From: Frigoribacterium sp. Leaf415
GTDB lineage: Bacteria > Actinomycetota > Actinomycetes > Actinomycetales > Microbacteriaceae
Assembly (NCBI RefSeq): GCF_001424645.1
Contig: NZ_LMQR01000001.1
Coordinates: 2,985,857-3,049,856, forward strand
DNA length: 64,000 nt
Reading direction: 5' to 3'
Both the position numbers and the translations under genes were made by a program. Below, one piece after another: positions 1-64,000 of the stretch. Every line of letters begins with the position of its first letter. Position 1 is the first letter of the stretch. The notes beneath the pieces were generated by a model. That model searched no databases and was not told the DNA's origin. It worked only from the letters and a program-made list of their open reading frames with translations.

Positions 1-46
1 TGCCGAAGGCGGCTTTCGTGATGCGCTTGCGAGTGAAGGCGTTCAT
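1..46 (-). CDS. N-terminus of an unidentified protein (cut by window edge)
   Basis: Only the first 15 codons are present, reading MNAFTRKRITKAAFG. AAGGAG lies 8 bases before the ATG, so the start is well supported. The basic run RKR followed by small residues would suit the n-region of a signal peptide or membrane anchor, but too little is visible to name a family. Confidence 0.55.
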   Translation of the reverse strand, partial: MNAFTRKRITKAAFG

Positions 47-199
47 GGTGAAGCTCCTTGTCTGTTGGTCCCGGTGGGGATGTACAGGGTTCGCCACCGG
101 GGGCGAGAAGGTTTGGATCTCGGTCACTTCGTTACCCGCCCGTGACCTTCACCCCCGAACGAGGGGCGAGGGTGCGCGACGGGTCGAGCCGGACGTGCG

Positions 200-240
200 G
201 GAGGCGCGGCACCGGTCTCGAGGACCGGCACCGCGCCTCC
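200..240. repeat. Inverted pair of the GGAGGCGCGG word, terminator-like
   Basis: GGAGGCGCGG at 200-209 and its complement at 231-240 face each other and are joined by a second inverted segment (CACCGGTC / GACCGGCA). The hairpin lies 23 bp beyond the stop of the minus-strand hydrolase. There is no T-run. The placement is that of a transcription terminator built from the dispersed word. Confidence 0.5.
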
Positions 241-262
241 TGCGGTCGCGTCGGGTTCCGCC

Positions 263-1099
263 CTACTTCTTCAGGAACTCGAGCACGACGCGGTTGAACT
301 CGTCGGCGTCACTGACGTTCGCACCGTGCGGTGCACCGGCGATCACGTGCAGCTCGGACCTGGCGATGGCCGCGTGCGTGCGCGCACCCGATCCCTCGTA
401 GGGCACGGTCGCGTCGCCGTCGCCGTGGATGACCAGCGTCGGCACGGTGACCTTGGTCAGGTCGTCACGGAAGTCCGTGTTCGCGAACGAGGCCATGGCC
501 TCGAGCGCAGCCGTCTTGTCAGCCTGCTTGGCGAGACGGAGGGCGTCCTGGCGGTCGGCCTCGGAGACCTTGAGCACGCCGTCGACCGAGAAGAAGCCGG
601 TCGTGAAGTCCTCGTAGAACGAGTCCTCGTCCTTGGTCAGGCCGGCCGTCATGTCGGCGGCGGCCTCCTTCGTGAGGGGGCCGTCGGGGTTGTCGTCGGT
701 CTTCATCAGGTACGGCGGCACGGCCGAGGCGAAGACGACGCTGTGCAGGCGCTCGGTGCCGTACTTGCTGAAGTAGCGGGCGACCTCGCCGCCACCCATC
801 GAGAAGCCGACGAGCGTGACGTCGTTCAGGTCGAGCTCGGTGAGGACGGTGTGCAGGTCCTCGGTCAGGTGGTCGTAGTCGTAGCCCGTCTTGGGCTTGT
901 CGCTGCGTCCGAAGCCGCGGCGGTCGTAGGTGACGACGCGGTAGCCGGCGTCGGCGAACGCGGGGACCTGCTTGCTCCAGGACTCGCCCGACAGGGGCCA
1001 GCCGTGGATCAGGACGACGGTGCGGCCCGTGCCGCCGGTGTCGTCGACGTGGAGGTTCGTGTCCTTGAAGAGGCCGTGGTGTGCGGTGATCTCGGTCAT
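263..1099 (-). CDS. Alpha/beta hydrolase, non-heme chloroperoxidase-like
   Basis: This 278-residue protein has the alpha/beta hydrolase layout of the cofactor-free haloperoxidase/esterase group. The oxyanion region is HGWPLSGESW, the nucleophile elbow is GFSMGG with Ser100, the acid Asp lies in VIHGDGDATVP and the catalytic His in AGAPHGAN near the C-terminus. Length is normal for the family. The ATG at 1099 is preferred over upstream in-frame starts because GAAGG precedes it and homology-like sequence starts just after it. No signal peptide, so it should be cytosolic. Substrate cannot be read from sequence; family members act on esters, lactones or peracids. It is monocistronic and followed by the inverted word pair at 200-240. 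Confidence 0.85.
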   Translation of the reverse strand: MTEITAHHGLFKDTNLHVDDTGGTGRTVVLIHGWPLSGESWSKQVPAFADAGYRVVTYDRRGFGRSDKPKTGYDYDHLTEDLHTVLTELDLNDVTLVGFSMGGGEVARYFSKYGTERLHSVVFASAVPPYLMKTDDNPDGPLTKEAAADMTAGLTKDEDSFYEDFTTGFFSVDGVLKVSEADRQDALRLAKQADKTAALEAMASFANTDFRDDLTKVTVPTLVIHGDGDATVPYEGSGARTHAAIARSELHVIAGAPHGANVSDADEFNRVVLEFLKK

Positions 1100-1227
1100 G
1101 GTCGGGTGCCTTCTCTCTCCCGCCGTCCTGGCGGGTCCGTCTCCGTTCGTAGTCCGCCACCCCGGGCGCCGCCTCGACGCGGAGGCATCTCGGAGGTGGG
1201 GGACAAGAGCGGGCACCCCTGGCATCG

Positions 1228-1244
1228 ATACCCCTAGGGGGTAT
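1228..1244. promoter_or_regulatory. CsoR-type copper operator before copZ-copA
   Basis: ATACCCCTAGGGGGTAT is a near-perfect palindrome of the kind bound by CsoR-family copper repressors. It ends 30 bp before the copZ start, where it would cover the promoter. A close relative, ATACCTCCGGGGGGTAT, lies at 48447-48463 before a DUF305 gene. No csoR gene is in the window, so the regulator would act from elsewhere. Confidence 0.75.
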
Positions 1245-1273
1245 AACCTGAGGGCCGATCGAGAGGACCGAGC

Positions 1274-1501
1274 ATGACCGACACCACCATCACCACCCTG
1301 CAGGTCGACGGCATGACCTGCGAGCACTGCGTCGCGAGCGTCACCGAAGAGCTCTCCGAGGTCGACGGCGTCGACTCGGTCGAGGTCGACCTCAACCCGG
1401 GAGGCGCGTCGACCGTCTCGGTCCAGGCCGACGCCACCGTCGAGCACGACCAGCTGCGGGCCGCCGTCGAAGAGGCCGGCTACCAGCTCTCCGCACGATG
1501 A
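1274..1501 (+). CDS. copZ: CopZ-like copper chaperone (HMA domain)
   Basis: A 75-residue single heavy-metal-associated domain. The metal loop is GMTCEHC at residues 13-19, with the two cysteines that bind Cu(I). Length and motif match CopZ chaperones that carry copper to CopA. AGAGGA precedes the ATG. The stop overlaps the copA start by 4 bases (ATGA), so the two are translationally coupled, and both lie behind the CsoR-type operator at 1228-1244. Confidence 0.92.
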
Positions 1502-3969
1502 CCACCGCAGGAGGCGCGGGCCGGCCGGGCGGGAGCGTCCCGCGGGGCACCGTCCCGCCTGCCGCCGTGCAGCCGGACGCCGTGCAACTCGACGCTGTGC
1601 AGTTGGACATCACCGGCATGACCTGCGCCTCCTGTGCGAACCGCATCGAGCGCAAGCTCAACAAGCTCCCCGGCGTCGAGGCGTCGGTCAACTACGCGAC
1701 CGAGAAGGCGCACGTGCGGGTCGCGGCCGGCGCGGTCGGCGACGCACGCGACGGCGACCCCGTCGTGCCCGACGTCGACGCGCTCATCGCCACGGTGGCC
1801 GCCGCGGGGTACGGGGCCACCGTGCCCGCGCCTCCTGCGTCCTCGGCCGGCGCGGCCGACGGCTCGGCCGACGCCGCCGCGGACGCCCGGGTCGCCGAGG
1901 TCGACGCCCTGCGCCACCGCACCCTCGTCAGCGCCGCCCTCGCCCTGCCCGTCGTCGTGCTCTCGATGGTGCCGGCCCTGCAGTTCACGAACTGGCAGTG
2001 GCTCGCGCTGACCCTCGCGGCACCGGTCGCCGTCTGGGGTGCCTGGCCCTTCCACCGCGCCGCCGCGGTGAACGCCCGCCACGGTGCCGCGACCATGGAC
2101 ACCCTCGTCAGCGTCGGCGTGATCGCCGCCTTCGCCTGGTCGCTCTGGGCGCTCTTCTTCGGCGACGCGGGGCGACCCGGCACGCACATGTCGTTCAGCC
2201 TGGTCGCGACCCACGGCGGCCCGACCGAGCTCTACCTCGAGGTCGCCGCGGCCGTGACGGTGTTCATCCTGCTCGGACGCTGGCTCGAGGCCCGCGCCAA
2301 GCGCCGCTCGGGCGAGGCCCTGCGCGCCCTGCTCGAGCTCGGCGCGAAGGAGGCCACCGTGCTGCGCGACGGTCAGGAGGCGCGGGTCGCCACCGCGGGT
2401 CTGGTACCCGGCGACCTCGTGGTCGTCCGTCCGGGCGAGGCCATCGCCAGCGACGCCCTCGTGCGCGAGGGCACCTCGGCGGTCGACCTGAGCATGCTCA
2501 CCGGCGAGTCGGTGCCGGTCGAGGTGGGCCCGGGAGACCGCGTGGTCGGTGCGACGCTCAACGTCGGCGGGCGCCTGCTCGTCGAGATCACCCGCGTCGG
2601 GGCCGACACCGAGCTCGCCCGCCTCGGACGTCTCGTCGAGGAGGCGCAGAGCGGCAAGGCCGAGGTGCAGCGGCTGGCGGACCGGGTGTCGGCCGTGTTC
2701 GTGCCGGTCGTGATCGGGCTGGCCGTGCTGACCTTCGTCGGCTGGCTCGCGTTCGGCGGGTTGGTCGAGGGGGCCGGGGCCGGGGCCGGGGCCGGTTCCG
2801 TGGCCGGCGGTTCCGGCGGCTTCTTCACCGGGTCGCTGCAGACCGCGTTCACCGCCGCCGTCGCCACCCTGATCATCGCCTGCCCGTGCGCGCTGGGGCT
2901 CGCGACGCCGACCGCACTGCTCGTCGGCACGGGCCGCGGCTCGCAGCTCGGCATCGTGATCCGCGGGCCGCAGGTGCTCGAGCGCACCCGCACGGTCGAC
3001 ACGATCGTCCTCGACAAGACCGGGACGGTGACGACGGGGCGGATGAGCGTGCGCGAGGTGGTCGTGGGCGATGCCGATGCCGATGCCGATGCCGGTGCCG
3101 TCGAGGTCGACGACGTCCTGGCCCGGGCCGCCGCCGTCGAGTCCGGCTCGGAGCATCCGGTCGCCCGGGTGATCGAGGCCGAGGCCGCCCGACGCGGGGT
3201 CGTCGTCCCGGCCGCCGACGGGTTCGCCGCCCACGCCGGGGCCGGCGTGCAGGCCCTCGTCGACGGCATGCTCGTGCTCGTCGGCCGCCCCGGGTGGTTG
3301 GCCGACGAGTGGTCGGTCACCGCGCCTCCCGAACTCGAGACCGCGTTCGTCGCGGCCGAGGCGACCGGTGCGACCCCCGTCGCCGTCGCCTGGGACGGTC
3401 GGGTGCGGGGAGTCGTCACCGTCGCCGACACCGTGAAGCCCAGTGCGCGTGAGGCCGTCGAGCGCTTCCGCGGCCTGGGTCTGACGCCCGTGCTGCTGAC
3501 CGGCGACAACGCGGGCGCGGCCCGGCACGTCGCGGCGCAGGTCGGCATCGCCGCGGCGGACGTGATCGCGCAGGCGACCCCGCAGCAGAAGGTGGAGGCG
3601 GTGGCCCGGTTGCAGGCGGAGGGTCGCGTCGTCGCCATGGTCGGCGACGGCGTCAACGACGCGGCGGCCCTCGCCACGGCCGACCTCGGCATCGCCCTCG
3701 GGACCGGCACGGACGCGGCGATCGCGGCGGGAGACCTGACCGTCGTCAGCGGCGAGCTCGCCGGGGTGGCCGACGCCATCCGCCTGGCACGGGCGACCCT
3801 CGGCACGATCAAGGGCAACCTGTTCTGGGCCTTCGCCTACAACGTCGCGGCGATCCCGGTCGCGATGCTCGGACTGCTCAACCCCGTGCTGGCCGGTGCG
3901 GCGATGGCGGCGTCGTCGGTGTTCGTCGTGACGAACAGCCTGCGCCTGCGGCGGTTCCGCGCCGGGTGA
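1498..3969 (+). CDS. copA: Copper-exporting P1B-type ATPase
   Basis: An 823-residue heavy-metal P-type ATPase. Visible in order: a low-complexity N-terminus, an HMA domain with GMTCASC at residues 40-46, transmembrane helices, the actuator TGES at 335-338, the CPC metal-transport motif at 462-464, the phosphorylation motif DKTGT at 506-510, an HP dipeptide in SGSEHPVA, and the hinge GDGVND at 716-721. The CPC motif and the copZ partner point to Cu(I) export. Two in-frame hexanucleotide tracts lengthen loops: GGGGCC repeats near 2769-2795 and GATGCC x4 at 3070-3093. The dispersed 10-mer occurs in the first codons and near 2386. Regulation is likely by CsoR through 1228-1244. Confidence 0.95.
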
Positions 3970-4016
3970 GGTGGGGCGGGCACGAGTCGTGCCGCCGGTG
4001 AGCTGCGCGGGCACGT

Positions 4017-4082
4017 GTCGCACCGCCTGCTGAACGTCGCACCGCCTGTTTCGGCGGTGCGATGTTCAGTTCATGGTGCGAC
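4017..4082. repeat. Nested palindrome, class shared with 17278-17337
   Basis: An outer stem GTCGCACC / GGTGCGAC encloses an inner near-perfect stem (CTGAACGTCGCACCGCC against a GGCGGTGCGATGTTCAG arm) around a 6-base loop. The outer sequence is repeated inside the inner arm. The palindrome at 17278-17337 has the same design and shares the GTTCA-TTCATGG spacing on its right side. It lies 48 bp after copA. It may act as a terminator, but no T-run follows. Confidence 0.7.
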
Positions 4083-4115
4083 CACCGGCGGGCGGCCTGA
4101 CACGACCCCCGGGCA

Positions 4116-4207
4116 TGGCGAAGCCCGAGACCGTGGAACCGATCTCGGGCTTCGATGTGCTCTCCGTGAAGAGAACCAGGGACCCAACAGAGATCCCGCT
4201 TCATCTG
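4116..4207 (-). ncRNA. Candidate small RNA ending in a strong hairpin
   Basis: On the minus strand a promoter-like pair (TTGCAC, 17 bp, TACACT; 4242 to 4214) would start transcription near 4207. About 55 bases on, a 12-bp GC-rich hairpin (4119-4130 with 4143-4154) would close the transcript. No open frame with a start signal lies between. A separate 17-bp inverted repeat with one mismatch (4170-4186 with 4260-4276) straddles the promoter. I do not recognise an RNA family; the hairpin lacks a clear T-run, so the 3' end is uncertain. Confidence 0.35.
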
Positions 4208-4213
4208 ATCGGA

Positions 4214-4242
4214 AGTGTAATCCCATGACGATCGACGTGCAA
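4214..4242 (-). promoter_or_regulatory. Sigma70-like promoter for the candidate small RNA
   Basis: Read on the minus strand: -35 TTGCAC at 4242-4237, 17-bp spacer, -10 TACACT at 4219-4214. It is one of the best consensus-like promoters in the window and has no coding sequence behind it. Confidence 0.45.
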
Positions 4243-4316
4243 ACGTCGTTCCCACGGGGTGGGTCCCTGGCTCTCTCGCGGTGTTCGCCGGCGCGAACAC
4301 CGAGAGGAGGGAGCGG

Positions 4317-4505
4317 ATGTCCGAGGACGACCGCCGCCCGCCCAGGAAGACCGTGCCGTGGTGGCAGATCGCGACTCTCGTCGTGACCGTCGCCCGGTTC
4401 GCGGTCGACCTGGTGCGCAAGGGCTGGGAACAGGGTCCCGGGGTCATCAGGCCCCGGGGCCCGCTCCCGCCGGCTGCCCCGGTCCCGCCTAGGGTGAGCG
4501 CATGA
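4317..4505 (+). CDS. Small hypothetical protein
   Basis: A 62-residue protein, MSEDDRRPPRK followed by one hydrophobic stretch (WQIATLVVTVARFAVDLV) and a proline-rich tail. The ATG at 4317 has a strong GAGGAGGGAG site 5 bases upstream, better than the GTG at 4281 in the same frame. Its stop overlaps the start of the zinc-ribbon gene by 4 bases, so the two form a translationally coupled pair. Probably a single-pass or peripheral membrane protein; no known domain. Confidence 0.7.
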   Translation: MSEDDRRPPRKTVPWWQIATLVVTVARFAVDLVRKGWEQGPGVIRPRGPLPPAAPVPPRVSA

Positions 4506-4774
4506 TCATCTTCGGCACCAAGGGCACGAGCGCCCTGCTGGGCGTCCTCTTCTTCGTCTGCCGGGTCTGCGGCAACGAGGCCGCGCAGCGCCTGGTCAAG
4601 CACCGTCGGTGGTTCACGCTGTTCTTCATCCCGGTGATCCCGTACTCGACGAAGCACGTCTACACCTGCGCCTACTGCGGTGCGGGCACGGAGCTCGACT
4701 CCGAGGCGGCCGAGCGGTTCCAGGCCGACGCCGAGCACGCGGCGGCATCCCGCGGCGGCCGACCACAGGGCTGA
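4502..4774 (+). CDS. Zinc-ribbon membrane-associated protein
   Basis: A 90-residue protein with a hydrophobic N-terminus (ALLGVLFFVC), two Cys pairs (CRVCGN near residues 20-25 and CAYCGAG near 56-62) and a central WFTLFFIPVIPY segment. This is the layout of the small zinc-ribbon family common in Actinobacteria, in which the two CxxC pairs bind one zinc. Cellular role unknown. Coupled by ATGA overlap to the 62-residue gene before it and followed by the terminator at 4823. Confidence 0.8.
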   Translation: MIIFGTKGTSALLGVLFFVCRVCGNEAAQRLVKHRRWFTLFFIPVIPYSTKHVYTCAYCGAGTELDSEAAERFQADAEHAAASRGGRPQG

Positions 4775-4822
4775 CCGACCACAGGGCTGACCGACCGCTG
4801 GGCAGCACGCAGCCGAACACCC

Positions 4823-4875
4823 CTGACGGGACAGAACACCGCGGCGTTCCGGGGTGTTCTGTCCCGTCAGTGGTT
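4823..4875 (+). terminator. Intrinsic terminator between convergent genes
   Basis: An 18-bp perfect stem (4823-4840 with 4853-4870, arms starting CTGACGGGAC) and a 12-base GC-rich loop are followed by TGGTTTTT. It is the clearest T-tailed terminator in the window. It lies between the plus-strand zinc-ribbon gene and the minus-strand gene at 4927-5163. Confidence 0.75.
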
Positions 4876-4926
4876 TTTCGGCACGGGAGGCGCAGGAGGC
4901 GGGAGCGCGGGAGGCGCGGCGCGCGG

Positions 4927-5163
4927 TCAGGGCAGCGCGCGGTACCAGCCGGCCACACGGGCACGGAGGCCGACGGGGTGGGACCGGCGCCGCGCCTCCT
5001 CGGGGACGTCGTCGACGACCGGGGCGAAACCGACGGTCGCGCACGAGGTGCAGACGAGCACGTGGCGGTGCACCGAGAGGGCCGTGCCGTAGAACGGGTT
5101 GGGCTCGCGACGGGTCGGCGCGGCGCACAACGTGCAGAGGGGCAGTTCGCGCGTGTCGTCCAT
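4927..5163 (-). CDS. Hypothetical protein with CxxC pairs
   Basis: A 78-residue protein with CTLC and CTSC pairs about 30 residues apart, suggesting a small zinc site (CTLCAAPTRREPNPFYG, then VLVCTSC). The C-terminus is basic. The ATG at 5163 is chosen; a GTG at 5175 is in frame. No clear ribosome site precedes either, so it may be leaderless. It converges on the zinc-ribbon gene. Function unknown. Confidence 0.6.
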   Translation of the reverse strand: MDDTRELPLCTLCAAPTRREPNPFYGTALSVHRHVLVCTSCATVGFAPVVDDVPEEARRRSHPVGLRARVAGWYRALP

Positions 5164-5399
5164 GAGGGTCACCACGACTCATGTTCGGCCACGAGAGGGC
5201 GGTCGGTTGTCCCCCAATTCGGGTGCCGGGGTACGCAGCCGCGTCCGGGACGGGCTCGACCCCGCACGACGCGGCCCCGACGCGGCACCGACTCGGCCCT
5301 GAATCGGCCCGACCCGGCGCCCGACCCGGCCCCGACTCGGCCCGATCGGCCCCCGGGGTCACGACCAGGAGGCGCGGGTCGGCTGCATAGGATCGTCGC

Positions 5400-6689
5400 G
5401 TGACGGACTCCCACGATCTCGGGCACGGGGCCCTCGGGCACGCCGGCGGCGGCTGGTCGCCGCTGGCCGGGAGCGCCCAGGCCGTGGTGCTCGACATCCT
5501 CGTGCACGGGGCCCGCCCGCGGACCGAGCTCGCCACCCGGCTCGGCCTGTCGGGCCCGAGCCTCACGCGCATCACCAAGCCCCTGCTCGAGAGCGGGCTG
5601 CTGGTCGAGCGACCCTCCCTCGCGCCGTCCGGCTCGGGTCGGCCCTCGGTCCCGCTCGACCTCGACCCGGACGCGCACCACTTCGTCGGCGTCAAGCTGA
5701 CCCGTGACCGCCTCTTCGTCGTCGTGACGGACCAGCGGGGCGGGGTGCTGGTCGAGCACGACGAACCCCTGCCCGACCCGTCGCCCGTCGCGGTCGTGGG
5801 CCAGGTCGGGGCGGTCGTGACCGCGGCCCGGGCCCGGGACGACCGCATCCGAGCGGTCGGCGTCACGGTCGGTGGACAGGTCGTCGACCGTGCGCGCGTG
5901 CGGCACGCACCGTTCCTCGGCTGGGACGACGTTCCCCTCGCCGACCTGCTGACCGCCTCGACCGGCCTGCCGACCTGGGTCGAGAACGACGTCCGCGCGC
6001 TGACCCAGGCCGAGCACTGGTTCGGCGAGGGGCGCGGGCTGCGGTCGTTCGCCCTCGTGACGATCGGCGCGGGCGTGGGGCTCGGCCTCGTCGCCGCGGG
6101 CGAGGTGCTCGGCGGGGCGCACTCGTCGGCGGGCAGCATCGGGCACCAGCGGATCGTGGTGCCGGTGCCGGTGCCGGTGCCGGTGCCGGCGTCAGCGCCC
6201 GCGCCCGTAGCCGTGCCGGTGCCCACCCCGGCGCCTGTGCCGGTGCGCACCCCCGCCGCAGCCGCCGCCGACGCGTCGGCCCCGACCTGCGACCTCGGTC
6301 ACCACGACTGCGCCGGAGCGTTCCTCACGGTCGCCGCGGTCGAGGCCGCCGCCGCCCGGGCCCTCGGCCGCCCGGTCGCCTACGACGACCTGCTCGCCCT
6401 CGCCGCCGACGGACACGAGGAGGCGCGGGTCGTCGTCGACACCGCCGCCGACGTCCTGGGGCAGCTGATCGCGGGCGTACTGAACGTGCTCGACCCCGAG
6501 GTGGTCCTGCTGTCGGGCGAGGGCGTGCGGCTCGCGACCGTCGGCGGAGCCGCGGTCGCTTCCGCGATCGAGTGCGGCACCCACCGGGCAGTTCCCCCGC
6601 CGAGACTCATCGTTCAGGAGTTCCGGTTCGACGAGTGGGCCCGAGGCGCCGCCGCCGTCGCGATCCAGATGCACGCGCTCGGACGCTGA
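5400..6689 (+). CDS. ROK-family transcriptional regulator
   Basis: A 429-residue protein with an N-terminal winged helix (VVLDILVHGARPRTELATRL ... SLTRITKPLLESGLLVE) followed by a ROK sugar-kinase-like domain (VGVTVGGQVV, VENDVRALTQAEHWFG, IGAGVGLGLVAAGE). Where the usual CxCGxxGC zinc motif of ROK proteins would lie, a Pro/Val/Ala-rich insert of about 45 residues appears, partly encoded by five GTGCCG repeats at 6159-6188, followed by CDLGHHDC. Zinc binding may therefore be altered. The GTG at 5400 follows TAGGAT by 7 bases, a leaderless promoter. It converges on the alpha-galactosidase gene and is the natural candidate to bind the palindrome at 9238-9260. Confidence 0.88.
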   Translation: MTDSHDLGHGALGHAGGGWSPLAGSAQAVVLDILVHGARPRTELATRLGLSGPSLTRITKPLLESGLLVERPSLAPSGSGRPSVPLDLDPDAHHFVGVKLTRDRLFVVVTDQRGGVLVEHDEPLPDPSPVAVVGQVGAVVTAARARDDRIRAVGVTVGGQVVDRARVRHAPFLGWDDVPLADLLTASTGLPTWVENDVRALTQAEHWFGEGRGLRSFALVTIGAGVGLGLVAAGEVLGGAHSSAGSIGHQRIVVPVPVPVPVPASAPAPVAVPVPTPAPVPVRTPAAAAADASAPTCDLGHHDCAGAFLTVAAVEAAAARALGRPVAYDDLLALAADGHEEARVVVDTAADVLGQLIAGVLNVLDPEVVLLSGEGVRLATVGGAAVASAIECGTHRAVPPPRLIVQEFRFDEWARGAAAVAIQMHALGR

Positions 6690-6714
6690 CGCCGCGCGCA
6701 CTCCTCGAGACGCG

Positions 6715-6780
6715 ACCCGCGCCTCCTGCCCGACCCGCGCCTCCTGCGCGACCCGCGCCTCCTGCGCGACCCGCGCCTCC
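6715..6780. repeat. Four tandem 18-bp units carrying the dispersed word
   Basis: ACCCGCGCCTCC begins at 6715, 6733, 6751 and 6769, an exact 18-bp period. Each unit contains CCGCGCCTCC, the complement of the GGAGGCGCGG word found throughout 1-38 kb. The array follows the ROK stop codon by 26 bp. Confidence 0.85.
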
Positions 6781-6793
6781 GACCCGTCGAGAA

Positions 6794-6847
6794 CCCCGTT
6801 CCGTGCGATGAACCACGCATCTTCGTGGTTCATCGCACGGAACGGGG
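6794..6847. repeat. Palindrome with 23-bp arms and 8-base loop
   Basis: Arms 6794-6816 and 6825-6847 are perfectly complementary around an 8-base loop. The inner part of the arms, GATGAACCAC / GTGGTTCATC, resembles GTCGAACCAC in the palindromes at 10411-10480 and 21954-22015, which also have 8-base loops. It lies between the convergent ROK and alpha-galactosidase genes and could stop transcription from both sides. Confidence 0.75.
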
Positions 6848-6874
6848 CTCGCCGGCACCGAGAGCCGCCCGCCC

Positions 6875-9217
6875 TCAGCCCTCGGCGGTGACCCGCAGCA
6901 GCACGACGCGCTCGGGGAACGACGACGGCGCCTGCAACCCGGCGACCGCCAGGGCGCGCCCGTCGAGCACGACCCCCGGGTAGGCGCCGCCCTCGTCCGC
7001 CGCACCCCACCACGGCGGCGGCGTCAGGCCGTGGTCCGGCGCCCCGACGGTCACGGGGGCCACCCGGTACCGCCGCTCGGGGTCGAGTCCGGGCAGCAGC
7101 ACGCGGCCGAGCGGTGCGACGTCGGATCGCCCGACGGAGGCGAGGAAGAACAGGGCCTCGCTCGCGTCGGTGGCGACCGAGCCGTAGACCAGCAGCGACG
7201 GGTCGGCCCCGTCGACCCGCACGACGTCGCCCGTGTGCATCAGGTGGCGGTGCTCTTTGTAGAGGGCGATCCACGCGGCGAGGTCGCGGTTCTCGGCGTC
7301 GGTCGCCCGGGCGAGGTCCCACTCGATGCCGAGGTGGCCGAACAGGGCGGTGCCGGCCCGGAACGACAGCTCGTGCCAGCGGCCGGTCGAGTGGCTGACG
7401 CCCGAGGCGATGTGTGAGCCGAGCAGCTCGGGGGGCAGCAGCTGCATCGTCCAGCGGTTCATCTGCTGCCGGTCGAGCGGGTCGATGCAATCGCTGACCC
7501 AGACGCGGTCGGTGCGCTCGAGCACGCCCAGGTCGACGCGGGCGCCGCCGGACGAGCACGACTCGATCTCGAGCCCGGGGAACCTCGCCTTGAGCTCGTC
7601 CATCAGCCGGTACGCCGCGAGGGTCTGCTCGTGGACGCCCGCGGCACCGGTCGGCCAGGTGCCGGCGTCGACGAGGTCGCGGTTGTGGTCCCACTTCAGG
7701 TAGGCGATGTCGTACTCGGTGAGGACCGCCGTCATCTGGCCGAGCACGTGCTCGTACGCCCCGGGGACGCCGAGGTTCAGCACCTGCTGGTCGCGCGACC
7801 GCGGGGGGAGGCGGTCACCGGTCTGCAGGAGCCACTCGGGGTGCTCCCGGGCGAGGTCGCTGTCCTCGTTGACCATCTCGGGCTCGAACCAGAGGCCGAA
7901 CTCCATGCCGAGGCCCGTGACGTGGTCGATCAGCGGTGACAGGCCGTCGGGCCAGACGTCGGCGTCGACCACCCAGTCGCCGAGGCCGGCGTGGTCGTCC
8001 CGTCGCCCCCGGAACCACCCGTCGTCGAGCACGTACCGCTCGACGCCGAGTGCGGCGGCCCGGTCGGCCAGGTCGCGGAGGCGGGCGAGGTCGTGGTCGA
8101 AGTAGACGGCCTCCCAGACGTTGATCGTCATCGGGCGCGGGCGGGTCGGGTGCTGCTCGCGGGAGCGCAGCCACCGGTGGAACCGTCGGGCCTGGTCGTC
8201 GAGGCCGTCGCCGTACGAGCCGAAGACCCACGGGCTGCGGTACGACTCGCCCACCTCGAGTCGCAGCTCGCCCGGCAGCAGCAGCTCGCCGCCGCCCAGC
8301 ACCTGCGCTCCGGTCGACAGGCGTTCGGCGTAGTGCCGGTGGTTGCCGCTGAACCCGACGTGCAGCCCCCAGACCTCGCCCGAGCCCGTGCCGAAGCCGA
8401 ACCCGGGCACGCCGACGCTCAGCACGGTGGCGGCGTCGGGGCCGGTGCGACCCTTGCGTCCCTCGCGCTCGTGCACGCCGACGACGAGCTCGCGGCGCTG
8501 CGGCGTGCGCTCCTTGCCCCAGCGGCCCGCGAAGTCGAGGATCTCGCGGGCCCGCGGCGGCACCGGCAGGGCCAGGTGCAGGTCGGTGAGCGTGTAGACG
8601 TCGGCCGCGGTGCTCGCGGCACCGGCCGCGGTGCTCGCCGGCCGGTCGTCGCCGGTGGCACCCCGGCCCTCGCGTCGGCCGCCCGCGCGTCGTCCGGCGA
8701 CGTTCGTCAGCTCGGCCCTGGTGCGGACGAGTCCGCTCGCCGTCAGCTCGATCTCGAGCACGATCGCCAGCCCGGCCACGTCGTCGTGCGCCTCGACCGT
8801 GACGAGGGCGGCTCCCGCGTCGACCAGCCCGGGACCCGAGGAGGCGCGGGTCGCCTCGGCCTCGCCCGTCACGTCGAGCGTGTCGACCGTGAACCGCGGC
8901 GACCAGTCGGCGCCGTCCGAGCGATGGCCGCCGACGCCGGGCTTGCCCGACCAGCCCGCGTGGTGCTCGGGCAGGATCGCCAGTCGCACCGGGTCGTCCA
9001 TCAGGTTGTTGACGTACGGCGGCACCGCGGCGGCGGCGAGGGACCGCACGTCGTCGAGCGTCGGCCGACCGAGGGCGGCGCCCCAGTGCAGGACCGCCGG
9101 CAGGCGCGCGTCGGTGACGTCGAGCAGCAGGCTGACGCCGGCGCTGCTCAGGTGGACGAACGCGTCGGGTGCCTCGGGCGGCGCGACGACGGTGGGCGAC
9201 GGGGTGGGGTGCGACAC
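6875..9217 (-). CDS. GH36 alpha-galactosidase
   Basis: A 780-residue glycoside hydrolase family 36 enzyme, expected to release terminal alpha-galactose from melibiose- or raffinose-type sugars. The N-terminal beta-sandwich is followed by the barrel with the nucleophile motif KWDHN (residues 508-512, Asp510) and the acid/base motif SDCID (575-579); ESCSSGGARVDLG precedes the latter as usual. No signal peptide, so it acts on imported sugar. A short Gly/Arg/Ala-rich insert (near residues 170-185) and two copies of the dispersed word are visible. The promoter region holds a clear palindromic operator at 9238-9260, probably bound by the neighbouring ROK regulator. Length and motifs are normal for actinobacterial GH36. 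Confidence 0.93.
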   Translation of the reverse strand: MSHPTPSPTVVAPPEAPDAFVHLSSAGVSLLLDVTDARLPAVLHWGAALGRPTLDDVRSLAAAAVPPYVNNLMDDPVRLAILPEHHAGWSGKPGVGGHRSDGADWSPRFTVDTLDVTGEAEATRASSGPGLVDAGAALVTVEAHDDVAGLAIVLEIELTASGLVRTRAELTNVAGRRAGGRREGRGATGDDRPASTAAGAASTAADVYTLTDLHLALPVPPRAREILDFAGRWGKERTPQRRELVVGVHEREGRKGRTGPDAATVLSVGVPGFGFGTGSGEVWGLHVGFSGNHRHYAERLSTGAQVLGGGELLLPGELRLEVGESYRSPWVFGSYGDGLDDQARRFHRWLRSREQHPTRPRPMTINVWEAVYFDHDLARLRDLADRAAALGVERYVLDDGWFRGRRDDHAGLGDWVVDADVWPDGLSPLIDHVTGLGMEFGLWFEPEMVNEDSDLAREHPEWLLQTGDRLPPRSRDQQVLNLGVPGAYEHVLGQMTAVLTEYDIAYLKWDHNRDLVDAGTWPTGAAGVHEQTLAAYRLMDELKARFPGLEIESCSSGGARVDLGVLERTDRVWVSDCIDPLDRQQMNRWTMQLLPPELLGSHIASGVSHSTGRWHELSFRAGTALFGHLGIEWDLARATDAENRDLAAWIALYKEHRHLMHTGDVVRVDGADPSLLVYGSVATDASEALFFLASVGRSDVAPLGRVLLPGLDPERRYRVAPVTVGAPDHGLTPPPWWGAADEGGAYPGVVLDGRALAVAGLQAPSSFPERVVLLRVTAEG

Positions 9218-9237
9218 GGGTGCTCCAGACGGCGGCA

Positions 9238-9260
9238 GATACTTTCGTCTGAAAAGTATC
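9238..9260. promoter_or_regulatory. Palindromic operator upstream of alpha-galactosidase
   Basis: GATACTTT, 7 bases, AAAGTATC: an exact 8-bp inverted repeat, AT-rich in a very GC-rich region, ending 21 bp before the alpha-galactosidase start on its upstream side. The likely ligand is the ROK regulator at 5400-6689, but this is inference. Confidence 0.65.
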
Positions 9261-9307
9261 TCCGACGTCGCGCGGGCGTCACAACCCCGTCGAGGTCGCC
9301 TTCGGGG

Positions 9308-9820
9308 TCAGGAGGCGCGGGGCGAGAACAGCTCGTCGGTCACGTCGGTCGGCTGGTCGCGGAACCAGCGCAGCAGGGTGCGGACCTTGTGCGACGACGA
9401 CGGGGACAGGTTGCTGAAGCCGTCGCGGCCGCCGGCGTTCGCGTCGGCGCCCGTGCCCGTGCCGGAGCTCGTGCCGGTGTCGGTGTCGAAGACGTCGGCG
9501 TAGCCCGGGATCACCGAGGCGAGGTCGTCCGTGACGGCGCGGTAGCCCATGGTCCAGGCAGGGAACAGCCGGTCCTCGACGCGCTCGTCGACGATGGTGT
9601 GGACAGCCGTGTGTCGGGGGTCACGGGCGATGACCGCGAGGCGCTCGCGGACGGCCTCGTCGGGCCCCTCGAGCACCTGGATGAAGCGCCCCTCGCGGTG
9701 CAGCAGCATGCCGGTGATGCCCAGCCGGGCGTTGTTCGACCGGCTGGTCATCAGCAGGTTGGCCAGGTCGTCGTCGGTGAAGGGGTACGACGATCGGCTG
9801 ACGTACACGGTGGACAGCAC
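9308..9820 (-). CDS. BLUF-domain blue-light photoreceptor
   Basis: A 170-residue protein whose first 95 residues fit the BLUF domain, which senses blue light through FAD. Visible family marks: the conserved Tyr near the N-terminus (TVYVSRSSYPF), SRSNNARLGITGMLLHREGRF, the conserved Gln in FIQVLEGP, and DPRHTAVHTI. The C-terminus has a Thr/Gly/Asp low-complexity linker and a short helix, with no EAL or cyclase domain, so it is a short BLUF protein that must signal through a partner. No obvious partner lies beside it; the upstream 700 bp is noncoding repeat. Confidence 0.9.
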   Translation of the reverse strand: MLSTVYVSRSSYPFTDDDLANLLMTSRSNNARLGITGMLLHREGRFIQVLEGPDEAVRERLAVIARDPRHTAVHTIVDERVEDRLFPAWTMGYRAVTDDLASVIPGYADVFDTDTGTSSGTGTGADANAGGRDGFSNLSPSSSHKVRTLLRWFRDQPTDVTDELFSPRAS

Positions 9821-9894
9821 GGGCGGGCCTCCTCGGGCTCAGGGCTCGATCGAGTCTGCACGCCGTCCGGCCCCACCGCCCTCCCCAGTTCTGG

Positions 9895-10010
9895 GCCCTC
9901 CCCGCCCGCGCCCGCCCGCCCTGCCCTGCCCGCCCCGCCCCGCCCTGCCCGCCCTGCCCCGCCCCGCCCCGCCCTGCCCGCCCTGCCCCGCCCCGCCCCG
10001 CCCGCCGAGT
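9895..10010. repeat. C-rich polypyrimidine tract
   Basis: About 115 bases made almost only of C, with G and T in CCCGCC and CCTGCC units and nearly no A. On the opposite strand it is a G-run array that could form quadruplex-like structures. Unit order varies, so it is low-complexity rather than an exact tandem repeat. Confidence 0.7.
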
Positions 10011-10090
10011 GTGCAAATCGCGACAAGACGCCGGCGAACGGCGCCCTCGGACGAACGTGAGCGGCGTGTCGAGCTCCGATGGTCGGGTTC

Positions 10091-10335
10091 GGTACGCGGG
10101 GACGCGCGGGTCAGGTCGGGTTCGGTACGGGGGAGGTGCGGAGTCGGTCCGCGGGGAGGCGCGGGTCAGGTCCGTGGGGACGTGCGGGTCAGGTACGCGG
10201 GGACGCGCGGGTCAGGTCGGGTTCGGTACGGGGGGAGGTGCGGAATCGGTCCACGGGGAGGCGCGGGGCAGGTCCGCGGGGACGTGCGGGTCAGGTCCGC
10301 GGGGACGTGCGGGCCAGGTCGGGTTCGGCACGCAG
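10091..10335. repeat. 101-bp tandem repeat, about 2.4 copies
   Basis: The segment beginning GGTACGCGGGGACGCG at 10091 recurs at 10192, a 101-bp period, with few differences, and a partial third copy follows. Within each unit, shorter blocks of the type CGGGGACGTGCGGGTCAGGTC repeat. Two units carry GGAGGCGCGG. No spacer pattern like a CRISPR array is present. Confidence 0.8.
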
Positions 10336-10352
10336 GGCGGGCACGCGGGGAG

Positions 10353-10378
10353 GCTGATCCGGTACGTGCCGGATCAGC
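10353..10378. repeat. GCTGATCCGG hairpin
   Basis: GCTGATCCGG and CCGGATCAGC face each other around 6 bases. Similar ACCGGATCAG sequence appears at 11698-11709 and near 15659, so this may be a small recurring element. Confidence 0.45.
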
Positions 10379-10410
10379 TTCGGGCGGAGTCTCCTGGGCC
10401 CGCTTCCGCC

Positions 10411-10480
10411 GGGTCGCACCACCCATGCGTCGTCGAACCACCCCCGTGCGTGGTTCGACGACGCATGGGTGGTGCGACCC
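10411..10480. repeat. Palindrome with perfect 31-bp arms
   Basis: Arms 10411-10441 and 10450-10480 are perfectly complementary, with an 8-base loop. Twenty-three of 27 arm bases match the palindrome lying inside the glycosyltransferase gene at 21954-22015, so the two belong to one repeat family. It is 38 bp before the azlC start, between divergent genes, so here it is not a shared terminator. Confidence 0.85.
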
Positions 10481-10517
10481 GCCCCGGGGCCCCGTTCGAC
10501 CGCCCTACGCTGGAGCC

Positions 10518-11312
10518 GTGCCGTCCACCCCCGCGCCCGAACCGCTCCCCGGGGGCCGGCAGCCAGCCGAGCCAGCCACCCCGACCCCGTGGCGCCGCTC
10601 GCCAGGCATCCGCGTGGGGGCGTCGATCGCCGTCGCGACCGGCCTCTACGGCGTCTCGTTCGGGGCGCTCGCCGTGGCCTCGGGTCTGACCACCGCGCAG
10701 ACCTGTGTCCTGAGCCTGCTGTTGTTCTCCGGCGGTTCGCAGTTCGCCTTCGTCGGCGTCGTCGCCGGAGGAGGCGCGGGCTCGGCAGCCGCGTCCGCCG
10801 CGGCCCTGCTCGGCATCCGCAACGCGGTCTACGGCATGCAGCTCAACGCCCTGCTGCACCCGCGCGGCTGGCGTCGGCTGGTCGCCGCGCACGTCACCAT
10901 CGACGAGTCGCTCGCCACGAGCACCGGTCAGACCGATCCCGTCGAGCAGCGCCGCGGCTTCTGGGTCGCAGGGGTCGGCGTCTTCGTGCTCTGGAACCTC
11001 TTCACCCTGGTCGGCGCGCTCGCCGGGGACGCCATGGGCGACCCGCGTGACTGGGGACTCGACGGAGCGGCCGTCGCGGCGTTCCTCGCGTTGCTGTGGC
11101 CGCGCCTCCGTTCCCGCGACGCGGCCGCGGTCGCCGTCGCGTGCGCGGTGGTGACCGTCGTCGCGGTGCCGTTCGTGCCTCCGGGGGGGCCGATCCTGGT
11201 GGCGGCCGTCGTCGCCGCGGCCCTCGGCTGGCGGGGTGCGCGCGAGCGTCCCGGCGCGGCGCCGGCCGCGGCCCCGGGCGCCGACCCCACGAGCCGAGGA
11301 GGCGCGGCGTGA
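10518..11312 (+). CDS. azlC: AzlC-family branched-chain amino acid exporter subunit
   Basis: A 264-residue membrane protein with the AzlC signature region GVSFGALAVASGLTTAQT and LLLFSGGSQFAFVGV, and several hydrophobic helices. AzlC with AzlD forms an exporter of branched-chain amino acids (BrnFE type). The GTG at 10518 follows TACGCT by 6 bases, a leaderless promoter. The C-terminus is Ala/Pro-rich. The stop overlaps azlD by 4 bases, with the dispersed word GGAGGCGCGG serving as the azlD ribosome site. Confidence 0.92.
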   Translation: MPSTPAPEPLPGGRQPAEPATPTPWRRSPGIRVGASIAVATGLYGVSFGALAVASGLTTAQTCVLSLLLFSGGSQFAFVGVVAGGGAGSAAASAAALLGIRNAVYGMQLNALLHPRGWRRLVAAHVTIDESLATSTGQTDPVEQRRGFWVAGVGVFVLWNLFTLVGALAGDAMGDPRDWGLDGAAVAAFLALLWPRLRSRDAAAVAVACAVVTVVAVPFVPPGGPILVAAVVAAALGWRGARERPGAAPAAAPGADPTSRGGAA

Positions 11313-11620
11313 GCACCTGGGTCTGGATCGCCGTCGCCTGCGTGGTCGCCTACGCCACCAAATTGCTCGGGTACCTCGTGCCCCGCCGCTGGCTCACGAA
11401 TCCTCGCGTGGCGCGGGTCGCGGGCACGCTCACGATCGGGCTGCTGGCGTCGCTGACCATGGCGAACGCCGTCGCCACCGGGCAGCAGCTCGTGCTCGAC
11501 GCCCGGCTCGGGGCGCTGGTCGCGGCCGCGGTGGCCCTGCTCTTGCGTGCGCCGTTCCTCGTCGTGGTGATCGTCGGAGCCGCCGCCGCCGCGGGCCTGC
11601 GCCTGCTCGGCCTGTCCTGA
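11309..11620 (+). CDS. azlD: AzlD-family exporter subunit
   Basis: A 103-residue protein with four hydrophobic segments (VWIAVACVVAYATKLLGYLV at the start), matching the small AzlD partner of AzlC. The GTG overlaps the azlC stop (GTGA). GAGGAGG lies 8 bases upstream, inside a copy of the dispersed word, an example of the word doing service as a Shine-Dalgarno site. An AT-poor simple repeat (GACCCGCCG units, about 11645-11690) follows. Confidence 0.9.
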   Translation: MSTWVWIAVACVVAYATKLLGYLVPRRWLTNPRVARVAGTLTIGLLASLTMANAVATGQQLVLDARLGALVAAAVALLLRAPFLVVVIVGAAAAAGLRLLGLS

Positions 11621-11644
11621 CCGGCCGCGCCGCCGCCACCGCCG

Positions 11645-11710
11645 CCGACCCGCCGACCCGCCGGCCCGCCGACCCGCCGACCCGCCGATCCGGCCCGTAC
11701 CGGATCAGCT
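11645..11710. repeat. 9-bp GACCCGCCG repeats and a GATCCGG hairpin
   Basis: Six to seven units of GACCCGCCG type run up to 11690 and lead into GATCCGG / CCGGATC at 11691-11708, a small hairpin. It separates the convergent azlD and MFS genes and may act as a terminator. Confidence 0.5.
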
Positions 11711-13099
11711 GCCGCGCGGTGCCGCCCCCCGGGCCCGGCGCCCCTCGAGCACCCCGCCGAGCAGCACGACGGCCACCCCGACCACGGGCACGAGCAGCAG
11801 TCCGTACCGCAGTCCGACCGAGTCCGCGACGAACCCGACGACGGGCGGCGACGCCAGGAATCCCAGCCGCAGCAGCCAGCTGACCAGCGTCAGCCCCGTG
11901 CCGGCCCGGAACCCGGGCAGGTTGTCCGCCGCGTGCATCGCCGCCGGGATCAGGGTCGCGACGCCGAACCCCGCCGCCGCGAAGCCGACGATCGTGCCGA
12001 CCACCGAGGGGAACGCCAGCGCGACGCCCATGCCCACCGCGACGAACACGCCTCCGGCCCGGGCGACGGCCTTCTGGCCGAAGCGGTCGACCATGCCGTC
12101 GCCGAGCAGGCGTCCGACGAACTGGGCCCCCTGCAGCGACACGAACCCGAGGGCGGCGACCGTCACGCCGGCCCCGAGCGACCCCAGGTAGAGCGCGGCC
12201 CACGTGCTGCCCGCGTCCTCGACGACCGCGCCGGACGACGCGATCACGACCAGGGCCAGCAGCACGCCCCACTTCGCGACGAACCCGGGCGAGACCCGGC
12301 GACCGTCACGAGCCGAGGAGGCGCGGGTCGAGTCGTCGACGGAGCCCGCCCCGGTCGTCGAGCCGGCCCGCGCCTCCTGCGCTCCGACGTCGGGGCCGCC
12401 CGCCACGGGCGCGACGCCGGGCCCCGCGCCCGCCGCCACGTCGGCGCCGGACTCGACCACCGCGTCGGCCGTCTCGCGCGAGCCCTCGGCCGGTTCGGGC
12501 CCGGCCAAGAGCAGCGGGTACGCGACGAGCGCCACGACGGCGAAGACCAGGGCCGACACCCCGAGGTGCCAGGCGATCGGGATGTCGAGCCCGGCCGCCG
12601 CGCCGCCCATCAGGCCGCCGAGGACGGCCCCGACGCTCCACACGGCGTGGAACGAGTTGAGGATCGACCGGCGGTAGCGGTACTGCACGCGCAGTCCGTG
12701 CGAGTTCTGCGAGACGTCGACGATGGCGTCCAGGGCGCCGGCGAGCAGGAAGCCCGCCGCCAGCAGCCCGCCGACCGGGGCGATGCCGGCCAGCAGCACG
12801 GCGACCCCGGTGATCACCGTGCCGATCACGGCCACCCGTGACGACCGGAAGCGACGGATCAGCCACCCGGCCCCGAGCCCCGCGACGAGCGCGCCGACCG
12901 GGAACGCCGCGACGGCCAGGCCGAAGTCGGCGTTCGACAGGTCGAGGCCGTCCTTGATGGCGGGGTAGCGCGGCAGGATGTTCGCGAACAGCGCGCCGTT
13001 GGTGAAGAAGAGCAGGGCGACGCCGAGTCGGGCTCGGCGGTCCTCGCGCGTCGGCACGGTGCGGGCCGGGGCGGCGGGAGAGGTCGTCGGTGACGTCAT
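11705..13099 (-). CDS. MFS transporter (YbjJ-like)
   Basis: A 464-residue major facilitator protein with two six-helix halves split by a long polar loop rich in Ala/Gly/Asp (about residues 205-275). The N-half reads FFTNGALFANILPRYPAIKD, as in YbjJ-type efflux carriers. Substrate unknown. ATG at 13099. A 16-bp operator sits directly before the start (13101-13116), overlapping the stop codon of the upstream MFS gene, so this gene can be controlled separately within a two-gene transcription unit. The linker contains two copies of the dispersed word, encoding EEARV-like and QEARA stretches. Confidence 0.85.
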   Translation of the reverse strand: MTSPTTSPAAPARTVPTREDRRARLGVALLFFTNGALFANILPRYPAIKDGLDLSNADFGLAVAAFPVGALVAGLGAGWLIRRFRSSRVAVIGTVITGVAVLLAGIAPVGGLLAAGFLLAGALDAIVDVSQNSHGLRVQYRYRRSILNSFHAVWSVGAVLGGLMGGAAAGLDIPIAWHLGVSALVFAVVALVAYPLLLAGPEPAEGSRETADAVVESGADVAAGAGPGVAPVAGGPDVGAQEARAGSTTGAGSVDDSTRASSARDGRRVSPGFVAKWGVLLALVVIASSGAVVEDAGSTWAALYLGSLGAGVTVAALGFVSLQGAQFVGRLLGDGMVDRFGQKAVARAGGVFVAVGMGVALAFPSVVGTIVGFAAAGFGVATLIPAAMHAADNLPGFRAGTGLTLVSWLLRLGFLASPPVVGFVADSVGLRYGLLLVPVVGVAVVLLGGVLEGRRARGAAPRGS

Positions 13100-13100
13100 G

Positions 13101-13116
13101 GTGTACGAACGTACAC
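13101..13116. promoter_or_regulatory. TetR-type operator, copy 1
   Basis: GTGTACGAACGTACAC is a perfect 16-bp palindrome one base from the MFS start codon. A near-identical site, GTGTACGTTCGTACGC, lies at 14343-14358. The TetR gene at 14967 is the likely regulator. Confidence 0.75.
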
Positions 13117-14333
13117 TAAGGCCGGGCGGCGGCGGTCCGCTCGCGGGGACGCGCCGCCGAGGTGATCAGCGAGGCGCCCGCGACCACGACCAGCACGACG
13201 ATCATCGCGCTGCGCAGGCCCACGTGTTCGCCGACGAAACCGAGCAGCGGCGGCCCGACCAGGAACGCCACGTAGGCCATCGTCGCGACGGCTCCGACCG
13301 CCGTCGTGGGGTCGTCGCTGTCGGCCGCGGCCGAGACGGTCACCGGGAAGCCCAGGGCGGCGCCGAGACCCCAGAGCACGACGGCGACGCCCGCGACGAC
13401 GACCGAGTCCGCGAAGACGACGAGGGCGATGCCGACCGCCGAGACGAGCGCGCTGGCGCGCAGCACGGTCGCGTGGCCGAAGCGGGCGAGCAGTGGCTCG
13501 CCGAGGAACCGCCCGACCGTCATCGCCGCCGCGAACGCCGTGAAGACGACCGTGCCGGCGGTCGCCGAGACTCCGTGGCCGTCGACGAAGAGCAACGGCA
13601 GCCAGTCGTTGGCCGACCCCTCGGCCAGGGCGAGCGCCAGCACGATCAGCCCGATCAGCACGAGCCGGCGGTCGCGCCAGACCGCCAGCGACCCGGCGAG
13701 TCGGGCCCGGACCCCGGAGGCGCGCTCGGCCCGCTCGTCGGAGCGTCCGGTCGTCCGCGGCACGATCGGCACCGCCCAGACCAGTGCGGCGCCACCCGCG
13801 AGCGCGACTCCGAGCAGGTGCCACTGGACGGGCACGTGCGTCGCCGTGAGCAGGATGCCGAGGCCGGCCCCCGCGACCGTGCCGAGGCTGAAGCAGCCGT
13901 GGAGCACGGGCAGCACCGACCGGCCCGAGGCGGTCTCGATCGCGGCGCCCTCGATGTTGACGGCGATCTCGGCGAGGCCGACTCCCGCGCCGACCAGGGC
14001 GAGGCCGACGAAGACGCCGGGGGTGATCGAGAGCGACGCGGCCAGGCCGACGAGGGCCACGCCGGCGACCAGCGAGCTGCCGCCGATCGCGACGGCGCGG
14101 TGGGCTCCGTGGCGTCGCACGATCGGAGCGGAGGACAGGATGCCGCCCATCGACCCGACCGACAGGCCGAAGATGACGAGGCCCATCTCGCCCGTCGACG
14201 CCTGCAGCAGGTCGCGGATGGCCGGGGTCCGCACGACCCACGAGGCGAGCGAGACGCCGACGACCGCCATGAACACGAACACCGCCGCCCGGCGTCGGGC
14301 GAGCTCGGGGCTGAACGGCGGTCGGTTCGTCAT
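13116..14333 (-). CDS. MFS transporter (second, paralogous type)
   Basis: A 405-residue major facilitator with 12 predicted helices and the motif SVGSMGGILSSAPIVRRHGA between helices 2 and 3. It resembles its downstream neighbour (same group, SWVVRTPAIRDLLQAS at the N-terminus) but lacks the long central loop. ATG at 14333 lies 10 bp from the operator at 14343. It is divergent from the acetyltransferase gene, so one operator can control both sides. Substrate unknown; drug or sugar efflux is possible. Confidence 0.85.
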   Translation of the reverse strand: MTNRPPFSPELARRRAAVFVFMAVVGVSLASWVVRTPAIRDLLQASTGEMGLVIFGLSVGSMGGILSSAPIVRRHGAHRAVAIGGSSLVAGVALVGLAASLSITPGVFVGLALVGAGVGLAEIAVNIEGAAIETASGRSVLPVLHGCFSLGTVAGAGLGILLTATHVPVQWHLLGVALAGGAALVWAVPIVPRTTGRSDERAERASGVRARLAGSLAVWRDRRLVLIGLIVLALALAEGSANDWLPLLFVDGHGVSATAGTVVFTAFAAAMTVGRFLGEPLLARFGHATVLRASALVSAVGIALVVFADSVVVAGVAVVLWGLGAALGFPVTVSAAADSDDPTTAVGAVATMAYVAFLVGPPLLGFVGEHVGLRSAMIVVLVVVAGASLITSAARPRERTAAARP

Positions 14334-14342
14334 GCGTCCAGT

Positions 14343-14358
14343 GTGTACGTTCGTACGC
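14343..14358. promoter_or_regulatory. TetR-type operator, copy 2
   Basis: GTGTACGTTCGTACGC matches the site at 13101-13116 at 15 of 16 positions when read on its opposite strand. It lies in the 46-bp gap between divergent MFS and acetyltransferase starts, overlapping both promoter regions. Confidence 0.75.
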
Positions 14359-14379
14359 TCGTCGTCTAGGGTGGCGGTC

Positions 14380-14964
14380 ATGACGACCATCGACCACTTC
14401 GCCGGCGATCCGCGGACGAACCACGAGCGCATGCTCGCGGGCGACCTCTACGTCTCGGACGACCCCGAGATCGCGCAGCAGCAGCAGCGCGCCGTCACGC
14501 TGCAGGCACGGTTCGCCGCGGCCTTCGCCGACGACGTCGACGCCGCGCAGGCCGTCGCCCGCGAGCTGTTCGGCAGCCTGCACGAGACGGCGCACGTGCG
14601 GCCTCCGGTGTACGTCGACTACGGCACGTTCATCACGATCGGGGCCGGCACCTTCGTCAACTACGGCCTGACCGCGCTCGACGTGGCCCCGATCACGATC
14701 GGGGCCGACTGCCAGATCGGCCCGAACGTGCAGTTGCTGACCCCGACGCACCCGGTCGAGCCGCAGCCCCGTCGCGACAAGCTCGAGGCCGCGAAGCCGA
14801 TCACCATCGGCGACAACGTCTGGCTCGGCGGCGGTGCGATCGTGCTGCCCGGGGTGACGATCGGCGACAACAGCGTGATCGGCGCCGGGGCGGTGGTGAC
14901 GAAGGACGTCCCCGCGAACGTCGTCGCGGTCGGCAACCCGGCCCGCGTGGTGAGGAGCATCTAG
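14380..14964 (+). CDS. Maltose/galactoside O-acetyltransferase family protein
   Basis: A 194-residue left-handed beta-helix acetyltransferase. The N-terminal MLAGDLYVSDDPEIAQQQ segment is the Maa/LacA cap, followed by hexapeptide repeats (ITIGADCQIGPNVQLL, ITIGDNVWLGGGAIVLPGV, VIGAGAVVTKDVP). The catalytic His is in LTPTHPVE. It would acetylate sugars with acetyl-CoA, a detoxification step for non-metabolisable sugars. TAGGGT precedes the ATG by 9 bases, so it is leaderless or nearly so. It pairs with the TetR gene two bases downstream and shares an operator with the divergent MFS gene. Confidence 0.92.
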   Translation: MTTIDHFAGDPRTNHERMLAGDLYVSDDPEIAQQQQRAVTLQARFAAAFADDVDAAQAVARELFGSLHETAHVRPPVYVDYGTFITIGAGTFVNYGLTALDVAPITIGADCQIGPNVQLLTPTHPVEPQPRRDKLEAAKPITIGDNVWLGGGAIVLPGVTIGDNSVIGAGAVVTKDVPANVVAVGNPARVVRSI

Positions 14965-14966
14965 CC

Positions 14967-15521
14967 ATGGGGACCGCCCGCCGCACCGAGCCCGACCGCC
15001 GTGACCGCCTCATCGACGTGACGCTCGACGTCGTGGCCGAGGTCGGCGTCGCCGGCGCCTCGCACCGCAAGATCGCGGCGCGTGCCGACGTGCCCCTCGG
15101 TTCGATGACCTACCACTTCGACGGCATGGACGAGCTGCTGCACGAGGCGTTCTCGCGCTTCGCCGAGACGATCATCGTGCGCTTCGAGGGGCGGCTCGGC
15201 GCCGCGACCACCCGCGACGAGGCCAAGGAGGCGGTGGTCGCGTTGGTCCACGACGACCTGACCGGCCCGGCCGCGGTCCGCGACCAGGTGCTCAGCTACG
15301 AGCTCTACACGCTGGCCGCACGGGAGCCGCGCTTCCGCGAGATCACCCGGGAGTGGATGCGGCGCAGCCGGGTCGAGCTCGAGCGCCACTTCGACCCGGA
15401 CACCGCCCGTCAGGTCGACGCCCTGATCGAGGGGCTCTCGATCCACCGCGCCCTCGACCCGTCTCCGCCGAGTCGAGCCCTGACCCGCGAGGCCGTGGAG
15501 CGCATCACGCGCGTGTCCTGA
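14967..15521 (+). CDS. TetR-family repressor
   Basis: A 184-residue TetR protein: helix-turn-helix in GVAGASHRKIAARADVPLGSMTYHFDGMDELL, then an all-helical ligand domain. It begins two bases after the acetyltransferase stop, so it is cotranscribed with it. The two 16-bp GTGTACG palindromes at 13101 and 14343 are the obvious targets, which would make it an autoregulated repressor of both MFS genes and the acetyltransferase. Confidence 0.9.
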   Translation: MGTARRTEPDRRDRLIDVTLDVVAEVGVAGASHRKIAARADVPLGSMTYHFDGMDELLHEAFSRFAETIIVRFEGRLGAATTRDEAKEAVVALVHDDLTGPAAVRDQVLSYELYTLAAREPRFREITREWMRRSRVELERHFDPDTARQVDALIEGLSIHRALDPSPPSRALTREAVERITRVS

Positions 15522-15687
15522 CCGTCGCGACCTGCGCCTCCTGCGCTCCAGATCGTCATGGCCACAAACCGAACTGGGGTCTCGTCGAGGTGCGGCTTGC
15601 CTTGCCAGGCGTTCTAATGGAACAGGTGCAGAAGCTGCACGGCGGTGAGAAGGTACGCACCGGATCAGGACGAGAGTCGAGAAACCA

Positions 15688-16146
15688 GTGGACGCAGAGA
15701 GCGACATGTCGCGCCGCGTGCCCGGTCGAGACACCTCGACGGCCCCCGACACGGCGTTCGGCGACTTCAACGTCGCCAGCGACTTCGGCGAGATCGGCGA
15801 CGCGGCCCGCACGCCGGCGGCAGACCTCTTCTTCGGCGACTTCGCGCCCCCGCTCGACCCCGATCTGATCTTCGAGTGCTCGGCGTCCATGAACGGCGAG
15901 CACGGTGCGGTGGCCCTCTACGAGGACCGCGTCATCGTCGAGAGCCCCGACGAGCCCGACGGCGAGGCCGTGTTCTCGACCGACACGGTGCGGGCCTGGT
16001 GTCTGGTCGAGGGCGAGACCTTCTTCGCGCTCGTCGTCGAGGCCGACGTGCTTCACCGCACGCGCCTGCCGTCCGGCTTCAAGGCCGTGCTCAAGGCGGC
16101 GTTCACGAAGGCCTTCGGCCCGGCGTCGAGTCCCACCGGCGCGTGA
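15688..16146 (+). CDS. Hypothetical acidic protein
   Basis: A 152-residue protein starting from GTG at 15688; ATG at 15706 is an alternative with GAGAG upstream. The first 65 residues are Asp/Phe/Ala-rich and probably disordered (TAFGDFNVASDFGEIGD, ADLFFGDFAPPLDPD). The remainder looks like a small beta-rich fold (GAVALYEDRVIVESPDEPDG). No recognised domain. A sigma70-like TCTAAT box lies near 15614. Monocistronic between TetR and AraC genes. Confidence 0.65.
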   Translation: MDAESDMSRRVPGRDTSTAPDTAFGDFNVASDFGEIGDAARTPAADLFFGDFAPPLDPDLIFECSASMNGEHGAVALYEDRVIVESPDEPDGEAVFSTDTVRAWCLVEGETFFALVVEADVLHRTRLPSGFKAVLKAAFTKAFGPASSPTGA

Positions 16147-16231
16147 GCCCCGAGCACGTCCGCCCCCGTTTCGGGGGTTCCGCCCGATCAGGGCGTTCTT
16201 TCAGCGCCCGCGGCATGGCAGGATCACTCTG

Positions 16232-17191
16232 ATGGAACCCGAACAGACCCTGCCTCCGGTGCGCTCCGAGATGGGCGGCCGCGACATGGATCAGGCGCGC
16301 GCGCTGTTCGAGGACACCTACAACGGCGCCGGGTTCCGCACCGACACCCGGCAAGAGACGTTCGCCTACCGCTACACGACGGCCGGCGACGAGGACATGA
16401 CGCTGCGGTCGGCGATGTTCCTCGGCGACATCCGCGGGGCGATCCAGCCCGAGCGCGAGTACGTCGTCGCCTGGATCACCGCGGGCGAGGGTCGGGTCGA
16501 CGTCGGGGCCGAAGAGGCCGCGTTCGAGATCGGCCGCCCGCTGATGTTCCCGACGGGCAAGGCCTTCGAGTTCGAGGTCCGCGAGTACCGCCAGAACCTC
16601 GTGCACTTCGACGCCGCCTACCTCGAGCGCATGGCCGCCGAGCACGAGGGTGCCCTCGCCGGACCGCTGCAGTTCGACCACACGGCCGTGCCCGACCTGG
16701 CGAACCTGCGTCGCTGGCAGGCCACGATCACCAACGCGGCCAAGACCATCCTCGGGGGCGAGTCGACCGAGCTGCTGCGCTCCGAGCTCAAGCGCGAGTC
16801 GGCGTTCGCGTTGCTCGACACGTTCTCGCACCGGTCGATCGACCTGCCGCCCGCCCTGCTCGTGCCGCGCAACGCCCGCCTCCGCGAGGCCGTCGAGTAC
16901 CTGCACACGCACTCGCACCTGCCGGTCAACATGACCCAGCTGGCCGAGGCCGTGCACCTCACGCCGCGCGGACTGCAGCAGGCCTTCAGCCGTCAGCTCG
17001 GCGTGACGCCCACCGAGTACCTCCGCACGATCCGCCTCGACCACGTGCAGGCCGAGCTGAAGGAGCTCGCTCCGGGCGAGGCCACCGTCGCCGCCGTCGC
17101 GCAGCGCTGGGGCTTCACGCACCTGAGCCGCTTCACGGCGTCGTACGTCAAGCGCTTCGGCGAGTACCCCAGCGCGACGCTGCAGGGCTGA
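16232..17191 (+). CDS. AraC-family transcriptional regulator
   Basis: A 319-residue protein with a cupin-like sensing domain in the first 200 residues and a C-terminal AraC double helix-turn-helix (NMTQLAEAVHLTPRGLQQAF, then VAAVAQRWGFTHLSRFTASYVKRFGEYPS). AGGA lies 9 bases before the ATG at 16232. The N-domain holds no signature for a particular ligand. It stands alone, so its targets are not evident from context. Confidence 0.9.
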   Translation: MEPEQTLPPVRSEMGGRDMDQARALFEDTYNGAGFRTDTRQETFAYRYTTAGDEDMTLRSAMFLGDIRGAIQPEREYVVAWITAGEGRVDVGAEEAAFEIGRPLMFPTGKAFEFEVREYRQNLVHFDAAYLERMAAEHEGALAGPLQFDHTAVPDLANLRRWQATITNAAKTILGGESTELLRSELKRESAFALLDTFSHRSIDLPPALLVPRNARLREAVEYLHTHSHLPVNMTQLAEAVHLTPRGLQQAFSRQLGVTPTEYLRTIRLDHVQAELKELAPGEATVAAVAQRWGFTHLSRFTASYVKRFGEYPSATLQG

Positions 17192-17277
17192 GGCCGCGCG
17201 GGCAGGCCGGCGCGACCAGGCCGCGCCGCGCCTCCTCGGTCGGGCTTCCCCGGCTGCGCCTCCCCGAGGTGGGCACG

Positions 17278-17337
17278 CCGCCACGATGTGAACAGTCCGC
17301 CACGTCTTCGCGTGGCGGACTGTTCACTTCATGGCGG
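17278..17337. repeat. Nested palindrome, second of the 4017 class
   Basis: Outer CCGCCA / TGGCGG encloses a perfect 17-bp inner stem (17288-17304 with 17311-17327) and a TCTTCG loop, a very stable tetraloop-like turn. The outer sequence recurs inside the inner arm, as in the element at 4017-4082. It lies between convergent genes and is a likely bidirectional terminator. Confidence 0.75.
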
Positions 17338-17403
17338 GATGGGCGTGGCGCGACCAGTCCGCCAGCCACTACGCCAGGAGGTGGACACCGCGCCACGAGA
17401 AAG

Positions 17404-17455
17404 CCTGGCGCGGTGACCACGTCCTGGCGCGGTGACCACCTCCTGGCGCGGTGCG
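17404..17455. repeat. 19-bp tandem repeat, about 2.7 copies
   Basis: CCTGGCGCGGTGACCAC units begin at 17404, 17423 and 17442, an exact 19-bp period. Confidence 0.8.
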
Positions 17456-17527
17456 CATCACCCGGCGGCGTGCGCGCGACGCGGGGCAGCCCCCAGGAGG
17501 CGCGGGTCGCCACCCGACGCGGGTCGC

Positions 17528-17620
17528 GCCCGACGGCGCGCGGGTCGCGGATCGCGGGTTCTGCCCGACGGCGCACGGGTCGCGGATCGCGGGTCGTGCC
17601 CGACGGTGCGCGGCGGGGCG
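17528..17620. repeat. 35-bp tandem repeat, about 2.7 copies
   Basis: GCCCGACGGCGC-type units begin at 17528, 17563 and 17598 and run into the end of the pyruvyltransferase gene. Confidence 0.8.
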
Positions 17621-17622
17621 CG

Positions 17623-18879
17623 TCAGCCGCGGAGCGCGCCGGCGACCCGGTCCCACCAGGCGGCCGACGCCGTGCGGGTCCCGTCGAGACGCTCGGCCCA
17701 CGCCGAGCGCACGGCGTCGCGTCCGGACCACGCCGCCAGCGCGACCGCGTCGGCCTCGCCCGCGAGCAGCTGCGCGGCCGAGACGACGCTCGTCTGCCCG
17801 AAGTTGCCGAGCGCCCCGGTCAGCTTGATCGTCGTGTAGTCGTCGACCGCGAGCCCGACCGTCGGCACGCCGCCCGCGACGGCGAACACGGCCGGGTGGT
17901 AGCGGCTGGTCAGGTGCAGTGCCGCCCCGCGGGCGAAGCGGGCCGCCGCGGGGGAGTCGGTCGTGGGTTCGACCCGCGCGGGCACGGTCAGCCGGTCGAG
18001 GACGGCCCGGTGCAGCAGCGAGTCGCCGCGCTCCTCCGTCGGGTCGAGCGACGCCCAGTGCGCGAGGAAGACGACCTCGAGTCCCGCCTCGTCCGCCACC
18101 CGATCGAGCAGTCGGGCGACGGCGGTGGCGAACGCCGCGCGGTCGGCGTCGCCCACGTGCGCGGACAGGCTGACGGCGAGGTACGGCGCCTGCGCGCCGG
18201 CCGCACCCACGGCGCCGGCGACACCCGAGGCGTCGGCGACACCCCCGGCAGGAGGCGCGGCGTCGAACCCGAGGAAGCTCGCGTCGTCCACCGTCCCCAC
18301 GGTCTTCGCGGGGTCGACGCCGAGCGTCCGCACCAGCTCGAGCGACGCGCCCTCGCGCAGCCCGACGAGCGAGGCGGCGTCGAGCAGCTCGGTGACGAGC
18401 TCGCGGTCCTCGCCCTCGAGCACCGGTCCGATGGTCTGTCCGCTGACGACGAGCGGCTTGTCGAACCGTCGGGCGACGAGCCCGAGCGTGTTCCGCTCGT
18501 AGACGTGCATCGGCCAGAGCGAGGCCATGTTGCCGCCGCCGGCGACGAGCACGCCGTCGGCCTCGCGGACGGCCTCGACGACCTGCCAGGCCGGGTCGTC
18601 CTGCGGGAGGTGACCCGCGCCTCCGTCGATCGCCGACAGCACGCGGGCGCGACGCTCGCGCTGGCCGAGCCGGCCGCCGGTGGTCGCGGGGTGGAAGCCG
18701 ATCGCGGGGACGGCGTCGACGCCGTACCGCTCGGCGGTCTCGGCCGGGTTCGACGAGACGCCGGTGATCGTGGCACCGCGGGCGCGCAGCTGCACGGTCG
18801 CCTCGTGGAACATCGCCTCGTCGCCGATGTGGACCATGCCGTCGAGCACGCCGACGTCTCCGATGGTGACGATTCGCAC
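17623..18879 (-). CDS. Polysaccharide pyruvyltransferase family protein
   Basis: A 418-residue protein of the family that transfers pyruvate from PEP to cell-wall sugars. It begins MRIVTIGDVGVLDGMVHIGDEAMF, typical of the GT-B-like fold, and has VLVAGGGNMASLWP, the LVVSGQTIGP segment and HLTSRYHPAVFAVAGGVPTVGL near the C-terminus. The GTG at 18879 is preceded by GAGAGG. An Ala/Gly/Val-rich insert (about residues 215-235) is partly encoded by the dispersed word. It is divergent from the HEAT-GT4 and GT1 genes, with which it probably makes or modifies a surface glycan. Confidence 0.8.
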   Translation of the reverse strand: MRIVTIGDVGVLDGMVHIGDEAMFHEATVQLRARGATITGVSSNPAETAERYGVDAVPAIGFHPATTGGRLGQRERRARVLSAIDGGAGHLPQDDPAWQVVEAVREADGVLVAGGGNMASLWPMHVYERNTLGLVARRFDKPLVVSGQTIGPVLEGEDRELVTELLDAASLVGLREGASLELVRTLGVDPAKTVGTVDDASFLGFDAAPPAGGVADASGVAGAVGAAGAQAPYLAVSLSAHVGDADRAAFATAVARLLDRVADEAGLEVVFLAHWASLDPTEERGDSLLHRAVLDRLTVPARVEPTTDSPAAARFARGAALHLTSRYHPAVFAVAGGVPTVGLAVDDYTTIKLTGALGNFGQTSVVSAAQLLAGEADAVALAAWSGRDAVRSAWAERLDGTRTASAAWWDRVAGALRG

Positions 18880-19098
18880 GGGTGGGACCTCTCGCTGCGG
18901 GACTCGGCAGCGGGATCGATGCCGCCCACGACGGTACCGGACCCCCGCGGCACCGAGCACACCGGCCCCGCACCGGCCCCGCACCGGCCGGTCACCGGGC
19001 GGCGATAGGCTCCACCAGGCCCGGGGCTCCCGGGTCGCCCCGGTGCGCCGCGCGCCGGGCACCGCACCGCCACCCCGCCACACCCGAGAGGCACCGCC

Positions 19099-21396
19099 AT
19101 GGGCATCCAGACCTCGCTCGACGCGATCCACGAGGCCGACCGCCTGGTCGACTCGATGCGCCTCGCCGACGACCTCGCGCTCGACGCCGCGCGCACCGGC
19201 GGGGCCCGGACGATCCGCGTGCTGCGCGGTGCCCTCGGCAGCGACGACCAGCTCGTCGCCATCGCGGCGACGAACGCCCTCGCGCAGGTCTTCGACGAGC
19301 AGGCCGACGTCGTGCTGAGCGACCTGCTGTCGAGCGACCGCACTTTCCTCCGTGAGCACGCCGCCTCGGCGCTCAGCCAGCGGCTGCCCCGCTACGACAC
19401 CGTCGGTCGGCTGATCGGGCTCGTCGTCGCCGGAGGCTTCACCGGCATGGTCGCCCAGCGCACGCTCGAGCAGTGGTCGTCGGCCGCCCCCGCCGTGGTC
19501 GGGGTCGCCCTCGAGGGTGCCCTGATCGGCGTGCACGAGCCCGACGCCCGGTACCGCCTGGTCGAGACGCTGGGCCTCGTGCGGGCCCGGATCGCCTCGC
19601 GCCCGCTGCTCACGATCGCCCGCGACCGGGGCGAGGACGAGCACGTCCGCGTCGCCGCCGTCTCGGCCCTCGGCCAGCGTCGCGGCGACCAGGCCGTCGC
19701 CGCCGTCGTGCACGAGCTCGCCCGCCATGACGGCTACCTCGGCGACGTCGCGCGCCTCTCGGCGATCGACCTCTCGGCCCCCGACGAGGTGCCCGACGGT
19801 GACCGCGTGCGCGACCGCGGACTCGACGACGGACCCGACGGCGACCACCCGGCCGGGCGCGACGGCCTCACGATCGCTCAGCTCTTCCTGCACGCCGACA
19901 TCGACGCCGGCCTCACCCACGCCGGCAGCGGCGACAACGGAGGCATCGCGACACTCCTCGTCCGGCTCGGCGACGCGCTCGCCGCGGGCGGCGTGCTCCC
20001 TGCAGGAGGCGCGGCGCACGTCCTCGACGACCCCCGCGTCGCCCGCGTCGTCACCCTGTCGCGCGGGTCGGCGGACGCGGCGGTCGCGAGCGTCCACGAC
20101 CTGGCGACCCGCGCCTCCGGACACGTCTACGGGCGCGTGCCGCTGCTCAGCGACCCCGTCTCGTCGGCGACCGCGTGGCCGCTGCGCGTCGCGGCCCGGC
20201 GCGGCATCCGGCGGGTGCTGCGCGCCGCGGGCGGCGTCGACCTGCTGCACCTGCGGATGGCCGACGTGGGCAGCCTCGCGGCGGCCGACGTCGCCCGCGA
20301 GCTCGACATCCCCGTCGTGTTCACGGTCGCCCCCGACCCGCACGCCGTCATCCAGTCGCTCGACCTGTCGGGTGCGCTGACCCGCGAGACGTTCGGCGAC
20401 GTCGACGAGGTCGAGCACTTCTGGTTCCGCACGCGGCTCGTGCAGCAGCTCGCCTCGAACGCGTCGCACACCGTGCTGTTCCCCCGGCCCGAGCTCGAAC
20501 GCGACATGCGCGAGCTGGTCGGCATCGACGTCACCTCGCACCCCGAGCGCCACACGATCGTGCCCGAGGGCATAGACCTCGACGTGGTCGACCGCTCGGT
20601 CGCCGAGGCCGCCGAGCACGCCGCGGGCCTGCCCGCGACCCCGCCGCTCGCCGAGCTGCGCGCCCTGCTCGAGACCCTGCCGCCCGAGCGCCGCGGCCTG
20701 CCGCTGCTGGTCAGCGTCGGACGCCTGCACCGGGTCAAGGGCATGGCGACGATCGTCGAGGCGTGGGCCGCCGACGGGGCCGGTGCCGACGGGGCCGGTG
20801 CCGACGCGGCCGGTGCCGACGGGGTGTCGCTGCGCGACCGCGCGAACCTGCTGCTGATCGGCGGCGACCTCGAGCACCCGAGCGCCGACGAGCGCGAGCA
20901 GCTCGACCTGATCGACGCGATCGTCCCCGCGGACCGGCACCGCGCCTCCGGACTGCTGCTGCCCGGCCACCGGCCGAACGACACGGTCGCCCGCTGGGTC
21001 GCCGCGGCCCGCTTCGGGCTGCCCGGGCTCGCGGCGCCGTGCGGCGTCTACGTCTGCGGCAGCCTGAAAGAGGAGTTCGGCATCGCCCTGCTCGAGGCGA
21101 TGGGCTCGGGCCTGCTCGTCGTCGCGCCGCAGGGCGGCGGACCCTCGACCTACGTCCGCCAGGGCGACACCGGCTGGCTCACCCGCACGTGGGACGTCGA
21201 CGCCCTGCGCCAGGCGATGGGCGAGGCGCTCACCGCGGCCTCGATCGAGACCACGGAGGCGCGCGCGGCCCGGTCACGCGACACCGTCGAGCGGTCCTTC
21301 ACGATCCAGGCCATGGCGCGGTCGCTGTCGGGCGTCTACGACACGGTGCACCACGACGAACTCGAACAGCGCGAGTGGAGCGTGAGCGCACGATGA
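19099..21396 (+). CDS. HEAT-repeat / GT4 glycosyltransferase fusion
   Basis: A 765-residue protein. Residues 1-235 form helical HEAT-like repeats (VLRGALGSDDQLVAIAATNA, VLSDLLSSDRTFLREHAASA, RLVETLGLVRARIASRPLLT). The remainder is a GT4-type GT-B glycosyltransferase, with a Gly-rich entry (GDNGGIATLLVRLGDALA), LLVSVGRLHRVKGMATIVEAW and the nucleotide-sugar EX7E region SLKEEFGIALLEAMGSGL. A GADGA repeat encoded by 15-bp units (20777-20825) lengthens a loop. GAGAGG precedes the ATG. Stop and next start overlap (ATGA). The HEAT part may recruit a partner or order the glycosylation complex; the fusion is uncommon. Confidence 0.85.
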   Translation: MGIQTSLDAIHEADRLVDSMRLADDLALDAARTGGARTIRVLRGALGSDDQLVAIAATNALAQVFDEQADVVLSDLLSSDRTFLREHAASALSQRLPRYDTVGRLIGLVVAGGFTGMVAQRTLEQWSSAAPAVVGVALEGALIGVHEPDARYRLVETLGLVRARIASRPLLTIARDRGEDEHVRVAAVSALGQRRGDQAVAAVVHELARHDGYLGDVARLSAIDLSAPDEVPDGDRVRDRGLDDGPDGDHPAGRDGLTIAQLFLHADIDAGLTHAGSGDNGGIATLLVRLGDALAAGGVLPAGGAAHVLDDPRVARVVTLSRGSADAAVASVHDLATRASGHVYGRVPLLSDPVSSATAWPLRVAARRGIRRVLRAAGGVDLLHLRMADVGSLAAADVARELDIPVVFTVAPDPHAVIQSLDLSGALTRETFGDVDEVEHFWFRTRLVQQLASNASHTVLFPRPELERDMRELVGIDVTSHPERHTIVPEGIDLDVVDRSVAEAAEHAAGLPATPPLAELRALLETLPPERRGLPLLVSVGRLHRVKGMATIVEAWAADGAGADGAGADAAGADGVSLRDRANLLLIGGDLEHPSADEREQLDLIDAIVPADRHRASGLLLPGHRPNDTVARWVAAARFGLPGLAAPCGVYVCGSLKEEFGIALLEAMGSGLLVVAPQGGGPSTYVRQGDTGWLTRTWDVDALRQAMGEALTAASIETTEARAARSRDTVERSFTIQAMARSLSGVYDTVHHDELEQREWSVSAR

Positions 21397-23003
21397 CCCT
21401 GCTCGTCATCAGCCCGGACTACGCGTCGCACCTGCTGCCGCTCGCGACCCTGGCCACCGAGTGGCGCGACCGGGGCGAGCGCGTCGTCGTCGCGACCGGC
21501 CCGGCGACCGCCGCCATCGTCGAGTCGTTCGGCTTCGAGCGCGTGCACCTGCAGCTCGGGCGCGGCTCGAACCCCGGGGTGATCCGCGCCGAGGAGCAGG
21601 TGGCCGAAGAGGACGCCTCGCTGCGCGGCTTCTTCGACGCCACCCGGCTCGGCATGGTCGAGACGCTCTCGTACCAGGCGCGCGAACGTCTCACCGACCT
21701 GATGTGGCAGCCGGTCGCGACGGCCCGGGCCGTGCTCGACGTGGTCGCTGCCGTGCAGCCCGACCAGATCGTCGTGGACCACCTCGCGTTCAGCGCCCGG
21801 CTCGCGCTCGTGGCCGGCGGCGTGCCGTTCGCCGACGTCGTGCTCGGGCACCCGACCGCGCTGCCCGTGGGCGACGAGGTCTACGGGTGCCCGCCCGAGT
21901 GGCCCGCGGCGTTCGGCGGTGCCGGTGCTGCACGGCCCGTCGGCGATGCAGGACGCACCACCGATGTGGTGTCGAACCACCCACATGCGTGGTTCGACAG
22001 CACATCGGTGGTGCGACCCGGGTCCGGGTCCGGGTCCGAGTCCGCGCCCGAGGGCATCGCGGGGCTGCGTGAGCTGTGCGAGCGGGTCGACGCCTCGTTC
22101 ACCGCCGAGTGGAACGCCGCACTGGCCGAGCTCGCTCCGCACCTGCCGCCGTCGACGAGCGCGTTCGGCGAGCACGGCGACCTGCTGCTCTACAACTACC
22201 CGGGAGAGCTCGCCGACCCCGCGCGCGAGGCCCTGCTGCCGCCGCACGTCTGGCTCGGCTCGGCCGTGCGGGCCGAACCCGTGGACGCCGAGGTCGCCGC
22301 CTGGCTGGCCGCCGGCGCCGCGCCGGACCCCGTGCCGGACGCCGTGCCGGACGCCGAAGCCGACCCCGCGGTCGACCCTGCGTCCTCCGCCGCCCTCGCA
22401 TCCGCGGTCGACCAGGCCGCACCCGCACCCGCACCTGCCGCCGCCCTCGCGACCGCCGGCGACCAGGCCGCACCCGCACCCGCACCGGCCGCCGCCCCGT
22501 TCGTCTACGTCAGCTTCGGCAGCTTCCTGTCGGTGAGGTCGGACGTGCTCGGGCGCGTGGCCGAGGCCCTGCGGCGCGTCGGGGTGCGGGCCGCGATCGC
22601 GCTCGGCTCGGGCGACCGGGCCGACCTCGGCGAGGTGCCGGCCGACTGGCTGGTGCGGGAGTTCCTGCCGCAGGTGACCCTGCTCGACGCGGCGACCGCG
22701 GCCGTCACGCACGGCGGCAACAACAGCGTGACCGAGGCGATGACCGCGGGCGTGCCCGTCGTCGTCCTACCGTTCTCGACCGACCAGTTCGCCGGAGCCG
22801 CGGCCCTCGAGCGCACCGGGGTGGGCGTCGCGCTCGCCCCGAACACGGCGACCGTCGACGAACTGGCGGAGGCGCTGCGGCACGTGCTCGACCTGCCGAC
22901 GCGCGACCCCGGTGCGGCCGGGCGCCTGGCCGGTCTGGCGGCGTCCCTGCGCGAGACGCCCGGACGGGCACGAGCCCACGCGGCACTCACCGGGCGCGAC
23001 TGA
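21393..23003 (+). CDS. GT1 (MGT-like) glycosyltransferase with palindromic insert
   Basis: A 536-residue GT-B enzyme of the UDP/macrolide glycosyltransferase type. The N-domain begins MTLLVISPDYASHLLPLATL; the C-domain has FVYVSFGSF, then FLPQVTLLDAATAAVTHGGNNSVTEAM with the HGGNNS donor signature. Typical members have about 400 residues; the extra length is two inserts. The first, near residues 188-210, is encoded by a 62-bp palindrome (21954-22015) related to an intergenic repeat. The second (about residues 307-368) is Pro/Ala/Asp-rich and contains a 17-residue tandem duplication. Both lie between the two domains, where extra length is tolerated. Coupled to the HEAT-GT4 gene. Confidence 0.88.
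   Translation: MTLLVISPDYASHLLPLATLATEWRDRGERVVVATGPATAAIVESFGFERVHLQLGRGSNPGVIRAEEQVAEEDASLRGFFDATRLGMVETLSYQARERLTDLMWQPVATARAVLDVVAAVQPDQIVVDHLAFSARLALVAGGVPFADVVLGHPTALPVGDEVYGCPPEWPAAFGGAGAARPVGDAGRTTDVVSNHPHAWFDSTSVVRPGSGSGSESAPEGIAGLRELCERVDASFTAEWNAALAELAPHLPPSTSAFGEHGDLLLYNYPGELADPAREALLPPHVWLGSAVRAEPVDAEVAAWLAAGAAPDPVPDAVPDAEADPAVDPASSAALASAVDQAAPAPAPAAALATAGDQAAPAPAPAAAPFVYVSFGSFLSVRSDVLGRVAEALRRVGVRAAIALGSGDRADLGEVPADWLVREFLPQVTLLDAATAAVTHGGNNSVTEAMTAGVPVVVLPFSTDQFAGAAALERTGVGVALAPNTATVDELAEALRHVLDLPTRDPGAAGRLAGLAASLRETPGRARAHAALTGRD
21954..22015. repeat. Palindrome inserted in the GT1 reading frame
   Basis: Arms of 27 bp (21954-21980 with 21989-22015, one mismatch) and an 8-base loop. 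It is read through in frame as RTTDVVSNHPHAWF and onwards. Arm and loop size match the intergenic palindrome at 10411-10480 (23 of 27 arm bases identical), so a mobile palindrome seems to have entered the gene and been kept as protein. Confidence 0.8.
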
Positions 23004-23039
23004 CCGACCTGGCCCGCGCCTCCTGGTCCCCCCGCCTGC

Positions 23040-23097
23040 CGAGATGTCACGACGTGCCGCTCACCTTCGAAGGTGAGCGGCGCGTCGTGACATCTCG
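23040..23097. repeat. 58-bp palindrome, family A copy 1
   Basis: CGAGATGTCACGAC, 2 bases, GCCGCTCAC and its mirror form a 58-bp palindrome with a TTCGAA centre. Copies of identical length lie at 24686-24743 and 25441-25498. This copy is between the convergent GT1 and SDR genes. Confidence 0.9.
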
Positions 23098-23139
23098 ACG
23101 GTCCGTCCGAGGCCCGGACGGCAGGAGGCGCGGGTCGGC

Positions 23140-23937
23140 CTACATCGTCCGGGTGTTCAGGATGCCGCCGTCGACGTCGAGCAGGGCCCCGTGCACGAAG
23201 GTCGCCTCGTCCGACGCCAGGTAGCGCACCGCGTACGCGATGTCGACGGGACGCACGGGTCGACCGGCCGGAGTGGCCGCGGTCAGGGCGTCGAGGATCG
23301 CCGCCGACTCGGCGTTGCCCGGCGTCGACGTCGCACCGGGCGCGACGCTGTTGACGCGCACGCCGCGGGGGCCGAACTCGGCCGCCCAGGTGCGGGTCAT
23401 CTGCTCGATCGCGGCCTTCGACGCGGTGTACATGGCGCCGAACGGCACCCCGACCCGGGTCATCCACGAGCCGATGTTGACGATCGAGCCCGATCCGCGT
23501 TCGGCCATCGCCGGAGCGAGGGAGCCGACGAGCACGTGCGGCGCGCGGACGTTCGTCGCCAGGATCGCGTCGAGGTCGGCGTCGTCGAGGGCGTCGGTCG
23601 GCATCGTCGGGTAGACGCCGGCGTTGTTGACCAGGATGTCGACACGGCCGCCGAGGACCTCGGTCGCCGTGGCGGCGAAGGTGCGGAGATCGGCGTACGG
23701 GCCGGCGAGGTCGGCGGGCACGGCGTGGGCCGAGCCACCTCGGGCGGTGATCGCGTCGACCACGCGCCGCGCCCGGGCGGCGTCTCGGCCGCTGACGACG
23801 ACGGTGGCACCGGAGGCGGCGAGCACGTGGGCGATCGCCTCGCCGATGCCGCTGGTCGAGCCGGTCACGACGGCGGTGCGACCGGCCAGGCGGTCGTCGG
23901 TGGGAAGGGAGTCGAGGACTTCTTGATTGGACTGCAT
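23140..23937 (-). CDS. SDR-family oxidoreductase
   Basis: A 265-residue classical short-chain dehydrogenase: cofactor motif TGSTSGIG (residues 26-33), NNAG, catalytic Ser in NIGSW, YTASK with Tyr and Lys, and a C-terminal VDGGILNT as in FabG-like enzymes. An Arg in GRDAARARR after strand 2 suggests NADP(H). Substrate unknown. Divergent from a TetR gene with two palindromic operators between them, the usual layout for an inducible detoxifying reductase. Confidence 0.92.
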   Translation of the reverse strand: MQSNQEVLDSLPTDDRLAGRTAVVTGSTSGIGEAIAHVLAASGATVVVSGRDAARARRVVDAITARGGSAHAVPADLAGPYADLRTFAATATEVLGGRVDILVNNAGVYPTMPTDALDDADLDAILATNVRAPHVLVGSLAPAMAERGSGSIVNIGSWMTRVGVPFGAMYTASKAAIEQMTRTWAAEFGPRGVRVNSVAPGATSTPGNAESAAILDALTAATPAGRPVRPVDIAYAVRYLASDEATFVHGALLDVDGGILNTRTM

Positions 23938-23957
23938 GGTCCATTGCTAGCACAGAC

Positions 23958-23973
23958 TGGACCGTCGAGTCCA
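23958..23973. promoter_or_regulatory. TetR operator, site 1
   Basis: TGGACCGTCGAGTCCA, an inverted repeat of TGGAC, 21 bp upstream of the SDR start. Paired with a second site 7 bp away. Confidence 0.75.
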
Positions 23974-23979
23974 CTTTTT

Positions 23980-23997
23980 CTGGACCAGAGGGTCCAG
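23980..23997. promoter_or_regulatory. TetR operator, site 2
   Basis: CTGGACCAGAGGGTCCAG, a 7-bp inverted repeat of the same CTGGAC core. It overlaps the region just before the TAGGCT box of the divergent tetR gene, so the two sites together can repress both promoters. Confidence 0.75.
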
Positions 23998-24015
23998 TCG
24001 GGCTAGGCTCTCCTC

Positions 24016-24624
24016 GTGGACGACACGAAGATCACCGAGCGCGGACGGCTCACCCGCCAGCGGATCATCGACGAGACCGGCCGGCAGATCCTCGCCGCGG
24101 GCATCGGCGGGACGACGCTCGACACCGTGCGGGCCGCGACGCTGACCAGCAAGAGCCAGCTGTTCCACTACTTCCCCGGGGGCAAGACCGAGCTGATCCA
24201 CGAGGTCGCCCAGTGGGAGGGGCGGCAGCTGCTCGAGGCGCAGGAGCCCGAGATCCACGACCTCGGCACCTGGGAGTCGTGGGAGCGCTGGCGCGCCGCC
24301 CTGGTCGAGTACTACATCAGCCTCGGTCGCTGGGCCTGCCCGATCGGCACGCTCGCGGCCCAGGTCGCCGCCACCGACGCCGAGGTCGAGCGCACCGTCA
24401 AGGAGAGCTGGGACGCCTGGCGCGAGCAGCTGGCCACGGGCATCCGGCGCCTGCAGGCCGCGGGGTCGGTCGACGCCTCGGCCGATCCGGTGCGCGTGGC
24501 GACGGCGATCATCGCCGCGATCCAGGGCGGGTTGCTGCTCAGCCAGTCCGAGCGGGCAGGGTGGCCGCTCGAGGCCGCACTCGACCATGCGCTCGGCCCG
24601 TTGCACACGGTCCGCCGCGACTGA
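24016..24624 (+). CDS. TetR-family repressor
   Basis: A 202-residue TetR protein with the DNA-binding domain in TRQRIIDETGRQILAAGIGGTTLDTVRAATLTSKSQLFHYFPGGK and a C-terminal domain of the TetR_C type (WACPIGTLAAQVAATDAEVE). The GTG follows TAGGCT by 6 bases, so translation is leaderless. It should bind the twin TGGAC operators and control itself and the divergent SDR gene. Confidence 0.92.
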   Translation: MDDTKITERGRLTRQRIIDETGRQILAAGIGGTTLDTVRAATLTSKSQLFHYFPGGKTELIHEVAQWEGRQLLEAQEPEIHDLGTWESWERWRAALVEYYISLGRWACPIGTLAAQVAATDAEVERTVKESWDAWREQLATGIRRLQAAGSVDASADPVRVATAIIAAIQGGLLLSQSERAGWPLEAALDHALGPLHTVRRD

Positions 24625-24685
24625 CGCGGGGCGTCCCCGGAGGCCCCCCGCGCCTCCTGCCGCCCTGCTCTCCCCCTCGCCCTGG

Positions 24686-24743
24686 CGAGATGTCACGACG
24701 TGCCGCTCACGTTCGAAGGTGAGCGGCAAGTCGTGACATCTCG
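24686..24743. repeat. 58-bp palindrome, family A copy 2
   Basis: Same architecture and length as 23040-23097, differing at a few bases (CTCACG in place of CTCACC; GGCAAG in place of GGCGCG). It lies between the convergent TetR and GT2-like genes. Confidence 0.9.
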
Positions 24744-24762
24744 ACCGGCAGGGTGGCCCGGC

Positions 24763-25419
24763 CTAGCCGCCGAAGACGACCGCGCGCATCGCGTCGGCGC
24801 CGACCGACGCGTCGCGGTACCGCTGCATCAGCGCGGCGTTGGCGTCGTACTGCGGCCCCTCGCGCACCTCGGCCTGGTGGTGCAGGGCGAAGACCATGCC
24901 CTCGTGTCGGCGCGGGGCCTCGCCGAGCAGGGTGGTGTGGGCGAGGTACCAGGCGGCGTCCTCGAAGCCCCAGCCCCGGAAGCGTTCGTCCTGCCCGCCG
25001 TGACTGCGCCACGAGGAGGCGCGGGTCACGTAGACCCCCGAGCAGGCCCCGCGGACGAGCTCGAAGTCGCACCGCTCGAGGGGGGTGCCCGCGGCCGCCT
25101 GCGCGGTGCCGTCGCGTCCCAGCCAGTGGTACTCGGTGTAAGGGAGGTGCACCCGGCCGCTCGTGCGCGCCGCCTCGATCGCCGCGAGCAGGGGCTCGCG
25201 TTGCGGCAGGGTGTCGGCGTCGCCGATCACGGCGACCTCGTCGTCGGCCAGGCCGGCCACGCCGAGGTTGCGGCACTGCGCGAGGTTGAACACCGGGTCG
25301 GGGGAGTCGATCGTGCGGATCTCGGCCTCGGGCAGGGCCTCGGCGTACCAGTCGCGCACGACCTCGAACGCCGCCACGCGACTGGGTTGCGGACGCCAGG
25401 GGAGCACGACGGTGACCAT
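24763..25419 (-). CDS. GT-A type glycosyltransferase (galactosyltransferase-like)
   Basis: A 218-residue protein with a GT-A fold: MVTVVLPWRPQPSRVAAFEVV at the start, NLAQCRNLGVAGLADDEVAVIGDADT with a DxD metal motif (GDADT), and GVYVTRASSWRSHGGQDERFRGWGFEDAAW near the acceptor side, as in bacterial galactosyltransferase-C domains. No membrane segment. TAGGCT lies 7 bases before the ATG, so it is leaderless. Acceptor unknown; flanked on both sides by family A palindromes. Confidence 0.8.
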   Translation of the reverse strand: MVTVVLPWRPQPSRVAAFEVVRDWYAEALPEAEIRTIDSPDPVFNLAQCRNLGVAGLADDEVAVIGDADTLPQREPLLAAIEAARTSGRVHLPYTEYHWLGRDGTAQAAAGTPLERCDFELVRGACSGVYVTRASSWRSHGGQDERFRGWGFEDAAWYLAHTTLLGEAPRRHEGMVFALHHQAEVREGPQYDANAALMQRYRDASVGADAMRAVVFGG

Positions 25420-25440
25420 CCCGCGAGCCTACTGGCCTGC

Positions 25441-25498
25441 CGAGATGTCACGACTCGCCGCTCACGCCCGAAGGTGAGCGGCATGTCGTGACATCTCG
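25441..25498. repeat. 58-bp palindrome, family A copy 3
   Basis: The third 58-bp copy (CGAGATGTCACGAC ... GTCGTGACATCTCG), with GCCC in place of TTCG at the centre. Here it sits between two minus-strand genes, 22 bp upstream of the GT start and 49 bp after the ROK stop, so it is not restricted to convergent gaps. Confidence 0.9.
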
Positions 25499-25546
25499 CA
25501 CGGAAGGGCCCGGCAGCAGGGCCCGGGCAGCAGGGCCGATCAGACC

Positions 25547-26908
25547 TCAGGAGGCGCGGGTCGCGTCCGCCGCACCCGGCAGCGTCAGCTCGAGTGCGTG
25601 GCCGCGCACGTGCGCCAGGGCACGCTCGACGGCGCCCGTGGTCACGACCGCGTCGCCCAGTGTCGAGGCGACGACCTCGGGCGCGGCCCGGTGCGTGAAC
25701 CGGCTGAGCCACGGGGTCGTCCGCTCGAGCAGCAGGCCGATCGAGGGTGCCACGGCCCCGGCGACGACGATGCGGTCGACGTCGAGCATGCCGCTGAGCA
25801 CGGCGCAGACGCGTCCGAACCGTTCGGCCATGCGCTCGACCAGGCGCAGGGCGGCCGGGTCGCCCGCGTCGGCGGCGGCGAGCACGGCCGCCGCGTCGAG
25901 CCGATCGAGCGGCACCGCCCACAACGGAGACGACTCGGGCACCGTGCCGAGTGCCCGGGCGGCCCGGGCCCAGTCCCGCAGCACGGCGCCGATCCCGTCC
26001 GCCGAACCGACGCCGTCGACCAGGTCGAGGAGGCGCATCTCGCCCGCGGCACCGCGGTTGCCCCGCACGAGGGCTCCGTCGAGCACGAACCCGGCGCCGA
26101 AGCGCTCGCCGGCCAGCAGGGTCACGAACGAGGGCCCCGCCCCACCGTCGCCGCGCACGCCGGCACCGCGCACGCCGGCGCCGGCGCCAGCGTCGCTTGC
26201 ATCGCCAGCGTCGCTTGCATCGCCAGCGTCGCCAGCCGCACTCGCGGCACCAGCGCGCCGCACGCCGCCGACCTCGCGCGCCGCGGCCTCGGCGACCGCC
26301 GCGAGGTTCGCGTCGTTCTCGACGACGACGGCCCAGCCGCGCGGGGCGAACAGGCCGACGTAGTCCGGGTTCATCAGCTCCCAGAAGTCGGCGCCGGCCT
26401 CGACCGGTGACCGGCCCTCGGCGTCGGTGGGGGCCGGGACGCCGACGGTCACGGCGAGCACGTCGTCGTCGGCGAGCGAGGCCGAGGCGAGGGTGTCGTC
26501 GACCAGGGCCGACACGATGCGTCGGCGGTCGTCGGCCGAGCCGCAGGGGTCGATGCGGCGGACGGCCCGCGCGAGCACGTCGCCCCGCAGGTCGGCCACG
26601 ACGGCGGTGAGCTGGTGCTGGCCGGCGTCGACTCCGACGACGTGCCCGGCGGAACGGGCCAGGGCGTAGCGCCGCGCGGGGCGGCCCTTGCGGTACTCGC
26701 CGGTCGAGCGGGCGTCGGCGAGCGAGACCATCCAGCCGTGGTCGATGAGGTCGTCGCAGACCCCGAGCACAGTGGACCGGGTCAGTCCGGTGAGGGCGAT
26801 CAGGTCGCTCGCCGTGACGGCGTCGACGGACCACGCGTGCCGCAGCACCTCGGCCGCGTTCATGCGGCGCAGCAGGCTCGGCGACGACACCCCGGTGCTC
26901 AGCGCCAC
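25547..26908 (-). CDS. ROK-family repressor of the alpha-glucoside locus
   Basis: A 453-residue ROK regulator: N-terminal winged helix (AEVLRHAWSVDAVTASDLIALTGLTRSTVLGV), then the ROK ATPase-like fold (VVGVDAGQHQLTAVVADLRG, VTVGVPAPTD, WAVVVENDANLAAVAEA). An in-frame Gly/Asp/Ser/Ala repeat (about residues 220-245) interrupts it. The GTG at 26908 is chosen because GAGGAGG lies 7 bases upstream, again within the dispersed word; the frame stays open to 27085 but that part lacks family sequence. Divergent from the binding protein and permease genes, so it is the likely local regulator. Confidence 0.86.
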   Translation of the reverse strand: MALSTGVSSPSLLRRMNAAEVLRHAWSVDAVTASDLIALTGLTRSTVLGVCDDLIDHGWMVSLADARSTGEYRKGRPARRYALARSAGHVVGVDAGQHQLTAVVADLRGDVLARAVRRIDPCGSADDRRRIVSALVDDTLASASLADDDVLAVTVGVPAPTDAEGRSPVEAGADFWELMNPDYVGLFAPRGWAVVVENDANLAAVAEAAAREVGGVRRAGAASAAGDAGDASDAGDASDAGAGAGVRGAGVRGDGGAGPSFVTLLAGERFGAGFVLDGALVRGNRGAAGEMRLLDLVDGVGSADGIGAVLRDWARAARALGTVPESSPLWAVPLDRLDAAAVLAAADAGDPAALRLVERMAERFGRVCAVLSGMLDVDRIVVAGAVAPSIGLLLERTTPWLSRFTHRAAPEVVASTLGDAVVTTGAVERALAHVRGHALELTLPGAADATRAS

Positions 26909-26988
26909 CCGCGCCTCCTCGTGCTGTGGCCGGTGTCTCGCGACACGGCGGATCTTTTCGACGACGACCCATGGTGCCACGACCCGAA

Positions 26989-27022
26989 TTGATCTAGGGT
27001 CTAAATCTACACACCAGATCAA
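26989..27022. promoter_or_regulatory. Inverted repeat in the ROK / ABC intergenic region
   Basis: TTGATCT at 26989-26995 and AGATCAA at 27016-27022 are exact inverted halves 20 bp apart, enclosing AT-rich promoter-like sequence (TAGGGTCTAAATCTACAC). A plausible operator for the ROK protein, covering both divergent promoters. Confidence 0.5.
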
Positions 27023-27069
27023 CTCGGTCCCGACGCTGTCGTCGGGGTCGCGACCCGGGAGACGACGAC

Positions 27070-28356
27070 GTGCCCACACCCCCACTGCCCTCCGGTGCCG
27101 GCCTCAGCCGACGCACCCTCCTCGGCGGGATCGGTGCCGCCGGGGCGGCGCTCCTCCTCGCCGGCTGCGCTCCGTCCGGCTCGGGCCGCGGGCGCACCGA
27201 GATCACCTTCTACGCGACCAAGCCCGAGGCGATCCCGTACTTCTCCGACCTGGTCTCGCGGTTCAACGAGTCCCAGTCGGCGGTCCGGGTGATCCACGAC
27301 TCGACCTCGGGCATCTCGGCCGGCTTCGTCCGGGGCAACCCGCCCGACGTCGCGGCCTTCACGTACAACCTCGAGATGGCCCGCTTCATGGAGCGCGGGG
27401 CGCTGAGCGACCTGGGCGACCTGCCCGAGGCGGGCACGATCCGCCCCGAGGTGCAGAGCCTCGTCGACCAGTACGCGACCTACCCCGGCCGGACGAGCGT
27501 GCTGCCGTACTCGATCACGGCGGCGTCGGTGATCTACAACCAGCAGATCTTCGCCGACCTCGGGGTCGAGGTGCCGACCACGTGGGACGAGTTCCTGGCC
27601 GCGTGCGACACCTTCACGGCGGCCGGCGTCACGCCGATCTACAGCACCTTCCGCGAACCGTGGACCGTCGCGCAGGGCCTGTTCGACTACACGACCGGCG
27701 GCTCGCTCGACGTCGCGGCCTTCTACGAGAAGATGAACGCCGAGGGCACGAGCGTCGGCCAGGGCGGCTCGGTCTCGTTCGAGAAGGACTTCCGCGAACC
27801 CGTCGAGCGCATGGTGCAGCTCGGCCGGCTGTCGAACGACAACCGCAACAGCCGCGGCTACGGCGACGGAAACCTCGCCATGGCCCAGGGCGAGGCGGCG
27901 ATGCTCATGCAGGGGCCGTGGGCACTCGGTGAGATCACGAAGGCGAACCCCGAGGCGAAGGTCGGCACGTTCCCCCTGCCGATGACCGACGACCCGGCCG
28001 ACCGCAAGGTGCGGGTCAACCTCGACCTGGCCCTGTGGGTGCCCGAGCAGTCGCGCAAGCAGGACGCCGCCCGCGAGTTCCTGACCTATCTCATGCAGCC
28101 CGAGATCCAGGACGCCTACAACCGGGACTTCCTGGCGTTCGGCACCACGAGGTCGGCCCCCGCCGTGACCGACGAGCGCATCGTCGGCATGCAGAGCTAC
28201 TACGACGACGCGCGGTTCTACCAGGGGGCCTCCAAGGCGATCCCGCTGACGATCCCCGCCGAGAACTACGTGCAGGGCATCGTCACGGGCGCCAGCGTCG
28301 AGGGCACTCTCCGCACCATGGACGCCGACTGGCGCCGTCTGGCGCTCCGCGCATGA
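27070..28356 (+). CDS. ABC sugar-binding lipoprotein
   Basis: A 428-residue extracellular solute-binding protein of family 1. The N-terminus has a twin-arginine motif (SRRTLLGG) and a lipobox (LLLAGC), so it is likely Tat-exported and lipid-anchored. The mature part reads EITFYATKPEAIPYFSDLVS, with LPYSITAASVIYNQQIFADLG and GEAAMLMQGPWALGE as in alpha-glucoside and maltose binding proteins. GTG at 27070 with GGGAG upstream. It heads an operon with two permeases and an alpha-glucosidase; the ATPase is not encoded here and is probably the shared MsiK-type subunit. Confidence 0.92.
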   Translation: MPTPPLPSGAGLSRRTLLGGIGAAGAALLLAGCAPSGSGRGRTEITFYATKPEAIPYFSDLVSRFNESQSAVRVIHDSTSGISAGFVRGNPPDVAAFTYNLEMARFMERGALSDLGDLPEAGTIRPEVQSLVDQYATYPGRTSVLPYSITAASVIYNQQIFADLGVEVPTTWDEFLAACDTFTAAGVTPIYSTFREPWTVAQGLFDYTTGGSLDVAAFYEKMNAEGTSVGQGGSVSFEKDFREPVERMVQLGRLSNDNRNSRGYGDGNLAMAQGEAAMLMQGPWALGEITKANPEAKVGTFPLPMTDDPADRKVRVNLDLALWVPEQSRKQDAAREFLTYLMQPEIQDAYNRDFLAFGTTRSAPAVTDERIVGMQSYYDDARFYQGASKAIPLTIPAENYVQGIVTGASVEGTLRTMDADWRRLALRA

Positions 28357-28451
28357 GCGCGATCGACGGCGCGGGCCGCGCCACGGCACGCACCACGGGC
28401 CGCACCGCGGGCTCCGCCACCCCGACCACCGCCCGAGTCGAAGGAGACCCG

Positions 28452-29390
28452 ATGGCCACCACCACCCCCACGGCCGCGCGAGGCGCCCGCGCCTCGCTGA
28501 GCGGCAGCACGGCCGGCAACCCCCGGCGTCGCGGCAAGCGCGTCGACCCGGTCTTCTACTTCTTCCTCGTGCCGACGCTCGTCCTGTTCTCGCTGGCGAT
28601 CACGCTGCCGGCCGTGATGGGAGTCTTCTACAGCTTCACGAACTCGATCGGCTTCGGCGAGTTCGACATGGTCGGCATCACGAACTACCTCGCGATGGCG
28701 ACCGACCCGGCGATCCTCGGCTCGTACGGCTTCACGATGGGATTCGCGCTGGTCACGGTGATCGCCGTCAACGTCGTCGCGCTGCTGCTGGCGATCGGCC
28801 TCACCTCGCAGATCAAGGCGAAGACGGCGCTGCGGGCCGTGTTCGTGATCCCGATGGTCATCTCGGGCATCATCATCGCGTTCGTCTTCCAGTTCCTCTT
28901 CTCGAACTCGTTGCCCGCCCTCGGCGCCTCGCTCGGCATCCCGGGGCTGCAGGACAGCATCCTCGCGAACGCCGACACCGCCTGGATCGGCATCGTCGTC
29001 GTGACCGCGTGGCAGGCGATCCCGAGCACGTTGCTGATCTACATCGCGGGCCTGCTCGCCATCCCCGGCGAGGTCTACGAGGCGAGCAGCCTCGACGGCG
29101 CCTCGGGCTGGAAGCAGCTGCGGTCGATCACGCTGCCGCTCATCGCGGGCTACGTCCTGATCAACACGATCATCGGCTTCAAGAACTTCCTGAACTCGTA
29201 CGACATCATCGTCGGCCTGACGAACGGCGGCCCCGGCACGTCGACCCGCAGCATCGCGATGACGATCTTCACGGGCTTCACCGGTGGCGACTACGCCTAC
29301 CAGATGGCCAACGCGACCATCTTCTTCGTGATCGCCGTCGCGATCGCGCTCGTCCAACTCCGGATCACCCGCGGAAAGGCGGCCGTCTGA
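28452..29390 (+). CDS. ABC sugar permease 1
   Basis: A 312-residue permease of the MalF class with about six helices and the EAA loop EASSLDGASGWKQLRSITLPLI. The ATG at 28452 has a strong AAGGAG 6 bases upstream; an ATG at 28353, overlapping the binding-protein stop, would add 33 Ala/Thr-rich residues and is less likely. Overlaps the next permease by one base. Confidence 0.92.
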   Translation: MATTTPTAARGARASLSGSTAGNPRRRGKRVDPVFYFFLVPTLVLFSLAITLPAVMGVFYSFTNSIGFGEFDMVGITNYLAMATDPAILGSYGFTMGFALVTVIAVNVVALLLAIGLTSQIKAKTALRAVFVIPMVISGIIIAFVFQFLFSNSLPALGASLGIPGLQDSILANADTAWIGIVVVTAWQAIPSTLLIYIAGLLAIPGEVYEASSLDGASGWKQLRSITLPLIAGYVLINTIIGFKNFLNSYDIIVGLTNGGPGTSTRSIAMTIFTGFTGGDYAYQMANATIFFVIAVAIALVQLRITRGKAAV

Positions 29391-30316
29391 TGGCGAACAC
29401 CGCACTCGTCACCCCGGCCGCTTCGCCGGCCCCCACCCCGGGAGGCGCGGGTCGCGACGCCGACGCCGTCACCCGTCGTCGACGCGGTCGCGTCGGTCGG
29501 GAACGTCCGAACCGTCTCGTCACCGCGCTGCTCGTGCTCGGCACGATCACCGTGCTGATCCCGATCTACGTCACCATCACGATGTCGCTCAAGACGACGG
29601 CGCAGGCCGTCGACGGCAACGCGTTCAGCCTGCCGGCACCGATCGACTTCTCGAACTTCGCGACCGCCTGGCAGCTGACCGACTTCCCGCGGGCGTTCGG
29701 CATCTCGACCCTGGTCACGGCGGCGACCGTCGTCGGCACGGTGGTGCTCGCGTCGATGGCGTCGTACGCGATCTCGCGCAACTGGGACCGCAAGCTGTTC
29801 CGCTTCTCGTTCTTCTACCTGCTCGCCGCGATGTTCCTGCCGTTCCCGGTGGTCGCGCTGTCGCAGATCAAGCTGACCGGCATCGTCGGCCTCGACAACC
29901 CCGCCGGCGTCGCCTTGCTGCACGTCATGTTCCAGCTGTCGTTCTCGATCCTGCTGTTCACGGCGTTCCTGCGGTCGTTGCCCGAAGAGCTGGAAGAGAG
30001 CGCGCGGCTCGACGGCGCCACCACGTGGCAGGTCTTCTGGCGCCTGGTCTTCCCGCTGCTCGCTCCGATGAGCGCCACGGTCGGCATCTTCGCCTTCCTG
30101 GCCTCGTGGAACGACTTCGCGATGCCGTCGCTGATCACGGCCGACCCGTCGCTGCAGACCCTGCCGGTGTTGCAACAGATCTTCCAGACGCAGTTCAGCA
30201 ACAACTACAACGTCGCCTTCGCCTCGTACCTCATGGCGATGGCCCCCGCGATCGTCGTCTACCTCTTCACCCAGCGCTGGGTGATGGCGGGCGTGACGCA
30301 GGGCGCGATCAAGTAG
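29390..30316 (+). CDS. ABC sugar permease 2
   Basis: A 308-residue MalG-class permease. A basic N-terminal tail containing the dispersed word (encoding GGAGR) precedes six helices. The EAA loop is EESARLDGATTWQVFWRLVFPLL. The start shares one base with the previous stop (TGATG). It forms the membrane channel with permease 1. Confidence 0.92.
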   Translation: MANTALVTPAASPAPTPGGAGRDADAVTRRRRGRVGRERPNRLVTALLVLGTITVLIPIYVTITMSLKTTAQAVDGNAFSLPAPIDFSNFATAWQLTDFPRAFGISTLVTAATVVGTVVLASMASYAISRNWDRKLFRFSFFYLLAAMFLPFPVVALSQIKLTGIVGLDNPAGVALLHVMFQLSFSILLFTAFLRSLPEELEESARLDGATTWQVFWRLVFPLLAPMSATVGIFAFLASWNDFAMPSLITADPSLQTLPVLQQIFQTQFSNNYNVAFASYLMAMAPAIVVYLFTQRWVMAGVTQGAIK

Positions 30317-30392
30317 GCGTCCGTCGGGGGCGCGACCCGCGCCTCCTGACCTTCCGGACAACCCACCACCACCGAGAGGACCCCGCTCCACG

Positions 30393-32084
30393 ATGACCGA
30401 CACGCTCCGCACCGCACCCTCGACCGAGCTGCTGACCGACGACCCGACCTGGTGGCGCCAGGCGGCGGTCTACCAGATCTACCCCCGCAGCTTCGCCGAC
30501 TCGAACGGCGACGGCATCGGCGACCTGCCCGGCATCACGGCGGCGGTGCCCTACCTGCAGCAGTTGGGCGTCGACGCGGTCTGGCTGAGTCCGTTCTATC
30601 CGTCGGCCCTCGCCGACGGCGGCTACGACGTCGACGACTACCGCGACGTCGACCCCAAGATCGGCACGCTGGCGCAGTTCGACGAGATGATCGACGCGCT
30701 GCACACCGCCGGCATCCGCGTGATCGCCGACCTCGTGCCGAACCACTCGTCCGACCGGCACGTCTGGTTCCGGGAGGCGCTGGCCGCCCCCGCGGGATCG
30801 CCCGCCCGGGCGCGCTACATCTTCCGCGACGGTCTCGGCGAGTCCGGCGAGCTGCCGCCCTCGGACTGGACGTCGATCTTCGGCGGCCCGGCCTGGACCC
30901 GCGTCGCCGACGGCCAGTGGTACCTGCACTCGTTCGCCAGCGAGCAGCCCGACTGGGACTGGGACAACCCGGAGGTGCGCGAGGACTTCCTGACCACGCT
31001 GCGGTTCTGGTCGGACCGCGGCGTCGACGGGTTCCGCGTCGACGTGGCCCACGGGCTGGCGAAGAGCCTGCCCGAGGTGCTGCCGTCCAGGGCCGAGCTC
31101 GACGCGCTGCCGAAGGCCGACGGCGACCACCCGCTGTGGGACCGCGACGAGGTGCACGAGATCTACGCCACGTGGCGCGAGGTGTTCGACGAGTACGACC
31201 CGCCGCGCATCGCCGTGGCCGAGGCCTGGGTCGAGCCGTCGCGTCGTGCCCGCTATGCCAGCGCCGAGGGGCTGGGCCAGGCGTTCAACTTCGACCTGCT
31301 CGAGGCCGACTTCGACGCCACGCAGTTCCACGACATCATCACCTACAACCTCGACGCGGCCGACGCCTCGGGGTCGTCGACGACGTGGGTGTTCTCGAAC
31401 CACGACGTCGTCCGCCACGCGACCCGTTACGGCCTGCCCGCCCTCGACGGTCGTGACGTCAAGCAGGGCGCCGAGTGGCTGCTCTCGGGCGGCACCTCGC
31501 CCGAGGTCGACGTCGAGACCGGCCTGCGTCGGGCCCGTGCGGCGTCGCTGTTCATGCTCGGGCTGCCCGGGTCGGCCTACGTCTACCAGGGTGAGGAGCT
31601 CGGGCTGCCCGAGGTCGCCGACATCCCCGCCGACGAGCGCCAGGACCCGTCGTTCTTCCGCAACCCCGGCGTCGACATCGGCCGCGACGGCTGCCGCGTG
31701 CCGCTGCCGTGGACCCGGTCGGGCTCGTCGTTCGGCTTCGGCCCGGGCGACGCCCACCTGCCGCAGCCGAGCTGGTTTGGCGAGTACTCGGTCGAGGCCG
31801 AGGAAGCCGACGCGACGTCGACGCTCGCGCTCTACCGTGCGGCCCTCGCCGCGCGGCGCGACCTGCAGACCGACGAGACGCTGGAGTGGCTGCCCGTCGA
31901 CGGTCGCGACGACGTGCTGCACTTCGTCCGTCCCGGCGGATGGCACGTGGTGTGCGTGTTCGGCACCGAGCCCGTCGACCTGGCCGCGCTCGGGCTGGGC
32001 TCGGGCGAGGTGCTGGTCGCGAGCGGGCCGCTGACTGACGCCGGGCAGCTGCCGGGCGAGACGGCGGCCTGGGTGCGCGGCTGA
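30393..32084 (+). CDS. GH13 alpha-glucosidase
   Basis: A 563-residue alpha-amylase-superfamily enzyme of the oligo-1,6-glucosidase/alpha-glucosidase subgroup. Conserved regions: DLVPNHSSD, GFRVDVAHG with nucleophile Asp217, the general acid Glu277 in AEAWVEP, and SNHD with Asp338. The N-terminus reads WWRQAAVYQIYPRSFADSNGDGIGDL. No signal peptide, so it hydrolyses imported alpha-glucosides. It is the last gene of the transporter operon, 76 bp after the permease, with GAGAGGA upstream. Expected length for the family. Confidence 0.95.
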   Translation: MTDTLRTAPSTELLTDDPTWWRQAAVYQIYPRSFADSNGDGIGDLPGITAAVPYLQQLGVDAVWLSPFYPSALADGGYDVDDYRDVDPKIGTLAQFDEMIDALHTAGIRVIADLVPNHSSDRHVWFREALAAPAGSPARARYIFRDGLGESGELPPSDWTSIFGGPAWTRVADGQWYLHSFASEQPDWDWDNPEVREDFLTTLRFWSDRGVDGFRVDVAHGLAKSLPEVLPSRAELDALPKADGDHPLWDRDEVHEIYATWREVFDEYDPPRIAVAEAWVEPSRRARYASAEGLGQAFNFDLLEADFDATQFHDIITYNLDAADASGSSTTWVFSNHDVVRHATRYGLPALDGRDVKQGAEWLLSGGTSPEVDVETGLRRARAASLFMLGLPGSAYVYQGEELGLPEVADIPADERQDPSFFRNPGVDIGRDGCRVPLPWTRSGSSFGFGPGDAHLPQPSWFGEYSVEAEEADATSTLALYRAALAARRDLQTDETLEWLPVDGRDDVLHFVRPGGWHVVCVFGTEPVDLAALGLGSGEVLVASGPLTDAGQLPGETAAWVRG

Positions 32085-32282
32085 GGTCGGCCGTTCCCGG
32101 GGGTGGGCTGACGCCGGTCTGGTTGCGCGGCTGGGGTCGGTCGTCCCCGGGGCGGTGCCCCGCGCCTCCTGGATGCTGAGCGGGCGTGTTCGTGGTCGGC
32201 GGGCGTCTTCGGACGCCCGCCCGCCGCGGACCCGCCCGCTTCTGCGTGCGGGTCCGCCGCCGGCCGGGAGGTTCGGTGCCGG

Positions 32283-32669
32283 TCAGGCGGGGACGTCGTC
32301 GCCGGCCGTGGACCGGCGCTGTTCGACCTCGGCCTCGAGCTTCGCCAGGCGGGCGAGACGTTCGTAGTGCTCGGCCTCGCGGTCGAGGTCGGCGAGCTGC
32401 TGCTCGGTGCTACGGACGCGGTGGTCGAGCGTGCGGGCCGCGGCCTCGTGGTACCGGCTCTGGTCGCGCGGGCCGATCTGCTCGACGCGTCGGCCGTACT
32501 CGCGGCCGGCGGCGAACCAGACGATGCTGCCGATCAACGGCAGGAAAAGCACGATCATGATCCACAGGCCCTTGGGCAGGTGTCGCACGTCGCCTTCGGG
32601 GCGCGTGACGATGTCGACGAGCGCCCCCACGATGAGCAGCAGGGGCAGGGCAGCCAGCACGAAGGTCAC
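32283..32669 (-). CDS. PLDc_N-domain membrane protein
   Basis: A 128-residue protein with two N-terminal hydrophobic helices (FVLAALPLLLIVGALVDIV and GLWIMIVLFLPLIGSIVWFA), the signature of the phospholipase D N-terminal domain family, followed by a charged coiled-coil-like tail (STEQQLADLDREAEHYERLA). The GTG at 32669 follows TACCCT by 6 bases, a leaderless start. Role unknown. Confidence 0.85.
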   Translation of the reverse strand: MTFVLAALPLLLIVGALVDIVTRPEGDVRHLPKGLWIMIVLFLPLIGSIVWFAAGREYGRRVEQIGPRDQSRYHEAAARTLDHRVRSTEQQLADLDREAEHYERLARLAKLEAEVEQRRSTAGDDVPA

Positions 32670-32937
32670 GGCCCGAGGGTAGGGGGTGCCGCCCGCCGGA
32701 CGGAACCCCCGCGAGGTGGGGTGACCGGGGGCCGCCCGTCCGTCGTTCCGGGTGTGGCGGGCCCGTCGGGTGGGCGGTGGCGTCATCGGCATCACGGCGA
32801 GCGACCCCGGTCAGGAGGCGCGGTGCCGGTCGACCTCGAAGGGTACAGCTCCTGAAAGTTCGCCTCCACCCCTGGTCAGCGGGCGGCTCCGATCGTAAGG
32901 TGGGTCGGTCCGCCCGAACGAGGAGAACCGTGAGTCG

Positions 32938-34206
32938 ATGCGCCGTCCGTCCCAGGAAGCGCTCATGACCGACCCCTCGAACACCCCCGAGCCCGCGATG
33001 CCGGCCGAGCAGACGCCCCGGGCCGACCTGCCGCTGACGCGCCGCGAGGCCCGCGCGCTCGAGCGCGCTGTTGCCGCGGCCGCCGCCGGCGCATCCGCGA
33101 GTGGCTCCGCCGCTGATGCTGCTCCCGCCGCCTCCGCACCTTCGTCCGCCGCGCCTCCCGCCGACCCCGCGATGAACCCGGTTTCGAACGATGCACCCAC
33201 GAGCAACAGGGTTCATGGTTCGGAAGTGGGTGCACCGGCGCCCGTGGGTGTCGCGGCTGACCCCGCGACGGCTGAGCCCGCGACGGCTGACCCCGCGACG
33301 GCCGACCCCGTGGCGGCTGAGCCCGCGACGCGCGTCGCTCGTCGTTCGCGGCCCTCGGTGCCGGCTCTCGTGCGTCGGACCCGCGACGGCGGTCGCCCGA
33401 GCCAGAGCCCGCGGGGCACGTCCGGCCGGTCGCGGCTGCGCGCCGTCTCGTCGCGCGTCCGCGCGGCGACCTTGCCCGTGCTCGGTGTCTGCGCCGTCAT
33501 GCTCTTCTTCACCTCGAACCTCACCCCGGCCTCGGCCAGCGACCTGGGCGGGTCGAACATCCCGACCGCCGGTGCCGCTCCGATGCCGACCCAGACCCTC
33601 GCGGCGTCGCTCGTCGTGTTGACCGTGTCCGACCGCGACGCCTTCGGGGTGACCGACGCACCGCCGCCGCCTCCGCCGCCCGAGCCCGAGCCCGTCGTCA
33701 CCTCGAAGAACGTCGCGGGGTCGACGAACTCGAACCGCGCCTCCTCGGGGGCCGGCACCATCGTCAATTCGGGCACCGGCGACATCCGCTGGCCGTTCCC
33801 GGGTTCGGTCGTCCTCAGCTCGGGCTTCGGACCGCGCTCGGCACCGTGCGCCGCGTGCTCGAGCATGCACATGGGCCTCGACATGACGCCCGGCGGCGGG
33901 ACCCCGATCGGCGCCGCGGCGGCGGGTGTGGTGCGGACCTCGGGCATGCACGGCCAGTTCGGTCAGTACGCCGTGATCGACCACGTGATCGACGGCCAGC
34001 GGGTCAGCACCCTCTACGCGCACATGCAGATCGGGTCGAGCCCGCTCGTGGCCGGTCAGACGGTCCAGGTGGGCGAGCTGGTCGGCAAGGTCGGCCGCAG
34101 TGGAGTCGCAACCGGCGAGCACCTGCACTTCGAGGTGCTGCTGGGCGGCTCCACCCAGGTCGACCCCAAGGCCTGGCTCGACGCGAACGCCGGTCGCACC
34201 CTCTAG
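32938..34206 (+). CDS. M23 family peptidase, membrane-anchored
   Basis: A 422-residue LytM-type metallopeptidase. A long Ala/Pro/Glu-rich cytoplasmic N-terminus (to about residue 170) precedes one transmembrane helix (TLPVLGVCAVMLFFTS), a proline-rich linker (PPPPPPPEPEP) and the M23 domain, with zinc ligands His311 and Asp315 (HMGLD) and HLH at 395-397. It is expected to cut peptidoglycan cross-bridges, or to activate other hydrolases. ATG at 32938; ATG at 32965 with AGGAAG upstream is an alternative. Two interleaved inverted repeats are read through in the disordered part (33172-33235), and a PATADPATAE repeat follows. Confidence 0.88.
   Translation: MRRPSQEALMTDPSNTPEPAMPAEQTPRADLPLTRREARALERAVAAAAAGASASGSAADAAPAASAPSSAAPPADPAMNPVSNDAPTSNRVHGSEVGAPAPVGVAADPATAEPATADPATADPVAAEPATRVARRSRPSVPALVRRTRDGGRPSQSPRGTSGRSRLRAVSSRVRAATLPVLGVCAVMLFFTSNLTPASASDLGGSNIPTAGAAPMPTQTLAASLVVLTVSDRDAFGVTDAPPPPPPPEPEPVVTSKNVAGSTNSNRASSGAGTIVNSGTGDIRWPFPGSVVLSSGFGPRSAPCAACSSMHMGLDMTPGGGTPIGAAAAGVVRTSGMHGQFGQYAVIDHVIDGQRVSTLYAHMQIGSSPLVAGQTVQVGELVGKVGRSGVATGEHLHFEVLLGGSTQVDPKAWLDANAGRTL
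33172..33235. repeat. Interleaved inverted repeats inside the M23 gene
   Basis: ATGAACCC (33172) pairs with GGGTTCAT (33209), and TGCACCCAC (33192) pairs with GTGGGTGCA (33226). The two pairs cross, as in a pseudoknot, instead of nesting. An 8-base spacer (GAGCAACA) lies in the middle, as in the 10411 palindrome family, whose GGTTCG motif also appears. It looks like a rearranged member of that family, translated in frame. Confidence 0.5.
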
Positions 34207-34603
34207 CCCTCAGCGCCGGACCGCGCCGGACCGACCGGACTGGACAGAACCGCACGGGACGGCACTGCGTCGCCGCCCGTCTGCACCGCCGCCACGTGGT
34301 GCCGGTGCCGGCACCGGTGCAGGCGCGTGCGCCGTCGGCGGGCCAGTTCGTCGACACCGGTCGGCCGTGACGGCCCGGCCGGCACGAACTCGCCCGCCTT
34401 CACGTGCGTCAGCACCCGCCGGCCGCCACCCGTCACCCGCCGCTCGGGCCTCGGGCCGTACGACGCGCCTCGCGCCAGGCCCGCACCTCGGCGGGCCAGT
34501 TCGTCGACACCGGTCGGCCGTGACGGCCCGGCCGACACGAACTCGCCCGCCTTGGCGTGCGACAGCACCCGCCGGCCGCAACCCGCAACCCGCCGCTCGG
34601 GCC
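34207..34603. other. Gap holding a 153-bp direct duplication
   Basis: Beyond the M23 stop, 34338-34490 and 34491-34643 are near-identical copies with a 153-bp period. The second runs into the last codons of the deaminase gene. The first therefore carries a relic of that gene's 3' end (encoding VRAWREARRTA-like sequence). No separate gene is seen. Confidence 0.75.
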
Positions 34604-34643
34604 TCAGGCCGTGCGACGCGCCTCGCGCCAGGCCCGCACCTCG
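34338..34643. repeat. 153-bp tandem duplication including the deaminase 3' end
   Basis: GGCCAGTTCGTCGACACCGG starts at 34341 and again at 34494. The copies differ at scattered positions, so the duplication is not brand-new. About 40 bp of coding sequence from the downstream deaminase is duplicated. Confidence 0.85.
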
Positions 34644-35734
34644 GCGGTCAGCTCGGCCTTGCGGCCCGCGTCGGCGAACGACGCCTCGACCGAGTTCGTC
34701 GCCAGCAGGGCCAGCGCGTCGTCGTCCAGCCCGAGCACGTCGCGCAGCGCCTGGTAGTTGTCGCCCACGTAGCCGCCGAAGTAGGCGGGGTCGTCGCTGT
34801 TGACCGTGACGAGCAGCCCGGCCTCGAGCATGCGCGGCAACGGGTGCTCGGCCAGGTCGGACACGACCGCGAGCCGCAGGTTCGACAAGGGGCAGACCGT
34901 GAGCGGCACCCGGTCGGCGACCAGTCGTGCGACGAGGGCGTCGTCCTCGAGGCTGCGCACGCCGTGGTCGACGCGTTCGACGTGCAGCAGGTCGAGGGCG
35001 TCGGTGACGTACGACGGCGGCCCCTCTTCGCCGGCGTGGGCGACGACGTGCAGCCCGAGCGCGCGGGCGCGGTCGAAGACGCGGGCGAACGCGGCCGGCG
35101 GGAACCCCACCTCGGACGAGTCGAGCCCCACCCCGATCAGATCGGAGGCGCGGTGCGCGACGGACTCGAGCGTCGCGGCCGCGTCACCCACCGGCAGGTG
35201 TCGCAGGAAGCAGAGGATGAGCCCGCCCGTGATGCCGAACCGCTCACGAGCCTCGCCGAGCGCCTGGGTCAGCCCGTCGATCACCTCGTCGACGTCGACG
35301 TCGCGCGAGGTGTGCGCCTGGGGGTCGAAGAACATCTCGACGTGACGCAGCCCCTGGGCGTGGGCGCGTTCGAGGTAGGCCCACGCGAGGTCGCGGAAGT
35401 CCTGGGCGGTCTGCAGCACGGCCGTGCACGCGTAGTACAGGTCGAGGAACTCCTGCAGCGAGCCGAACGAGTACGCGGCACGCAGCTCGTCGACCGAGGC
35501 GAAGGGCAGGTCGACGTCGTTGCGGTCGGCGAGGGCGAAGACGAGCTCGGGTTCGAGCGTTCCCTCGACGTGCAGGTGCAGCTCGGCCGTCGGCGGGGTC
35601 GCGAGCACGGTGGCCGAGAGGGGCGGACCCGAGAGAGGCGAGCCCGAGAGGTCGCTGCTCGTCAGTGTCGTGCCCCGGAGGGGCGTGCCGGGCGCGGGGG
35701 CCGCGGTCGTCGGGGAGGTGTCGATCGCCGTCAT
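34604..35734 (-). CDS. Adenosine/adenine deaminase family protein
   Basis: A 376-residue purine deaminase. Zinc and catalytic residues appear in HLHVEG, VVAHAGEEGPPSYV (catalytic Glu), VDHGVRS and the metal Asp in VNSDDPAYFGGYV. The DPAYFGGYV form is common in adenine deaminases of this family, so adenine may be preferred over adenosine; this is inference. The first 45 residues are a Thr/Ser/Pro-rich extension. The ATG follows TACGGT by 7 bases. Product inosine or hypoxanthine feeds purine salvage. Confidence 0.88.
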   Translation of the reverse strand: MTAIDTSPTTAAPAPGTPLRGTTLTSSDLSGSPLSGPPLSATVLATPPTAELHLHVEGTLEPELVFALADRNDVDLPFASVDELRAAYSFGSLQEFLDLYYACTAVLQTAQDFRDLAWAYLERAHAQGLRHVEMFFDPQAHTSRDVDVDEVIDGLTQALGEARERFGITGGLILCFLRHLPVGDAAATLESVAHRASDLIGVGLDSSEVGFPPAAFARVFDRARALGLHVVAHAGEEGPPSYVTDALDLLHVERVDHGVRSLEDDALVARLVADRVPLTVCPLSNLRLAVVSDLAEHPLPRMLEAGLLVTVNSDDPAYFGGYVGDNYQALRDVLGLDDDALALLATNSVEASFADAGRKAELTAEVRAWREARRTA

Positions 35735-35845
35735 CGGGCCACCGTAGCGGCAGCGTGCCTCCCGACGAAGCTCCGTGCACGATCGTTCACCGTCCCGTCA
35801 CCCGGCGAGAGCCTGGGGACGAGACGACGAGGCTCCGGGACGAGA

Positions 35846-35942
35846 CCAGGAGGCGCGGGCCGGCTCCTCGAGGACGCCACCCGCGCCTCCTGCTCGGTCG
35901 CCGAGGAGGCGCGGTGCGCGACGACCGCGCCCCGCGCCTCCT
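35846..35942. repeat. Cluster of four dispersed words as two inverted pairs
   Basis: GGAGGCGCGG at about 35849 faces its complement at about 35882, and a second copy at about 35904 faces a complement at about 35933. Two adjacent hairpins result between the deaminase promoter and the 3' end of the next minus-strand gene. Confidence 0.8.
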
Positions 35943-35950
35943 GCAGGTCG

Positions 35951-36637
35951 CTACGCCGTGAGCACGACGGCGAGCGTCTCGGGCTGGTCGTGCCCCGTCC
36001 ACGTGCCGGTGAGCACCTCGACGCCGTGGTCGCCGGTGCGGCCACCGGTCGAGGCGAGGGCGCCGGCGTCGTGTCGGCCGAGCACGCGGGCGACGACGAT
36101 GCGGACCGCCGCGCCGGTGACGACCGTGCGACCCTCGACCTGGTCGACGGTGAGGCGGTCGACGTCGGGCACGGGGGTGCCCGGGCTGCCGCTGCCGACG
36201 ACGGTCGAGTTCGGCTCGCGGACCTGCCGCTCGCCGTCGACCTCGAACCAGGCCTCGGCCTGCGTGCCGCCGGTCAGCACGGCGGTCGCGAGGGCCGCGG
36301 CCCAGACCGGGTCGGCCGTGCCGTCGTAGACCCAGCGCGTGCCGAGCACCGAGTGCTCCGTCGTCCCGACGAGGTGCGCCTCCGCTCCGGCCAGGGGGGC
36401 GTCGCGGTAGGTGAGGGGCACCTGCAACTGCACGCCGTCGGCGGTGGCGACGATGATCGTCTCGACGCCGACCTCGCCCGCCGGGTCGTCGAAGCGGAAG
36501 GCCGCGACGCTGCGCAGGCCCTCGTCGTCGGCGCCCTCGGACCGGGGCGGGCCCTCGAACCACGGCTGGGTGGGCACCCAGGCGTCGAGCAGGTCGATCT
36601 TGGAGGGGCTCATGCCGGCCCGGTGCAGGTGTGCCAT
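35951..36637 (-). CDS. Maltokinase N-terminal-cap-like protein
   Basis: A 228-residue protein matching the stand-alone form of the maltokinase N-terminal cap domain: MAHLHRAGMSPSKIDLLDAWVPTQPWF, then AFRFDDPAGEVGVETIIV, VQLQVPLTYRDAPL and GTTEHSVLGTRWVYDGTADPVWAAALATAV. Such proteins are often mislabelled as branching enzyme. No kinase domain follows, so it cannot phosphorylate maltose alone; its biochemical role is unknown. The ATG at 36637 follows TACGAT by 7 bases, a leaderless start, and is better than the in-frame ATG at 36820. Confidence 0.82.
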   Translation of the reverse strand: MAHLHRAGMSPSKIDLLDAWVPTQPWFEGPPRSEGADDEGLRSVAAFRFDDPAGEVGVETIIVATADGVQLQVPLTYRDAPLAGAEAHLVGTTEHSVLGTRWVYDGTADPVWAAALATAVLTGGTQAEAWFEVDGERQVREPNSTVVGSGSPGTPVPDVDRLTVDQVEGRTVVTGAAVRIVVARVLGRHDAGALASTGGRTGDHGVEVLTGTWTGHDQPETLAVVLTA

Positions 36638-36800
36638 GCCGTCGATCGTAGGGCCGACCGCCGTCACCGCCGCCCGCCGCCCGCCGCCCACCGTCACCAC
36701 CGCCGACCGCCGCCCACCCGCCGCCGCCCCGCGCACGGGCCCACGGCAGCAAGACGACACCTGTCGCCCACCGTCCAGCCCCCGGGCGTAGCCTGCGCCC

Positions 36801-37844
36801 ATGAAGGCACTCCAGTACACCCAGGTCGGTCAGCACCCCGAAGTCGTCGAGATCGAGAAGCCGTCGCCCGGCCCCGGGCAGGTGCTGCTCAAGGTCACGG
36901 CCGCCGGCGTCTGCCACTCCGACGAGTACGTCATGAGCCTCAGCGAAGAGGACTACACGGCACAGGGCTATCCGCTGCCGCTCACGCTCGGTCACGAGGG
37001 GGCGGGCGTCGTGGCCGAGCTCGGCGAGGGCGTCGAGCACCTGCAGGTCGGTGACGCCGTCGCCGTCTACGGTCCGTGGGGCTGTGGCCGCTGCCACCAG
37101 TGCGCCCAGGGCAAGGAGAACTACTGCGTCAACGCCGCCGCCGAGGGCATCAAGCCTCCCGGGCTCGGCGCCCCCGGGTCGATGGCCGAGTACATGATCG
37201 TCGACGACCCCCGCCACCTCGTGCCGCTCGGCGACCTCGACCCGGTCGCGAACGTGTCGCTCACCGACGCCGGTCTCACGCCGTACCACGCGATCAAGAC
37301 CTCGCTGCCGAAGCTCGGCGCCGGCACCTACGCCGTCGTCATCGGCACCGGAGGCCTCGGGCACGTCGGCATCCAGATCCTGCGGGCGCTCTCGGGTGCG
37401 CAGATCATCGCGCTCGACGTCACCGACGAGAAGCTCGAGCTGGCGAAGCACGTCGGTGCGCACCACACGGTGATCAGCGACGAGCACGCCGCCGACGCGA
37501 TCCGCGAGATCACCGGAGGCCTCGGCGTCCAGGCCGTCTTCGACTTCGTCGGGGCGAAGCCGACCATGGCCACGGCGGTCGCGGTCGCCGCGGCGGACGC
37601 CGACGTGACCATCGTCGGCATCGGTGGCGGCACCGTCGAGCTCGGCTTCGGCACGATCGGCTACGACGTCGCCGTGCGCATCCCCTACTGGGGCAGCCGC
37701 AGCGAACTGATCGAGGTCCTCGACCTCGCCCGTGCCGGTCAGGTCGAGGTCGCGACGCAGCGCTACTCGCTCGACGACGGCCCGAAGGCCTACGAGGCGC
37801 TCGCCGCGGGCACCGTTCGCGGCCGCGCCGTCATCGTCCCGTAG
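36801..37844 (+). CDS. Zinc-dependent alcohol dehydrogenase (AdhP-like)
   Basis: A 347-residue medium-chain dehydrogenase. Catalytic zinc ligands: Cys in GVCHSDEY and the GHEGAG His/Glu. The structural zinc site is CGRCHQCAQGKENYC. The Rossmann motif is GTGGLGHVG. An Asp (ALDVTDEKLELAK) at the end of strand 2 suggests NAD. Acts on primary alcohols or aldehydes. ATG at 36801 after TAGCCT, so leaderless. Divergent from the maltokinase-cap gene. An inverted word pair follows the stop. Confidence 0.93.
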   Translation: MKALQYTQVGQHPEVVEIEKPSPGPGQVLLKVTAAGVCHSDEYVMSLSEEDYTAQGYPLPLTLGHEGAGVVAELGEGVEHLQVGDAVAVYGPWGCGRCHQCAQGKENYCVNAAAEGIKPPGLGAPGSMAEYMIVDDPRHLVPLGDLDPVANVSLTDAGLTPYHAIKTSLPKLGAGTYAVVIGTGGLGHVGIQILRALSGAQIIALDVTDEKLELAKHVGAHHTVISDEHAADAIREITGGLGVQAVFDFVGAKPTMATAVAVAAADADVTIVGIGGGTVELGFGTIGYDVAVRIPYWGSRSELIEVLDLARAGQVEVATQRYSLDDGPKAYEALAAGTVRGRAVIVP

Positions 37845-37855
37845 CCGAACCACCC

Positions 37856-37895
37856 CAGGAGGCGCGGTGTCGGACTTCCGGCACCGCGCCTCCTG
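37856..37895 (+). terminator. Hairpin made of an inverted word pair
   Basis: AGGAGGCGCGGTG at 37857-37869 and CACCGCGCCTCCT at 37882-37894 are exact complements around 12 bases. It starts 12 bp after the alcohol dehydrogenase stop. This is the cleanest example of the dispersed word used as an inverted, terminator-like pair. No T-run follows. Confidence 0.65.
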
Positions 37896-38205
37896 CGGTC
37901 CCCGGTACACGCACCCCGTCGACCCGACGTCCCGGTGGAGGGGTCAAACTGGCAATCGACCTGCCCTTTCGACGCATCCCCCCGCGGAGGCGAGAGGGGT
38001 GAGATAGTTGACACAAGCAGACATCCCGGTGGCTCCACCGGCCCTGCATGCAGATACCGTCCCCTGCCTGTGCCGCCTCTCGCGGCATCTCAAGTGCCTC
38101 CTCCCGACGGTCGTCCCCCTGCGTGCATGCCGAGGTCGACGGCCCTCGCGCTCAGGAGCCGGGACACCAGCCGACGACCCACGGGTCGCCCGGAAGGACC
38201 GCGTC
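37896..38205. other. Leader region before the SipW module
   Basis: About 310 bp without a gene. It holds a TTGACA hexamer at 38008-38013 and a small perfect palindrome, CCGGTGGCTCCACCGG (38026-38041), followed by a pyrimidine-rich stretch. A long 5' leader with the hairpin is possible; I recognise no riboswitch family. Confidence 0.4.
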
Positions 38206-38772
38206 ATGAAGACCATCGTCAAGGGCACCATCGCCACCGCCGCCGGCGTCACCCTCCTCCTCGGAGGCGCGGGCACGTTCGCGCTCTGGAACACCAGCGC
38301 CGAGACGGCCGGCGGCACCATCGTCTCGGGTGGGCTCGAGGTCGAACCGAGCGCCCGGGCCGCGACCTGGACCGTCAACGGAGGCGCCCCGCAGGAATCG
38401 ATCGCCGGCTACCCGATCGTGCCGGGCGACGTGGTCGTCTACTCGCGCGACATGACCGTCACCGCCCACGGCGACGGCCTGAACGCCAGCTTCAGCCTCG
38501 ACCCCTCGTCGATCGAGCCCAGCTCGAGCTCGGCGTCGGACATCGCGCTCGCCGACTACCTCTCGTCGACCGCGCAGCTCACCGCCACGGGTGACGGCAT
38601 CACGACGACCCCCACCGCCGTGACGGTCACCGGTCGGGACGGCCTCGAGGAGGACGTCACCGTCGCGGTCACGATCGAGTTCCCGAAGAGCTCGACCGTC
38701 GGTTTCGAGAACGCCACCCAGCTCGGTTCGGTCGACCTCGGGGCCGTCGCCGTGACCCTCACCCAGATCTAG
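38206..38772 (+). CDS. SipW-type exported protein (alternate signal peptide)
   Basis: A 188-residue exported protein. The N-terminus MKTIVKGTIATAAGVTLLLGGAG then TFALWNTSAE is the alternate-type signal peptide recognised by SipW-like peptidases and seen in TasA/camelysin-like proteins. The mature part is a Ser/Thr-rich beta domain. GGAAGGA lies 7 bases before the ATG. First gene of a tightly packed four-gene unit ending in the signal peptidase at 40603. Likely secreted or forming a surface fibre; the fibre idea is inference from the family. Confidence 0.85.
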   Translation: MKTIVKGTIATAAGVTLLLGGAGTFALWNTSAETAGGTIVSGGLEVEPSARAATWTVNGGAPQESIAGYPIVPGDVVVYSRDMTVTAHGDGLNASFSLDPSSIEPSSSSASDIALADYLSSTAQLTATGDGITTTPTAVTVTGRDGLEEDVTVAVTIEFPKSSTVGFENATQLGSVDLGAVAVTLTQI

Positions 38773-39335
38773 TGGGTGCCCGCGGCACGTGGCTCGTCGT
38801 GGGGGTCGTCGCGACCGTCGTGGTGGCCGTCGTGTCGCTCGGCGAGGTCGGCGGTTCGTCCGCCCGGCTGAGCGACTCGGCGAGCACGTCGGACGGACCG
38901 GTCGTCGTGACGTCGGGGTCGGCGTCGCTGACGCTCGGTGCGCTCGCCCTGCCGACCGACCCGCTCTACCCCGGCCTCACCCTGAGCGGTCCCGTCACCG
39001 CGACGAACACCGGCACGGTCGCCCTCACGCTCGGCGTGGCCGCGGCGACGGTGACGAGCGCCCGGGCCGACACCCGGTCCGTGCCCGCCCTCGTGCTCGG
39101 GCTCGGCACGGCGTCCTCGGCGACCGACTGTCGCGCGGGAGGTGCCGACCCCGTCTGGTCGGGCACCGCGTCGGACCCGACCCCGGCCGTGGCGGCGCCG
39201 ACGAGCGTCGTCCTCACCGCGGGGGAGTCCCGCACGCTCTGCGTCTCCGTCGCGATGAGGGACGACGGCCGGAGCACCTCGCAGGGCCTCGGCGACCTCG
39301 GCCTCACCCTGCGACTCACCGGAACGCAGGTCTGA
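38772..39335 (+). CDS. Exported surface-module protein
   Basis: A 187-residue protein with an N-terminal hydrophobic segment (GTWLVVGVVATVVVAVVSLG) and a Ser/Thr/Val-rich beta-type body. Two cysteines (ATDCRAG and RTLCVSV) could form a disulphide. The GTG shares a base with the previous stop. No named family, but position and composition mark it as a substrate or subunit of the SipW module. Confidence 0.75.
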   Translation: MGARGTWLVVGVVATVVVAVVSLGEVGGSSARLSDSASTSDGPVVVTSGSASLTLGALALPTDPLYPGLTLSGPVTATNTGTVALTLGVAAATVTSARADTRSVPALVLGLGTASSATDCRAGGADPVWSGTASDPTPAVAAPTSVVLTAGESRTLCVSVAMRDDGRSTSQGLGDLGLTLRLTGTQV

Positions 39336-39337
39336 TC

Positions 39338-40606
39338 GTGCCCACCGAAGCCACACCCCGCCGCCGGTCGCGTCGCCTCCCCCTGTGGGGCGCCGTCGTC
39401 ACCGTCGCGGCACTCCTGACGGCGGTCGCCGTGCCGGCCGAGGCCACGTGGACGGCCCCCGTGCAGACCGCTTCGGCGACGACTTCGACGGGACGCCTGG
39501 CCGTCGCGCTGACCGGCGTGGACACGCTGGCGGCGACGTACTCGTCGTCCGCCCTCTCGCACACGGCCACCGTCACCGTCGCGAACACCGGCACGGTGCC
39601 CGCACCGTGGAGTCTCGGGCTCACCGCCGCGAGCGGCTCGGGCCTCGACTCGACGACCCGTGTCGCCGTCTGGCCTGCGACCTCGGGTCGCTGCGGCACC
39701 CGACCCGGCGGCGCCTCGTCGGGGACGTGGGCGACGATCGACGCGCCCTCCGGCACCCTGCCGGCCGGCGCCTCCTCGTCCTGGTGCGTCCAGACGTCGA
39801 TCACCCAGGCCGACCGGTTCGACGCGGCGGGTGGGTCGGCGACGATCACGGCCGCGCTCACGGCCCGGCTCGGTGCGTGGAGCAGCGCCGCCACGGCGAC
39901 GTCCGTGCAGACCGTCGCCGACACCCTCACGCCCGGGGCTCCCACCAAGACCTCCGAGACGGACACGAGCATCTCGCTGACGTGGGCCGCACCGGCGGAC
40001 TCGTCCGCGGTGTCGCGCTACGGCATCTACCGCGAGGGCGTGCTCGTCGGCACCGTGCCCTCGTCGACGCGCAACTTCACCGACACCGGGCTCGGGGTCT
40101 ATCGGTACTACGCCTACGAGATCCGCGCGCTCGACGCGTCGAACCCCGCCCGCGTCTCCCTGGCGTCCCCCGCGGTGCAGCACTCCACCAGCTGGCTCGA
40201 CAACAGCTCGCTCTACGTCGTCAGGGACCTGGCGTCGGACCGATGCGTCACGGTCGGGGGCTCGACCAGCGGCTCGCCTCTCTGGTCGAGCGGCTGCCGG
40301 GGCACCACGACGCAGCTGTGGCAGTTCGTCGCCGACGGGCAGTACCTCAAGATCACGTCACCCGTGGTTCCCGGGCTCTACTGGGACAGCGCGAGCGACC
40401 ACCGCTCCGTACTGCGCAGCGACAACGCGATCAGCGCCCAGCGGTGGAGTGCCGTGCCGGTCGTCCCCGGGTCGGGTCATTTCCAGTTCCGCGACCGCAA
40501 CTCGATGTGCCTGACCAGCACGGGGTCGGGCGTCACGACGCAGATGCAGGTGTCGGCGTGCACGACGTCCGAGGCGCAGCTGTTCACGCTGGGGGCGTCG
40601 TCGTGA
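39338..40606 (+). CDS. Secreted FN3 plus ricin-type lectin protein
   Basis: A 422-residue exported protein: signal peptide (RRLPLWGAVVTVAALLTAVAVPAEA), a beta domain, a fibronectin type III domain (about residues 205-280; ISLTWAAPADSSAVSRYGIYREG) and a C-terminal ricin B-type beta-trefoil (SDRCVTVGGSTSGSPLWSSGCRG, TTQLWQFVADGQYLKI), expected to bind carbohydrate. GTG start two bases after the previous stop. It overlaps the signal peptidase gene by 4 bases. The lectin suggests attachment of the surface structure to glycans. Confidence 0.85.
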   Translation: MPTEATPRRRSRRLPLWGAVVTVAALLTAVAVPAEATWTAPVQTASATTSTGRLAVALTGVDTLAATYSSSALSHTATVTVANTGTVPAPWSLGLTAASGSGLDSTTRVAVWPATSGRCGTRPGGASSGTWATIDAPSGTLPAGASSSWCVQTSITQADRFDAAGGSATITAALTARLGAWSSAATATSVQTVADTLTPGAPTKTSETDTSISLTWAAPADSSAVSRYGIYREGVLVGTVPSSTRNFTDTGLGVYRYYAYEIRALDASNPARVSLASPAVQHSTSWLDNSSLYVVRDLASDRCVTVGGSTSGSPLWSSGCRGTTTQLWQFVADGQYLKITSPVVPGLYWDSASDHRSVLRSDNAISAQRWSAVPVVPGSGHFQFRDRNSMCLTSTGSGVTTQMQVSACTTSEAQLFTLGASS

Positions 40607-41268
40607 CGCACGCTGCCCCGCCGTCGGGGTCGCGGGCGTCGTCGGGGCCGCGCTCGCCGGCGCGGGCGTCGCTGCGGTCACGATCGGGATCGCCGTCGCG
40701 TGCGCGAGGCGGGACGGATCGGCAGGGACGGGGCCTCGGGTCGATGCTCGCGCAGGCCGTCGCGGTGGTCGTGCTGATCGCCGTCGTCGCCGTCGGGCTG
40801 CTCGCGGTCATCGTGCCGCGGTTGGTGGGCGGTGTGCCCCTGACGATCCTGACCGGCTCGATGGAGCCCGGGTTGCCGCCCGGCACGCTCGTCGTGGTGC
40901 GTCCGGTCGACCCGGCCGACATCCGGGTCGGCGACGTCGTCACGTACCAGATCCGCTCGGGGGTGCCCGGGGTCATCTCGCACCGTGTGGTGGGCATCAC
41001 GGTCGGCGCCGAGGGGCGCACCTTCACGCTGAAGGGTGACGCCAACGCCGAGCCCGACCGCGACCCCGTGGTCGAGGGGCAGGTCATGGGCGAGGTCTGG
41101 TACTCGGTGCCGTGGCTGGGACGCCTCAACACGGGTGTCTCGGCGGGAGCCCGCGCGTGGCTCGTGCCGGCGGTGGGAGTCGGCCTGCTCGGCTACGCGG
41201 CATTCCTCACCGGTCGCGGCCTGCTCCGCCGTCGCCGTGGTCGAGCCGGCGGGCCGACGGCGCCGTAG
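40603..41268 (+). CDS. Signal peptidase I, SipW/archaeal-ER type
   Basis: A 221-residue membrane peptidase. A basic tail is followed by a transmembrane helix (AVAVVVLIAVVAVGLLAVIV), the nucleophile in LTGSMEPGLPPG and HRVVGI, where His replaces the usual Lys, the mark of SipW/ER-type peptidases. A second helix lies near the C-terminus. GTG overlaps the previous stop (GTGA). It should process the three exported proteins encoded upstream. Confidence 0.9.
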   Translation: MTHAAPPSGSRASSGPRSPARASLRSRSGSPSRARGGTDRQGRGLGSMLAQAVAVVVLIAVVAVGLLAVIVPRLVGGVPLTILTGSMEPGLPPGTLVVVRPVDPADIRVGDVVTYQIRSGVPGVISHRVVGITVGAEGRTFTLKGDANAEPDRDPVVEGQVMGEVWYSVPWLGRLNTGVSAGARAWLVPAVGVGLLGYAAFLTGRGLLRRRRGRAGGPTAP

Positions 41269-41569
41269 GCCCGTGCGGGCTACGGCCGCCCTCGACGCGT
41301 GATCGGGGATGCCGTCGGGGACGCGGCCTTCGGGTCGGTGGCCCTCGTGGCCCCGGTGCGACACCTGCAGGAGGCGCTGCTCGCGATACCGGGCACCTCG
41401 CGATCCCTGGTCCCCGCGTCGTTCCCGTCCGGAAGACGGTCGTTCATCGGGACACCTGCTTGGGCCCGTTTTATCCGACTGGCATCAAGTGGCGCCTGGC
41501 CTGCGGATTCGCGTATGCCTGTCCCGCAAAAATGCCCGGTGACGGGGGGATGAACGCTACAGTCGTCGG
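41269..41569. other. Junction between chromosome and accessory region
   Basis: No gene is seen in these 300 bp. GC content and codon style fall off toward the resolvase, and the dispersed 10-mer is absent from here on. A GACACCTG/TGTCCCGC-rich stretch just before the resolvase (about 41449-41555) could hold a res or inverted-repeat site, but I could not define repeats. Confidence 0.4.
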
Positions 41570-42136
41570 ATGCTCATCGGATACGCCCGCGTCTCGACGT
41601 CAGGACAAGATCTCGCAGCACAACGTGACGGTCTTGCAGCGCTTGGTGTTGACGATCAACACGTCCATGTTGACCACGGCTTGTCGGGCACTACTCGAGC
41701 CCGGCCGGGCCTGCGCGAGGCCCTCGCTGCGTGCCGTGCCGGCGACGTCCTGGTGGTGACGAAGCTCGACCGTCTTGCCCGCTCGCTGCGTGACGCGACC
41801 GACATCTCCGACGAGCTCACGAAGAAGGGCGTCGCCCTGAACCTCGGGGGAGCGGTCTACGACCCCACCGACCCAGTGGGCCGCCTGCTATTCAACGTCC
41901 TCGGAATGGTGGCTGAGTTCGAGGCCGACCTGATCCGTGCCCGCACGCGGGAGGGGATGGCGATCGCCAAGGCCGCTGGCAAGCTTCGCGGTCGCAAGCC
42001 CAAGCTCACCCCCTCACAGGAGAAGCACCTCGTGCAGCTGCACCGCACCGGCGCCCACACAACCAGCGAGATCGCCGAACTCTTCGGTGTTGCGCGTTCG
42101 ACGGTCTACCGCGCAATCCAGCGAGCGGCGCCCTGA
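41570..42136 (+). CDS. Serine recombinase (resolvase/invertase family)
   Basis: A 188-residue small serine recombinase: MLIGYARVSTSGQD with catalytic Ser9, conserved Arg residues in KLDRLARSLRD, the E-helix AEFEADLIRARTREGM, and a C-terminal helix-turn-helix (TSEIAELFGVARSTVYRAI). This is the form found with Tn3-type transposons and invertible elements. No transposase is adjacent, so it may be the remnant of a transposon that delivered the metal-resistance region. Confidence 0.92.
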   Translation: MLIGYARVSTSGQDLAAQRDGLAALGVDDQHVHVDHGLSGTTRARPGLREALAACRAGDVLVVTKLDRLARSLRDATDISDELTKKGVALNLGGAVYDPTDPVGRLLFNVLGMVAEFEADLIRARTREGMAIAKAAGKLRGRKPKLTPSQEKHLVQLHRTGAHTTSEIAELFGVARSTVYRAIQRAAP

Positions 42137-42166
42137 TCCATCGATTCGTGGACGAGGCTCGGCGGA

Positions 42167-42568
42167 TCAGGGGAACGTTCGGAACACGCACTCGGTCGAG
42201 CACCGCTCTGACCGGTCAGGGCACGCGGCTAGGCCGTGTTCGGCACGAGCGAGGCGTGACCGGAGCCGGTCGAGCCGGGCCTGCTTCTTCTCGATCTGAC
42301 GCACCTGCTCGGCCAAGAGCGGCCGTAAGGCTTCGCGAACATCGGTGCAGGACGTCGACTCCATGGCGCTGAGGTGCGCGCCGATCTGATCAAGAGGCAA
42401 CCCGAGTTCCTTGCTGGCTTCAATCAGGTCGAGGCGGCTGAGCAGGTCCGGGCTGTAGTCGCGGTACCCGTTGTGGGCCCTGGCCGGGGTCAAGAGCCCG
42501 ATGGACTCGTAGTACCGGAGCGCCGTGGCGGAGACACCGCTGCGTTTACTGACTTCGGAGATTCGCAC
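42167..42568 (-). CDS. MerR-family regulator
   Basis: A 133-residue MerR protein: winged helix MRISEVSKRSGVSATALRYYESIGLL, a dimerisation coiled coil, and a C-terminal Cys cluster (CPDRSERCSTEC) that may bind a metal or metalloid. A further Cys is in STSCTDVRE. It is divergent from the permease at 42664, with a 19-bp-spaced promoter between, the classic MerR arrangement. Arsenic would fit the neighbours, but MerR regulators of arsenic are uncommon, so the inducer is uncertain. Confidence 0.88.
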   Translation of the reverse strand: MRISEVSKRSGVSATALRYYESIGLLTPARAHNGYRDYSPDLLSRLDLIEASKELGLPLDQIGAHLSAMESTSCTDVREALRPLLAEQVRQIEKKQARLDRLRSRLARAEHGLAACPDRSERCSTECVFRTFP

Positions 42569-42596
42569 ACCGCGACCCTAGAGCCGCCGGTGCCGC

Positions 42597-42627
42597 TTGA
42601 CCTTCAAGCGGCTCGAACCTCTACGGT
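42597..42627 (+). promoter_or_regulatory. MerR-type promoter with 19-bp spacer
   Basis: TTGACC (42597-42602) and TACGGT (42622-42627) are separated by 19 bp, the over-long spacer typical of MerR-activated promoters. The spacer has a partial dyad (TTCAAG ... CTCGAA). It reads toward the permease at 42664. Confidence 0.65.
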
Positions 42628-42663
42628 CACTGACGTGCCTTCCTCCCCCACACCAGTCCAGCC

Positions 42664-43638
42664 GTGAACGCGGTCGTCTCCTGGCTCGAACACCGGCAGA
42701 TCGGCCTCTACTTGACGGCAATCCTGGCTGCCGGCGTCGTCGGCCTCACCGTGCCGGGAGCACACCACCTAGAGGGAGCGATCGAGCCCGTGCTCGCACT
42801 GCTGCTCTTCGCGACGTTCCTGGGCGTCCCGTTCGCCGCGATCGGGAAGTCCCTCCGCGACGGACGATTCCTCGCCGCGGTCGGGGTGCTGAACTTCGTC
42901 GTCGCCCCCCTCGTCGCCTACGGGCTGTCCCGGTTCGTCGCGGACGAACCGGCACTGCTGTTCGGGGTACTGCTGGTGCTGCTGACCCCGTGCATCGACT
43001 ACGTGATCGTCTTTGCCGGCCTCGCTGGCGGCGCATCAGAACGGCTCCTCGCTGCGGCACCGGTTCTGATGCTGGCGCAGATCCTTCTCCTGCCGCTGTA
43101 CCTGCTGCTGTTCATCGGCCCCGAGGGCGTCACCGTGGTCGAGGTCGGCCCCTTCGCCCGGGCGTTCCTCCTCCTAATCGTCGTCCCGCTCACCGCGGCC
43201 GCGCTCGTGCAGGCCCTCGCCCGGCGACACCGGTCCGGTGTCGTGATCGAGCGGACGATGCTGGGCCTGATGGTGCCGCTGATGATGGCAACCCTGTTCA
43301 CCGTCGTGGCCTCACAAGCCGGCGCCGTCGGAGACTCCCTGGGTCAGCTCCTCGTGCTGGCGCCGATCTATGCCGCGTTCCTCGTCCTCATGGCAGCGCT
43401 CGGCATCGGCGTCGGACGCATCTTCCATCTCGACGCGCCAGCAACACGGGCCCTGGTGTTCAGCGGTGCGACCAGGAACTCCCTCGTGGTCTTGCCGCTC
43501 GCACTCGCCCTACCGGCATCGCTCTCGCTCGCTCCGGTCGTCGTCGTCACCCAGACGCTCATCGAGCTCGTTGGCATGGTGATCTTCGTCCGCCTCGTCC
43601 CACGTCTCGTGCGGAGCGATTCAGAGACGGTTGCGTAG
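42664..43638 (+). CDS. Arsenite-type BASS/ACR3-like permease
   Basis: A 324-residue protein with about ten helices, matching the bile-acid/sodium symporter fold of arsenic resistance permeases. VLLTPCIDYVIVFAGLAGG holds the Cys in helix 4 that is important in ACR3, and SGATRNSLVVLPLALALP is the conserved helix 9 region. GTG at 42664. Its 3' end overlaps the convergent arsC gene by 18 bp. Expected role: arsenite efflux. Confidence 0.85.
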   Translation: MNAVVSWLEHRQIGLYLTAILAAGVVGLTVPGAHHLEGAIEPVLALLLFATFLGVPFAAIGKSLRDGRFLAAVGVLNFVVAPLVAYGLSRFVADEPALLFGVLLVLLTPCIDYVIVFAGLAGGASERLLAAAPVLMLAQILLLPLYLLLFIGPEGVTVVEVGPFARAFLLLIVVPLTAAALVQALARRHRSGVVIERTMLGLMVPLMMATLFTVVASQAGAVGDSLGQLLVLAPIYAAFLVLMAALGIGVGRIFHLDAPATRALVFSGATRNSLVVLPLALALPASLSLAPVVVVTQTLIELVGMVIFVRLVPRLVRSDSETVA

Positions 43639-44028
43639 GTCTGCGACTCGAGAGCGAATGTCGTCTCGGACAAGGCGCATCCGCTCCATGCCTTCGATGC
43701 CCCGCTCGGAAGGTTCGTCTGTGATCCACGTCTCGAACCGGACTGTCGGGATCCCTTCAACTTTCGCCTCGGTACCGAGAGTCACGAGGACGTCAGCCGT
43801 GGCGATCATGTCTGCGGTGAGGGCCTTCGGGTGCTCGTCGCCAACGTCGATGCCCAGCTCTTGAAGAGACTGGACTGATTGGGCGTTGAGGGCAGCCCCG
43901 GGCTTGGTGCCGGCAGAGCGCACGGTGACCTCGTCGCCAGCGAGGTCGCGCATCAGAGCTGCGGCCATTTGCGACTTGCCCGCGTTCTTCTGACAGACGA
44001 AAACGACAGTGGGCTGATGAGTGGTCAT
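43621..44028 (-). CDS. arsC: Arsenate reductase, low-MW phosphatase type
   Basis: A 135-residue protein with the P-loop VCQKNAGKSQMAAAL. The CX5R of ordinary low-molecular-weight phosphatases reads CX5K here, a form I associate with actinobacterial mycothiol-dependent arsenate reductases. Further marks: VRSAGTKPGAALN and the WITDEPS acid loop. The ATG at 44028 is chosen; an upstream frame to 44094 lacks family sequence. It overlaps the convergent permease gene by 18 bp. Confidence 0.85.
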   Translation of the reverse strand: MTTHQPTVVFVCQKNAGKSQMAAALMRDLAGDEVTVRSAGTKPGAALNAQSVQSLQELGIDVGDEHPKALTADMIATADVLVTLGTEAKVEGIPTVRFETWITDEPSERGIEGMERMRLVRDDIRSRVADLRNRL

Positions 44029-44213
44029 GTGGCGAACCATACTGACGTCGAGAAACGAGTCACCGCGTTTGCGTCTCGATAGCCGATCCGCCACCGAGAG
44101 CGATTTCGGACCGATTTATCGAGACGATCTGGGCCCCGCAACTAAGAGGGAGTGGTCGCAGCCAACGAGCGTCCGGTGACCGACCGTCTAACGGGCGTCT
44201 CGTTCGGAGGTGC

Positions 44214-44924
44214 TCAGGTGTCTAGCCGAGCCAACGCGACCGTGGATCCCTGCAAGCGGATTTCTACACTCGTGATCTTCAGGCTGGGAATAGCCGTCGA
44301 CGCAGACAGATCTGCGGCACGCGAGCCAGCTGCGTCCCACGTCGCGACGGTAAGCGTGGTGTTGTCCGTTTGTGTGACCACGAGCTCGTATCGGGAGTTG
44401 TCTGGCGCATCCGCGCCGTAGTCGCAGTTCCAATCGAGCCTCGTGCCCCAAGATTTCTCCTCGATCTGCAGACCGGCAGTAAGGGTGGTGGAGTCAGTTC
44501 CGGGGTCCATGGGCTGGAACGTCATTTGGGCCGTCGCTGGGCCGACGTCGTTTCTTGCGCCCACGGCGAGCCCCCCGAAGACGGCGGCAGCAACAGCAGC
44601 GGCAACTGCGAGAGCCATGACTCCTCGGCGGCGGCGTTGACTCTTGCGGAAGCGGTGGGCCATCAGCGACAACGTTTCTGATGGCGCCTGAGTTTCATCC
44701 ATACCCAGAGGTGAATGGATGGCAAGGGCCTCTTCCGGCGAGATTCGGCTCAGGATGCCTGGGAGACCCGCAAGTTCCGTCACCGCTTCACGGCAGTTGG
44801 CGCAGGTACTGAGGTGCTGCTCGTATTCGCGACGTTCATCGGTGGGGAGCGCTCCGAGGACGTAGGACGCGTCCCAGTCTTGGTAACGGTCCTCGTTAGC
44901 TTGAAGATCGGGATGCTCAGTCAT
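44214..44924 (-). CDS. Anti-sigma factor (RskA/zinc-finger type)
   Basis: A 236-residue membrane protein: N-terminal anti-sigma domain with HLSTCANC (ZAS-like HxxxCxxC), a basic run then one transmembrane helix (VMALAVAAAVAAAVFGGLAV) and an extracellular RskA-like C-domain. Its start overlaps the sigma gene stop by 4 bases, so the two are made together. It should hold the ECF factor inactive at the membrane until a signal triggers release. Confidence 0.9.
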   Translation of the reverse strand: MTEHPDLQANEDRYQDWDASYVLGALPTDERREYEQHLSTCANCREAVTELAGLPGILSRISPEEALAIHSPLGMDETQAPSETLSLMAHRFRKSQRRRRGVMALAVAAAVAAAVFGGLAVGARNDVGPATAQMTFQPMDPGTDSTTLTAGLQIEEKSWGTRLDWNCDYGADAPDNSRYELVVTQTDNTTLTVATWDAAGSRAADLSASTAIPSLKITSVEIRLQGSTVALARLDT

Positions 44925-45427
44925 CGTGTGACGCCCCTTTCTTGGAGGGCTAGCCTCAGCCCGCGTAACCCATAGTGGAGCCGCGATTTCGCGGTTCCTT
45001 CTGGGATGCCAAGCCGTCTCGAAATTTCAGGAATGCTCTGACCAGCGAAGTACGCATCGATGACGATCTGACGGTGGTGGTCGGAGAGCGACGCCAGCGC
45101 GTCCGCAACGATGATGCTGTCCAGGACGGCATCAGTGCGATCGAGAGCAGTGCCTTCTACCTCGCCAAGGGCTGCCACTTCTCGTCGACTCCGGGCAGAT
45201 CGTGCGTCGTCGATGACGAGGCGCCGAGCGACCGTGAACAGCCACGCTTGAGCCGCATCCTTGTCGAGCTCCAGCACCTTAGGACGCTGCCATGCTCTCA
45301 GCATCGTCTCTTGAACGATGTCCTCGGTCAGCGCCGCGTTCCGAGTGAGGCTGTGTGTGTAACGGCGAAGCGCCCCGCCGTGGCACTCGAACAATGTCGA
45401 CAAAAGCTCGTCACTGGCTCGGGCCAT
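44921..45427 (-). CDS. ECF sigma factor (SigK-like)
   Basis: A 168-residue ECF sigma factor. Region 2: ALRRYTHSLTRNAALTEDIVQETMLRAWQ; region 4: DHHRQIVIDAYFAGQSIPEISRRLGIPEGTAKSRLHYGLRGLR. The ATG at 45427 gives the usual ECF length; the frame stays open to 45508. Paired with the RskA-type anti-sigma factor. In mycobacteria SigK/RskA controls secreted lipoproteins, and a lipoprotein gene lies just upstream here, a plausible target. Confidence 0.88.
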   Translation of the reverse strand: MARASDELLSTLFECHGGALRRYTHSLTRNAALTEDIVQETMLRAWQRPKVLELDKDAAQAWLFTVARRLVIDDARSARSRREVAALGEVEGTALDRTDAVLDSIIVADALASLSDHHRQIVIDAYFAGQSIPEISRRLGIPEGTAKSRLHYGLRGLRLALQERGVTR

Positions 45428-45725
45428 GACCTTCACCGCCTCGCGCCAGTGAAGTCCGGCTAGTGCCTGATCCAGGACCGCCTCTTGTCGTGCCTGTATC
45501 GAGCGCACCGAGGAACGCCGATGCGCACCAGTGATCGAACCTCATGCCATCGACCAGGCCAGGACATGGGTTCACCGTCTGAGCGGAAGCAGTCGACGTA
45601 TTCGCACCCACTGTCTCTGCCTTGATGTCGATGAGCACTGCCTTGTGGCTCCTTTGCTCGGGTGGGGTTGTGGAGCTGCGAGGGCCTGCAACCCGGAGAG
45701 TTCTGTCCGGCAGGCACGCGCGCGA
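45428..45725. other. Gap upstream of the sigma factor gene
   Basis: About 300 bp between two minus-strand genes. It must hold the sigma factor promoter. Short antisense frames are present but lack start signals, and I see no repeat. Confidence 0.4.
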
Positions 45726-46244
45726 TCAGGAGGCTGGGGTCGCTGCGCCCTCAGTGGCTGCTTCCATGTTGATCGTGCCGTCCGGCTGGAGGACGTACCA
45801 GGCATCCTTCACGCCCTGTCCGTTGACCTGTCCAGGTTCGGTGTCCTTCGCGAACCGGTACACCGGCCAGCCGTCGACGGTCAGCTGGGTTGTCCCGTCC
45901 GTGCGGGTGAGGGAACCGATCTCGCCCGTGATGCCTTCTGGGGAGGACGTGTCGGAGGCTTCAACTGCCGGCCAGGTCGTGGCGCATTCGTCGTAGCAGT
46001 TGCTGGTGCCCGAGTCCTGCTCGTCCATCTTGAACGTGTAGATCGTGTACCCGGCGTCGTCGGTGATGATCTCGCCCAGGGGAGACGTTGCGGTGCCGAG
46101 GACTGCCGCTGCCGCGGTGGTCTCGGCGGGGGCCGGCTCGGTGGAGTCGGTCGTCGTGGATGATTCGGCAGATGTGGTGCACCCGGAGAGAGCGGCCGCC
46201 GCCAAAACGGCCGTCGTGAGGGTGATGGTCATTCGCTTGTGCAT
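45726..46244 (-). CDS. COG4315-type secreted lipoprotein
   Basis: A 172-residue lipoprotein: signal peptide MHKRMTITLTTAVLAAAALSGC with a lipobox, a Ser/Thr/Ala linker, then two repeats of the Y-X4-D type (GYTIYTFKMDEQDSG with NCYDECATTWPAV; GWPVYRFAKDTEPGQVNGQ). AGGAGG lies 5 bases before the ATG. Function of the family is unsettled; it is often found with redox or metal genes. The sigma/anti-sigma pair downstream may control it. Confidence 0.88.
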   Translation of the reverse strand: MHKRMTITLTTAVLAAAALSGCTTSAESSTTTDSTEPAPAETTAAAAVLGTATSPLGEIITDDAGYTIYTFKMDEQDSGTSNCYDECATTWPAVEASDTSSPEGITGEIGSLTRTDGTTQLTVDGWPVYRFAKDTEPGQVNGQGVKDAWYVLQPDGTINMEAATEGAATPAS

Positions 46245-46471
46245 GATTCCTCCTGCTGGTACGCCGGCCCAGGTAGCCCGCTTACTACGAACACGATGCA
46301 GCTCATCCAGAAGTTCATCCGTGGCCGAAAAAGATTGGCGGTCGCAGGCAGCCGTCCTCACTCCCGGCGAAACGGGTGGCAGACGCGAGTGGCAACCCTG
46401 CACCGAGGGCACCGCTGTCACACATCATCACTCTGGGCCACTGTTCGCAGCTGCGGCGTCACGCCCTGCTG

Positions 46472-46660
46472 GACGACGTGACTATCCATGTTCACGACGT
46501 GATCTGGTCTCGAAACATCCCCCGGGACCGGATTACGGCGATCTCAGACGTCGGCCAGGTCGAGTACAAGGACGCCCGCGGCTACAGCAGCATGGGCGCC
46601 TTGGTCAACTTCCACGGCTCATTGGGCTTGACGGTCGCCAGTGTCGCCGGGCTGGTCCTG
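46472..46660 (+). pseudogene. Fragment resembling a PH-like-domain protein
   Basis: The plus frame from 46472 reads DDVTIHVHDVIWSRNIPRDRITAISD then VEYKDARGYSSMGALVNFHG, which looks like a piece of a PH-like small membrane protein of Actinobacteria. No start codon with a ribosome site precedes it and it runs without break into antisense sequence of the next gene. The rest of the gap (46245-46471) holds nothing I recognise. Confidence 0.3.
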
Positions 46661-47728
46661 TCAGCCGAGCGTGATGGCGACGAGGCCACCGATGCCGACC
46701 GCGTAGAGCACGAGCACGACGAACGAGTCCAGGCCCATGCCCGCGATGCGTCGTCGCGGCCGAAAGAGCAGGCCGACGGCGTAGACGAGCGTGAGGAGCG
46801 CGGCGAGGGCGGTCAGGTAGACGTCGCTGGTGTTCGACTGGGGCAGGATCGCCTGCCCGGAGATGACCGTGGCGACGAGGAAGAGCACGGGCAGGAAGGC
46901 GTTGCCGCCGAAGATATCGCTCATGGCCAGGTTGTCGTCGCCCTGCTTGACGGCCTGCAACCCGGTCGAGATCTCGGGCAGGCTCGTCGCCAGGGCCAGG
47001 ACTGTCGCGCCGAACAGCACACCCGACAAGCCGATCTGCGACGCGGCCGCGTCGCCCGCGCGTTCGAGCACGACGCCGGCGACGAGCGTGGCGAGGGCCG
47101 ACAGGCCGAAGACGACCGCGGCCTTCTTCGTGCTCATGGTCGTCGGCGACGGGTTCGAGCGCGTCCGGTGTCCGCGCGGTCGCGGCGTCGACGTGTCAGG
47201 TGCCGCTCCGGCCTCGTGCCACGGCAGGCCCTTGCCGGCACGCCGGACGAGGAACAGGCCCACGAGCCAGATGACGGCGATGAGGACGACGTCCGGCGTC
47301 AGGCGCGCCACTGTGAGCGAGGACGGCAGCTGGGTTCCAGCGATGACGACGGCGAGGACCGCCACCACGACCAGTGCCTCGAGCAGCAGCCCTAGGGAGG
47401 CCGCGCGATAGGTGAGGGGGTGGACACCCTTGCCGCGTTTCCCGAGGGCGTCCAGGACGACGAGGACGACCGTCTGAAGGGCGATGCCGCCGAGGATGTT
47501 GCCCGCGGCCACCTCGAGCGAGCCCGAGAGGGCGGCGCTGACCGTGATGGCGATCTCGGGCAGGTTGGTCGCCACCGCGAGGACGATGAGTCCGCCGAGC
47601 GCGCTACCGAGGTGGAGTCGGGAGTCGAGGACGTCGGTCGTTTTCGACAGCTGGATGCCGGCGACCCAGATGACGGCGGCGCCGGCGACGAAGATGGCGG
47701 CTAACAGCCAGAGGGGAAGGGTGTCCAT
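46661..47728 (-). CDS. Calcium/cation antiporter (CaCA family)
   Basis: A 355-residue exchanger with two homologous halves. The alpha-repeat signatures are GLIVLAVATNLPEIAITVSAAL and GATVLALATSLPEISTGLQAV, each with the ion-binding Glu, and GNILGG / DIFGGNAF. About ten helices with a polar central loop. Expected to exchange Ca2+ or another cation for Na+ or H+. ATG at 47728. Its 5' side abuts the remnant of a CDF transporter. Confidence 0.88.
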   Translation of the reverse strand: MDTLPLWLLAAIFVAGAAVIWVAGIQLSKTTDVLDSRLHLGSALGGLIVLAVATNLPEIAITVSAALSGSLEVAAGNILGGIALQTVVLVVLDALGKRGKGVHPLTYRAASLGLLLEALVVVAVLAVVIAGTQLPSSLTVARLTPDVVLIAVIWLVGLFLVRRAGKGLPWHEAGAAPDTSTPRPRGHRTRSNPSPTTMSTKKAAVVFGLSALATLVAGVVLERAGDAAASQIGLSGVLFGATVLALATSLPEISTGLQAVKQGDDNLAMSDIFGGNAFLPVLFLVATVISGQAILPQSNTSDVYLTALAALLTLVYAVGLLFRPRRRIAGMGLDSFVVLVLYAVGIGGLVAITLG

Positions 47729-47831
47729 GCGTGCTATGCAACTCCTCGGGGTGCGCCTCTCGACGCGGGGCGATCGTCGAGACGGATGCCGGCGGCCCCC
47801 GGCCGGTCCAGGCGCCTTGCACTCGTCGGCA

Positions 47832-48500
47832 GCCGTCGCGGGCTGGGAATCGATCAACCGCCTCATCGACCCCAGGCCGATCGCGAATCCCTGGCTGCTG
47901 GTCGCCGCTGGGCTCATCGGCTTTGCAGACAACGAACTCGTCGCGATCTACCGCATCCGCGTCGGGCGACGGATCGGATCGGCAGCCCTTGTCGCTGACG
48001 GGGTCCACGCCCGCCTGGACGGCTTCACGTCCCTGTCTGTCGTGCTGGGCGCCATCGGGGTCCTCGCCGGGTTCCCGCTCGCGGACCCCATCATCGGCCT
48101 GCTCATCGCAGCCTCGATCATGGTCCTGCCCTGGGGGACGGTGAAATCCATCGGCCGACGGCTGATGGACGGCATCGACCCCGACCTCCACAAGCGAGCC
48201 GAACACGCCCTGGAACACGCCCTGGGCGTGCGGGGCGTCCACGATCTTTATCTCCGGTGGATCGGGCACCGTCTCACCGGCTCCGCAACCATCGAGGTCG
48301 ACGCCGAAGACCTCCTGACGGCGTCCCAGACCGCCGACCAGGCCGAGGCGCATCTGCGCGCTGCGCTCGGCAACCTCGACGCGTTCACCGTTACACCGAT
48401 ACCACCGGTGCCGGCTCAGAGGCTCTCATCAGCCGTACGCGGCACGATACCTCCGGGGGGTATCTTTTTTTCGATTCTGATCCTGGAAGAACGACCATGA
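47832..48500 (+). pseudogene. 5'-truncated cation diffusion facilitator
   Basis: From 47832 the frame encodes the C-terminal part of a CDF metal transporter: WESINRLIDPRPI, AALVADGVHARLDGFTSLSV (the metal-site HxxxD), two helices and the cytoplasmic domain. The first two or three helices are missing; upstream sequence belongs to the exchanger promoter. No start signal is visible. The frame ends at 48500, passing through the CsoR-like operator of the next gene. Probably inactive, cut off when the neighbouring genes were joined. Confidence 0.75.
48447..48463. promoter_or_regulatory. CsoR-like operator before the DUF305 gene
   Basis: ATACCTCCGGGGGGTAT resembles the copZ operator at 1228-1244 (ATACC ... 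GGGGGTAT). It lies 33 bp before the DUF305 start, with a TTTTTTT run following. This suggests copper control of the gene. Confidence 0.65.
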
Positions 48501-49078
48501 ACCGCACCGCCACCATCTTCATCAGCGCAACTGCGACCATTGCTGCCCTCGCCCTCGCGGGGTGCGCCGAGGCGTCGTCGTCCGCAGGCGACACGTCGTC
48601 CGCGTCGTCGTCCCAGGCTGCTGCCTTCAACGATCAAGACGTCATGTTCGCCCAGATGATGCTCCCGCACCACACCCAGGCCGTCGAGATGAGCGACATG
48701 CTCCTCGCGAAAGACGGTATCGACGGGGACGTGATCACCCTTGCCGAGACGATCAAGGCCGAGCAGGCCCCGGAGATTGATCAGCTCACGACATGGCTCA
48801 AGGCTTGGGGGCAGGACACTGAGGCGTCCATGGATCACTCCATGGACGGCATGATGAGCGACTCCGACATGGACGCCCTCGAGAATGCTGACGGAACCGA
48901 CGCGGCGCGGCTGTTCCTGGAACAGATGACGACACACCACGAGGGGGCTGTCGAGATGGCGCAGACCGAGATCGAGGGTGGGCAGAACCCTGACGCGGTC
49001 CAGCTGGCGACAGCGATCGTCTCCTCTCAGACTGACCAGATCGACACGATGGAAGACCTCCTCGCGGTAATCAAGTAG
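48497..49078 (+). CDS. DUF305 lipoprotein, probable copper-binding
   Basis: A 193-residue lipoprotein: signal peptide ending LALAGC, Ser-rich linker, then the DUF305 four-helix domain with two His-His motifs (MMLPHHTQAVEM, TTHHEGAVEMA) and a Met/His-rich middle (ASMDHSMDGMMSDSDMD). The Met and His content suits Cu(I) binding outside the membrane. ATG at 48497. The CsoR-like operator upstream supports a copper role, so this is likely a periplasm-side copper-sequestering protein. Confidence 0.88.
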   Translation: MNRTATIFISATATIAALALAGCAEASSSAGDTSSASSSQAAAFNDQDVMFAQMMLPHHTQAVEMSDMLLAKDGIDGDVITLAETIKAEQAPEIDQLTTWLKAWGQDTEASMDHSMDGMMSDSDMDALENADGTDAARLFLEQMTTHHEGAVEMAQTEIEGGQNPDAVQLATAIVSSQTDQIDTMEDLLAVIK

Positions 49079-49322
49079 CCGTCCTCGTCGCAGGCCAGCG
49101 TGCCCCAAGACGGTCACCAGAATCTCGGTCTTGGTAATGCAGTCCCGGGATGGCTCGGGGAGCCACAAGCAGCGGAATTTTGGTCGCCACCTGGGGTGGC
49201 AGCGATACCGGTCGCCGGCCTCGTGGTCGACGTCGCTCCCGCAGTCCTGCTGGTGAGGATGTGACCCGTGCTGAAAACGTCCGCCTAGCAATCGGTCACC
49301 GGTTGAGGCAGCCCCAGGCATC

Positions 49323-49628
49323 ATGAGGGGCATGAGAGCGGGGACAGTGACTTACGGGAAGACCCTCGCTGGTGTCTTGGCTGTTCTCAGCGATGTCGAT
49401 CCGTATGGTCTCGAGCCTGGTCAGCCGGACGGTGCTCCGTCAGATGAGTGCGAGATGGAGGCGGTCGACCTGGTTCGCATTCTCCTCAGGGCCGATGCCG
49501 TCACGATCCTTGATGTCGAGGCGGTGTGGATGCGCTGGTTCTCGGAGTCGCTCGTCCTTCGACTCGGACCGCCCCGAATGGCGCAACTGGTTGATCGCTT
49601 GAACGCACGCGTGGACGGTGCCCGATAG
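49323..49628 (+). CDS. Small hypothetical protein
   Basis: A 101-residue protein, partly helical and acidic (EMEAVDLVRILLRADAVTIL). ATG at 49323; ATG at 49332 is an alternative. It ends in CGATAG, which is part of the CCGATAGAGGATCG motif (49622). No known domain. The 240 bp before it are empty. Confidence 0.5.
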   Translation: MRGMRAGTVTYGKTLAGVLAVLSDVDPYGLEPGQPDGAPSDECEMEAVDLVRILLRADAVTILDVEAVWMRWFSESLVLRLGPPRMAQLVDRLNARVDGAR

Positions 49629-49645
49629 AGGATCGCCCACTGGAT
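49622..49645. repeat. CCGATAG motif M1
   Basis: CCGATAGAGGATCG, 3 bases, ACTGGAT. It overlaps the stop codon of the 49323 gene. One of eight sites with consensus CCGATAGGGGATCG, 3 bases, ACCGGAT. Confidence 0.6.
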
Positions 49646-49749
49646 CACTTGCTGTGGGGCGAGTGCACTCGGAGCGGACGCCGTCTTGGTCGTTCCGCGT
49701 CGTCGGTGAGCGTGGGCGGAAATGGTCCTCGACGTCGTAGCGTCTAGGG

Positions 49750-50295
49750 ATGCAGCAGCCCAGGGGCCTCGATCAGCTCGTGTCGGAATGGCGGAGCTCC
49801 GGACCAGGACGTGCGCGCTTCGTGCCGGGCTTCGACCCATCAGGTGGAGGAGCAGCGGCGACAGTTCTCGTGCTGATGGAATCACCCGGTCCTGCCACGA
49901 TCAAGCAGGGCGAGGACGCGATCAGCAGTGAGGACAACCCGGGGCCGACGGCGTCTGCGTTCAGGCGAGCACGGATCGAGTCGGGTCTGGGCAGGAACGT
50001 CTACCTGCGATGGAACATCGTCCCGTGGGCCCTTGGTCGGGCGCCGACCGTCACCGATCTCGACGAGGCACGCCCTGCCCTGGCTCAGCTGCTCGTTTCT
50101 CTGCCGCAGCTGCGGGCGATCGTGACCTTCGGCACTCCGGCCCTGACGGGCGTGATGAGGTACTTCACCCTGGAACCGCGTGCGAGGGTCGTGCCCGTGC
50201 TCGCGGCACCCCATCTGTCGCCGGCGAACGCCACCCGCGCCGGCGAGAAGCACCTGCGGGCCGTCACGGCCCTACGGCACGCTTCGCTTCTCTGA
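49750..50295 (+). CDS. Uracil-DNA glycosylase family protein
   Basis: A 181-residue protein with the UDG-superfamily marks VLVLMESPGPAT and WNIVPWALG, and the downstream LRAIVTFGTPAL strand. The HPS-like motif near the C-terminus reads APHLSPAN. The fit is to the small atypical UDG family, so substrate is uncertain. TCTAGGG just before the ATG suggests leaderless expression. It ends one base before the convergent LysR gene ends. Confidence 0.75.
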   Translation: MQQPRGLDQLVSEWRSSGPGRARFVPGFDPSGGGAAATVLVLMESPGPATIKQGEDAISSEDNPGPTASAFRRARIESGLGRNVYLRWNIVPWALGRAPTVTDLDEARPALAQLLVSLPQLRAIVTFGTPALTGVMRYFTLEPRARVVPVLAAPHLSPANATRAGEKHLRAVTALRHASLL

Positions 50296-51204
50296 TCATC
50301 TCGGCGAGGAGTCGGGGCTGTGCTGCGACGCGGCGATCACGGCCAGGAGATCCTGCGCCCCGGCGCTCAGACCGGCCGACCACACGGCGCGGAACGGGCG
50401 CCTCAGGTCGACGGCTGCCGGGACGGTGACGAGGCGCCCGGCACGGAGGTCGTCCTCGACCAGCAACGAGCTGATGACTCCCGGACCCACACCGCCGGCG
50501 ATGGCCGCCCGGATGGCGCCCGTCGACGACAACTGCGCAGCGGGTTCTGCCATCAGGGCAGGGTCGATCCCCAGGGCGAGCTCGAGGGTCCGGCGGGTGC
50601 CCGAGCCCGACTCCCGAGACACGAGCGGTGTGGATGCGAGATCCGCTGCCGTCACGGGTTCGGACTTCGATGCCCATGCGTGCCTCGGCGAGACGACGAC
50701 GAGCAGTTCGTCGACACCCAGGACGGTCGTGGCGAGCCCGTCGGCCTCATCAGGGGTCTCCGTGAACCCGAGGTGCGCGCGCCCCGAACGGACCTCGTCG
50801 ACGACCCAGTCGCTGTTGCCCGATTCCAGGCGTACCCGGACACGATCCGCTGCCGCTGTCATCCAGCGTGGCATCAGCGCCTCTGACACCGTCTGACTCG
50901 CCGCGACGAGGAGAGCGTCGGAGGCGCCGGTCATCAGGGTGTGCAGCGATCGTTCGAAGGTGGTCGCCGCCTCGAGCAGGGGTCGGCCCCACTCGCACAC
51001 CAGGAGTCCGTGCTCGGTCAGCGCCGAGCCCGCCCGAGAGCGGACGAGCAACGTACGACCCAGCCGCCGCTCGGCGCCCGTGATGCGAGACGACGCCGCC
51101 TGCTGGCTGATGCCCACCGATGTCGCGGCCCGGCCCAGACTGCCCGATCTCGAGATCGCCTCCAGCAGTCGGAGCGTCTCGAGATCAACAGGGAGTCCGG
51201 TCAC
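50296..51204 (-). CDS. LysR-family transcriptional regulator
   Basis: A 302-residue LysR protein: winged helix LETLRLLEAISRSGSLGRAATSVGISQQAASSRI, then a substrate-binding domain. GTG at 51204 places the helix-turn-helix at the usual distance; ATG at 51231 would add nine residues. It is divergent from the TDT transporter at 51274 and very likely regulates it. Confidence 0.9.
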   Translation of the reverse strand: MTGLPVDLETLRLLEAISRSGSLGRAATSVGISQQAASSRITGAERRLGRTLLVRSRAGSALTEHGLLVCEWGRPLLEAATTFERSLHTLMTGASDALLVAASQTVSEALMPRWMTAAADRVRVRLESGNSDWVVDEVRSGRAHLGFTETPDEADGLATTVLGVDELLVVVSPRHAWASKSEPVTAADLASTPLVSRESGSGTRRTLELALGIDPALMAEPAAQLSSTGAIRAAIAGGVGPGVISSLLVEDDLRAGRLVTVPAAVDLRRPFRAVWSAGLSAGAQDLLAVIAASQHSPDSSPR

Positions 51205-51273
51205 AAGGATCGATTGTGACACCACAAGCATCCGCCCGTATCGGCAGCCGGACGCACGTACGAAGATCGAGGC

Positions 51274-52422
51274 ATGCCTGCCGCGATCACACCGACTGTC
51301 GCCCCTCCCCGCACGCACGGTCTGTTCCGCCAGCTCGAGCACCGCGGGCAGATCGTGTCGAACCTGACCCCGAACTGGTTCGCGTCGATCATGGGGACCG
51401 GCATCGTCGCCAACGCCGCGGCGACCCTGCCGTTGCAGTTCCCGGGGCTGCGCCCTGCCGCGACCATCGTCTGGGCACTGGCCAGCGTGTTGTTGGTCGC
51501 TCTCAGCACGGCGACCGTCATGCACTGGGTGCGTTACCGAGCCACCGCGCGGGGGCATCGACTCAATCCGGTGATGGCGCACTTCTACGGGGCACCGCCC
51601 ATGGCGCTGCTGACCGTCGGCGCGGGCACCCTGCTCTTGGGCAGAGACGTCCTCGGTACGCCCCTGGCGGTCGGCATCGACTGGGTGTTGTGGACCATCG
51701 GTACGGTGCTCGGCCTCGTCAGCGCGATCGCGGTCCCGTACCTGACGTTCACCCGGCACGACACGGCCCCCGACAGTGCGTTCGGCGGCTGGCTCATGCC
51801 CGTGGTTCCCCCGATGGTGTCTGCCTCGACCGGTGCGCTGCTGCTGCCCTTCCTGCCCGCGGGGCAGGCCAGGCAGAACATGCTCTGGGGGTGCTACGCG
51901 ATGTTCGGGTTGTCGTTGCTGGCGTCGATCGTGATCATCACGCTGATCTGGTCACGCCTGGCCCAGCACAAGATCGGCCCGGCCGGCATGGTCCCGACCC
52001 TCTGGATCGTCCTCGGCCCCCTGGGGCAGTCGATCACCGCGGCCAACCTGCTCGGTGGCAACGCCCACCTCGCCGTCGACCAGGGAACCTCGCACGCCCT
52101 GTTCGTCTTCGGGCTCGTCTACGGTGTGCCCACTCTGGGATTCGCCCTGATGTGGGCGGCACTGGCATCGGCCATCACCCTCCGCACCATCCGCCAGGGG
52201 CTCCCGTTCTCACTCACCTGGTGGTCGTTCACCTTCCCCGTCGGCACCTGCGTGACAGGCCTGAACGGTCTGGCCCTGCACACGGGACTCGTCGCGCTGC
52301 AGGTACTGGCGGTCGCGTTCTACATCGGGCTCGTCGGGGCCTGGATCACGGTCGCCGTGCGCACCTTCCACGGCAGCGTCATCCGCGGAACGCTCCTCGC
52401 GCCTCCCCGTCCCCTGCCCTGA
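51274..52422 (+). CDS. TDT-family transporter (TehA/SLAC1-like)
   Basis: A 382-residue membrane protein with about ten helices and family sequence NLTPNWFASIMGTGIVANAAAT, FGGWLMPVVPPMVSASTGA and WWSFTFPVGTCVTG. Members move tellurite, C4-dicarboxylates, sulfite or small anions. With a divergent LysR, a sulfite or dicarboxylate exporter is plausible. ATG at 51274. Confidence 0.88.
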   Translation: MPAAITPTVAPPRTHGLFRQLEHRGQIVSNLTPNWFASIMGTGIVANAAATLPLQFPGLRPAATIVWALASVLLVALSTATVMHWVRYRATARGHRLNPVMAHFYGAPPMALLTVGAGTLLLGRDVLGTPLAVGIDWVLWTIGTVLGLVSAIAVPYLTFTRHDTAPDSAFGGWLMPVVPPMVSASTGALLLPFLPAGQARQNMLWGCYAMFGLSLLASIVIITLIWSRLAQHKIGPAGMVPTLWIVLGPLGQSITAANLLGGNAHLAVDQGTSHALFVFGLVYGVPTLGFALMWAALASAITLRTIRQGLPFSLTWWSFTFPVGTCVTGLNGLALHTGLVALQVLAVAFYIGLVGAWITVAVRTFHGSVIRGTLLAPPRPLP

Positions 52423-52454
52423 CCGCGGACGACGAGGGTGCGTGGGGGAGCGGC

Positions 52455-52898
52455 TCAGATCGAACAGGCGTCGTTCCAGTCACGGCGATAGGCCTCGGGG
52501 TCACTGACGTCGACGATGGCCGAGGCGGCGCCCTTGGGCTCGTCACGCGACCTGTAGCTCTCGAACGCCACCGCACTGCGGTCGTTACTCGCCGGATCAC
52601 GCGCCCCGGAGGCCTCCACCCACAGAGTCCAGTTCCACCGCGTCCGGACGCCAGGCTGCAACGCGCCTTCGCCGACGACCAACACCACGTCCGTGCCGGC
52701 GGGCAAGGACTCGAAGTCCGTGCCCGCGAATGCTCGGACGGACGACGTGAGGCCTCTCGCGCTGATCTCCCGAGCCAACTGACTGCCCATGTCCGAGACT
52801 TGCTCGCCAGCATCGCCATCCACAGCCACGATGCCTCCACCGGACGGAAGCCGACTCAGCATCTCGGAAACCAAGTCATGGACGACGGTGTTACTCAT
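52455..52898 (-). CDS. Hypothetical protein resembling a uridine kinase without P-loop
   Basis: A 147-residue protein. The order of segments (GGGIVAVDGDAG near the start, LAREISARGLTSSVRAF, VLVVGEGAL, WNWTLWVEAS, then an Arg-rich YRSRDEP helix and a YRRDWNDA end) parallels actinobacterial uridine kinase-like P-loop proteins, but the GKT/S of the P-loop is replaced by GEQVS. If related, it cannot bind ATP in the normal way. Function unknown. Confidence 0.55.
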   Translation of the reverse strand: MSNTVVHDLVSEMLSRLPSGGGIVAVDGDAGEQVSDMGSQLAREISARGLTSSVRAFAGTDFESLPAGTDVVLVVGEGALQPGVRTRWNWTLWVEASGARDPASNDRSAVAFESYRSRDEPKGAASAIVDVSDPEAYRRDWNDACSI

Positions 52899-53071
52899 GG
52901 TGCTCTCTCCTGCTCACTCGTTCGTCGAAACGGAAAAGGGAGTCGGCGGCCGCCGACTGAGGTGGTGATCGTCTCACGGACGGAGAAGGAAGGCTCCGGC
53001 TGTGACCAGGTCGTCCTGGGCGGTTCCGGGGTGACGCCTGGTCAGTCGTCGCCCCGGAAGTCAGAAGGGTG

Positions 53072-53445
53072 TCATGACCTGCCGATGATGAGGCCGACGA
53101 GCCCGGCAGCGACGGCGAGCAGCAGCATGCCCGCGCCGCTGGCGATCCCAGCGACCCGTTTCTTCTCGGCTACGAGGCGCACGGTCTCGACGCTCGCGGT
53201 GCTGAACGTGGTGTAGCCGCCCATGAGCCCGCCGCCCGCGACGAGCAGCCACTCTCGGGGCAGCCCCGCGTGGTCGGCAAGACCGGTGAGCAAGCCGAGC
53301 ACCAACGACCCGCTGACGTTGATGACCAGGGTCGCCAGCGGAATGGGGGCCGACCACGTGCTGCGTACGGCGCCGTCGACGACGAGGCGCAGGGCCGCGC
53401 CCACACCACCGGCGACCGCGGTCGCGACGAAGAGCCATGGGGCGA

Positions 53446-53449
<4 letters not shown>
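53072..53449 (-). CDS. crcB: Fluoride channel CrcB/Fluc subunit
   Basis: A 125-residue four-helix protein: GGVGAALRLVVDG at the start, TLVINVSGSLVLGLLTGL with the pore Asn, and LMGGYTTFSTASVETVRL with the phenylalanine-box region. Works as a dimer with the adjacent CrcB to export F-. Overlaps the upstream crcB by 4 bases. Confidence 0.95.
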
Positions 53450-55331
<1,882 letters not shown>

Positions 55332-55332
55332 G

Positions 55333-56079
55333 TCAGGTTCCTCCTTCGTGGGTGATGACCGTGGCGGCGAGGGCCGCTGCGGCCGGGTCGAGATACGTGC
55401 CGCCCCGCGTCAGCGGATGCCCATCGGAGGCGAGGTCGTACATCAGGGGGTGTCCGGTCGGGATGTTGAGCGCGGCGACCTCGAGCGGGGTCAACGCGTC
55501 GAGCAGCAGGCAGAGTGCGCGGAGGCTGTTGCCATGGCCCACCACGAGCACGGTGCCGCCGGCGGTCCCGGCCTGGACCGCCTCGGTGACGGGGCGGACC
55601 CGGGCGATGACGTCGAGCAGGCTCTCGGCCCTGGTCCGGTTCTCGGGTTCCACATGACGGAGGGCATCCTGAGCCCACAGCTTCGCGAACAGCGCGTCAG
55701 AGGACGGCGGGGGCGGGGTTTCCAGGGAGCGCCGCCACAGGGTGAAGTCCTCCTCGCCGTCTGAGCGGCGAACATCCGCCTTGGTCCGTCCGGTCAGGTC
55801 GCCGTAATCGCGTTCCCGGAGTCGCACGTCGACGGTGACGGGCACGGGCCACTTGTTCTCGGCCACCATGACGCGGGCAGTCTCAGTTGCACGGGCCAGC
55901 GGTGAGCACAGGATCGATGCCGGGCGGAAACCCGCCTCGTCGAGCAGGTGTGCAGCACGGCGGGCCTCTTCCCGGCCTCCGGTCGTGAGGGGTGAGTCGG
56001 TGATACCGGTGAACAGCCCGTCGGCATTGGCCTGGCTTTCGCCATGTCGCACGAGGACGATCCGGGTCGTCACGGCCAT
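55333..56079 (-). CDS. gpmA: Phosphoglycerate mutase, 2,3-BPG dependent
   Basis: A 248-residue histidine phosphatase-fold mutase: LVRHGESQANADGLFTG with the phospho-His, RERDYGDLTGRTKADV, and VGHGNSLRALCLLLD. ATG at 56079. It overlaps the universal stress gene by 10 bases and is followed by enolase with one base between, so the two glycolytic steps around 2-phosphoglycerate are encoded as a second set in a fluoride operon. Confidence 0.92.
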   Translation of the reverse strand: MAVTTRIVLVRHGESQANADGLFTGITDSPLTTGGREEARRAAHLLDEAGFRPASILCSPLARATETARVMVAENKWPVPVTVDVRLRERDYGDLTGRTKADVRRSDGEEDFTLWRRSLETPPPPSSDALFAKLWAQDALRHVEPENRTRAESLLDVIARVRPVTEAVQAGTAGGTVLVVGHGNSLRALCLLLDALTPLEVAALNIPTGHPLMYDLASDGHPLTRGGTYLDPAAAALAATVITHEGGT

Positions 56080-56540
56080 GCCTTCGAGACCGGCACCACG
56101 AGTACCGGCACGGGTTGATGGTGCATGAGGAACGATGCCGTGGACCCGTGCAGTGCAGCCTTCAGGCCCGCGGCCGGACCGTTCGAGGATCCGACGACGA
56201 TCATCACGGCGTGCGTGTCGGCGGCGACGCGGGCCAACGCCTTTGCGGGGTCACCGGCGAGGACACGGACGTCGACCGTGATCTGCACGTCGGTGCGGAG
56301 CCGGGCTGCCGTCGCCTCGAGGGCAGATCTGTCGACGGCGTCGTCGTCGTACTCGTCTGGGTCGAGGGGAACGGTCGCCCCTCGGCCGCTGGCGTCGTCG
56401 GGGTCGGCGGGGACGCGGGAGTCGTCGACCTGCACGACGACGAGTTGTGCCGACAACCGGGCCGCGAACCGGGCGGCGGTCGAGAGAACGGTGTTGGCCG
56501 TCCGGGTATGGGCTCCGACGACGATGGTGTCGGTGGTCAT
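56070..56540 (-). CDS. Universal stress protein family
   Basis: A 156-residue single UspA domain: TIVVGAHTRTANTVLSTAARFAA at the start, VVVQVDDSRVPAD, and VMIVVGSSNGPAAGLKAALHGSTASFLMHHQPVPVLVVP, the ATP-binding G-2x-G-9x-G-type region. First gene of the fluoride operon. ATAGGAG precedes the ATG. Usp proteins are known companions of fluoride riboswitch regulons. Confidence 0.88.
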   Translation of the reverse strand: MTTDTIVVGAHTRTANTVLSTAARFAARLSAQLVVVQVDDSRVPADPDDASGRGATVPLDPDEYDDDAVDRSALEATAARLRTDVQITVDVRVLAGDPAKALARVAADTHAVMIVVGSSNGPAAGLKAALHGSTASFLMHHQPVPVLVVPVSKAWP

Positions 56541-56580
56541 CTGGTCTCCTATCTCGGTATCTGGGCACGCCAGTGGATGA

Positions 56581-56636
56581 GATAGGGACTGTTGTCGACC
56601 TGAGTCGAGGTTGGTGACGGCGAGCCCCACCGCCGT
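56581..56636 (-). promoter_or_regulatory. Possible fluoride-riboswitch-like leader
   Basis: On the minus strand, GGCGGTGGGGCTCGCC (56634-56619) forms a GGCG/CGCC hairpin whose loop GGGGCT can pair with AGTCCC at 56590-56585, the pseudoknot layout of crcB-motif RNAs. It lies about 45 bases before the usp start of an operon with fluoride genes. Against it: the conserved GAUG of the first loop reads GGUG, and the 3' CUGAUG segment is not clear. Treat as a candidate only. Confidence 0.28.
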
Positions 56637-56733
56637 GGCGTCTCCGCCACGCTCAGTGAAGCACTGATCCGACCAAGCTGCACCTGCTGATACAACATTC
56701 GTTCCGACCAAGAAAAGGGTGTGTTGGCCAGTC

Positions 56734-56756
56734 CCGATAGGGGATCGCATACCGGA
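56734..56756. repeat. CCGATAG motif M2
   Basis: CCGATAGGGGATCG, 3 bases, ACCGGA. It ends 20 bp beyond the stop of the minus-strand gene at 56776. Confidence 0.65.
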
Positions 56757-56775
56757 CTCATTGCTGTGCCCGTGA

Positions 56776-57126
56776 TTACCGTCTCACGGTCACGACGAAA
56801 GTTCGGCCCTGGTCTTGAATGGTCTCGCCACTCCAGGGCGCTTCGAGGTGTCCATCGTCGTCTTCGTCCAGGCCACGGAGCGCCCGACCGCTGGGGACGC
56901 GGAGGACGGGCCGAGTCAATCCATCCTCGGCCACGGAGATGATGTCGACGACGCGCCCGCGGACTCTGGTCTCGATTCGGGAGGCGTGGTAGCTCGCGAA
57001 CACGTGCACGCGACCGTCGGGGTCTTGCCAGCGTGTGCACGTCAGGTCGACCCATTCGTCGCGCTCGATGGCATCGCCGCAGCACAAGTGCTCCGAGACC
57101 TCGACTTCGACCGTCATGTTCACCAT
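56776..57126 (-). CDS. Small protein of unknown function, paralogue of 60235-60582
   Basis: A 116-residue protein: EVSEHLCCGDAIERDEWVDL, RVRGRVVDIISVAEDG, LRVPSGRALRGLDEDDDGHLEAPWSG. A CCG motif near the N-terminus and the general layout recall the DUF6578 family. About half of the residues match the protein at 60235-60582. ATG at 57126 with AGGAGGG upstream. The pattern of two diverged copies in a small-gene array suits immunity proteins, but there is no direct evidence. Confidence 0.7.
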   Translation of the reverse strand: MVNMTVEVEVSEHLCCGDAIERDEWVDLTCTRWQDPDGRVHVFASYHASRIETRVRGRVVDIISVAEDGLTRPVLRVPSGRALRGLDEDDDGHLEAPWSGETIQDQGRTFVVTVRR

Positions 57127-57167
57127 CTGCCCCCTCCTGCTCTCTCTCGTCTTCGCGAGCCCTGGTG

Positions 57168-57794
57168 TCAAGTGAGCCAGGGGCCTCCGGTGATCATGAG
57201 GCGGCCGATGCTCGTTCCTGCCCGAGCCTTGTCGATGAGTGAATCGAAGTCCTGCGAGCCTGACGCGGACCAGCCGTTCACGCCGACAGTCAGCTTCCAG
57301 TCCTTGCCTTCGGCGTACAAGAAGCTTCCATCGATGATCCCCGTGAACAGGTCGTCGATCGCGCTCAGCAGGTAGTCGCTCCCGCTGTCGCACGCGTTGC
57401 AGCCGCAGAAGGGCTCCATCCCGATCAGGACTGCAGGGTCACCGACTCCGACCGCGACTGCGTCCTCGATACCCTCCATCGAACCCAAGACGACCAACAT
57501 CGACAGGGCACCCGCTCTGACGGGAGTGACGAGAACGGCCCGCGCGTCGGTGGGTCCATAGGGCCATGGCGGCGCTTCGACGTCCTGTGCCGTCGCGAGC
57601 TCCAGGGCCTTCAGAGCGTCGATCCACGACCTCGCCCTGGCACCCACGACGGCGTAGCGCTCTGGGTCGCTGACTCGGGAGTACTCCTCGTCAGCGATGT
57701 TCCGGTGCTCATGAGGGTCATCCCACCGCGTGGCGCCTGAAGGGTGCGCGGTGAACCGCTGAGTGACCTCGGCTAGCAAGTCGTGAATTTCCAC
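57168..57794 (-). CDS. Hypothetical protein (DUF6226-like)
   Basis: A 208-residue soluble protein: DEEYSRVSDPERYAVVGARARSWIDAL is the part that resembles DUF6226 proteins of Actinobacteria; later FCGCNACDSGSDYLLSAIDDLF contains a CGCNAC cluster and an acidic helix. No signal peptide. ATG at 57794. The start is followed on its upstream side by motif M3. Function unknown. Confidence 0.65.
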   Translation of the reverse strand: MEIHDLLAEVTQRFTAHPSGATRWDDPHEHRNIADEEYSRVSDPERYAVVGARARSWIDALKALELATAQDVEAPPWPYGPTDARAVLVTPVRAGALSMLVVLGSMEGIEDAVAVGVGDPAVLIGMEPFCGCNACDSGSDYLLSAIDDLFTGIIDGSFLYAEGKDWKLTVGVNGWSASGSQDFDSLIDKARAGTSIGRLMITGGPWLT

Positions 57795-57818
57795 GCCCTG
57801 AACCTAGCGGCGGTTGCG

Positions 57819-57842
57819 TCCGGTAGGGGATCGGCTACCGGA
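57819..57842. repeat. CCGATAG motif M3 (perfect palindrome)
   Basis: TCCGGTAG, 8 bases, CTACCGGA. The most symmetrical copy. It lies between the start of the 57168-57794 gene and the stop of the 57909 gene. Confidence 0.65.
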
Positions 57843-57908
57843 TTGCCCTACAGGTCTCGGACGCTGGCAAAAGTGTCAAATGAGATCGCGGGGCCATAGC
57901 TCTCACGA

Positions 57909-58133
57909 CTAAGTGCGAGTGCCGTGGCGGCGGAGTGTCCGGACGAATGAGATGTCGAGGACGACACCGACGACGACGACGCCTGCCCCGATGAGGGCGT
58001 CAGGTCCGGTGAGCCCCTGGGTGATCGTGTAGATCGCGGCTCCAACAACGATGCCTGTGCACACGATTACGTTGAACCAGGCTCCAAGAAGTCCGCCCGG
58101 AGCCTCACGTCTTGTGTTGTCCTCAGGGGTCAC
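57909..58133 (-). CDS. Small membrane protein
   Basis: A 74-residue protein with two hydrophobic helices (WFNVIVCTGIVVGAAIYTI and IGAGVVVVGVVLDISFV) and a basic tail. GTG at 58133 overlaps the stop of the gene before it (GTGA), so they are coupled. No family recognised. Confidence 0.65.
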   Translation of the reverse strand: MTPEDNTRREAPGGLLGAWFNVIVCTGIVVGAAIYTITQGLTGPDALIGAGVVVVGVVLDISFVRTLRRHGTRT

Positions 58134-58333
58134 GAGGGGTTCCAACCTCGTTCGATCGCGAGCATCACGAATCCGATGCCGAAGACAAGCCAGGAGGCGA
58201 TGATCCAAGGGAAGACGATGTGTTTACGGCCCTGGTAGATCGGGCCGCCCTCTCGGCGGTGGTGGACGAGTTCGTAGATCACGCCACTGCCGAAGCCTGC
58301 AAAACCAAGCACGACGAATACGAAAGGCAGCAC
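58130..58333 (-). CDS. Small membrane protein
   Basis: A 67-residue protein with two helices (FVFVVLGFAGFGSGVIYELV and IVFPWIIASWLVFGIGFVML) joined by a polar loop. GTG at 58333 with AAGGA 9 bases upstream is preferred over the long open frame above it, which lacks hydrophobic or family sequence. Coupled to the next gene. Confidence 0.6.
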   Translation of the reverse strand: MLPFVFVVLGFAGFGSGVIYELVHHRREGGPIYQGRKHIVFPWIIASWLVFGIGFVMLAIERGWNPS

Positions 58334-58421
58334 GTGAGATCGTCCTTCGGTCGACGGTAAGGGGCGCGATAGGGATGAGGCGCCCTCAGTAACCAAACCA
58401 TAATCGAGGGAATCGACGCGC

Positions 58422-58446
58422 CCGATAGGGGATAGCTCACCGGATC
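58422..58446. repeat. CCGATAG motif M4
   Basis: CCGATAGGGGATAG, 3 bases, ACCGGAT. It ends 21 bp beyond the stop of the minus-strand gene at 58467. Confidence 0.65.
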
Positions 58447-58466
58447 GCGCCGCTTGGCCATCGACG

Positions 58467-58730
58467 TCACTTAAGAATGCGATCAGCTCGGGCGTTTCGA
58501 ATGAAGCGCATGGCGAGTGATCCCACTGTGAAAATGACGGCGTAGGCGACGAGGGCAACCCACATGGGCGCTTGAACGCGGTCGATGAGGAACCAGAAAA
58601 GCCCACCGCCGACGAAGATCAAGACGAGGTTGAGGAGAACGGTTCTTGCCGGCAGCCACGGCGTCGGGCGCTCAGTCACTGCGGTTGCATCGACGGGGCG
58701 AGCATGCGGCAGTCCTTCTTCGTTGCTCAT
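58467..58730 (-). CDS. Small membrane protein
   Basis: An 87-residue protein with two hydrophobic helices (VLLNLVLIFVGGGLFWFLI and VALVAYAVIFTVGSLAMRFI) and a basic C-terminus. The ATG at 58730 (MSNEEGLPHARPVD) is chosen; an in-frame ATG at 58763 has no better signal. Unknown family. Confidence 0.6.
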   Translation of the reverse strand: MSNEEGLPHARPVDATAVTERPTPWLPARTVLLNLVLIFVGGGLFWFLIDRVQAPMWVALVAYAVIFTVGSLAMRFIRNARADRILK

Positions 58731-58774
58731 AGGACGAGCATGCCCCACGACGTGATCTGGCATCGAATATCGTC

Positions 58775-58793
58775 CCGATAGACGATCGATTAG
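58775..58793. repeat. CCGATAG motif M5
   Basis: CCGATAGACGATCGATTAG, a weaker copy, 19 bp beyond the stop of the minus-strand VanZ gene. Confidence 0.5.
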
Positions 58794-58811
58794 AGGACGC
58801 TCTCGACGGGA

Positions 58812-59387
58812 TCAGGGGGTGTCGGACGCCTGGTGATCGCTGTGCCAGCGGAACTCGGCCATGAATCGAGACAGGATCGGCACACGGATCAGCGCTCGAT
58901 AGATCGCAAATCCGCTGACACCACCGAGGGTGTTCCAGATGAAGTCGTTGATGTCCGCCACGTGACCTCCGGAGAACAGCTTCTGCGTGACAAGTTGCAA
59001 CACCTCGATCGTCAGGCTGACCGCCGCCGCGGTGAGAAGCACTTTCCATCCGGAAGGGCGGCGCATGACGAGTGGAATGAGGATGCCCAGCGGGATGAAC
59101 ACCACCACGTTGGTGAGTGCGTCTCGGAGTTCGTAGTCGTGGAACGGAATCAGCGCCAGTGCCGGCGACCACAACTCGCTGCGCGGGGCCGGGTCGAGGA
59201 AAATTGGAAAGGCCGTGTTTGCGACGATTCCCGCGGCGTAGATGGCGATAGCGGCCGCGATGGTAGCCCGCGGCCATGTAAATCGCTGTCCTCGTGTCAG
59301 GAGAAACAGTTGGGCGGCAAACACGATGATGCCGAAGGGAATGGCAATCGGCAGGGCAGGGACTTCGCCGAACGGGTTGGGAGACAT
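58812..59387 (-). CDS. VanZ-family membrane protein
   Basis: A 191-residue protein with five hydrophobic segments and VanZ marks: the N-terminal helix, PFHDYELRDALTNVVVFIPLGILIPLVM, LLTAAAVSLTIEVLQLVTQ, and DINDFIWNTLGGVSGFAIY. VanZ-like proteins are linked to low-level resistance to glycopeptides and similar drugs by unknown means. ATG at 59387. Confidence 0.88.
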   Translation of the reverse strand: MSPNPFGEVPALPIAIPFGIIVFAAQLFLLTRGQRFTWPRATIAAAIAIYAAGIVANTAFPIFLDPAPRSELWSPALALIPFHDYELRDALTNVVVFIPLGILIPLVMRRPSGWKVLLTAAAVSLTIEVLQLVTQKLFSGGHVADINDFIWNTLGGVSGFAIYRALIRVPILSRFMAEFRWHSDHQASDTP

Positions 59388-59440
59388 GTTGCGCGAAGCC
59401 TAGTGACGCTAAGCCGCTGCGGCGGATTGACGTCGATCGT

Positions 59441-59456
59441 CCGATAGGGGATGGTC
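59441..59456. repeat. CCGATAG motif M6
   Basis: CCGATAGGGGATGG, with the second half lost. It touches the stop of the minus-strand gene at 59455. Confidence 0.5.
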
Positions 59457-60156
59457 ATGTGGGGCCTAAGTTCGTGCGTCGGTTGATGGTGTCGCCGTTC
59501 CACGAAAGGTCAGAGTCCTCGTCGACCGGATACGCCTCGAAGCGGCTGTCGGTGAGGATCGCGTCGACGAGCTCTCGAGGGCCGGCCACGATCGTGGAGT
59601 CCCAGTCGATCTCGGTGGCGAGCACCCAGGCGTGGTCCTCCGGCCAGAGCAACTGCGGTGGATCGTCGATTCGCAAGCCCAGGCGCAGACCCCAGCCGGG
59701 CTCCGCGAGCTCCGCGGTGTCGGTCTGGGCGAGGACGTAGTCGTACCGATCGATGGACGCCGATCGGCCTGTGAGGACTTGCCCGGTCCCGCCGACCCAG
59801 TACGCCGCCAGGGCGTCGCCCGGTGTCGTGGTGGCTCTTCCTAGCAGCGGTGCGAGGGCCGCGAGCACCTGCGGGTCGAGGTATCCGACGTCGCTGGTCC
59901 CACCCCGTGGCTCGTCGTGGCCGAGTAGTCGCTCCCATTGGACGAGAGGGTGCATCACCTTCCCTGCCGTGGCGGCGACGTCAGCCCATCGGCGCTGGTC
60001 CCAAGTGCCGGCTCCTGTGGGTGGTCGGGGGTGCAGGATGCGCCCGTAGGCCTCAAAGCCGTACCCAGCGACGGAGCCGACCCTTGCCCAGCCTCCGAGG
60101 CGGTACATCCGTGGCCCCAGCCAGGAGGCGCGCTCGACATCGTTGATTATCCGCAT
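59455..60156 (-). CDS. Hypothetical protein
   Basis: A 233-residue soluble protein with no cysteine-rich or hydrophobic part: MRIINDVERASWLGPRMYRLGGWARVGSV, then FEAYGRILHPRPP, RWADVAATAGKVMHPLVQWERL and a C-terminal WVLATEIDWDSTIVAGPRELVDAIL. It resembles unannotated proteins seen in several Actinobacteria, but I know no function. ATG at 60156; an in-frame ATG at 60192 is weaker. Confidence 0.65.
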   Translation of the reverse strand: MRIINDVERASWLGPRMYRLGGWARVGSVAGYGFEAYGRILHPRPPTGAGTWDQRRWADVAATAGKVMHPLVQWERLLGHDEPRGGTSDVGYLDPQVLAALAPLLGRATTTPGDALAAYWVGGTGQVLTGRSASIDRYDYVLAQTDTAELAEPGWGLRLGLRIDDPPQLLWPEDHAWVLATEIDWDSTIVAGPRELVDAILTDSRFEAYPVDEDSDLSWNGDTINRRTNLGPT

Positions 60157-60224
60157 GGTCGTGACCCTGCCATGCCTGCGAAGCCGTGCCAAGGGCGACC
60201 ACTCGTACGCGCGTCTGTCGCATT

Positions 60225-60240
60225 TGGGGATCGTCTACCG
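60225..60240. repeat. CCGATAG motif M8 (half site)
   Basis: TTGGGGATCGTCTACCG matches the second two-thirds of the motif and overlaps the stop region of the minus-strand gene at 60235. Confidence 0.4.
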
Positions 60241-60582
60241 CTTCACCACGATGAGGAAGTGGTTGCTTTCCTCCTCGACGAGCGCACCTGTCCAAGGAGA
60301 CTCGAGGTGTCCGTCGTCTTCGTCGTCGAAGCCTCGCAGCGCTGCCCCGCTGGGGAGTCGGAGGATCGGCGTCGTCGAACCGTCGTCGGCGAGGACGAGG
60401 ATGTCGACGACCCGCCCGCGGACGTGGGTTTCAGGGCGGGAGTCGTGGTGGGTCTCGATCAACCGCACCTGTCCGCCGGCGTCTTGGAATCGGCTGCAGC
60501 CCAGGTCGACCATGTCGTTGCGCTCGATGGCTTCACCGCAGCACTCGTGCTCCCAGTCACCGATCTCGACCGTGACGTTCAT
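60235..60582 (-). CDS. Small protein of unknown function, paralogue of 56776-57126
   Basis: A 115-residue protein: EIGDWEHECCGEAIERNDMVDLG, HVRGRVVDILVLADDG, LRLPSGAALRGFDDEDDGHLESPW. The CCG motif and every block align with the 56776 protein. ATG at 60582; the upstream AAGGAG is 6 bases away. DUF6578-like. The two copies enclose about 3.1 kb of other small genes. Confidence 0.7.
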   Translation of the reverse strand: MNVTVEIGDWEHECCGEAIERNDMVDLGCSRFQDAGGQVRLIETHHDSRPETHVRGRVVDILVLADDGSTTPILRLPSGAALRGFDDEDDGHLESPWTGALVEEESNHFLIVVKR

Positions 60583-60649
60583 GGGTGCTCCTTGAAGGGC
60601 TTTCGCTTGGTGGTCAGTGATGTCGTGCCCGGTTGTGACCATGGGGCCG

Positions 60650-61084
60650 TCATCCCCATCCGCTGTTCCAACCCTCGGGGCCGGCTGCTTCCATGAGACG
60701 CTCGTGTTCTCCGGAATCGTCGAGCCGCCAGCCGTAGGGGGCCGCCTGTACGTAGCTTTCTCCGTCGTGCTCGACTCGAGCGCGCCCCACCATCAGCCCG
60801 CTCGTGAAGACTTCCTCGTCGATCCAGAGGAGTAGTTGACCGACCCAGTCGTCGGCGTCCGCCGGTGTTGCGTAGAGCCAGAACTGAGGCGCGCCGCTGG
60901 AGGGGAGCTGGATCACCAACCGTCCCGAGTGCCCATCTCGTTGCCGCAGCTCGAGGTCGACACTCCCCGTCCCAGGGCGAACATCGAGGATCGCGTAGTC
61001 GAGGTAGGTCAGTGCGGGGCCGGTTGACCGGTATTGCCGCAAGACCTTCCGCAGGGCGACCTCGATCTCCTGATCCGTCAGCAC
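60650..61084 (-). CDS. Hypothetical protein
   Basis: A 144-residue soluble protein: VLTDQEIEVALRKVLRQYRS, LDYAILDVRPGTGSVDLELRQRDGHSGRLVIQL, WLYATPADADDWVGQLLLWIDEEV. GTG at 61084 or at 61090. No recognised family. Divergent from the GNAT gene. Confidence 0.55.
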   Translation of the reverse strand: MLTDQEIEVALRKVLRQYRSTGPALTYLDYAILDVRPGTGSVDLELRQRDGHSGRLVIQLPSSGAPQFWLYATPADADDWVGQLLLWIDEEVFTSGLMVGRARVEHDGESYVQAAPYGWRLDDSGEHERLMEAAGPEGWNSGWG

Positions 61085-61208
61085 GCCCACATGATGGCAG
61101 GGCGAAGTCTCATCCCACGTGTCCCGTCGCGGTGTTCCGGCGGCAGCCGTGTTGGAAGCATCCCCATGGCCGATGGCACATCGGGCGGGGCGATAAACTG
61201 TAGGCAAC

Positions 61209-61237
61209 AAAACCTCTACCGGCCCGGTGGAGGTTTT
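61209..61237 (+). promoter_or_regulatory. Leader hairpin that covers the GNAT ribosome site
   Basis: AAAACCTCTACCG and CGGTGGAGGTTTT form a 13-bp stem (one T-G pair) with a 3-base loop. The right arm contains GGAGG, the Shine-Dalgarno for the ATG at 61243, and ends in TTTTCTTGT. The element could act as a terminator, as a translation switch, or both. A promoter-like ATAAAC lies just upstream. Confidence 0.55.
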
Positions 61238-61242
61238 CTTGT

Positions 61243-61743
61243 ATGACCACTCCTGCTTCCCTCACGATCGCCACCGCCGACGAGCGGCATCGCCCCGAGC
61301 TCGAACAGCTCTGGACGATGTTCCGCCACGAGATGTCCGCGTTCACCGGCACGCTTCCTGACGAACGCGGCCGCTTTCGACAGGAACGACTCGACGCCGG
61401 CCTCTCGGAACCGGGCTGGTCGGCCCACGTCTTCCGCCTGGGACCACACCCGGTAGGGTTGGCGGTCCTGCGCGGATTGGACGCCGAGGAGCACGTGATC
61501 AGCAGCTTCTTCGTCGCGCACAGCGCTCGGCGCTCTCATGTCGGGCGAGTCGCTGTGACAGAACTGACCGCAGCGCACCCTGGGAGGTGGGCCGTCGCCT
61601 ACCAAGAACGCAACGACGTCGCAGCGAGGTTCTGGCGCACGGTCGCCAGCGGAATCGACCCACAGCGCAGTGACGAACAGCGCGACGTCCCCGGCCGCCC
61701 GGAGTTGCCGGCCGACTCCTGGGTTCGATTCCGTGTCCGATAG
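61243..61743 (+). CDS. GNAT-like acetyltransferase
   Basis: A 166-residue protein with GNAT marks: LTIATADERHRPELEQLWTMF at the start, VISSFFVAHSARRSHVGRVAVTEL (the acetyl-CoA strand and loop, with the usual RGxG replaced by SHVGR) and WAVAYQERNDVAARFWRTV, the C-terminal strand-helix. Substrate unknown. The ATG follows the leader hairpin, and the stop codon lies in motif M7. Confidence 0.8.
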   Translation: MTTPASLTIATADERHRPELEQLWTMFRHEMSAFTGTLPDERGRFRQERLDAGLSEPGWSAHVFRLGPHPVGLAVLRGLDAEEHVISSFFVAHSARRSHVGRVAVTELTAAHPGRWAVAYQERNDVAARFWRTVASGIDPQRSDEQRDVPGRPELPADSWVRFRVR

Positions 61744-61759
61744 ACGATCGTCCATCGGT
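61737..61759. repeat. CCGATAG motif M7
   Basis: CCGATAGACGATCGTCCATCGG, a near-perfect palindrome that contains the GNAT stop codon TAG. It is the last copy; the esterase gene beyond has chromosomal style. Confidence 0.6.
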
Positions 61760-61840
61760 CTCGTACTCGGGCGGCCACGAGTCGAGTCCTCCAGGGGCGG
61801 GCCCGGAGCGGGCGATCGACCTGCCCGCCCCGGGACGCCG

Positions 61841-62821
61841 TCAGGGGGTCGGGTCGAGGAGGCGCCCGGTCCAGTCGCGCAGGGCGGTGACGGCCCGGCG
61901 CGACAGGGTCGCTCCCGGCATCATGCTCGTCGACCCGTGGAACGCCCCGGGCCACACGTGCAGCTCCGCCTGCACGCCGGCCGCCCAGAGCGCGCCGGCG
62001 TAGGCGACGGTCTCGTCACGGAACACCTCGGCGCTGCCGCAGTCGACGTACGCCGGCGGCAGGCCCGCGAGGTCGGTCGCTCGGCCCGGTGCCGCGTAGA
62101 TCGACACGTCGTCACCGCCGCGACGGTCGCCGAGGTAGGCGTCCCAGCCGAACCGGGTCATCTCGCGGTCGGCGACGCCCACCCCGTCGAACTGCCGGGC
62201 GGAGACGGTCGCGTCGCGGTCGTCGAGCATGGGGCTGACCAGCACCTGCCCGGCGACGGCTGGCCCCTGGCGATCCCGGGCGAGGAGTGCCGTGCCCGCC
62301 GCGAGCCCTGCCCCGGCGCTCTGGCCGACCAGGACGATGCGATCCGGGTCGACGCCGAGCTCGTCGGCGTGCTCGGCGACCCAGACCAGGCCGGCGTAGC
62401 AGTCCTCGACCGGGTACGGGTCGGGGTGCTCCGGGGCGAGACGGTAGTCGGGGCTGACCAGGACGACGTCGTGCACGAGCAGCCAGTCGTCGTACGAGTC
62501 GAGGTTGCCGAGGTGGTGGCCGAACATCATGCCGCCGCCGTGGATCGCGAACGCGCAGGCCGCCGTCCCGGTGCGGCCGATGCGCTGGACGACCGCGAGG
62601 GCGATCGGGTCGCCGAGGTGCCCGGGGACGGTGATGCTGCGCCTCTCGAGACCGCGGGCCTCCAGTCCTTCGTCGAGCTGCGCCTCCTTCATGTCCAGCT
62701 GTCGCATCTGCGGCAGCATCGCGGTCTCGAGGCGGAAGCGGCCGCGGGCGTCCATCGCCTCCAGGAAGGGCACGAACTCGGGGTCGAACGGCGGGCGGGG
62801 CAGGGTGGTGGTGTCAGGCAC
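61841..62821 (-). CDS. HSL-family alpha/beta hydrolase (esterase)
   Basis: A 326-residue esterase of the hormone-sensitive lipase group: oxyanion motif HGGGMMFGHH, nucleophile elbow GQSAGAG, acid in YVDCGSAEVFRDE and the catalytic His in WPGAFHGST. YRLAPEHPDPYPV is typical. GTG at 62821, overlapping the end of the MFS gene by 8 bases, so the two are cotranscribed. Cytosolic; substrate likely a short-chain ester. Confidence 0.92.
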   Translation of the reverse strand: MPDTTTLPRPPFDPEFVPFLEAMDARGRFRLETAMLPQMRQLDMKEAQLDEGLEARGLERRSITVPGHLGDPIALAVVQRIGRTGTAACAFAIHGGGMMFGHHLGNLDSYDDWLLVHDVVLVSPDYRLAPEHPDPYPVEDCYAGLVWVAEHADELGVDPDRIVLVGQSAGAGLAAGTALLARDRQGPAVAGQVLVSPMLDDRDATVSARQFDGVGVADREMTRFGWDAYLGDRRGGDDVSIYAAPGRATDLAGLPPAYVDCGSAEVFRDETVAYAGALWAAGVQAELHVWPGAFHGSTSMMPGATLSRRAVTALRDWTGRLLDPTP

Positions 62822-64000
62822 GAGAGGGCTCCTGGGTGGTGGGGGTGAGAGTGGTCGAGGGGGCAGGTCCGGCGGTGCCGGGGGAGGGGGCGGCGGTTCG
62901 TGCCCGGAGCATCCCGACCACGACGAGCACGGCGGCGACGGCGGCGAGGCCGAGCCCGGCGACGGTGAGGGCGTCCTCGAAGTCCGCGAGCCGCGGGGCC
63001 GTCCACGGGGTGGTCGTGATGGTGCCGGTGACGAACGCCGCGACGATCGTGCCCGCGGCGGCGACCGCTGCTCCTCCTGCGAGCTCGCTCGAGGTGTCGA
63101 CGAGAGCCGCGCCGACCGAGGTGCGGTCGGCGGGGAGGCCCGTGAGCACGGAGGCTCCGGCCACGACGCCGACGACGCGCATGCCGGCGGCGACGAGCAC
63201 GAGGGCGACGAGCACCCAGACGTACCCGTGACGGCTCAGGGCGCCGAAGACGGCGAGGCCGGACACGACCGCGGCGGCGCTGACCCACGCGGCCCGGCCG
63301 AGGCCGACCCGCTGCACGAACGGCCCCACGAGGCGACCCCCGGCCAGGAGCACGACGACCTGCGGCAGTGTGCCGACGGCGGCGAGGGCCGGGGGCCAGC
63401 CCCAGGCGAACTGCAGCTGCAGCGTCACGAGGTACGACAGCCCGGCGACGGCGAGGCCCGACGCGGCCTTGAAGGCGAGGCCGCTCGACACCAGGGGGCG
63501 GGCGAGCAGGTGCAGGTCGACCACCGGATGCCGCGCCGTCCGCAGGCGCACGACGAACCCGGCACCGCACGCGACGGTCAGCACGACGGCGGCCCACCCC
63601 CACGAGGAGGCGGTGGTCGGCCCGACGAGGACGGTCGGCGTCACGAGCAGCCCGGTCACGGTCGCGGTGCCCAGCAGCGCGCCGCCCACGTCGACGGGGT
63701 CCGGCCGCAGCCCCGCGGCGTCGTCGCGAGCGACACCGCACCGGATGCCGACGAACGCCAGCACGGCGATCGGCACGTCGGCCAGCAGCAGCACCTGCCA
63801 CGGAGCGACGGCGAGCACGAACCCGCCGACGGTCGGGCCGACGGCGAGGCCGACGAGCCCCGCGGTCGAGATCACCGTCAGTGCCCGGACGCGGAGGCCC
63901 TCGTCGTCGAACAGCCGGAACGCCAGCGCCATCGACCCGGGGGTGGTCATCGCCGCGGCGACGCCCGTCAGCACACGGACGGCGACGAGCTGTTCGGTGG
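62814..64000 (-). CDS. MFS transporter of the DHA2 type (5' end beyond window)
   Basis: The frame stays open to the window end, so the N-terminus is missing. The visible part includes the motif C region (GLVGLAVGPTVGGFVLAVAPWQ) of drug/proton antiporters and about ten helices, in the arrangement of 14-helix drug exporters. The tail is Thr/Pro-rich. It overlaps the esterase start, an exporter-esterase pair. Confidence 0.85.
   Translation of the reverse strand, partial: TEQLVAVRVLTGVAAAMTTPGSMALAFRLFDDEGLRVRALTVISTAGLVGLAVGPTVGGFVLAVAPWQVLLLADVPIAVLAFVGIRCGVARDDAAGLRPDPVDVGGALLGTATVTGLLVTPTVLVGPTTASSWGWAAVVLTVACGAGFVVRLRTARHPVVDLHLLARPLVSSGLAFKAASGLAVAGLSYLVTLQLQFAWGWPPALAAVGTLPQVVVLLAGGRLVGPFVQRVGLGRAAWVSAAAVVSGLAVFGALSRHGYVWVLVALVLVAAGMRVVGVVAGASVLTGLPADRTSVGAALVDTSSELAGGAAVAAAGTIVAAFVTGTITTTPWTAPRLADFEDALTVAGLGLAAVAAVLVVVGMLRARTAAPSPGTAGPAPSTTLTPTTQEPSRA

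What the first reader, a model, noticed from the sequence alone, without database searches (positions are those of the whole stretch)
200..38275. Dispersed 10-mer GGAGGCGCGG with an uptake-signal-like layout
By eye I count about 46 exact copies of GGAGGCGCGG or its complement between 200 and 38.3 kb, often extended to AGGAGGCGCGGGTC. With about 72% GC I estimate roughly one copy expected by chance on both strands. Copies occur in genes in several frames (giving QEARV, EEARV, TRASS, GGAG), in gaps, as a tandem (6715-6780) and as inverted pairs after stop codons (200-240, 35846-35942, 37856-37895). That combination is known for DNA uptake sequences of Neisseria and Pasteurellaceae. Other options are a Chi-like recombination word or a word spread because it doubles as a Shine-Dalgarno (azlD and the ROK gene at 26908 use it so).
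Basis: partly seen in the sequence, partly recalled or inferred. Interest (0 to 1): 0.85.

Follow-up and report, generated by a model that had tools for sequence, protein, structure and literature searches.

The report
DNA-uptake-like word in Gram-positive Frigoribacterium
A Gram-positive bacterium and its sister genus carry hundreds to well over a thousand copies of a short DNA word that looks like a self-recognition tag for taking up DNA, a trick known mainly from two Gram-negative families.

Summary
GGAGGCGCGG occurs 50 times in the window (1.6 expected) and 1725 times in the 3.42 Mb genome, against 67 for the reversed word. The organism is a Frigoribacterium (Microbacteriaceae); all 16 held genomes of that genus have 842-1725 copies. 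Curtobacterium carries the same core with flanking letters that shift between species; Frondihabitans, sister of Frigoribacterium, over-uses another word, CAGGATCC. Copies are five times denser outside genes, form hairpins after stop codons, also sit in genes, show no replication-strand bias, are rarely Shine-Dalgarno-placed (2 of 99), survive between species two to three times better than near-words, and are missing from 28 kb holding an acquired-looking island. All 13 Frigoribacterium and Curtobacterium genomes tested have a type IV pilus cluster and comEC, as do many genera without the word. Best reading: an independently evolved DNA uptake sequence with dialects, in a monoderm lineage. Preferential uptake and a receptor are not shown. 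Ten searches of an open-access library listed no earlier report.

The parts
195..246 (.). inverted pair of words (200-209 +, 231-240 -), hairpin after the stop of the gene at 263-1099 (-)
   Evidence: 18-bp stem, -44 kcal/mol, z -7.4
1510..1519 (+). word copy
1826..1835 (-). word copy
2376..2385 (+). word copy
3320..3329 (-). word copy
4910..4919 (+). word copy
4990..4999 (-). word copy
5368..5377 (+). word copy
6419..6428 (+). word copy
6717..6780 (-). tandem of four words at 18-bp steps between convergent called genes (5400-6689 + and 6875-9217 -)
8840..8849 (+). word copy
9311..9320 (+). word copy
10155..10164 (+). word copy
10257..10266 (+). word copy
10770..10779 (+). word copy
11100..11109 (-). 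word copy
11298..11307 (+). word copy
12317..12326 (+). word copy
12368..12377 (-). word copy
17226..17235 (-). word copy
17496..17505 (+). word copy
18251..18260 (+). word copy
18615..18624 (-). word copy
20005..20014 (+). word copy
20109..20118 (-). word copy
20940..20949 (-). word copy
23014..23023 (-). word copy
23124..23133 (+). word copy
24648..24657 (-). word copy
25015..25024 (+). word copy
25550..25559 (+). word copy
26909..26918 (-). word copy, abutting the called start of the gene at 25547-26908 (-)
29441..29450 (+). word copy
30337..30346 (-). word copy
32160..32169 (-). word copy
32814..32823 (+). word copy
33149..33158 (-). word copy
33735..33744 (-). word copy
35144..35153 (+). 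word copy inside the adenosine deaminase gene (34604-35734 -)
35845..35895 (.). inverted pair (35849-35858 +, 35881-35890 -), hairpin downstream of the gene at 35951-36700 (-)
   Evidence: -41.1 kcal/mol, z -4.9
35900..35945 (.). second inverted pair (35905-35914 +, 35932-35941 -), hairpin after the stop of the gene at 35951-36700 (-)
   Evidence: -35.3 kcal/mol, z -4.3
37852..37900 (.). inverted pair (37858-37867 +, 37884-37893 -), hairpin after the stop of the gene at 36801-37844 (+)
   Evidence: -44.7 kcal/mol, z -8.4
38263..38272 (+). last word copy before the word-free stretch
38273..64000 (.). word-free stretch (continues to window-equivalent 66210) containing a lower-GC, acquired-looking island with a resolvase, SLAC1, CrcB and an enolase

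Best explanation
The word is a DNA uptake sequence: a self-recognition tag for natural transformation, evolved independently of those in Neisseriaceae and Pasteurellaceae, in the Gram-positive clade Frigoribacterium + Frondihabitans + Curtobacterium. Inferred working: a pilin of the type IVa pilus encoded beside rpoC binds the word on free DNA; the PilT-like ATPase retracts the pilus; ComEA and ComEC carry one strand in; recombination replaces the resident allele. Because fragments with the word are taken up more often, the word accumulates by molecular drive wherever genes tolerate it (gaps, gene ends where an inverted pair can double as a terminator, permissive codons), and the recognised letters drift with the receptor and give species dialects. 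Shown here: abundance, placement, balanced orientation, conservation, dialect-like variation, absence from one island, presence of the genes. Inferred: binding, uptake bias, receptor, terminator action, molecular drive, and that the Frondihabitans word belongs to the same system.
For: (1) 1725 copies against 67 for the reversed word; 123 in genes against 13.5 in synonymous-codon shuffles; 16 of 16 Frigoribacterium enriched. (2) 1.62/kb outside against 0.31/kb inside called genes; convergent gaps 2.99/kb; 14 of 31 neighbouring pairs within 60 bp face each other; hairpins. (3) Single copies dominate: 259 of 315 core copies have no partner arm within 70 bp. (4) Against five congeners, 80 of 111 noncoding and 73 of 84 coding comparisons keep the word, against 37 of 155 and 288 of 670 for 10-mers one or two letters away; sites one letter off here are exact words in the relative in 6 of 91 comparisons, against 206 of 14461 for control words. 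(5) Letter before the core in C(T/G/A)GGAGGCNCG: own genome T 39, G 192, A 722; F. endophyticum T 39, G 306, A 171; Curtobacterium from T-rich (C. pusillum DE0370: 907, 326, 62) to G-rich (G257: 141, 880, 45); the five comparison genomes (G028, two Frondihabitans, one Leifsonia, one Labedella) sum to 76-225. (6) The three genera form one clade in a PilB+PilC FastTree tree of 30 loci (local support 0.995), and two Frondihabitans genomes have CAGGATCC 1187 and 1431 times against 4-366 in 42 other genomes. (7) PilB-type ATPase in 13 of 13 Frigoribacterium/Curtobacterium genomes tested; pil cluster in the same 13; comEA-comEC in the own genome, comEC in all 13. (8) No word in a 27.9 kb stretch with an island. 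(9) No orientation bias.
Against: No uptake or transformation data; no paper in the library holds both Frigoribacterium and natural transformation. No receptor: no pilin stands out by charge, and pilin divergence follows dialect only weakly (Spearman PilV 0.30, PilX 0.29, but also PilM 0.24 and PilD 0.20; PilB 0.13, PilA 0.12, PilW 0.09, PilT 0.01, PilC -0.01; no correction for descent). The pilus and comEC are not diagnostic: 30 of the 47 other genomes (one of them Frondihabitans) have a PilB-type ATPase scoring like that of the 13, and all 40 genomes have comEC. Dialects are graded, not discrete. Word density follows GC (Spearman 0.63 over 21 stretches). Exact words lost to one mismatch in the relative (14) outnumber one-mismatch sites that are exact there (6). 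The Frondihabitans word is weaker, shorter and not clearly concentrated outside genes. The island is a single case.
Confidence: 0.72

Rival explanations
1. A recombination or chromosome-organisation word (Chi-like or KOPS-like) read by a cytoplasmic helicase or translocase.
For: Abundant, conserved in position and spread over the chromosome.
Against: 125-127 of 245 copies run with replication, depending on where the terminus is set (origin placed by a parS cluster); Chi and KOPS are strand-biased (recalled). Enrichment in convergent gaps as inverted pairs and species variants are not expected of Chi. The genome was not searched for RecBCD or AdnAB.
Confidence: 0.08
2. A family of intergenic hairpins (intrinsic terminators or REP-like mobile palindromes) whose arms are the word.
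For: Inverted pairs with strong hairpins at gene ends; in Curtobacterium many copies are such hairpins.
Against: 259 of 315 core copies in the own genome sample have no partner arm; 123 of 229 words lie inside called genes and are kept there in 73 of 84 comparisons. No Y1 transposase (RAYT) in 20 of 20 genomes. Terminators need no shared species-specific arm (inference).
Confidence: 0.08
3. A highly iterated word maintained by some other DNA-binding or DNA-modifying protein (compare HIP1 of cyanobacteria, recalled), unrelated to uptake.
For: Any sequence-specific agent with biased conversion could give this pattern; no receptor is identified here.
Against: HIP1 is palindromic (recalled), this word is not. 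Facing pairs at gene ends, dialect-like variants and absence from an island match uptake sequences. Methyltransferases were not searched for.
Confidence: 0.1
4. A by-product of base composition, codon use or ribosome binding sites.
For: GC about 71% in the sampled stretches and word density follows GC; the word contains GGAGG and is often preceded by A.
Against: Reversed word 67 against 1725; codon shuffles 13.5 against 123; 2 of 99 in Shine-Dalgarno place; nearly all other genera in the family sample are at background.
Confidence: 0.02

Closest known systems
DNA uptake sequence (DUS) of Neisseriaceae and its dialects (PMC3630211; abstract and 12 of 29 matching passages seen)
   Same: Non-palindromic short word in large numbers, in gaps as inverted pairs associated with terminators and inside genes, with dialects around an invariant core, in bacteria with type IV pili.
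   Different: Unrelated sequence; monoderm Actinobacteria; about 0.5 exact copies per kb here; graded rather than discrete dialects; receptor unknown; uptake not shown.
Uptake signal sequence (USS) of Pasteurellaceae (AAGTGCGGT and ACAAGCGGT; passage in PMC3630211)
   Same: Similar copy number (recalled: about 1500 in Haemophilus influenzae) and a core with weaker flanking positions (recalled).
   Different: Different sequence; USS flanks are AT-rich (recalled); different phylum.
Competence of Micrococcus luteus (passage in PMC6370729)
   Same: Actinobacterium with comEA/comEC and pilus-dependent transformation.
   Different: Uses Tad/Flp pili; the passage names no uptake word.
Methylation-dependent uptake in Campylobacter (recalled, no call)
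   Same: Self-DNA preference through a frequent short site.
   Different: Recognition depends on methylation of a degenerate site (recalled); nothing of the kind was tested here.

Membership tests
DNA uptake sequence (DUS/USS) | Hundreds to thousands of copies, far above expectation | tested here: met
   1725 against 67 reversed; 842-1725 in 16 of 16 Frigoribacterium
DNA uptake sequence (DUS/USS) | Both strands equally, no replication bias | tested here: met
   867/858; 125-127 against 118-120
DNA uptake sequence (DUS/USS) | Enriched in gaps, inverted pairs at gene ends, yet also in genes in tolerated frames | tested here: met
   gene calls are from a home-made caller
DNA uptake sequence (DUS/USS) | Sites maintained between related species | tested here: met
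   (window and pilus locus only)
DNA uptake sequence (DUS/USS) | Dialects in related species around a shared core | tested here: met
   variation is graded
DNA uptake sequence (DUS/USS) | Missing from newly acquired DNA | tested here: met
   one island only: no copy in 27.9 kb
DNA uptake sequence (DUS/USS) | Type IV pilus and ComEA/ComEC present | tested here: met
   not diagnostic, also in many genomes without the word
DNA uptake sequence (DUS/USS) | A receptor that binds the word (ComP in Neisseria) | tested here: inconclusive
   no pilin singled out
DNA uptake sequence (DUS/USS) | DNA with the word is taken up preferentially | not testable with these tools
   needs an uptake assay
Chi-like word | Orientation biased with replication (recalled) | tested here: not met
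Chi-like word | Stimulates recombination by a RecBCD/AddAB-type enzyme (recalled) | not testable with these tools
   no functional data; the enzymes were not searched for
REP/BIME elements | Y1 (RAYT) transposase in the genome (recalled; true of many REP families) | tested here: not met
   0 of 20 genomes; the search rang in 5 of 14 control genomes
REP/BIME elements | Unit is a whole palindrome | tested here: not met
   259 of 315 core copies single in the own genome sample
Shine-Dalgarno word | Just upstream of start codons | tested here: not met
   2 of 99
HIP1-like iterated word | Palindromic word (recalled) | tested here: not met
   GGAGGCGCGG is not its own reverse complement
HIP1-like iterated word | Tied to a DNA methyltransferase (recalled) | not tested
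   no search made

The most novel reading that the evidence does not exclude
A third, independently evolved system of self-DNA recognition for transformation, in monoderm Actinobacteria: one ancestral uptake word in the ancestor of Curtobacterium, Frondihabitans and Frigoribacterium has diverged into genus words (C[T/G]GGAGGCNCG, CAGGATCC, CAGGAGGCGCGG) and graded species dialects, read by a fast-evolving pilin of a type IVa pilus and acting as a barrier to gene flow between species.
Probability: 0.6. Interest if true: 0.92.

Novelty: new variant of a known kind. Interest (0 to 1): 0.82.

Why it matters
A passage of PMC3630211 (2013) calls the requirement for uptake words unique to Neisseria and the Pasteurellaceae, both with an outer membrane. 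An independent case in Gram-positive bacteria would show that self-tagging is a repeatable outcome of pilus-driven transformation, would give a second set of dialects on which to test molecular drive against selection, would predict that these bacteria are naturally transformable (useful for their genetics), and would offer a handle on how species boundaries are kept in Curtobacterium and Frigoribacterium.

Tried and rejected
Shine-Dalgarno and composition: rejected. Chi/KOPS: no strand bias. REP/RAYT: no Y1 transposase in 20 genomes. G055 (genus g55) has 399 exact words against 142 reversed, but its core copies show no conserved flanks and it groups outside the clade in the pilus tree; left unexplained, not counted as a member. 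Receptor search by net charge and by distance correlation gave no answer; no structure prediction was run. A de novo search for words in other pilus-bearing genera (Leifsonia, Labedella, Cryobacterium, Mycetocola, Cellulomonas, Actinotalea; 42-104 kb each) gave nothing like the positive controls, but four of these six sets hold only loci around the pilus genes, so weak words could be missed. In one search, 58 of the 76 loci were tabulated (short, most MAG and distant ones dropped). In some searches, 23 of the 24 Curtobacterium loci were used (the uncultured MAG was dropped, and so was one locus named only Microbacteriaceae), with three unnamed Curtobacterium genomes. One search also compared four further strains at the pilus locus only (words intact in 20 of 24 comparisons); these are not in the pooled counts. 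Gene calls come from a home-made codon-usage caller, so gap and gene counts are approximate. Site comparisons count the same own site once per relative and are not independent. In one search the PilT query found its best match in the PilB gene in two genomes (G110, G167) and PilO was not found in G035, where the fetched stretch ends; one search shows a second ATPase beside PilB in G110 and G167. In one search a fifth stretch, taken by mistake inside a gene of L102 as a Curtobacterium example, folded like its shuffles and is not used.


Full report
What was claimed.

Check. There are 50 exact copies in the window, all before 38273, with 1.59 expected. The window lies in a 3.42 Mb genome in four contigs; the word occurs 867 + 858 times there and the reversed word 37 + 30 times. 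Within 415 genes called by my own codon-usage caller in 464 kb (the window and 20 evenly spaced stretches), 123 words were found against 13.5 (sd 3.5) after synonymous-codon shuffling within genes; outside genes 106 were found against 1.5-2.7 (Markov order 3-4) or 15.5 (order 5, inflated by the word). So it is real and not codon use.

Who has it. In 299 genomes of the family two genera stand out as whole groups: g1 (own, 7 of 7 drawn, 842-1725 copies) and g32 (6 of 6 drawn, 216-688); one genome of g55 (G055) is raised without the other features. All 16 Frigoribacterium held have 842-1725 exact words.

Where it sits. Word density is 1.62/kb outside and 0.31/kb inside called genes; 2.99/kb in convergent gaps, 1.42 in divergent and 1.13 in co-directional ones. 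Of 31 neighbouring pairs at 60 bp or less, 14 face each other (9 of them 26-32 bp apart), 5 face apart and 12 are tandem. The four facing pairs in the window that lie at gene ends fold to -35 to -45 kcal/mol, beyond all 200 shuffles each. Still, 259 of 315 copies of the nine-letter core in 483 kb have no partner arm within 70 bp, and in genes the word is used on both strands (62 same, 61 opposite), never in the gene-strand frame that would put AGG in a codon (0 of 123). Only 2 of 99 words between genes are in Shine-Dalgarno position.

Strand. A parS-like cluster at 2.774-2.776 Mb marks the origin region (parS recalled). With the terminus set anywhere from 0.9 to 1.3 Mb, 125-127 words run with and 118-120 against replication. 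Chi and KOPS are strand-biased (recalled), so they do not fit.

Maintenance. I aligned the window and the pilus locus with five congeners (noncoding identity 83-88%, coding 90-94%). Words stayed intact in 80 of 111 noncoding and 73 of 84 coding comparisons; 10-mers one or two letters from the word stayed intact in 37 of 155 and 288 of 670. Sites one letter off in this genome are exact words in the relative in 6 of 91 comparisons, against 206 of 14461 for shuffled control words; the reverse, an exact word here that is one letter off there, occurs 14 times. The same site is counted once per relative, so the comparisons are not independent, but the difference is two- to threefold and present in genes and gaps alike.

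Dialects. In Curtobacterium the same core stands in other surroundings: GACGG(C/A)CTGGAGGCGCG in the C. flaccumfaciens genome G105, GGACGGGAGGCGCG in G257, CCGGGAGGC(C/G)CG in G295. Counts over whole genomes of CTGGAGGCNCG / CGGGAGGCNCG / CAGGAGGCNCG show the letter before the core shifting: own genome 39/192/722, F. endophyticum 39/306/171, C. pusillum DE0370 907/326/62, C. salicis 150/913/119, G257 141/880/45 (41 genomes). The 26 Curtobacterium genomes sum to 556-1295; the five comparison genomes of other genera sum to 76-225. The shift is a graded series, not a set of fixed words, and the A form is near background in many Curtobacterium genomes.

A third genus. A PilB+PilC tree of 30 loci (FastTree) puts Curtobacterium, Frondihabitans and Frigoribacterium in one clade (local support 0.995), with Frondihabitans and Frigoribacterium as sisters (0.986). 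The two Frondihabitans genomes lack the word, but CAGGATCC is over-represented there: 1431 and 1187 copies, against 4 to 366 in 42 other genomes (the 45th handle, G004, gave the same counts as G331 and is taken as the same genome). It shares the letters CAGGA with the Frigoribacterium word. It is less tied to gaps, so I count it as a possible, not proven, dialect.

Machinery. Next to rpoC the own genome has PilB, a PilT-like ATPase, PilC, a major prepilin, three minor-pilin-like proteins, a prepilin peptidase, PilM, PilN and PilO (gene names by order and similarity). The prepilin methylation motif is found by profile in the major pilin and in the PilW-like protein here, and in the PilV-like gene of several relatives. 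The PilB-type ATPase is in 13 of 13 Frigoribacterium/Curtobacterium genomes tested, and equally in 30 of 47 others; comEC is in 40 of 40 genomes of the family tested; comEA stands directly before comEC in the own genome. The minor pilins diverge fastest (33-77% identity within Frigoribacterium for the PilV/W/X-like proteins, against 86-92% for PilB and PilC). Distance in the PilV- and PilX-like proteins follows dialect distance weakly (0.30, 0.29), but PilM (0.24) and PilD (0.20) come close, and the PilW-like protein does not (0.09); PilB, PilC and PilT lie at -0.01 to 0.13. This is a lead only. Net charge singles out no pilin.

The word-free stretch. From 38273 to window-equivalent 66210 there is no word, against about 14 expected at the genome average (1725 in 3.42 Mb). 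From 42 to 62 kb the GC is 0.62-0.70 per 2 kb, and there are a resolvase, a SLAC1 channel, CrcB and an enolase. Newly acquired DNA without the word is what uptake-word genomes show (recalled; PMC7371117, seen in a search listing only, is titled as using this to find integrative elements).

Mechanism. The best account is an uptake word recognised outside the cell by a pilin and spread by transformation and recombination. Placement, orientation, maintenance and variants are shown; recognition, uptake bias and the receptor are inferred. That many pilus-bearing genera lack the word is not a contradiction: within Neisseriaceae five genomes were reported without an obvious uptake word (passage of PMC3630211).

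Literature. In the passages seen, PMC3630211 (12 of 29 places), PMC6370729 and PMC12236230 speak of uptake words for Neisseria, the first also for Pasteurellaceae, and of none for Actinobacteria. Ten searches of the open library listed no report of an uptake word in Microbacteriaceae; two returned nothing and several lists were capped at 10-20 of up to 378 papers, so this is weak evidence of absence. Subscription papers and preprints were not searched.

Noticed in passing
window 41570-62000: Lower-GC island: resolvase (41570-42136), SBF transporter, Na/Ca exchanger-like protein, SLAC1 channel (51274-52422), CrcB (53446-53982) and an enolase (54162-55331), a set that looks like fluoride tolerance (function recalled).
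   Followed up: partly
L198:9620-13102: comEC runs without a stop into a holA-like part (DNA polymerase III delta), giving one 1160-residue open frame in this genome.
   Followed up: partly
G331, G332 (Frondihabitans), whole genomes: CAGGATCC occurs 1431 and 1187 times, against 366 or fewer in 42 other genomes of the family sample; possible uptake word of that genus.
   Followed up: partly
G000, whole genome: Only 4 copies of CAGGATCC in 3.42 Mb, against 58 in F. endophyticum; perhaps avoidance of GGATCC by a restriction system.
   Followed up: no
G055, whole genome and L033, L047-L051, L080: The exact word is raised (399 against 142 reversed) but has no conserved flanks.
   Followed up: partly
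L035, L052-L054 (G178): Repeated 12-mers such as AGGTCGAGACCA and TCGAGCAGACCA, another dispersed repeat in a different genus.
   Followed up: no
L021, L023 (Frigoribacterium G035, G167): Runs of ten or more G or C within 20 kb (10 and 37 overlapping 10-mers); possible phase-variation tracts.
   Followed up: no
L019 (G000:C1:2773664-2776301): Four parS-like palindromes GTTTCACGTGAAAC, taken as marking the origin region.
   Followed up: yes
window 6717-6780: An 18-bp unit with the word repeated four times between convergent genes; looks like local amplification.
   Followed up: no
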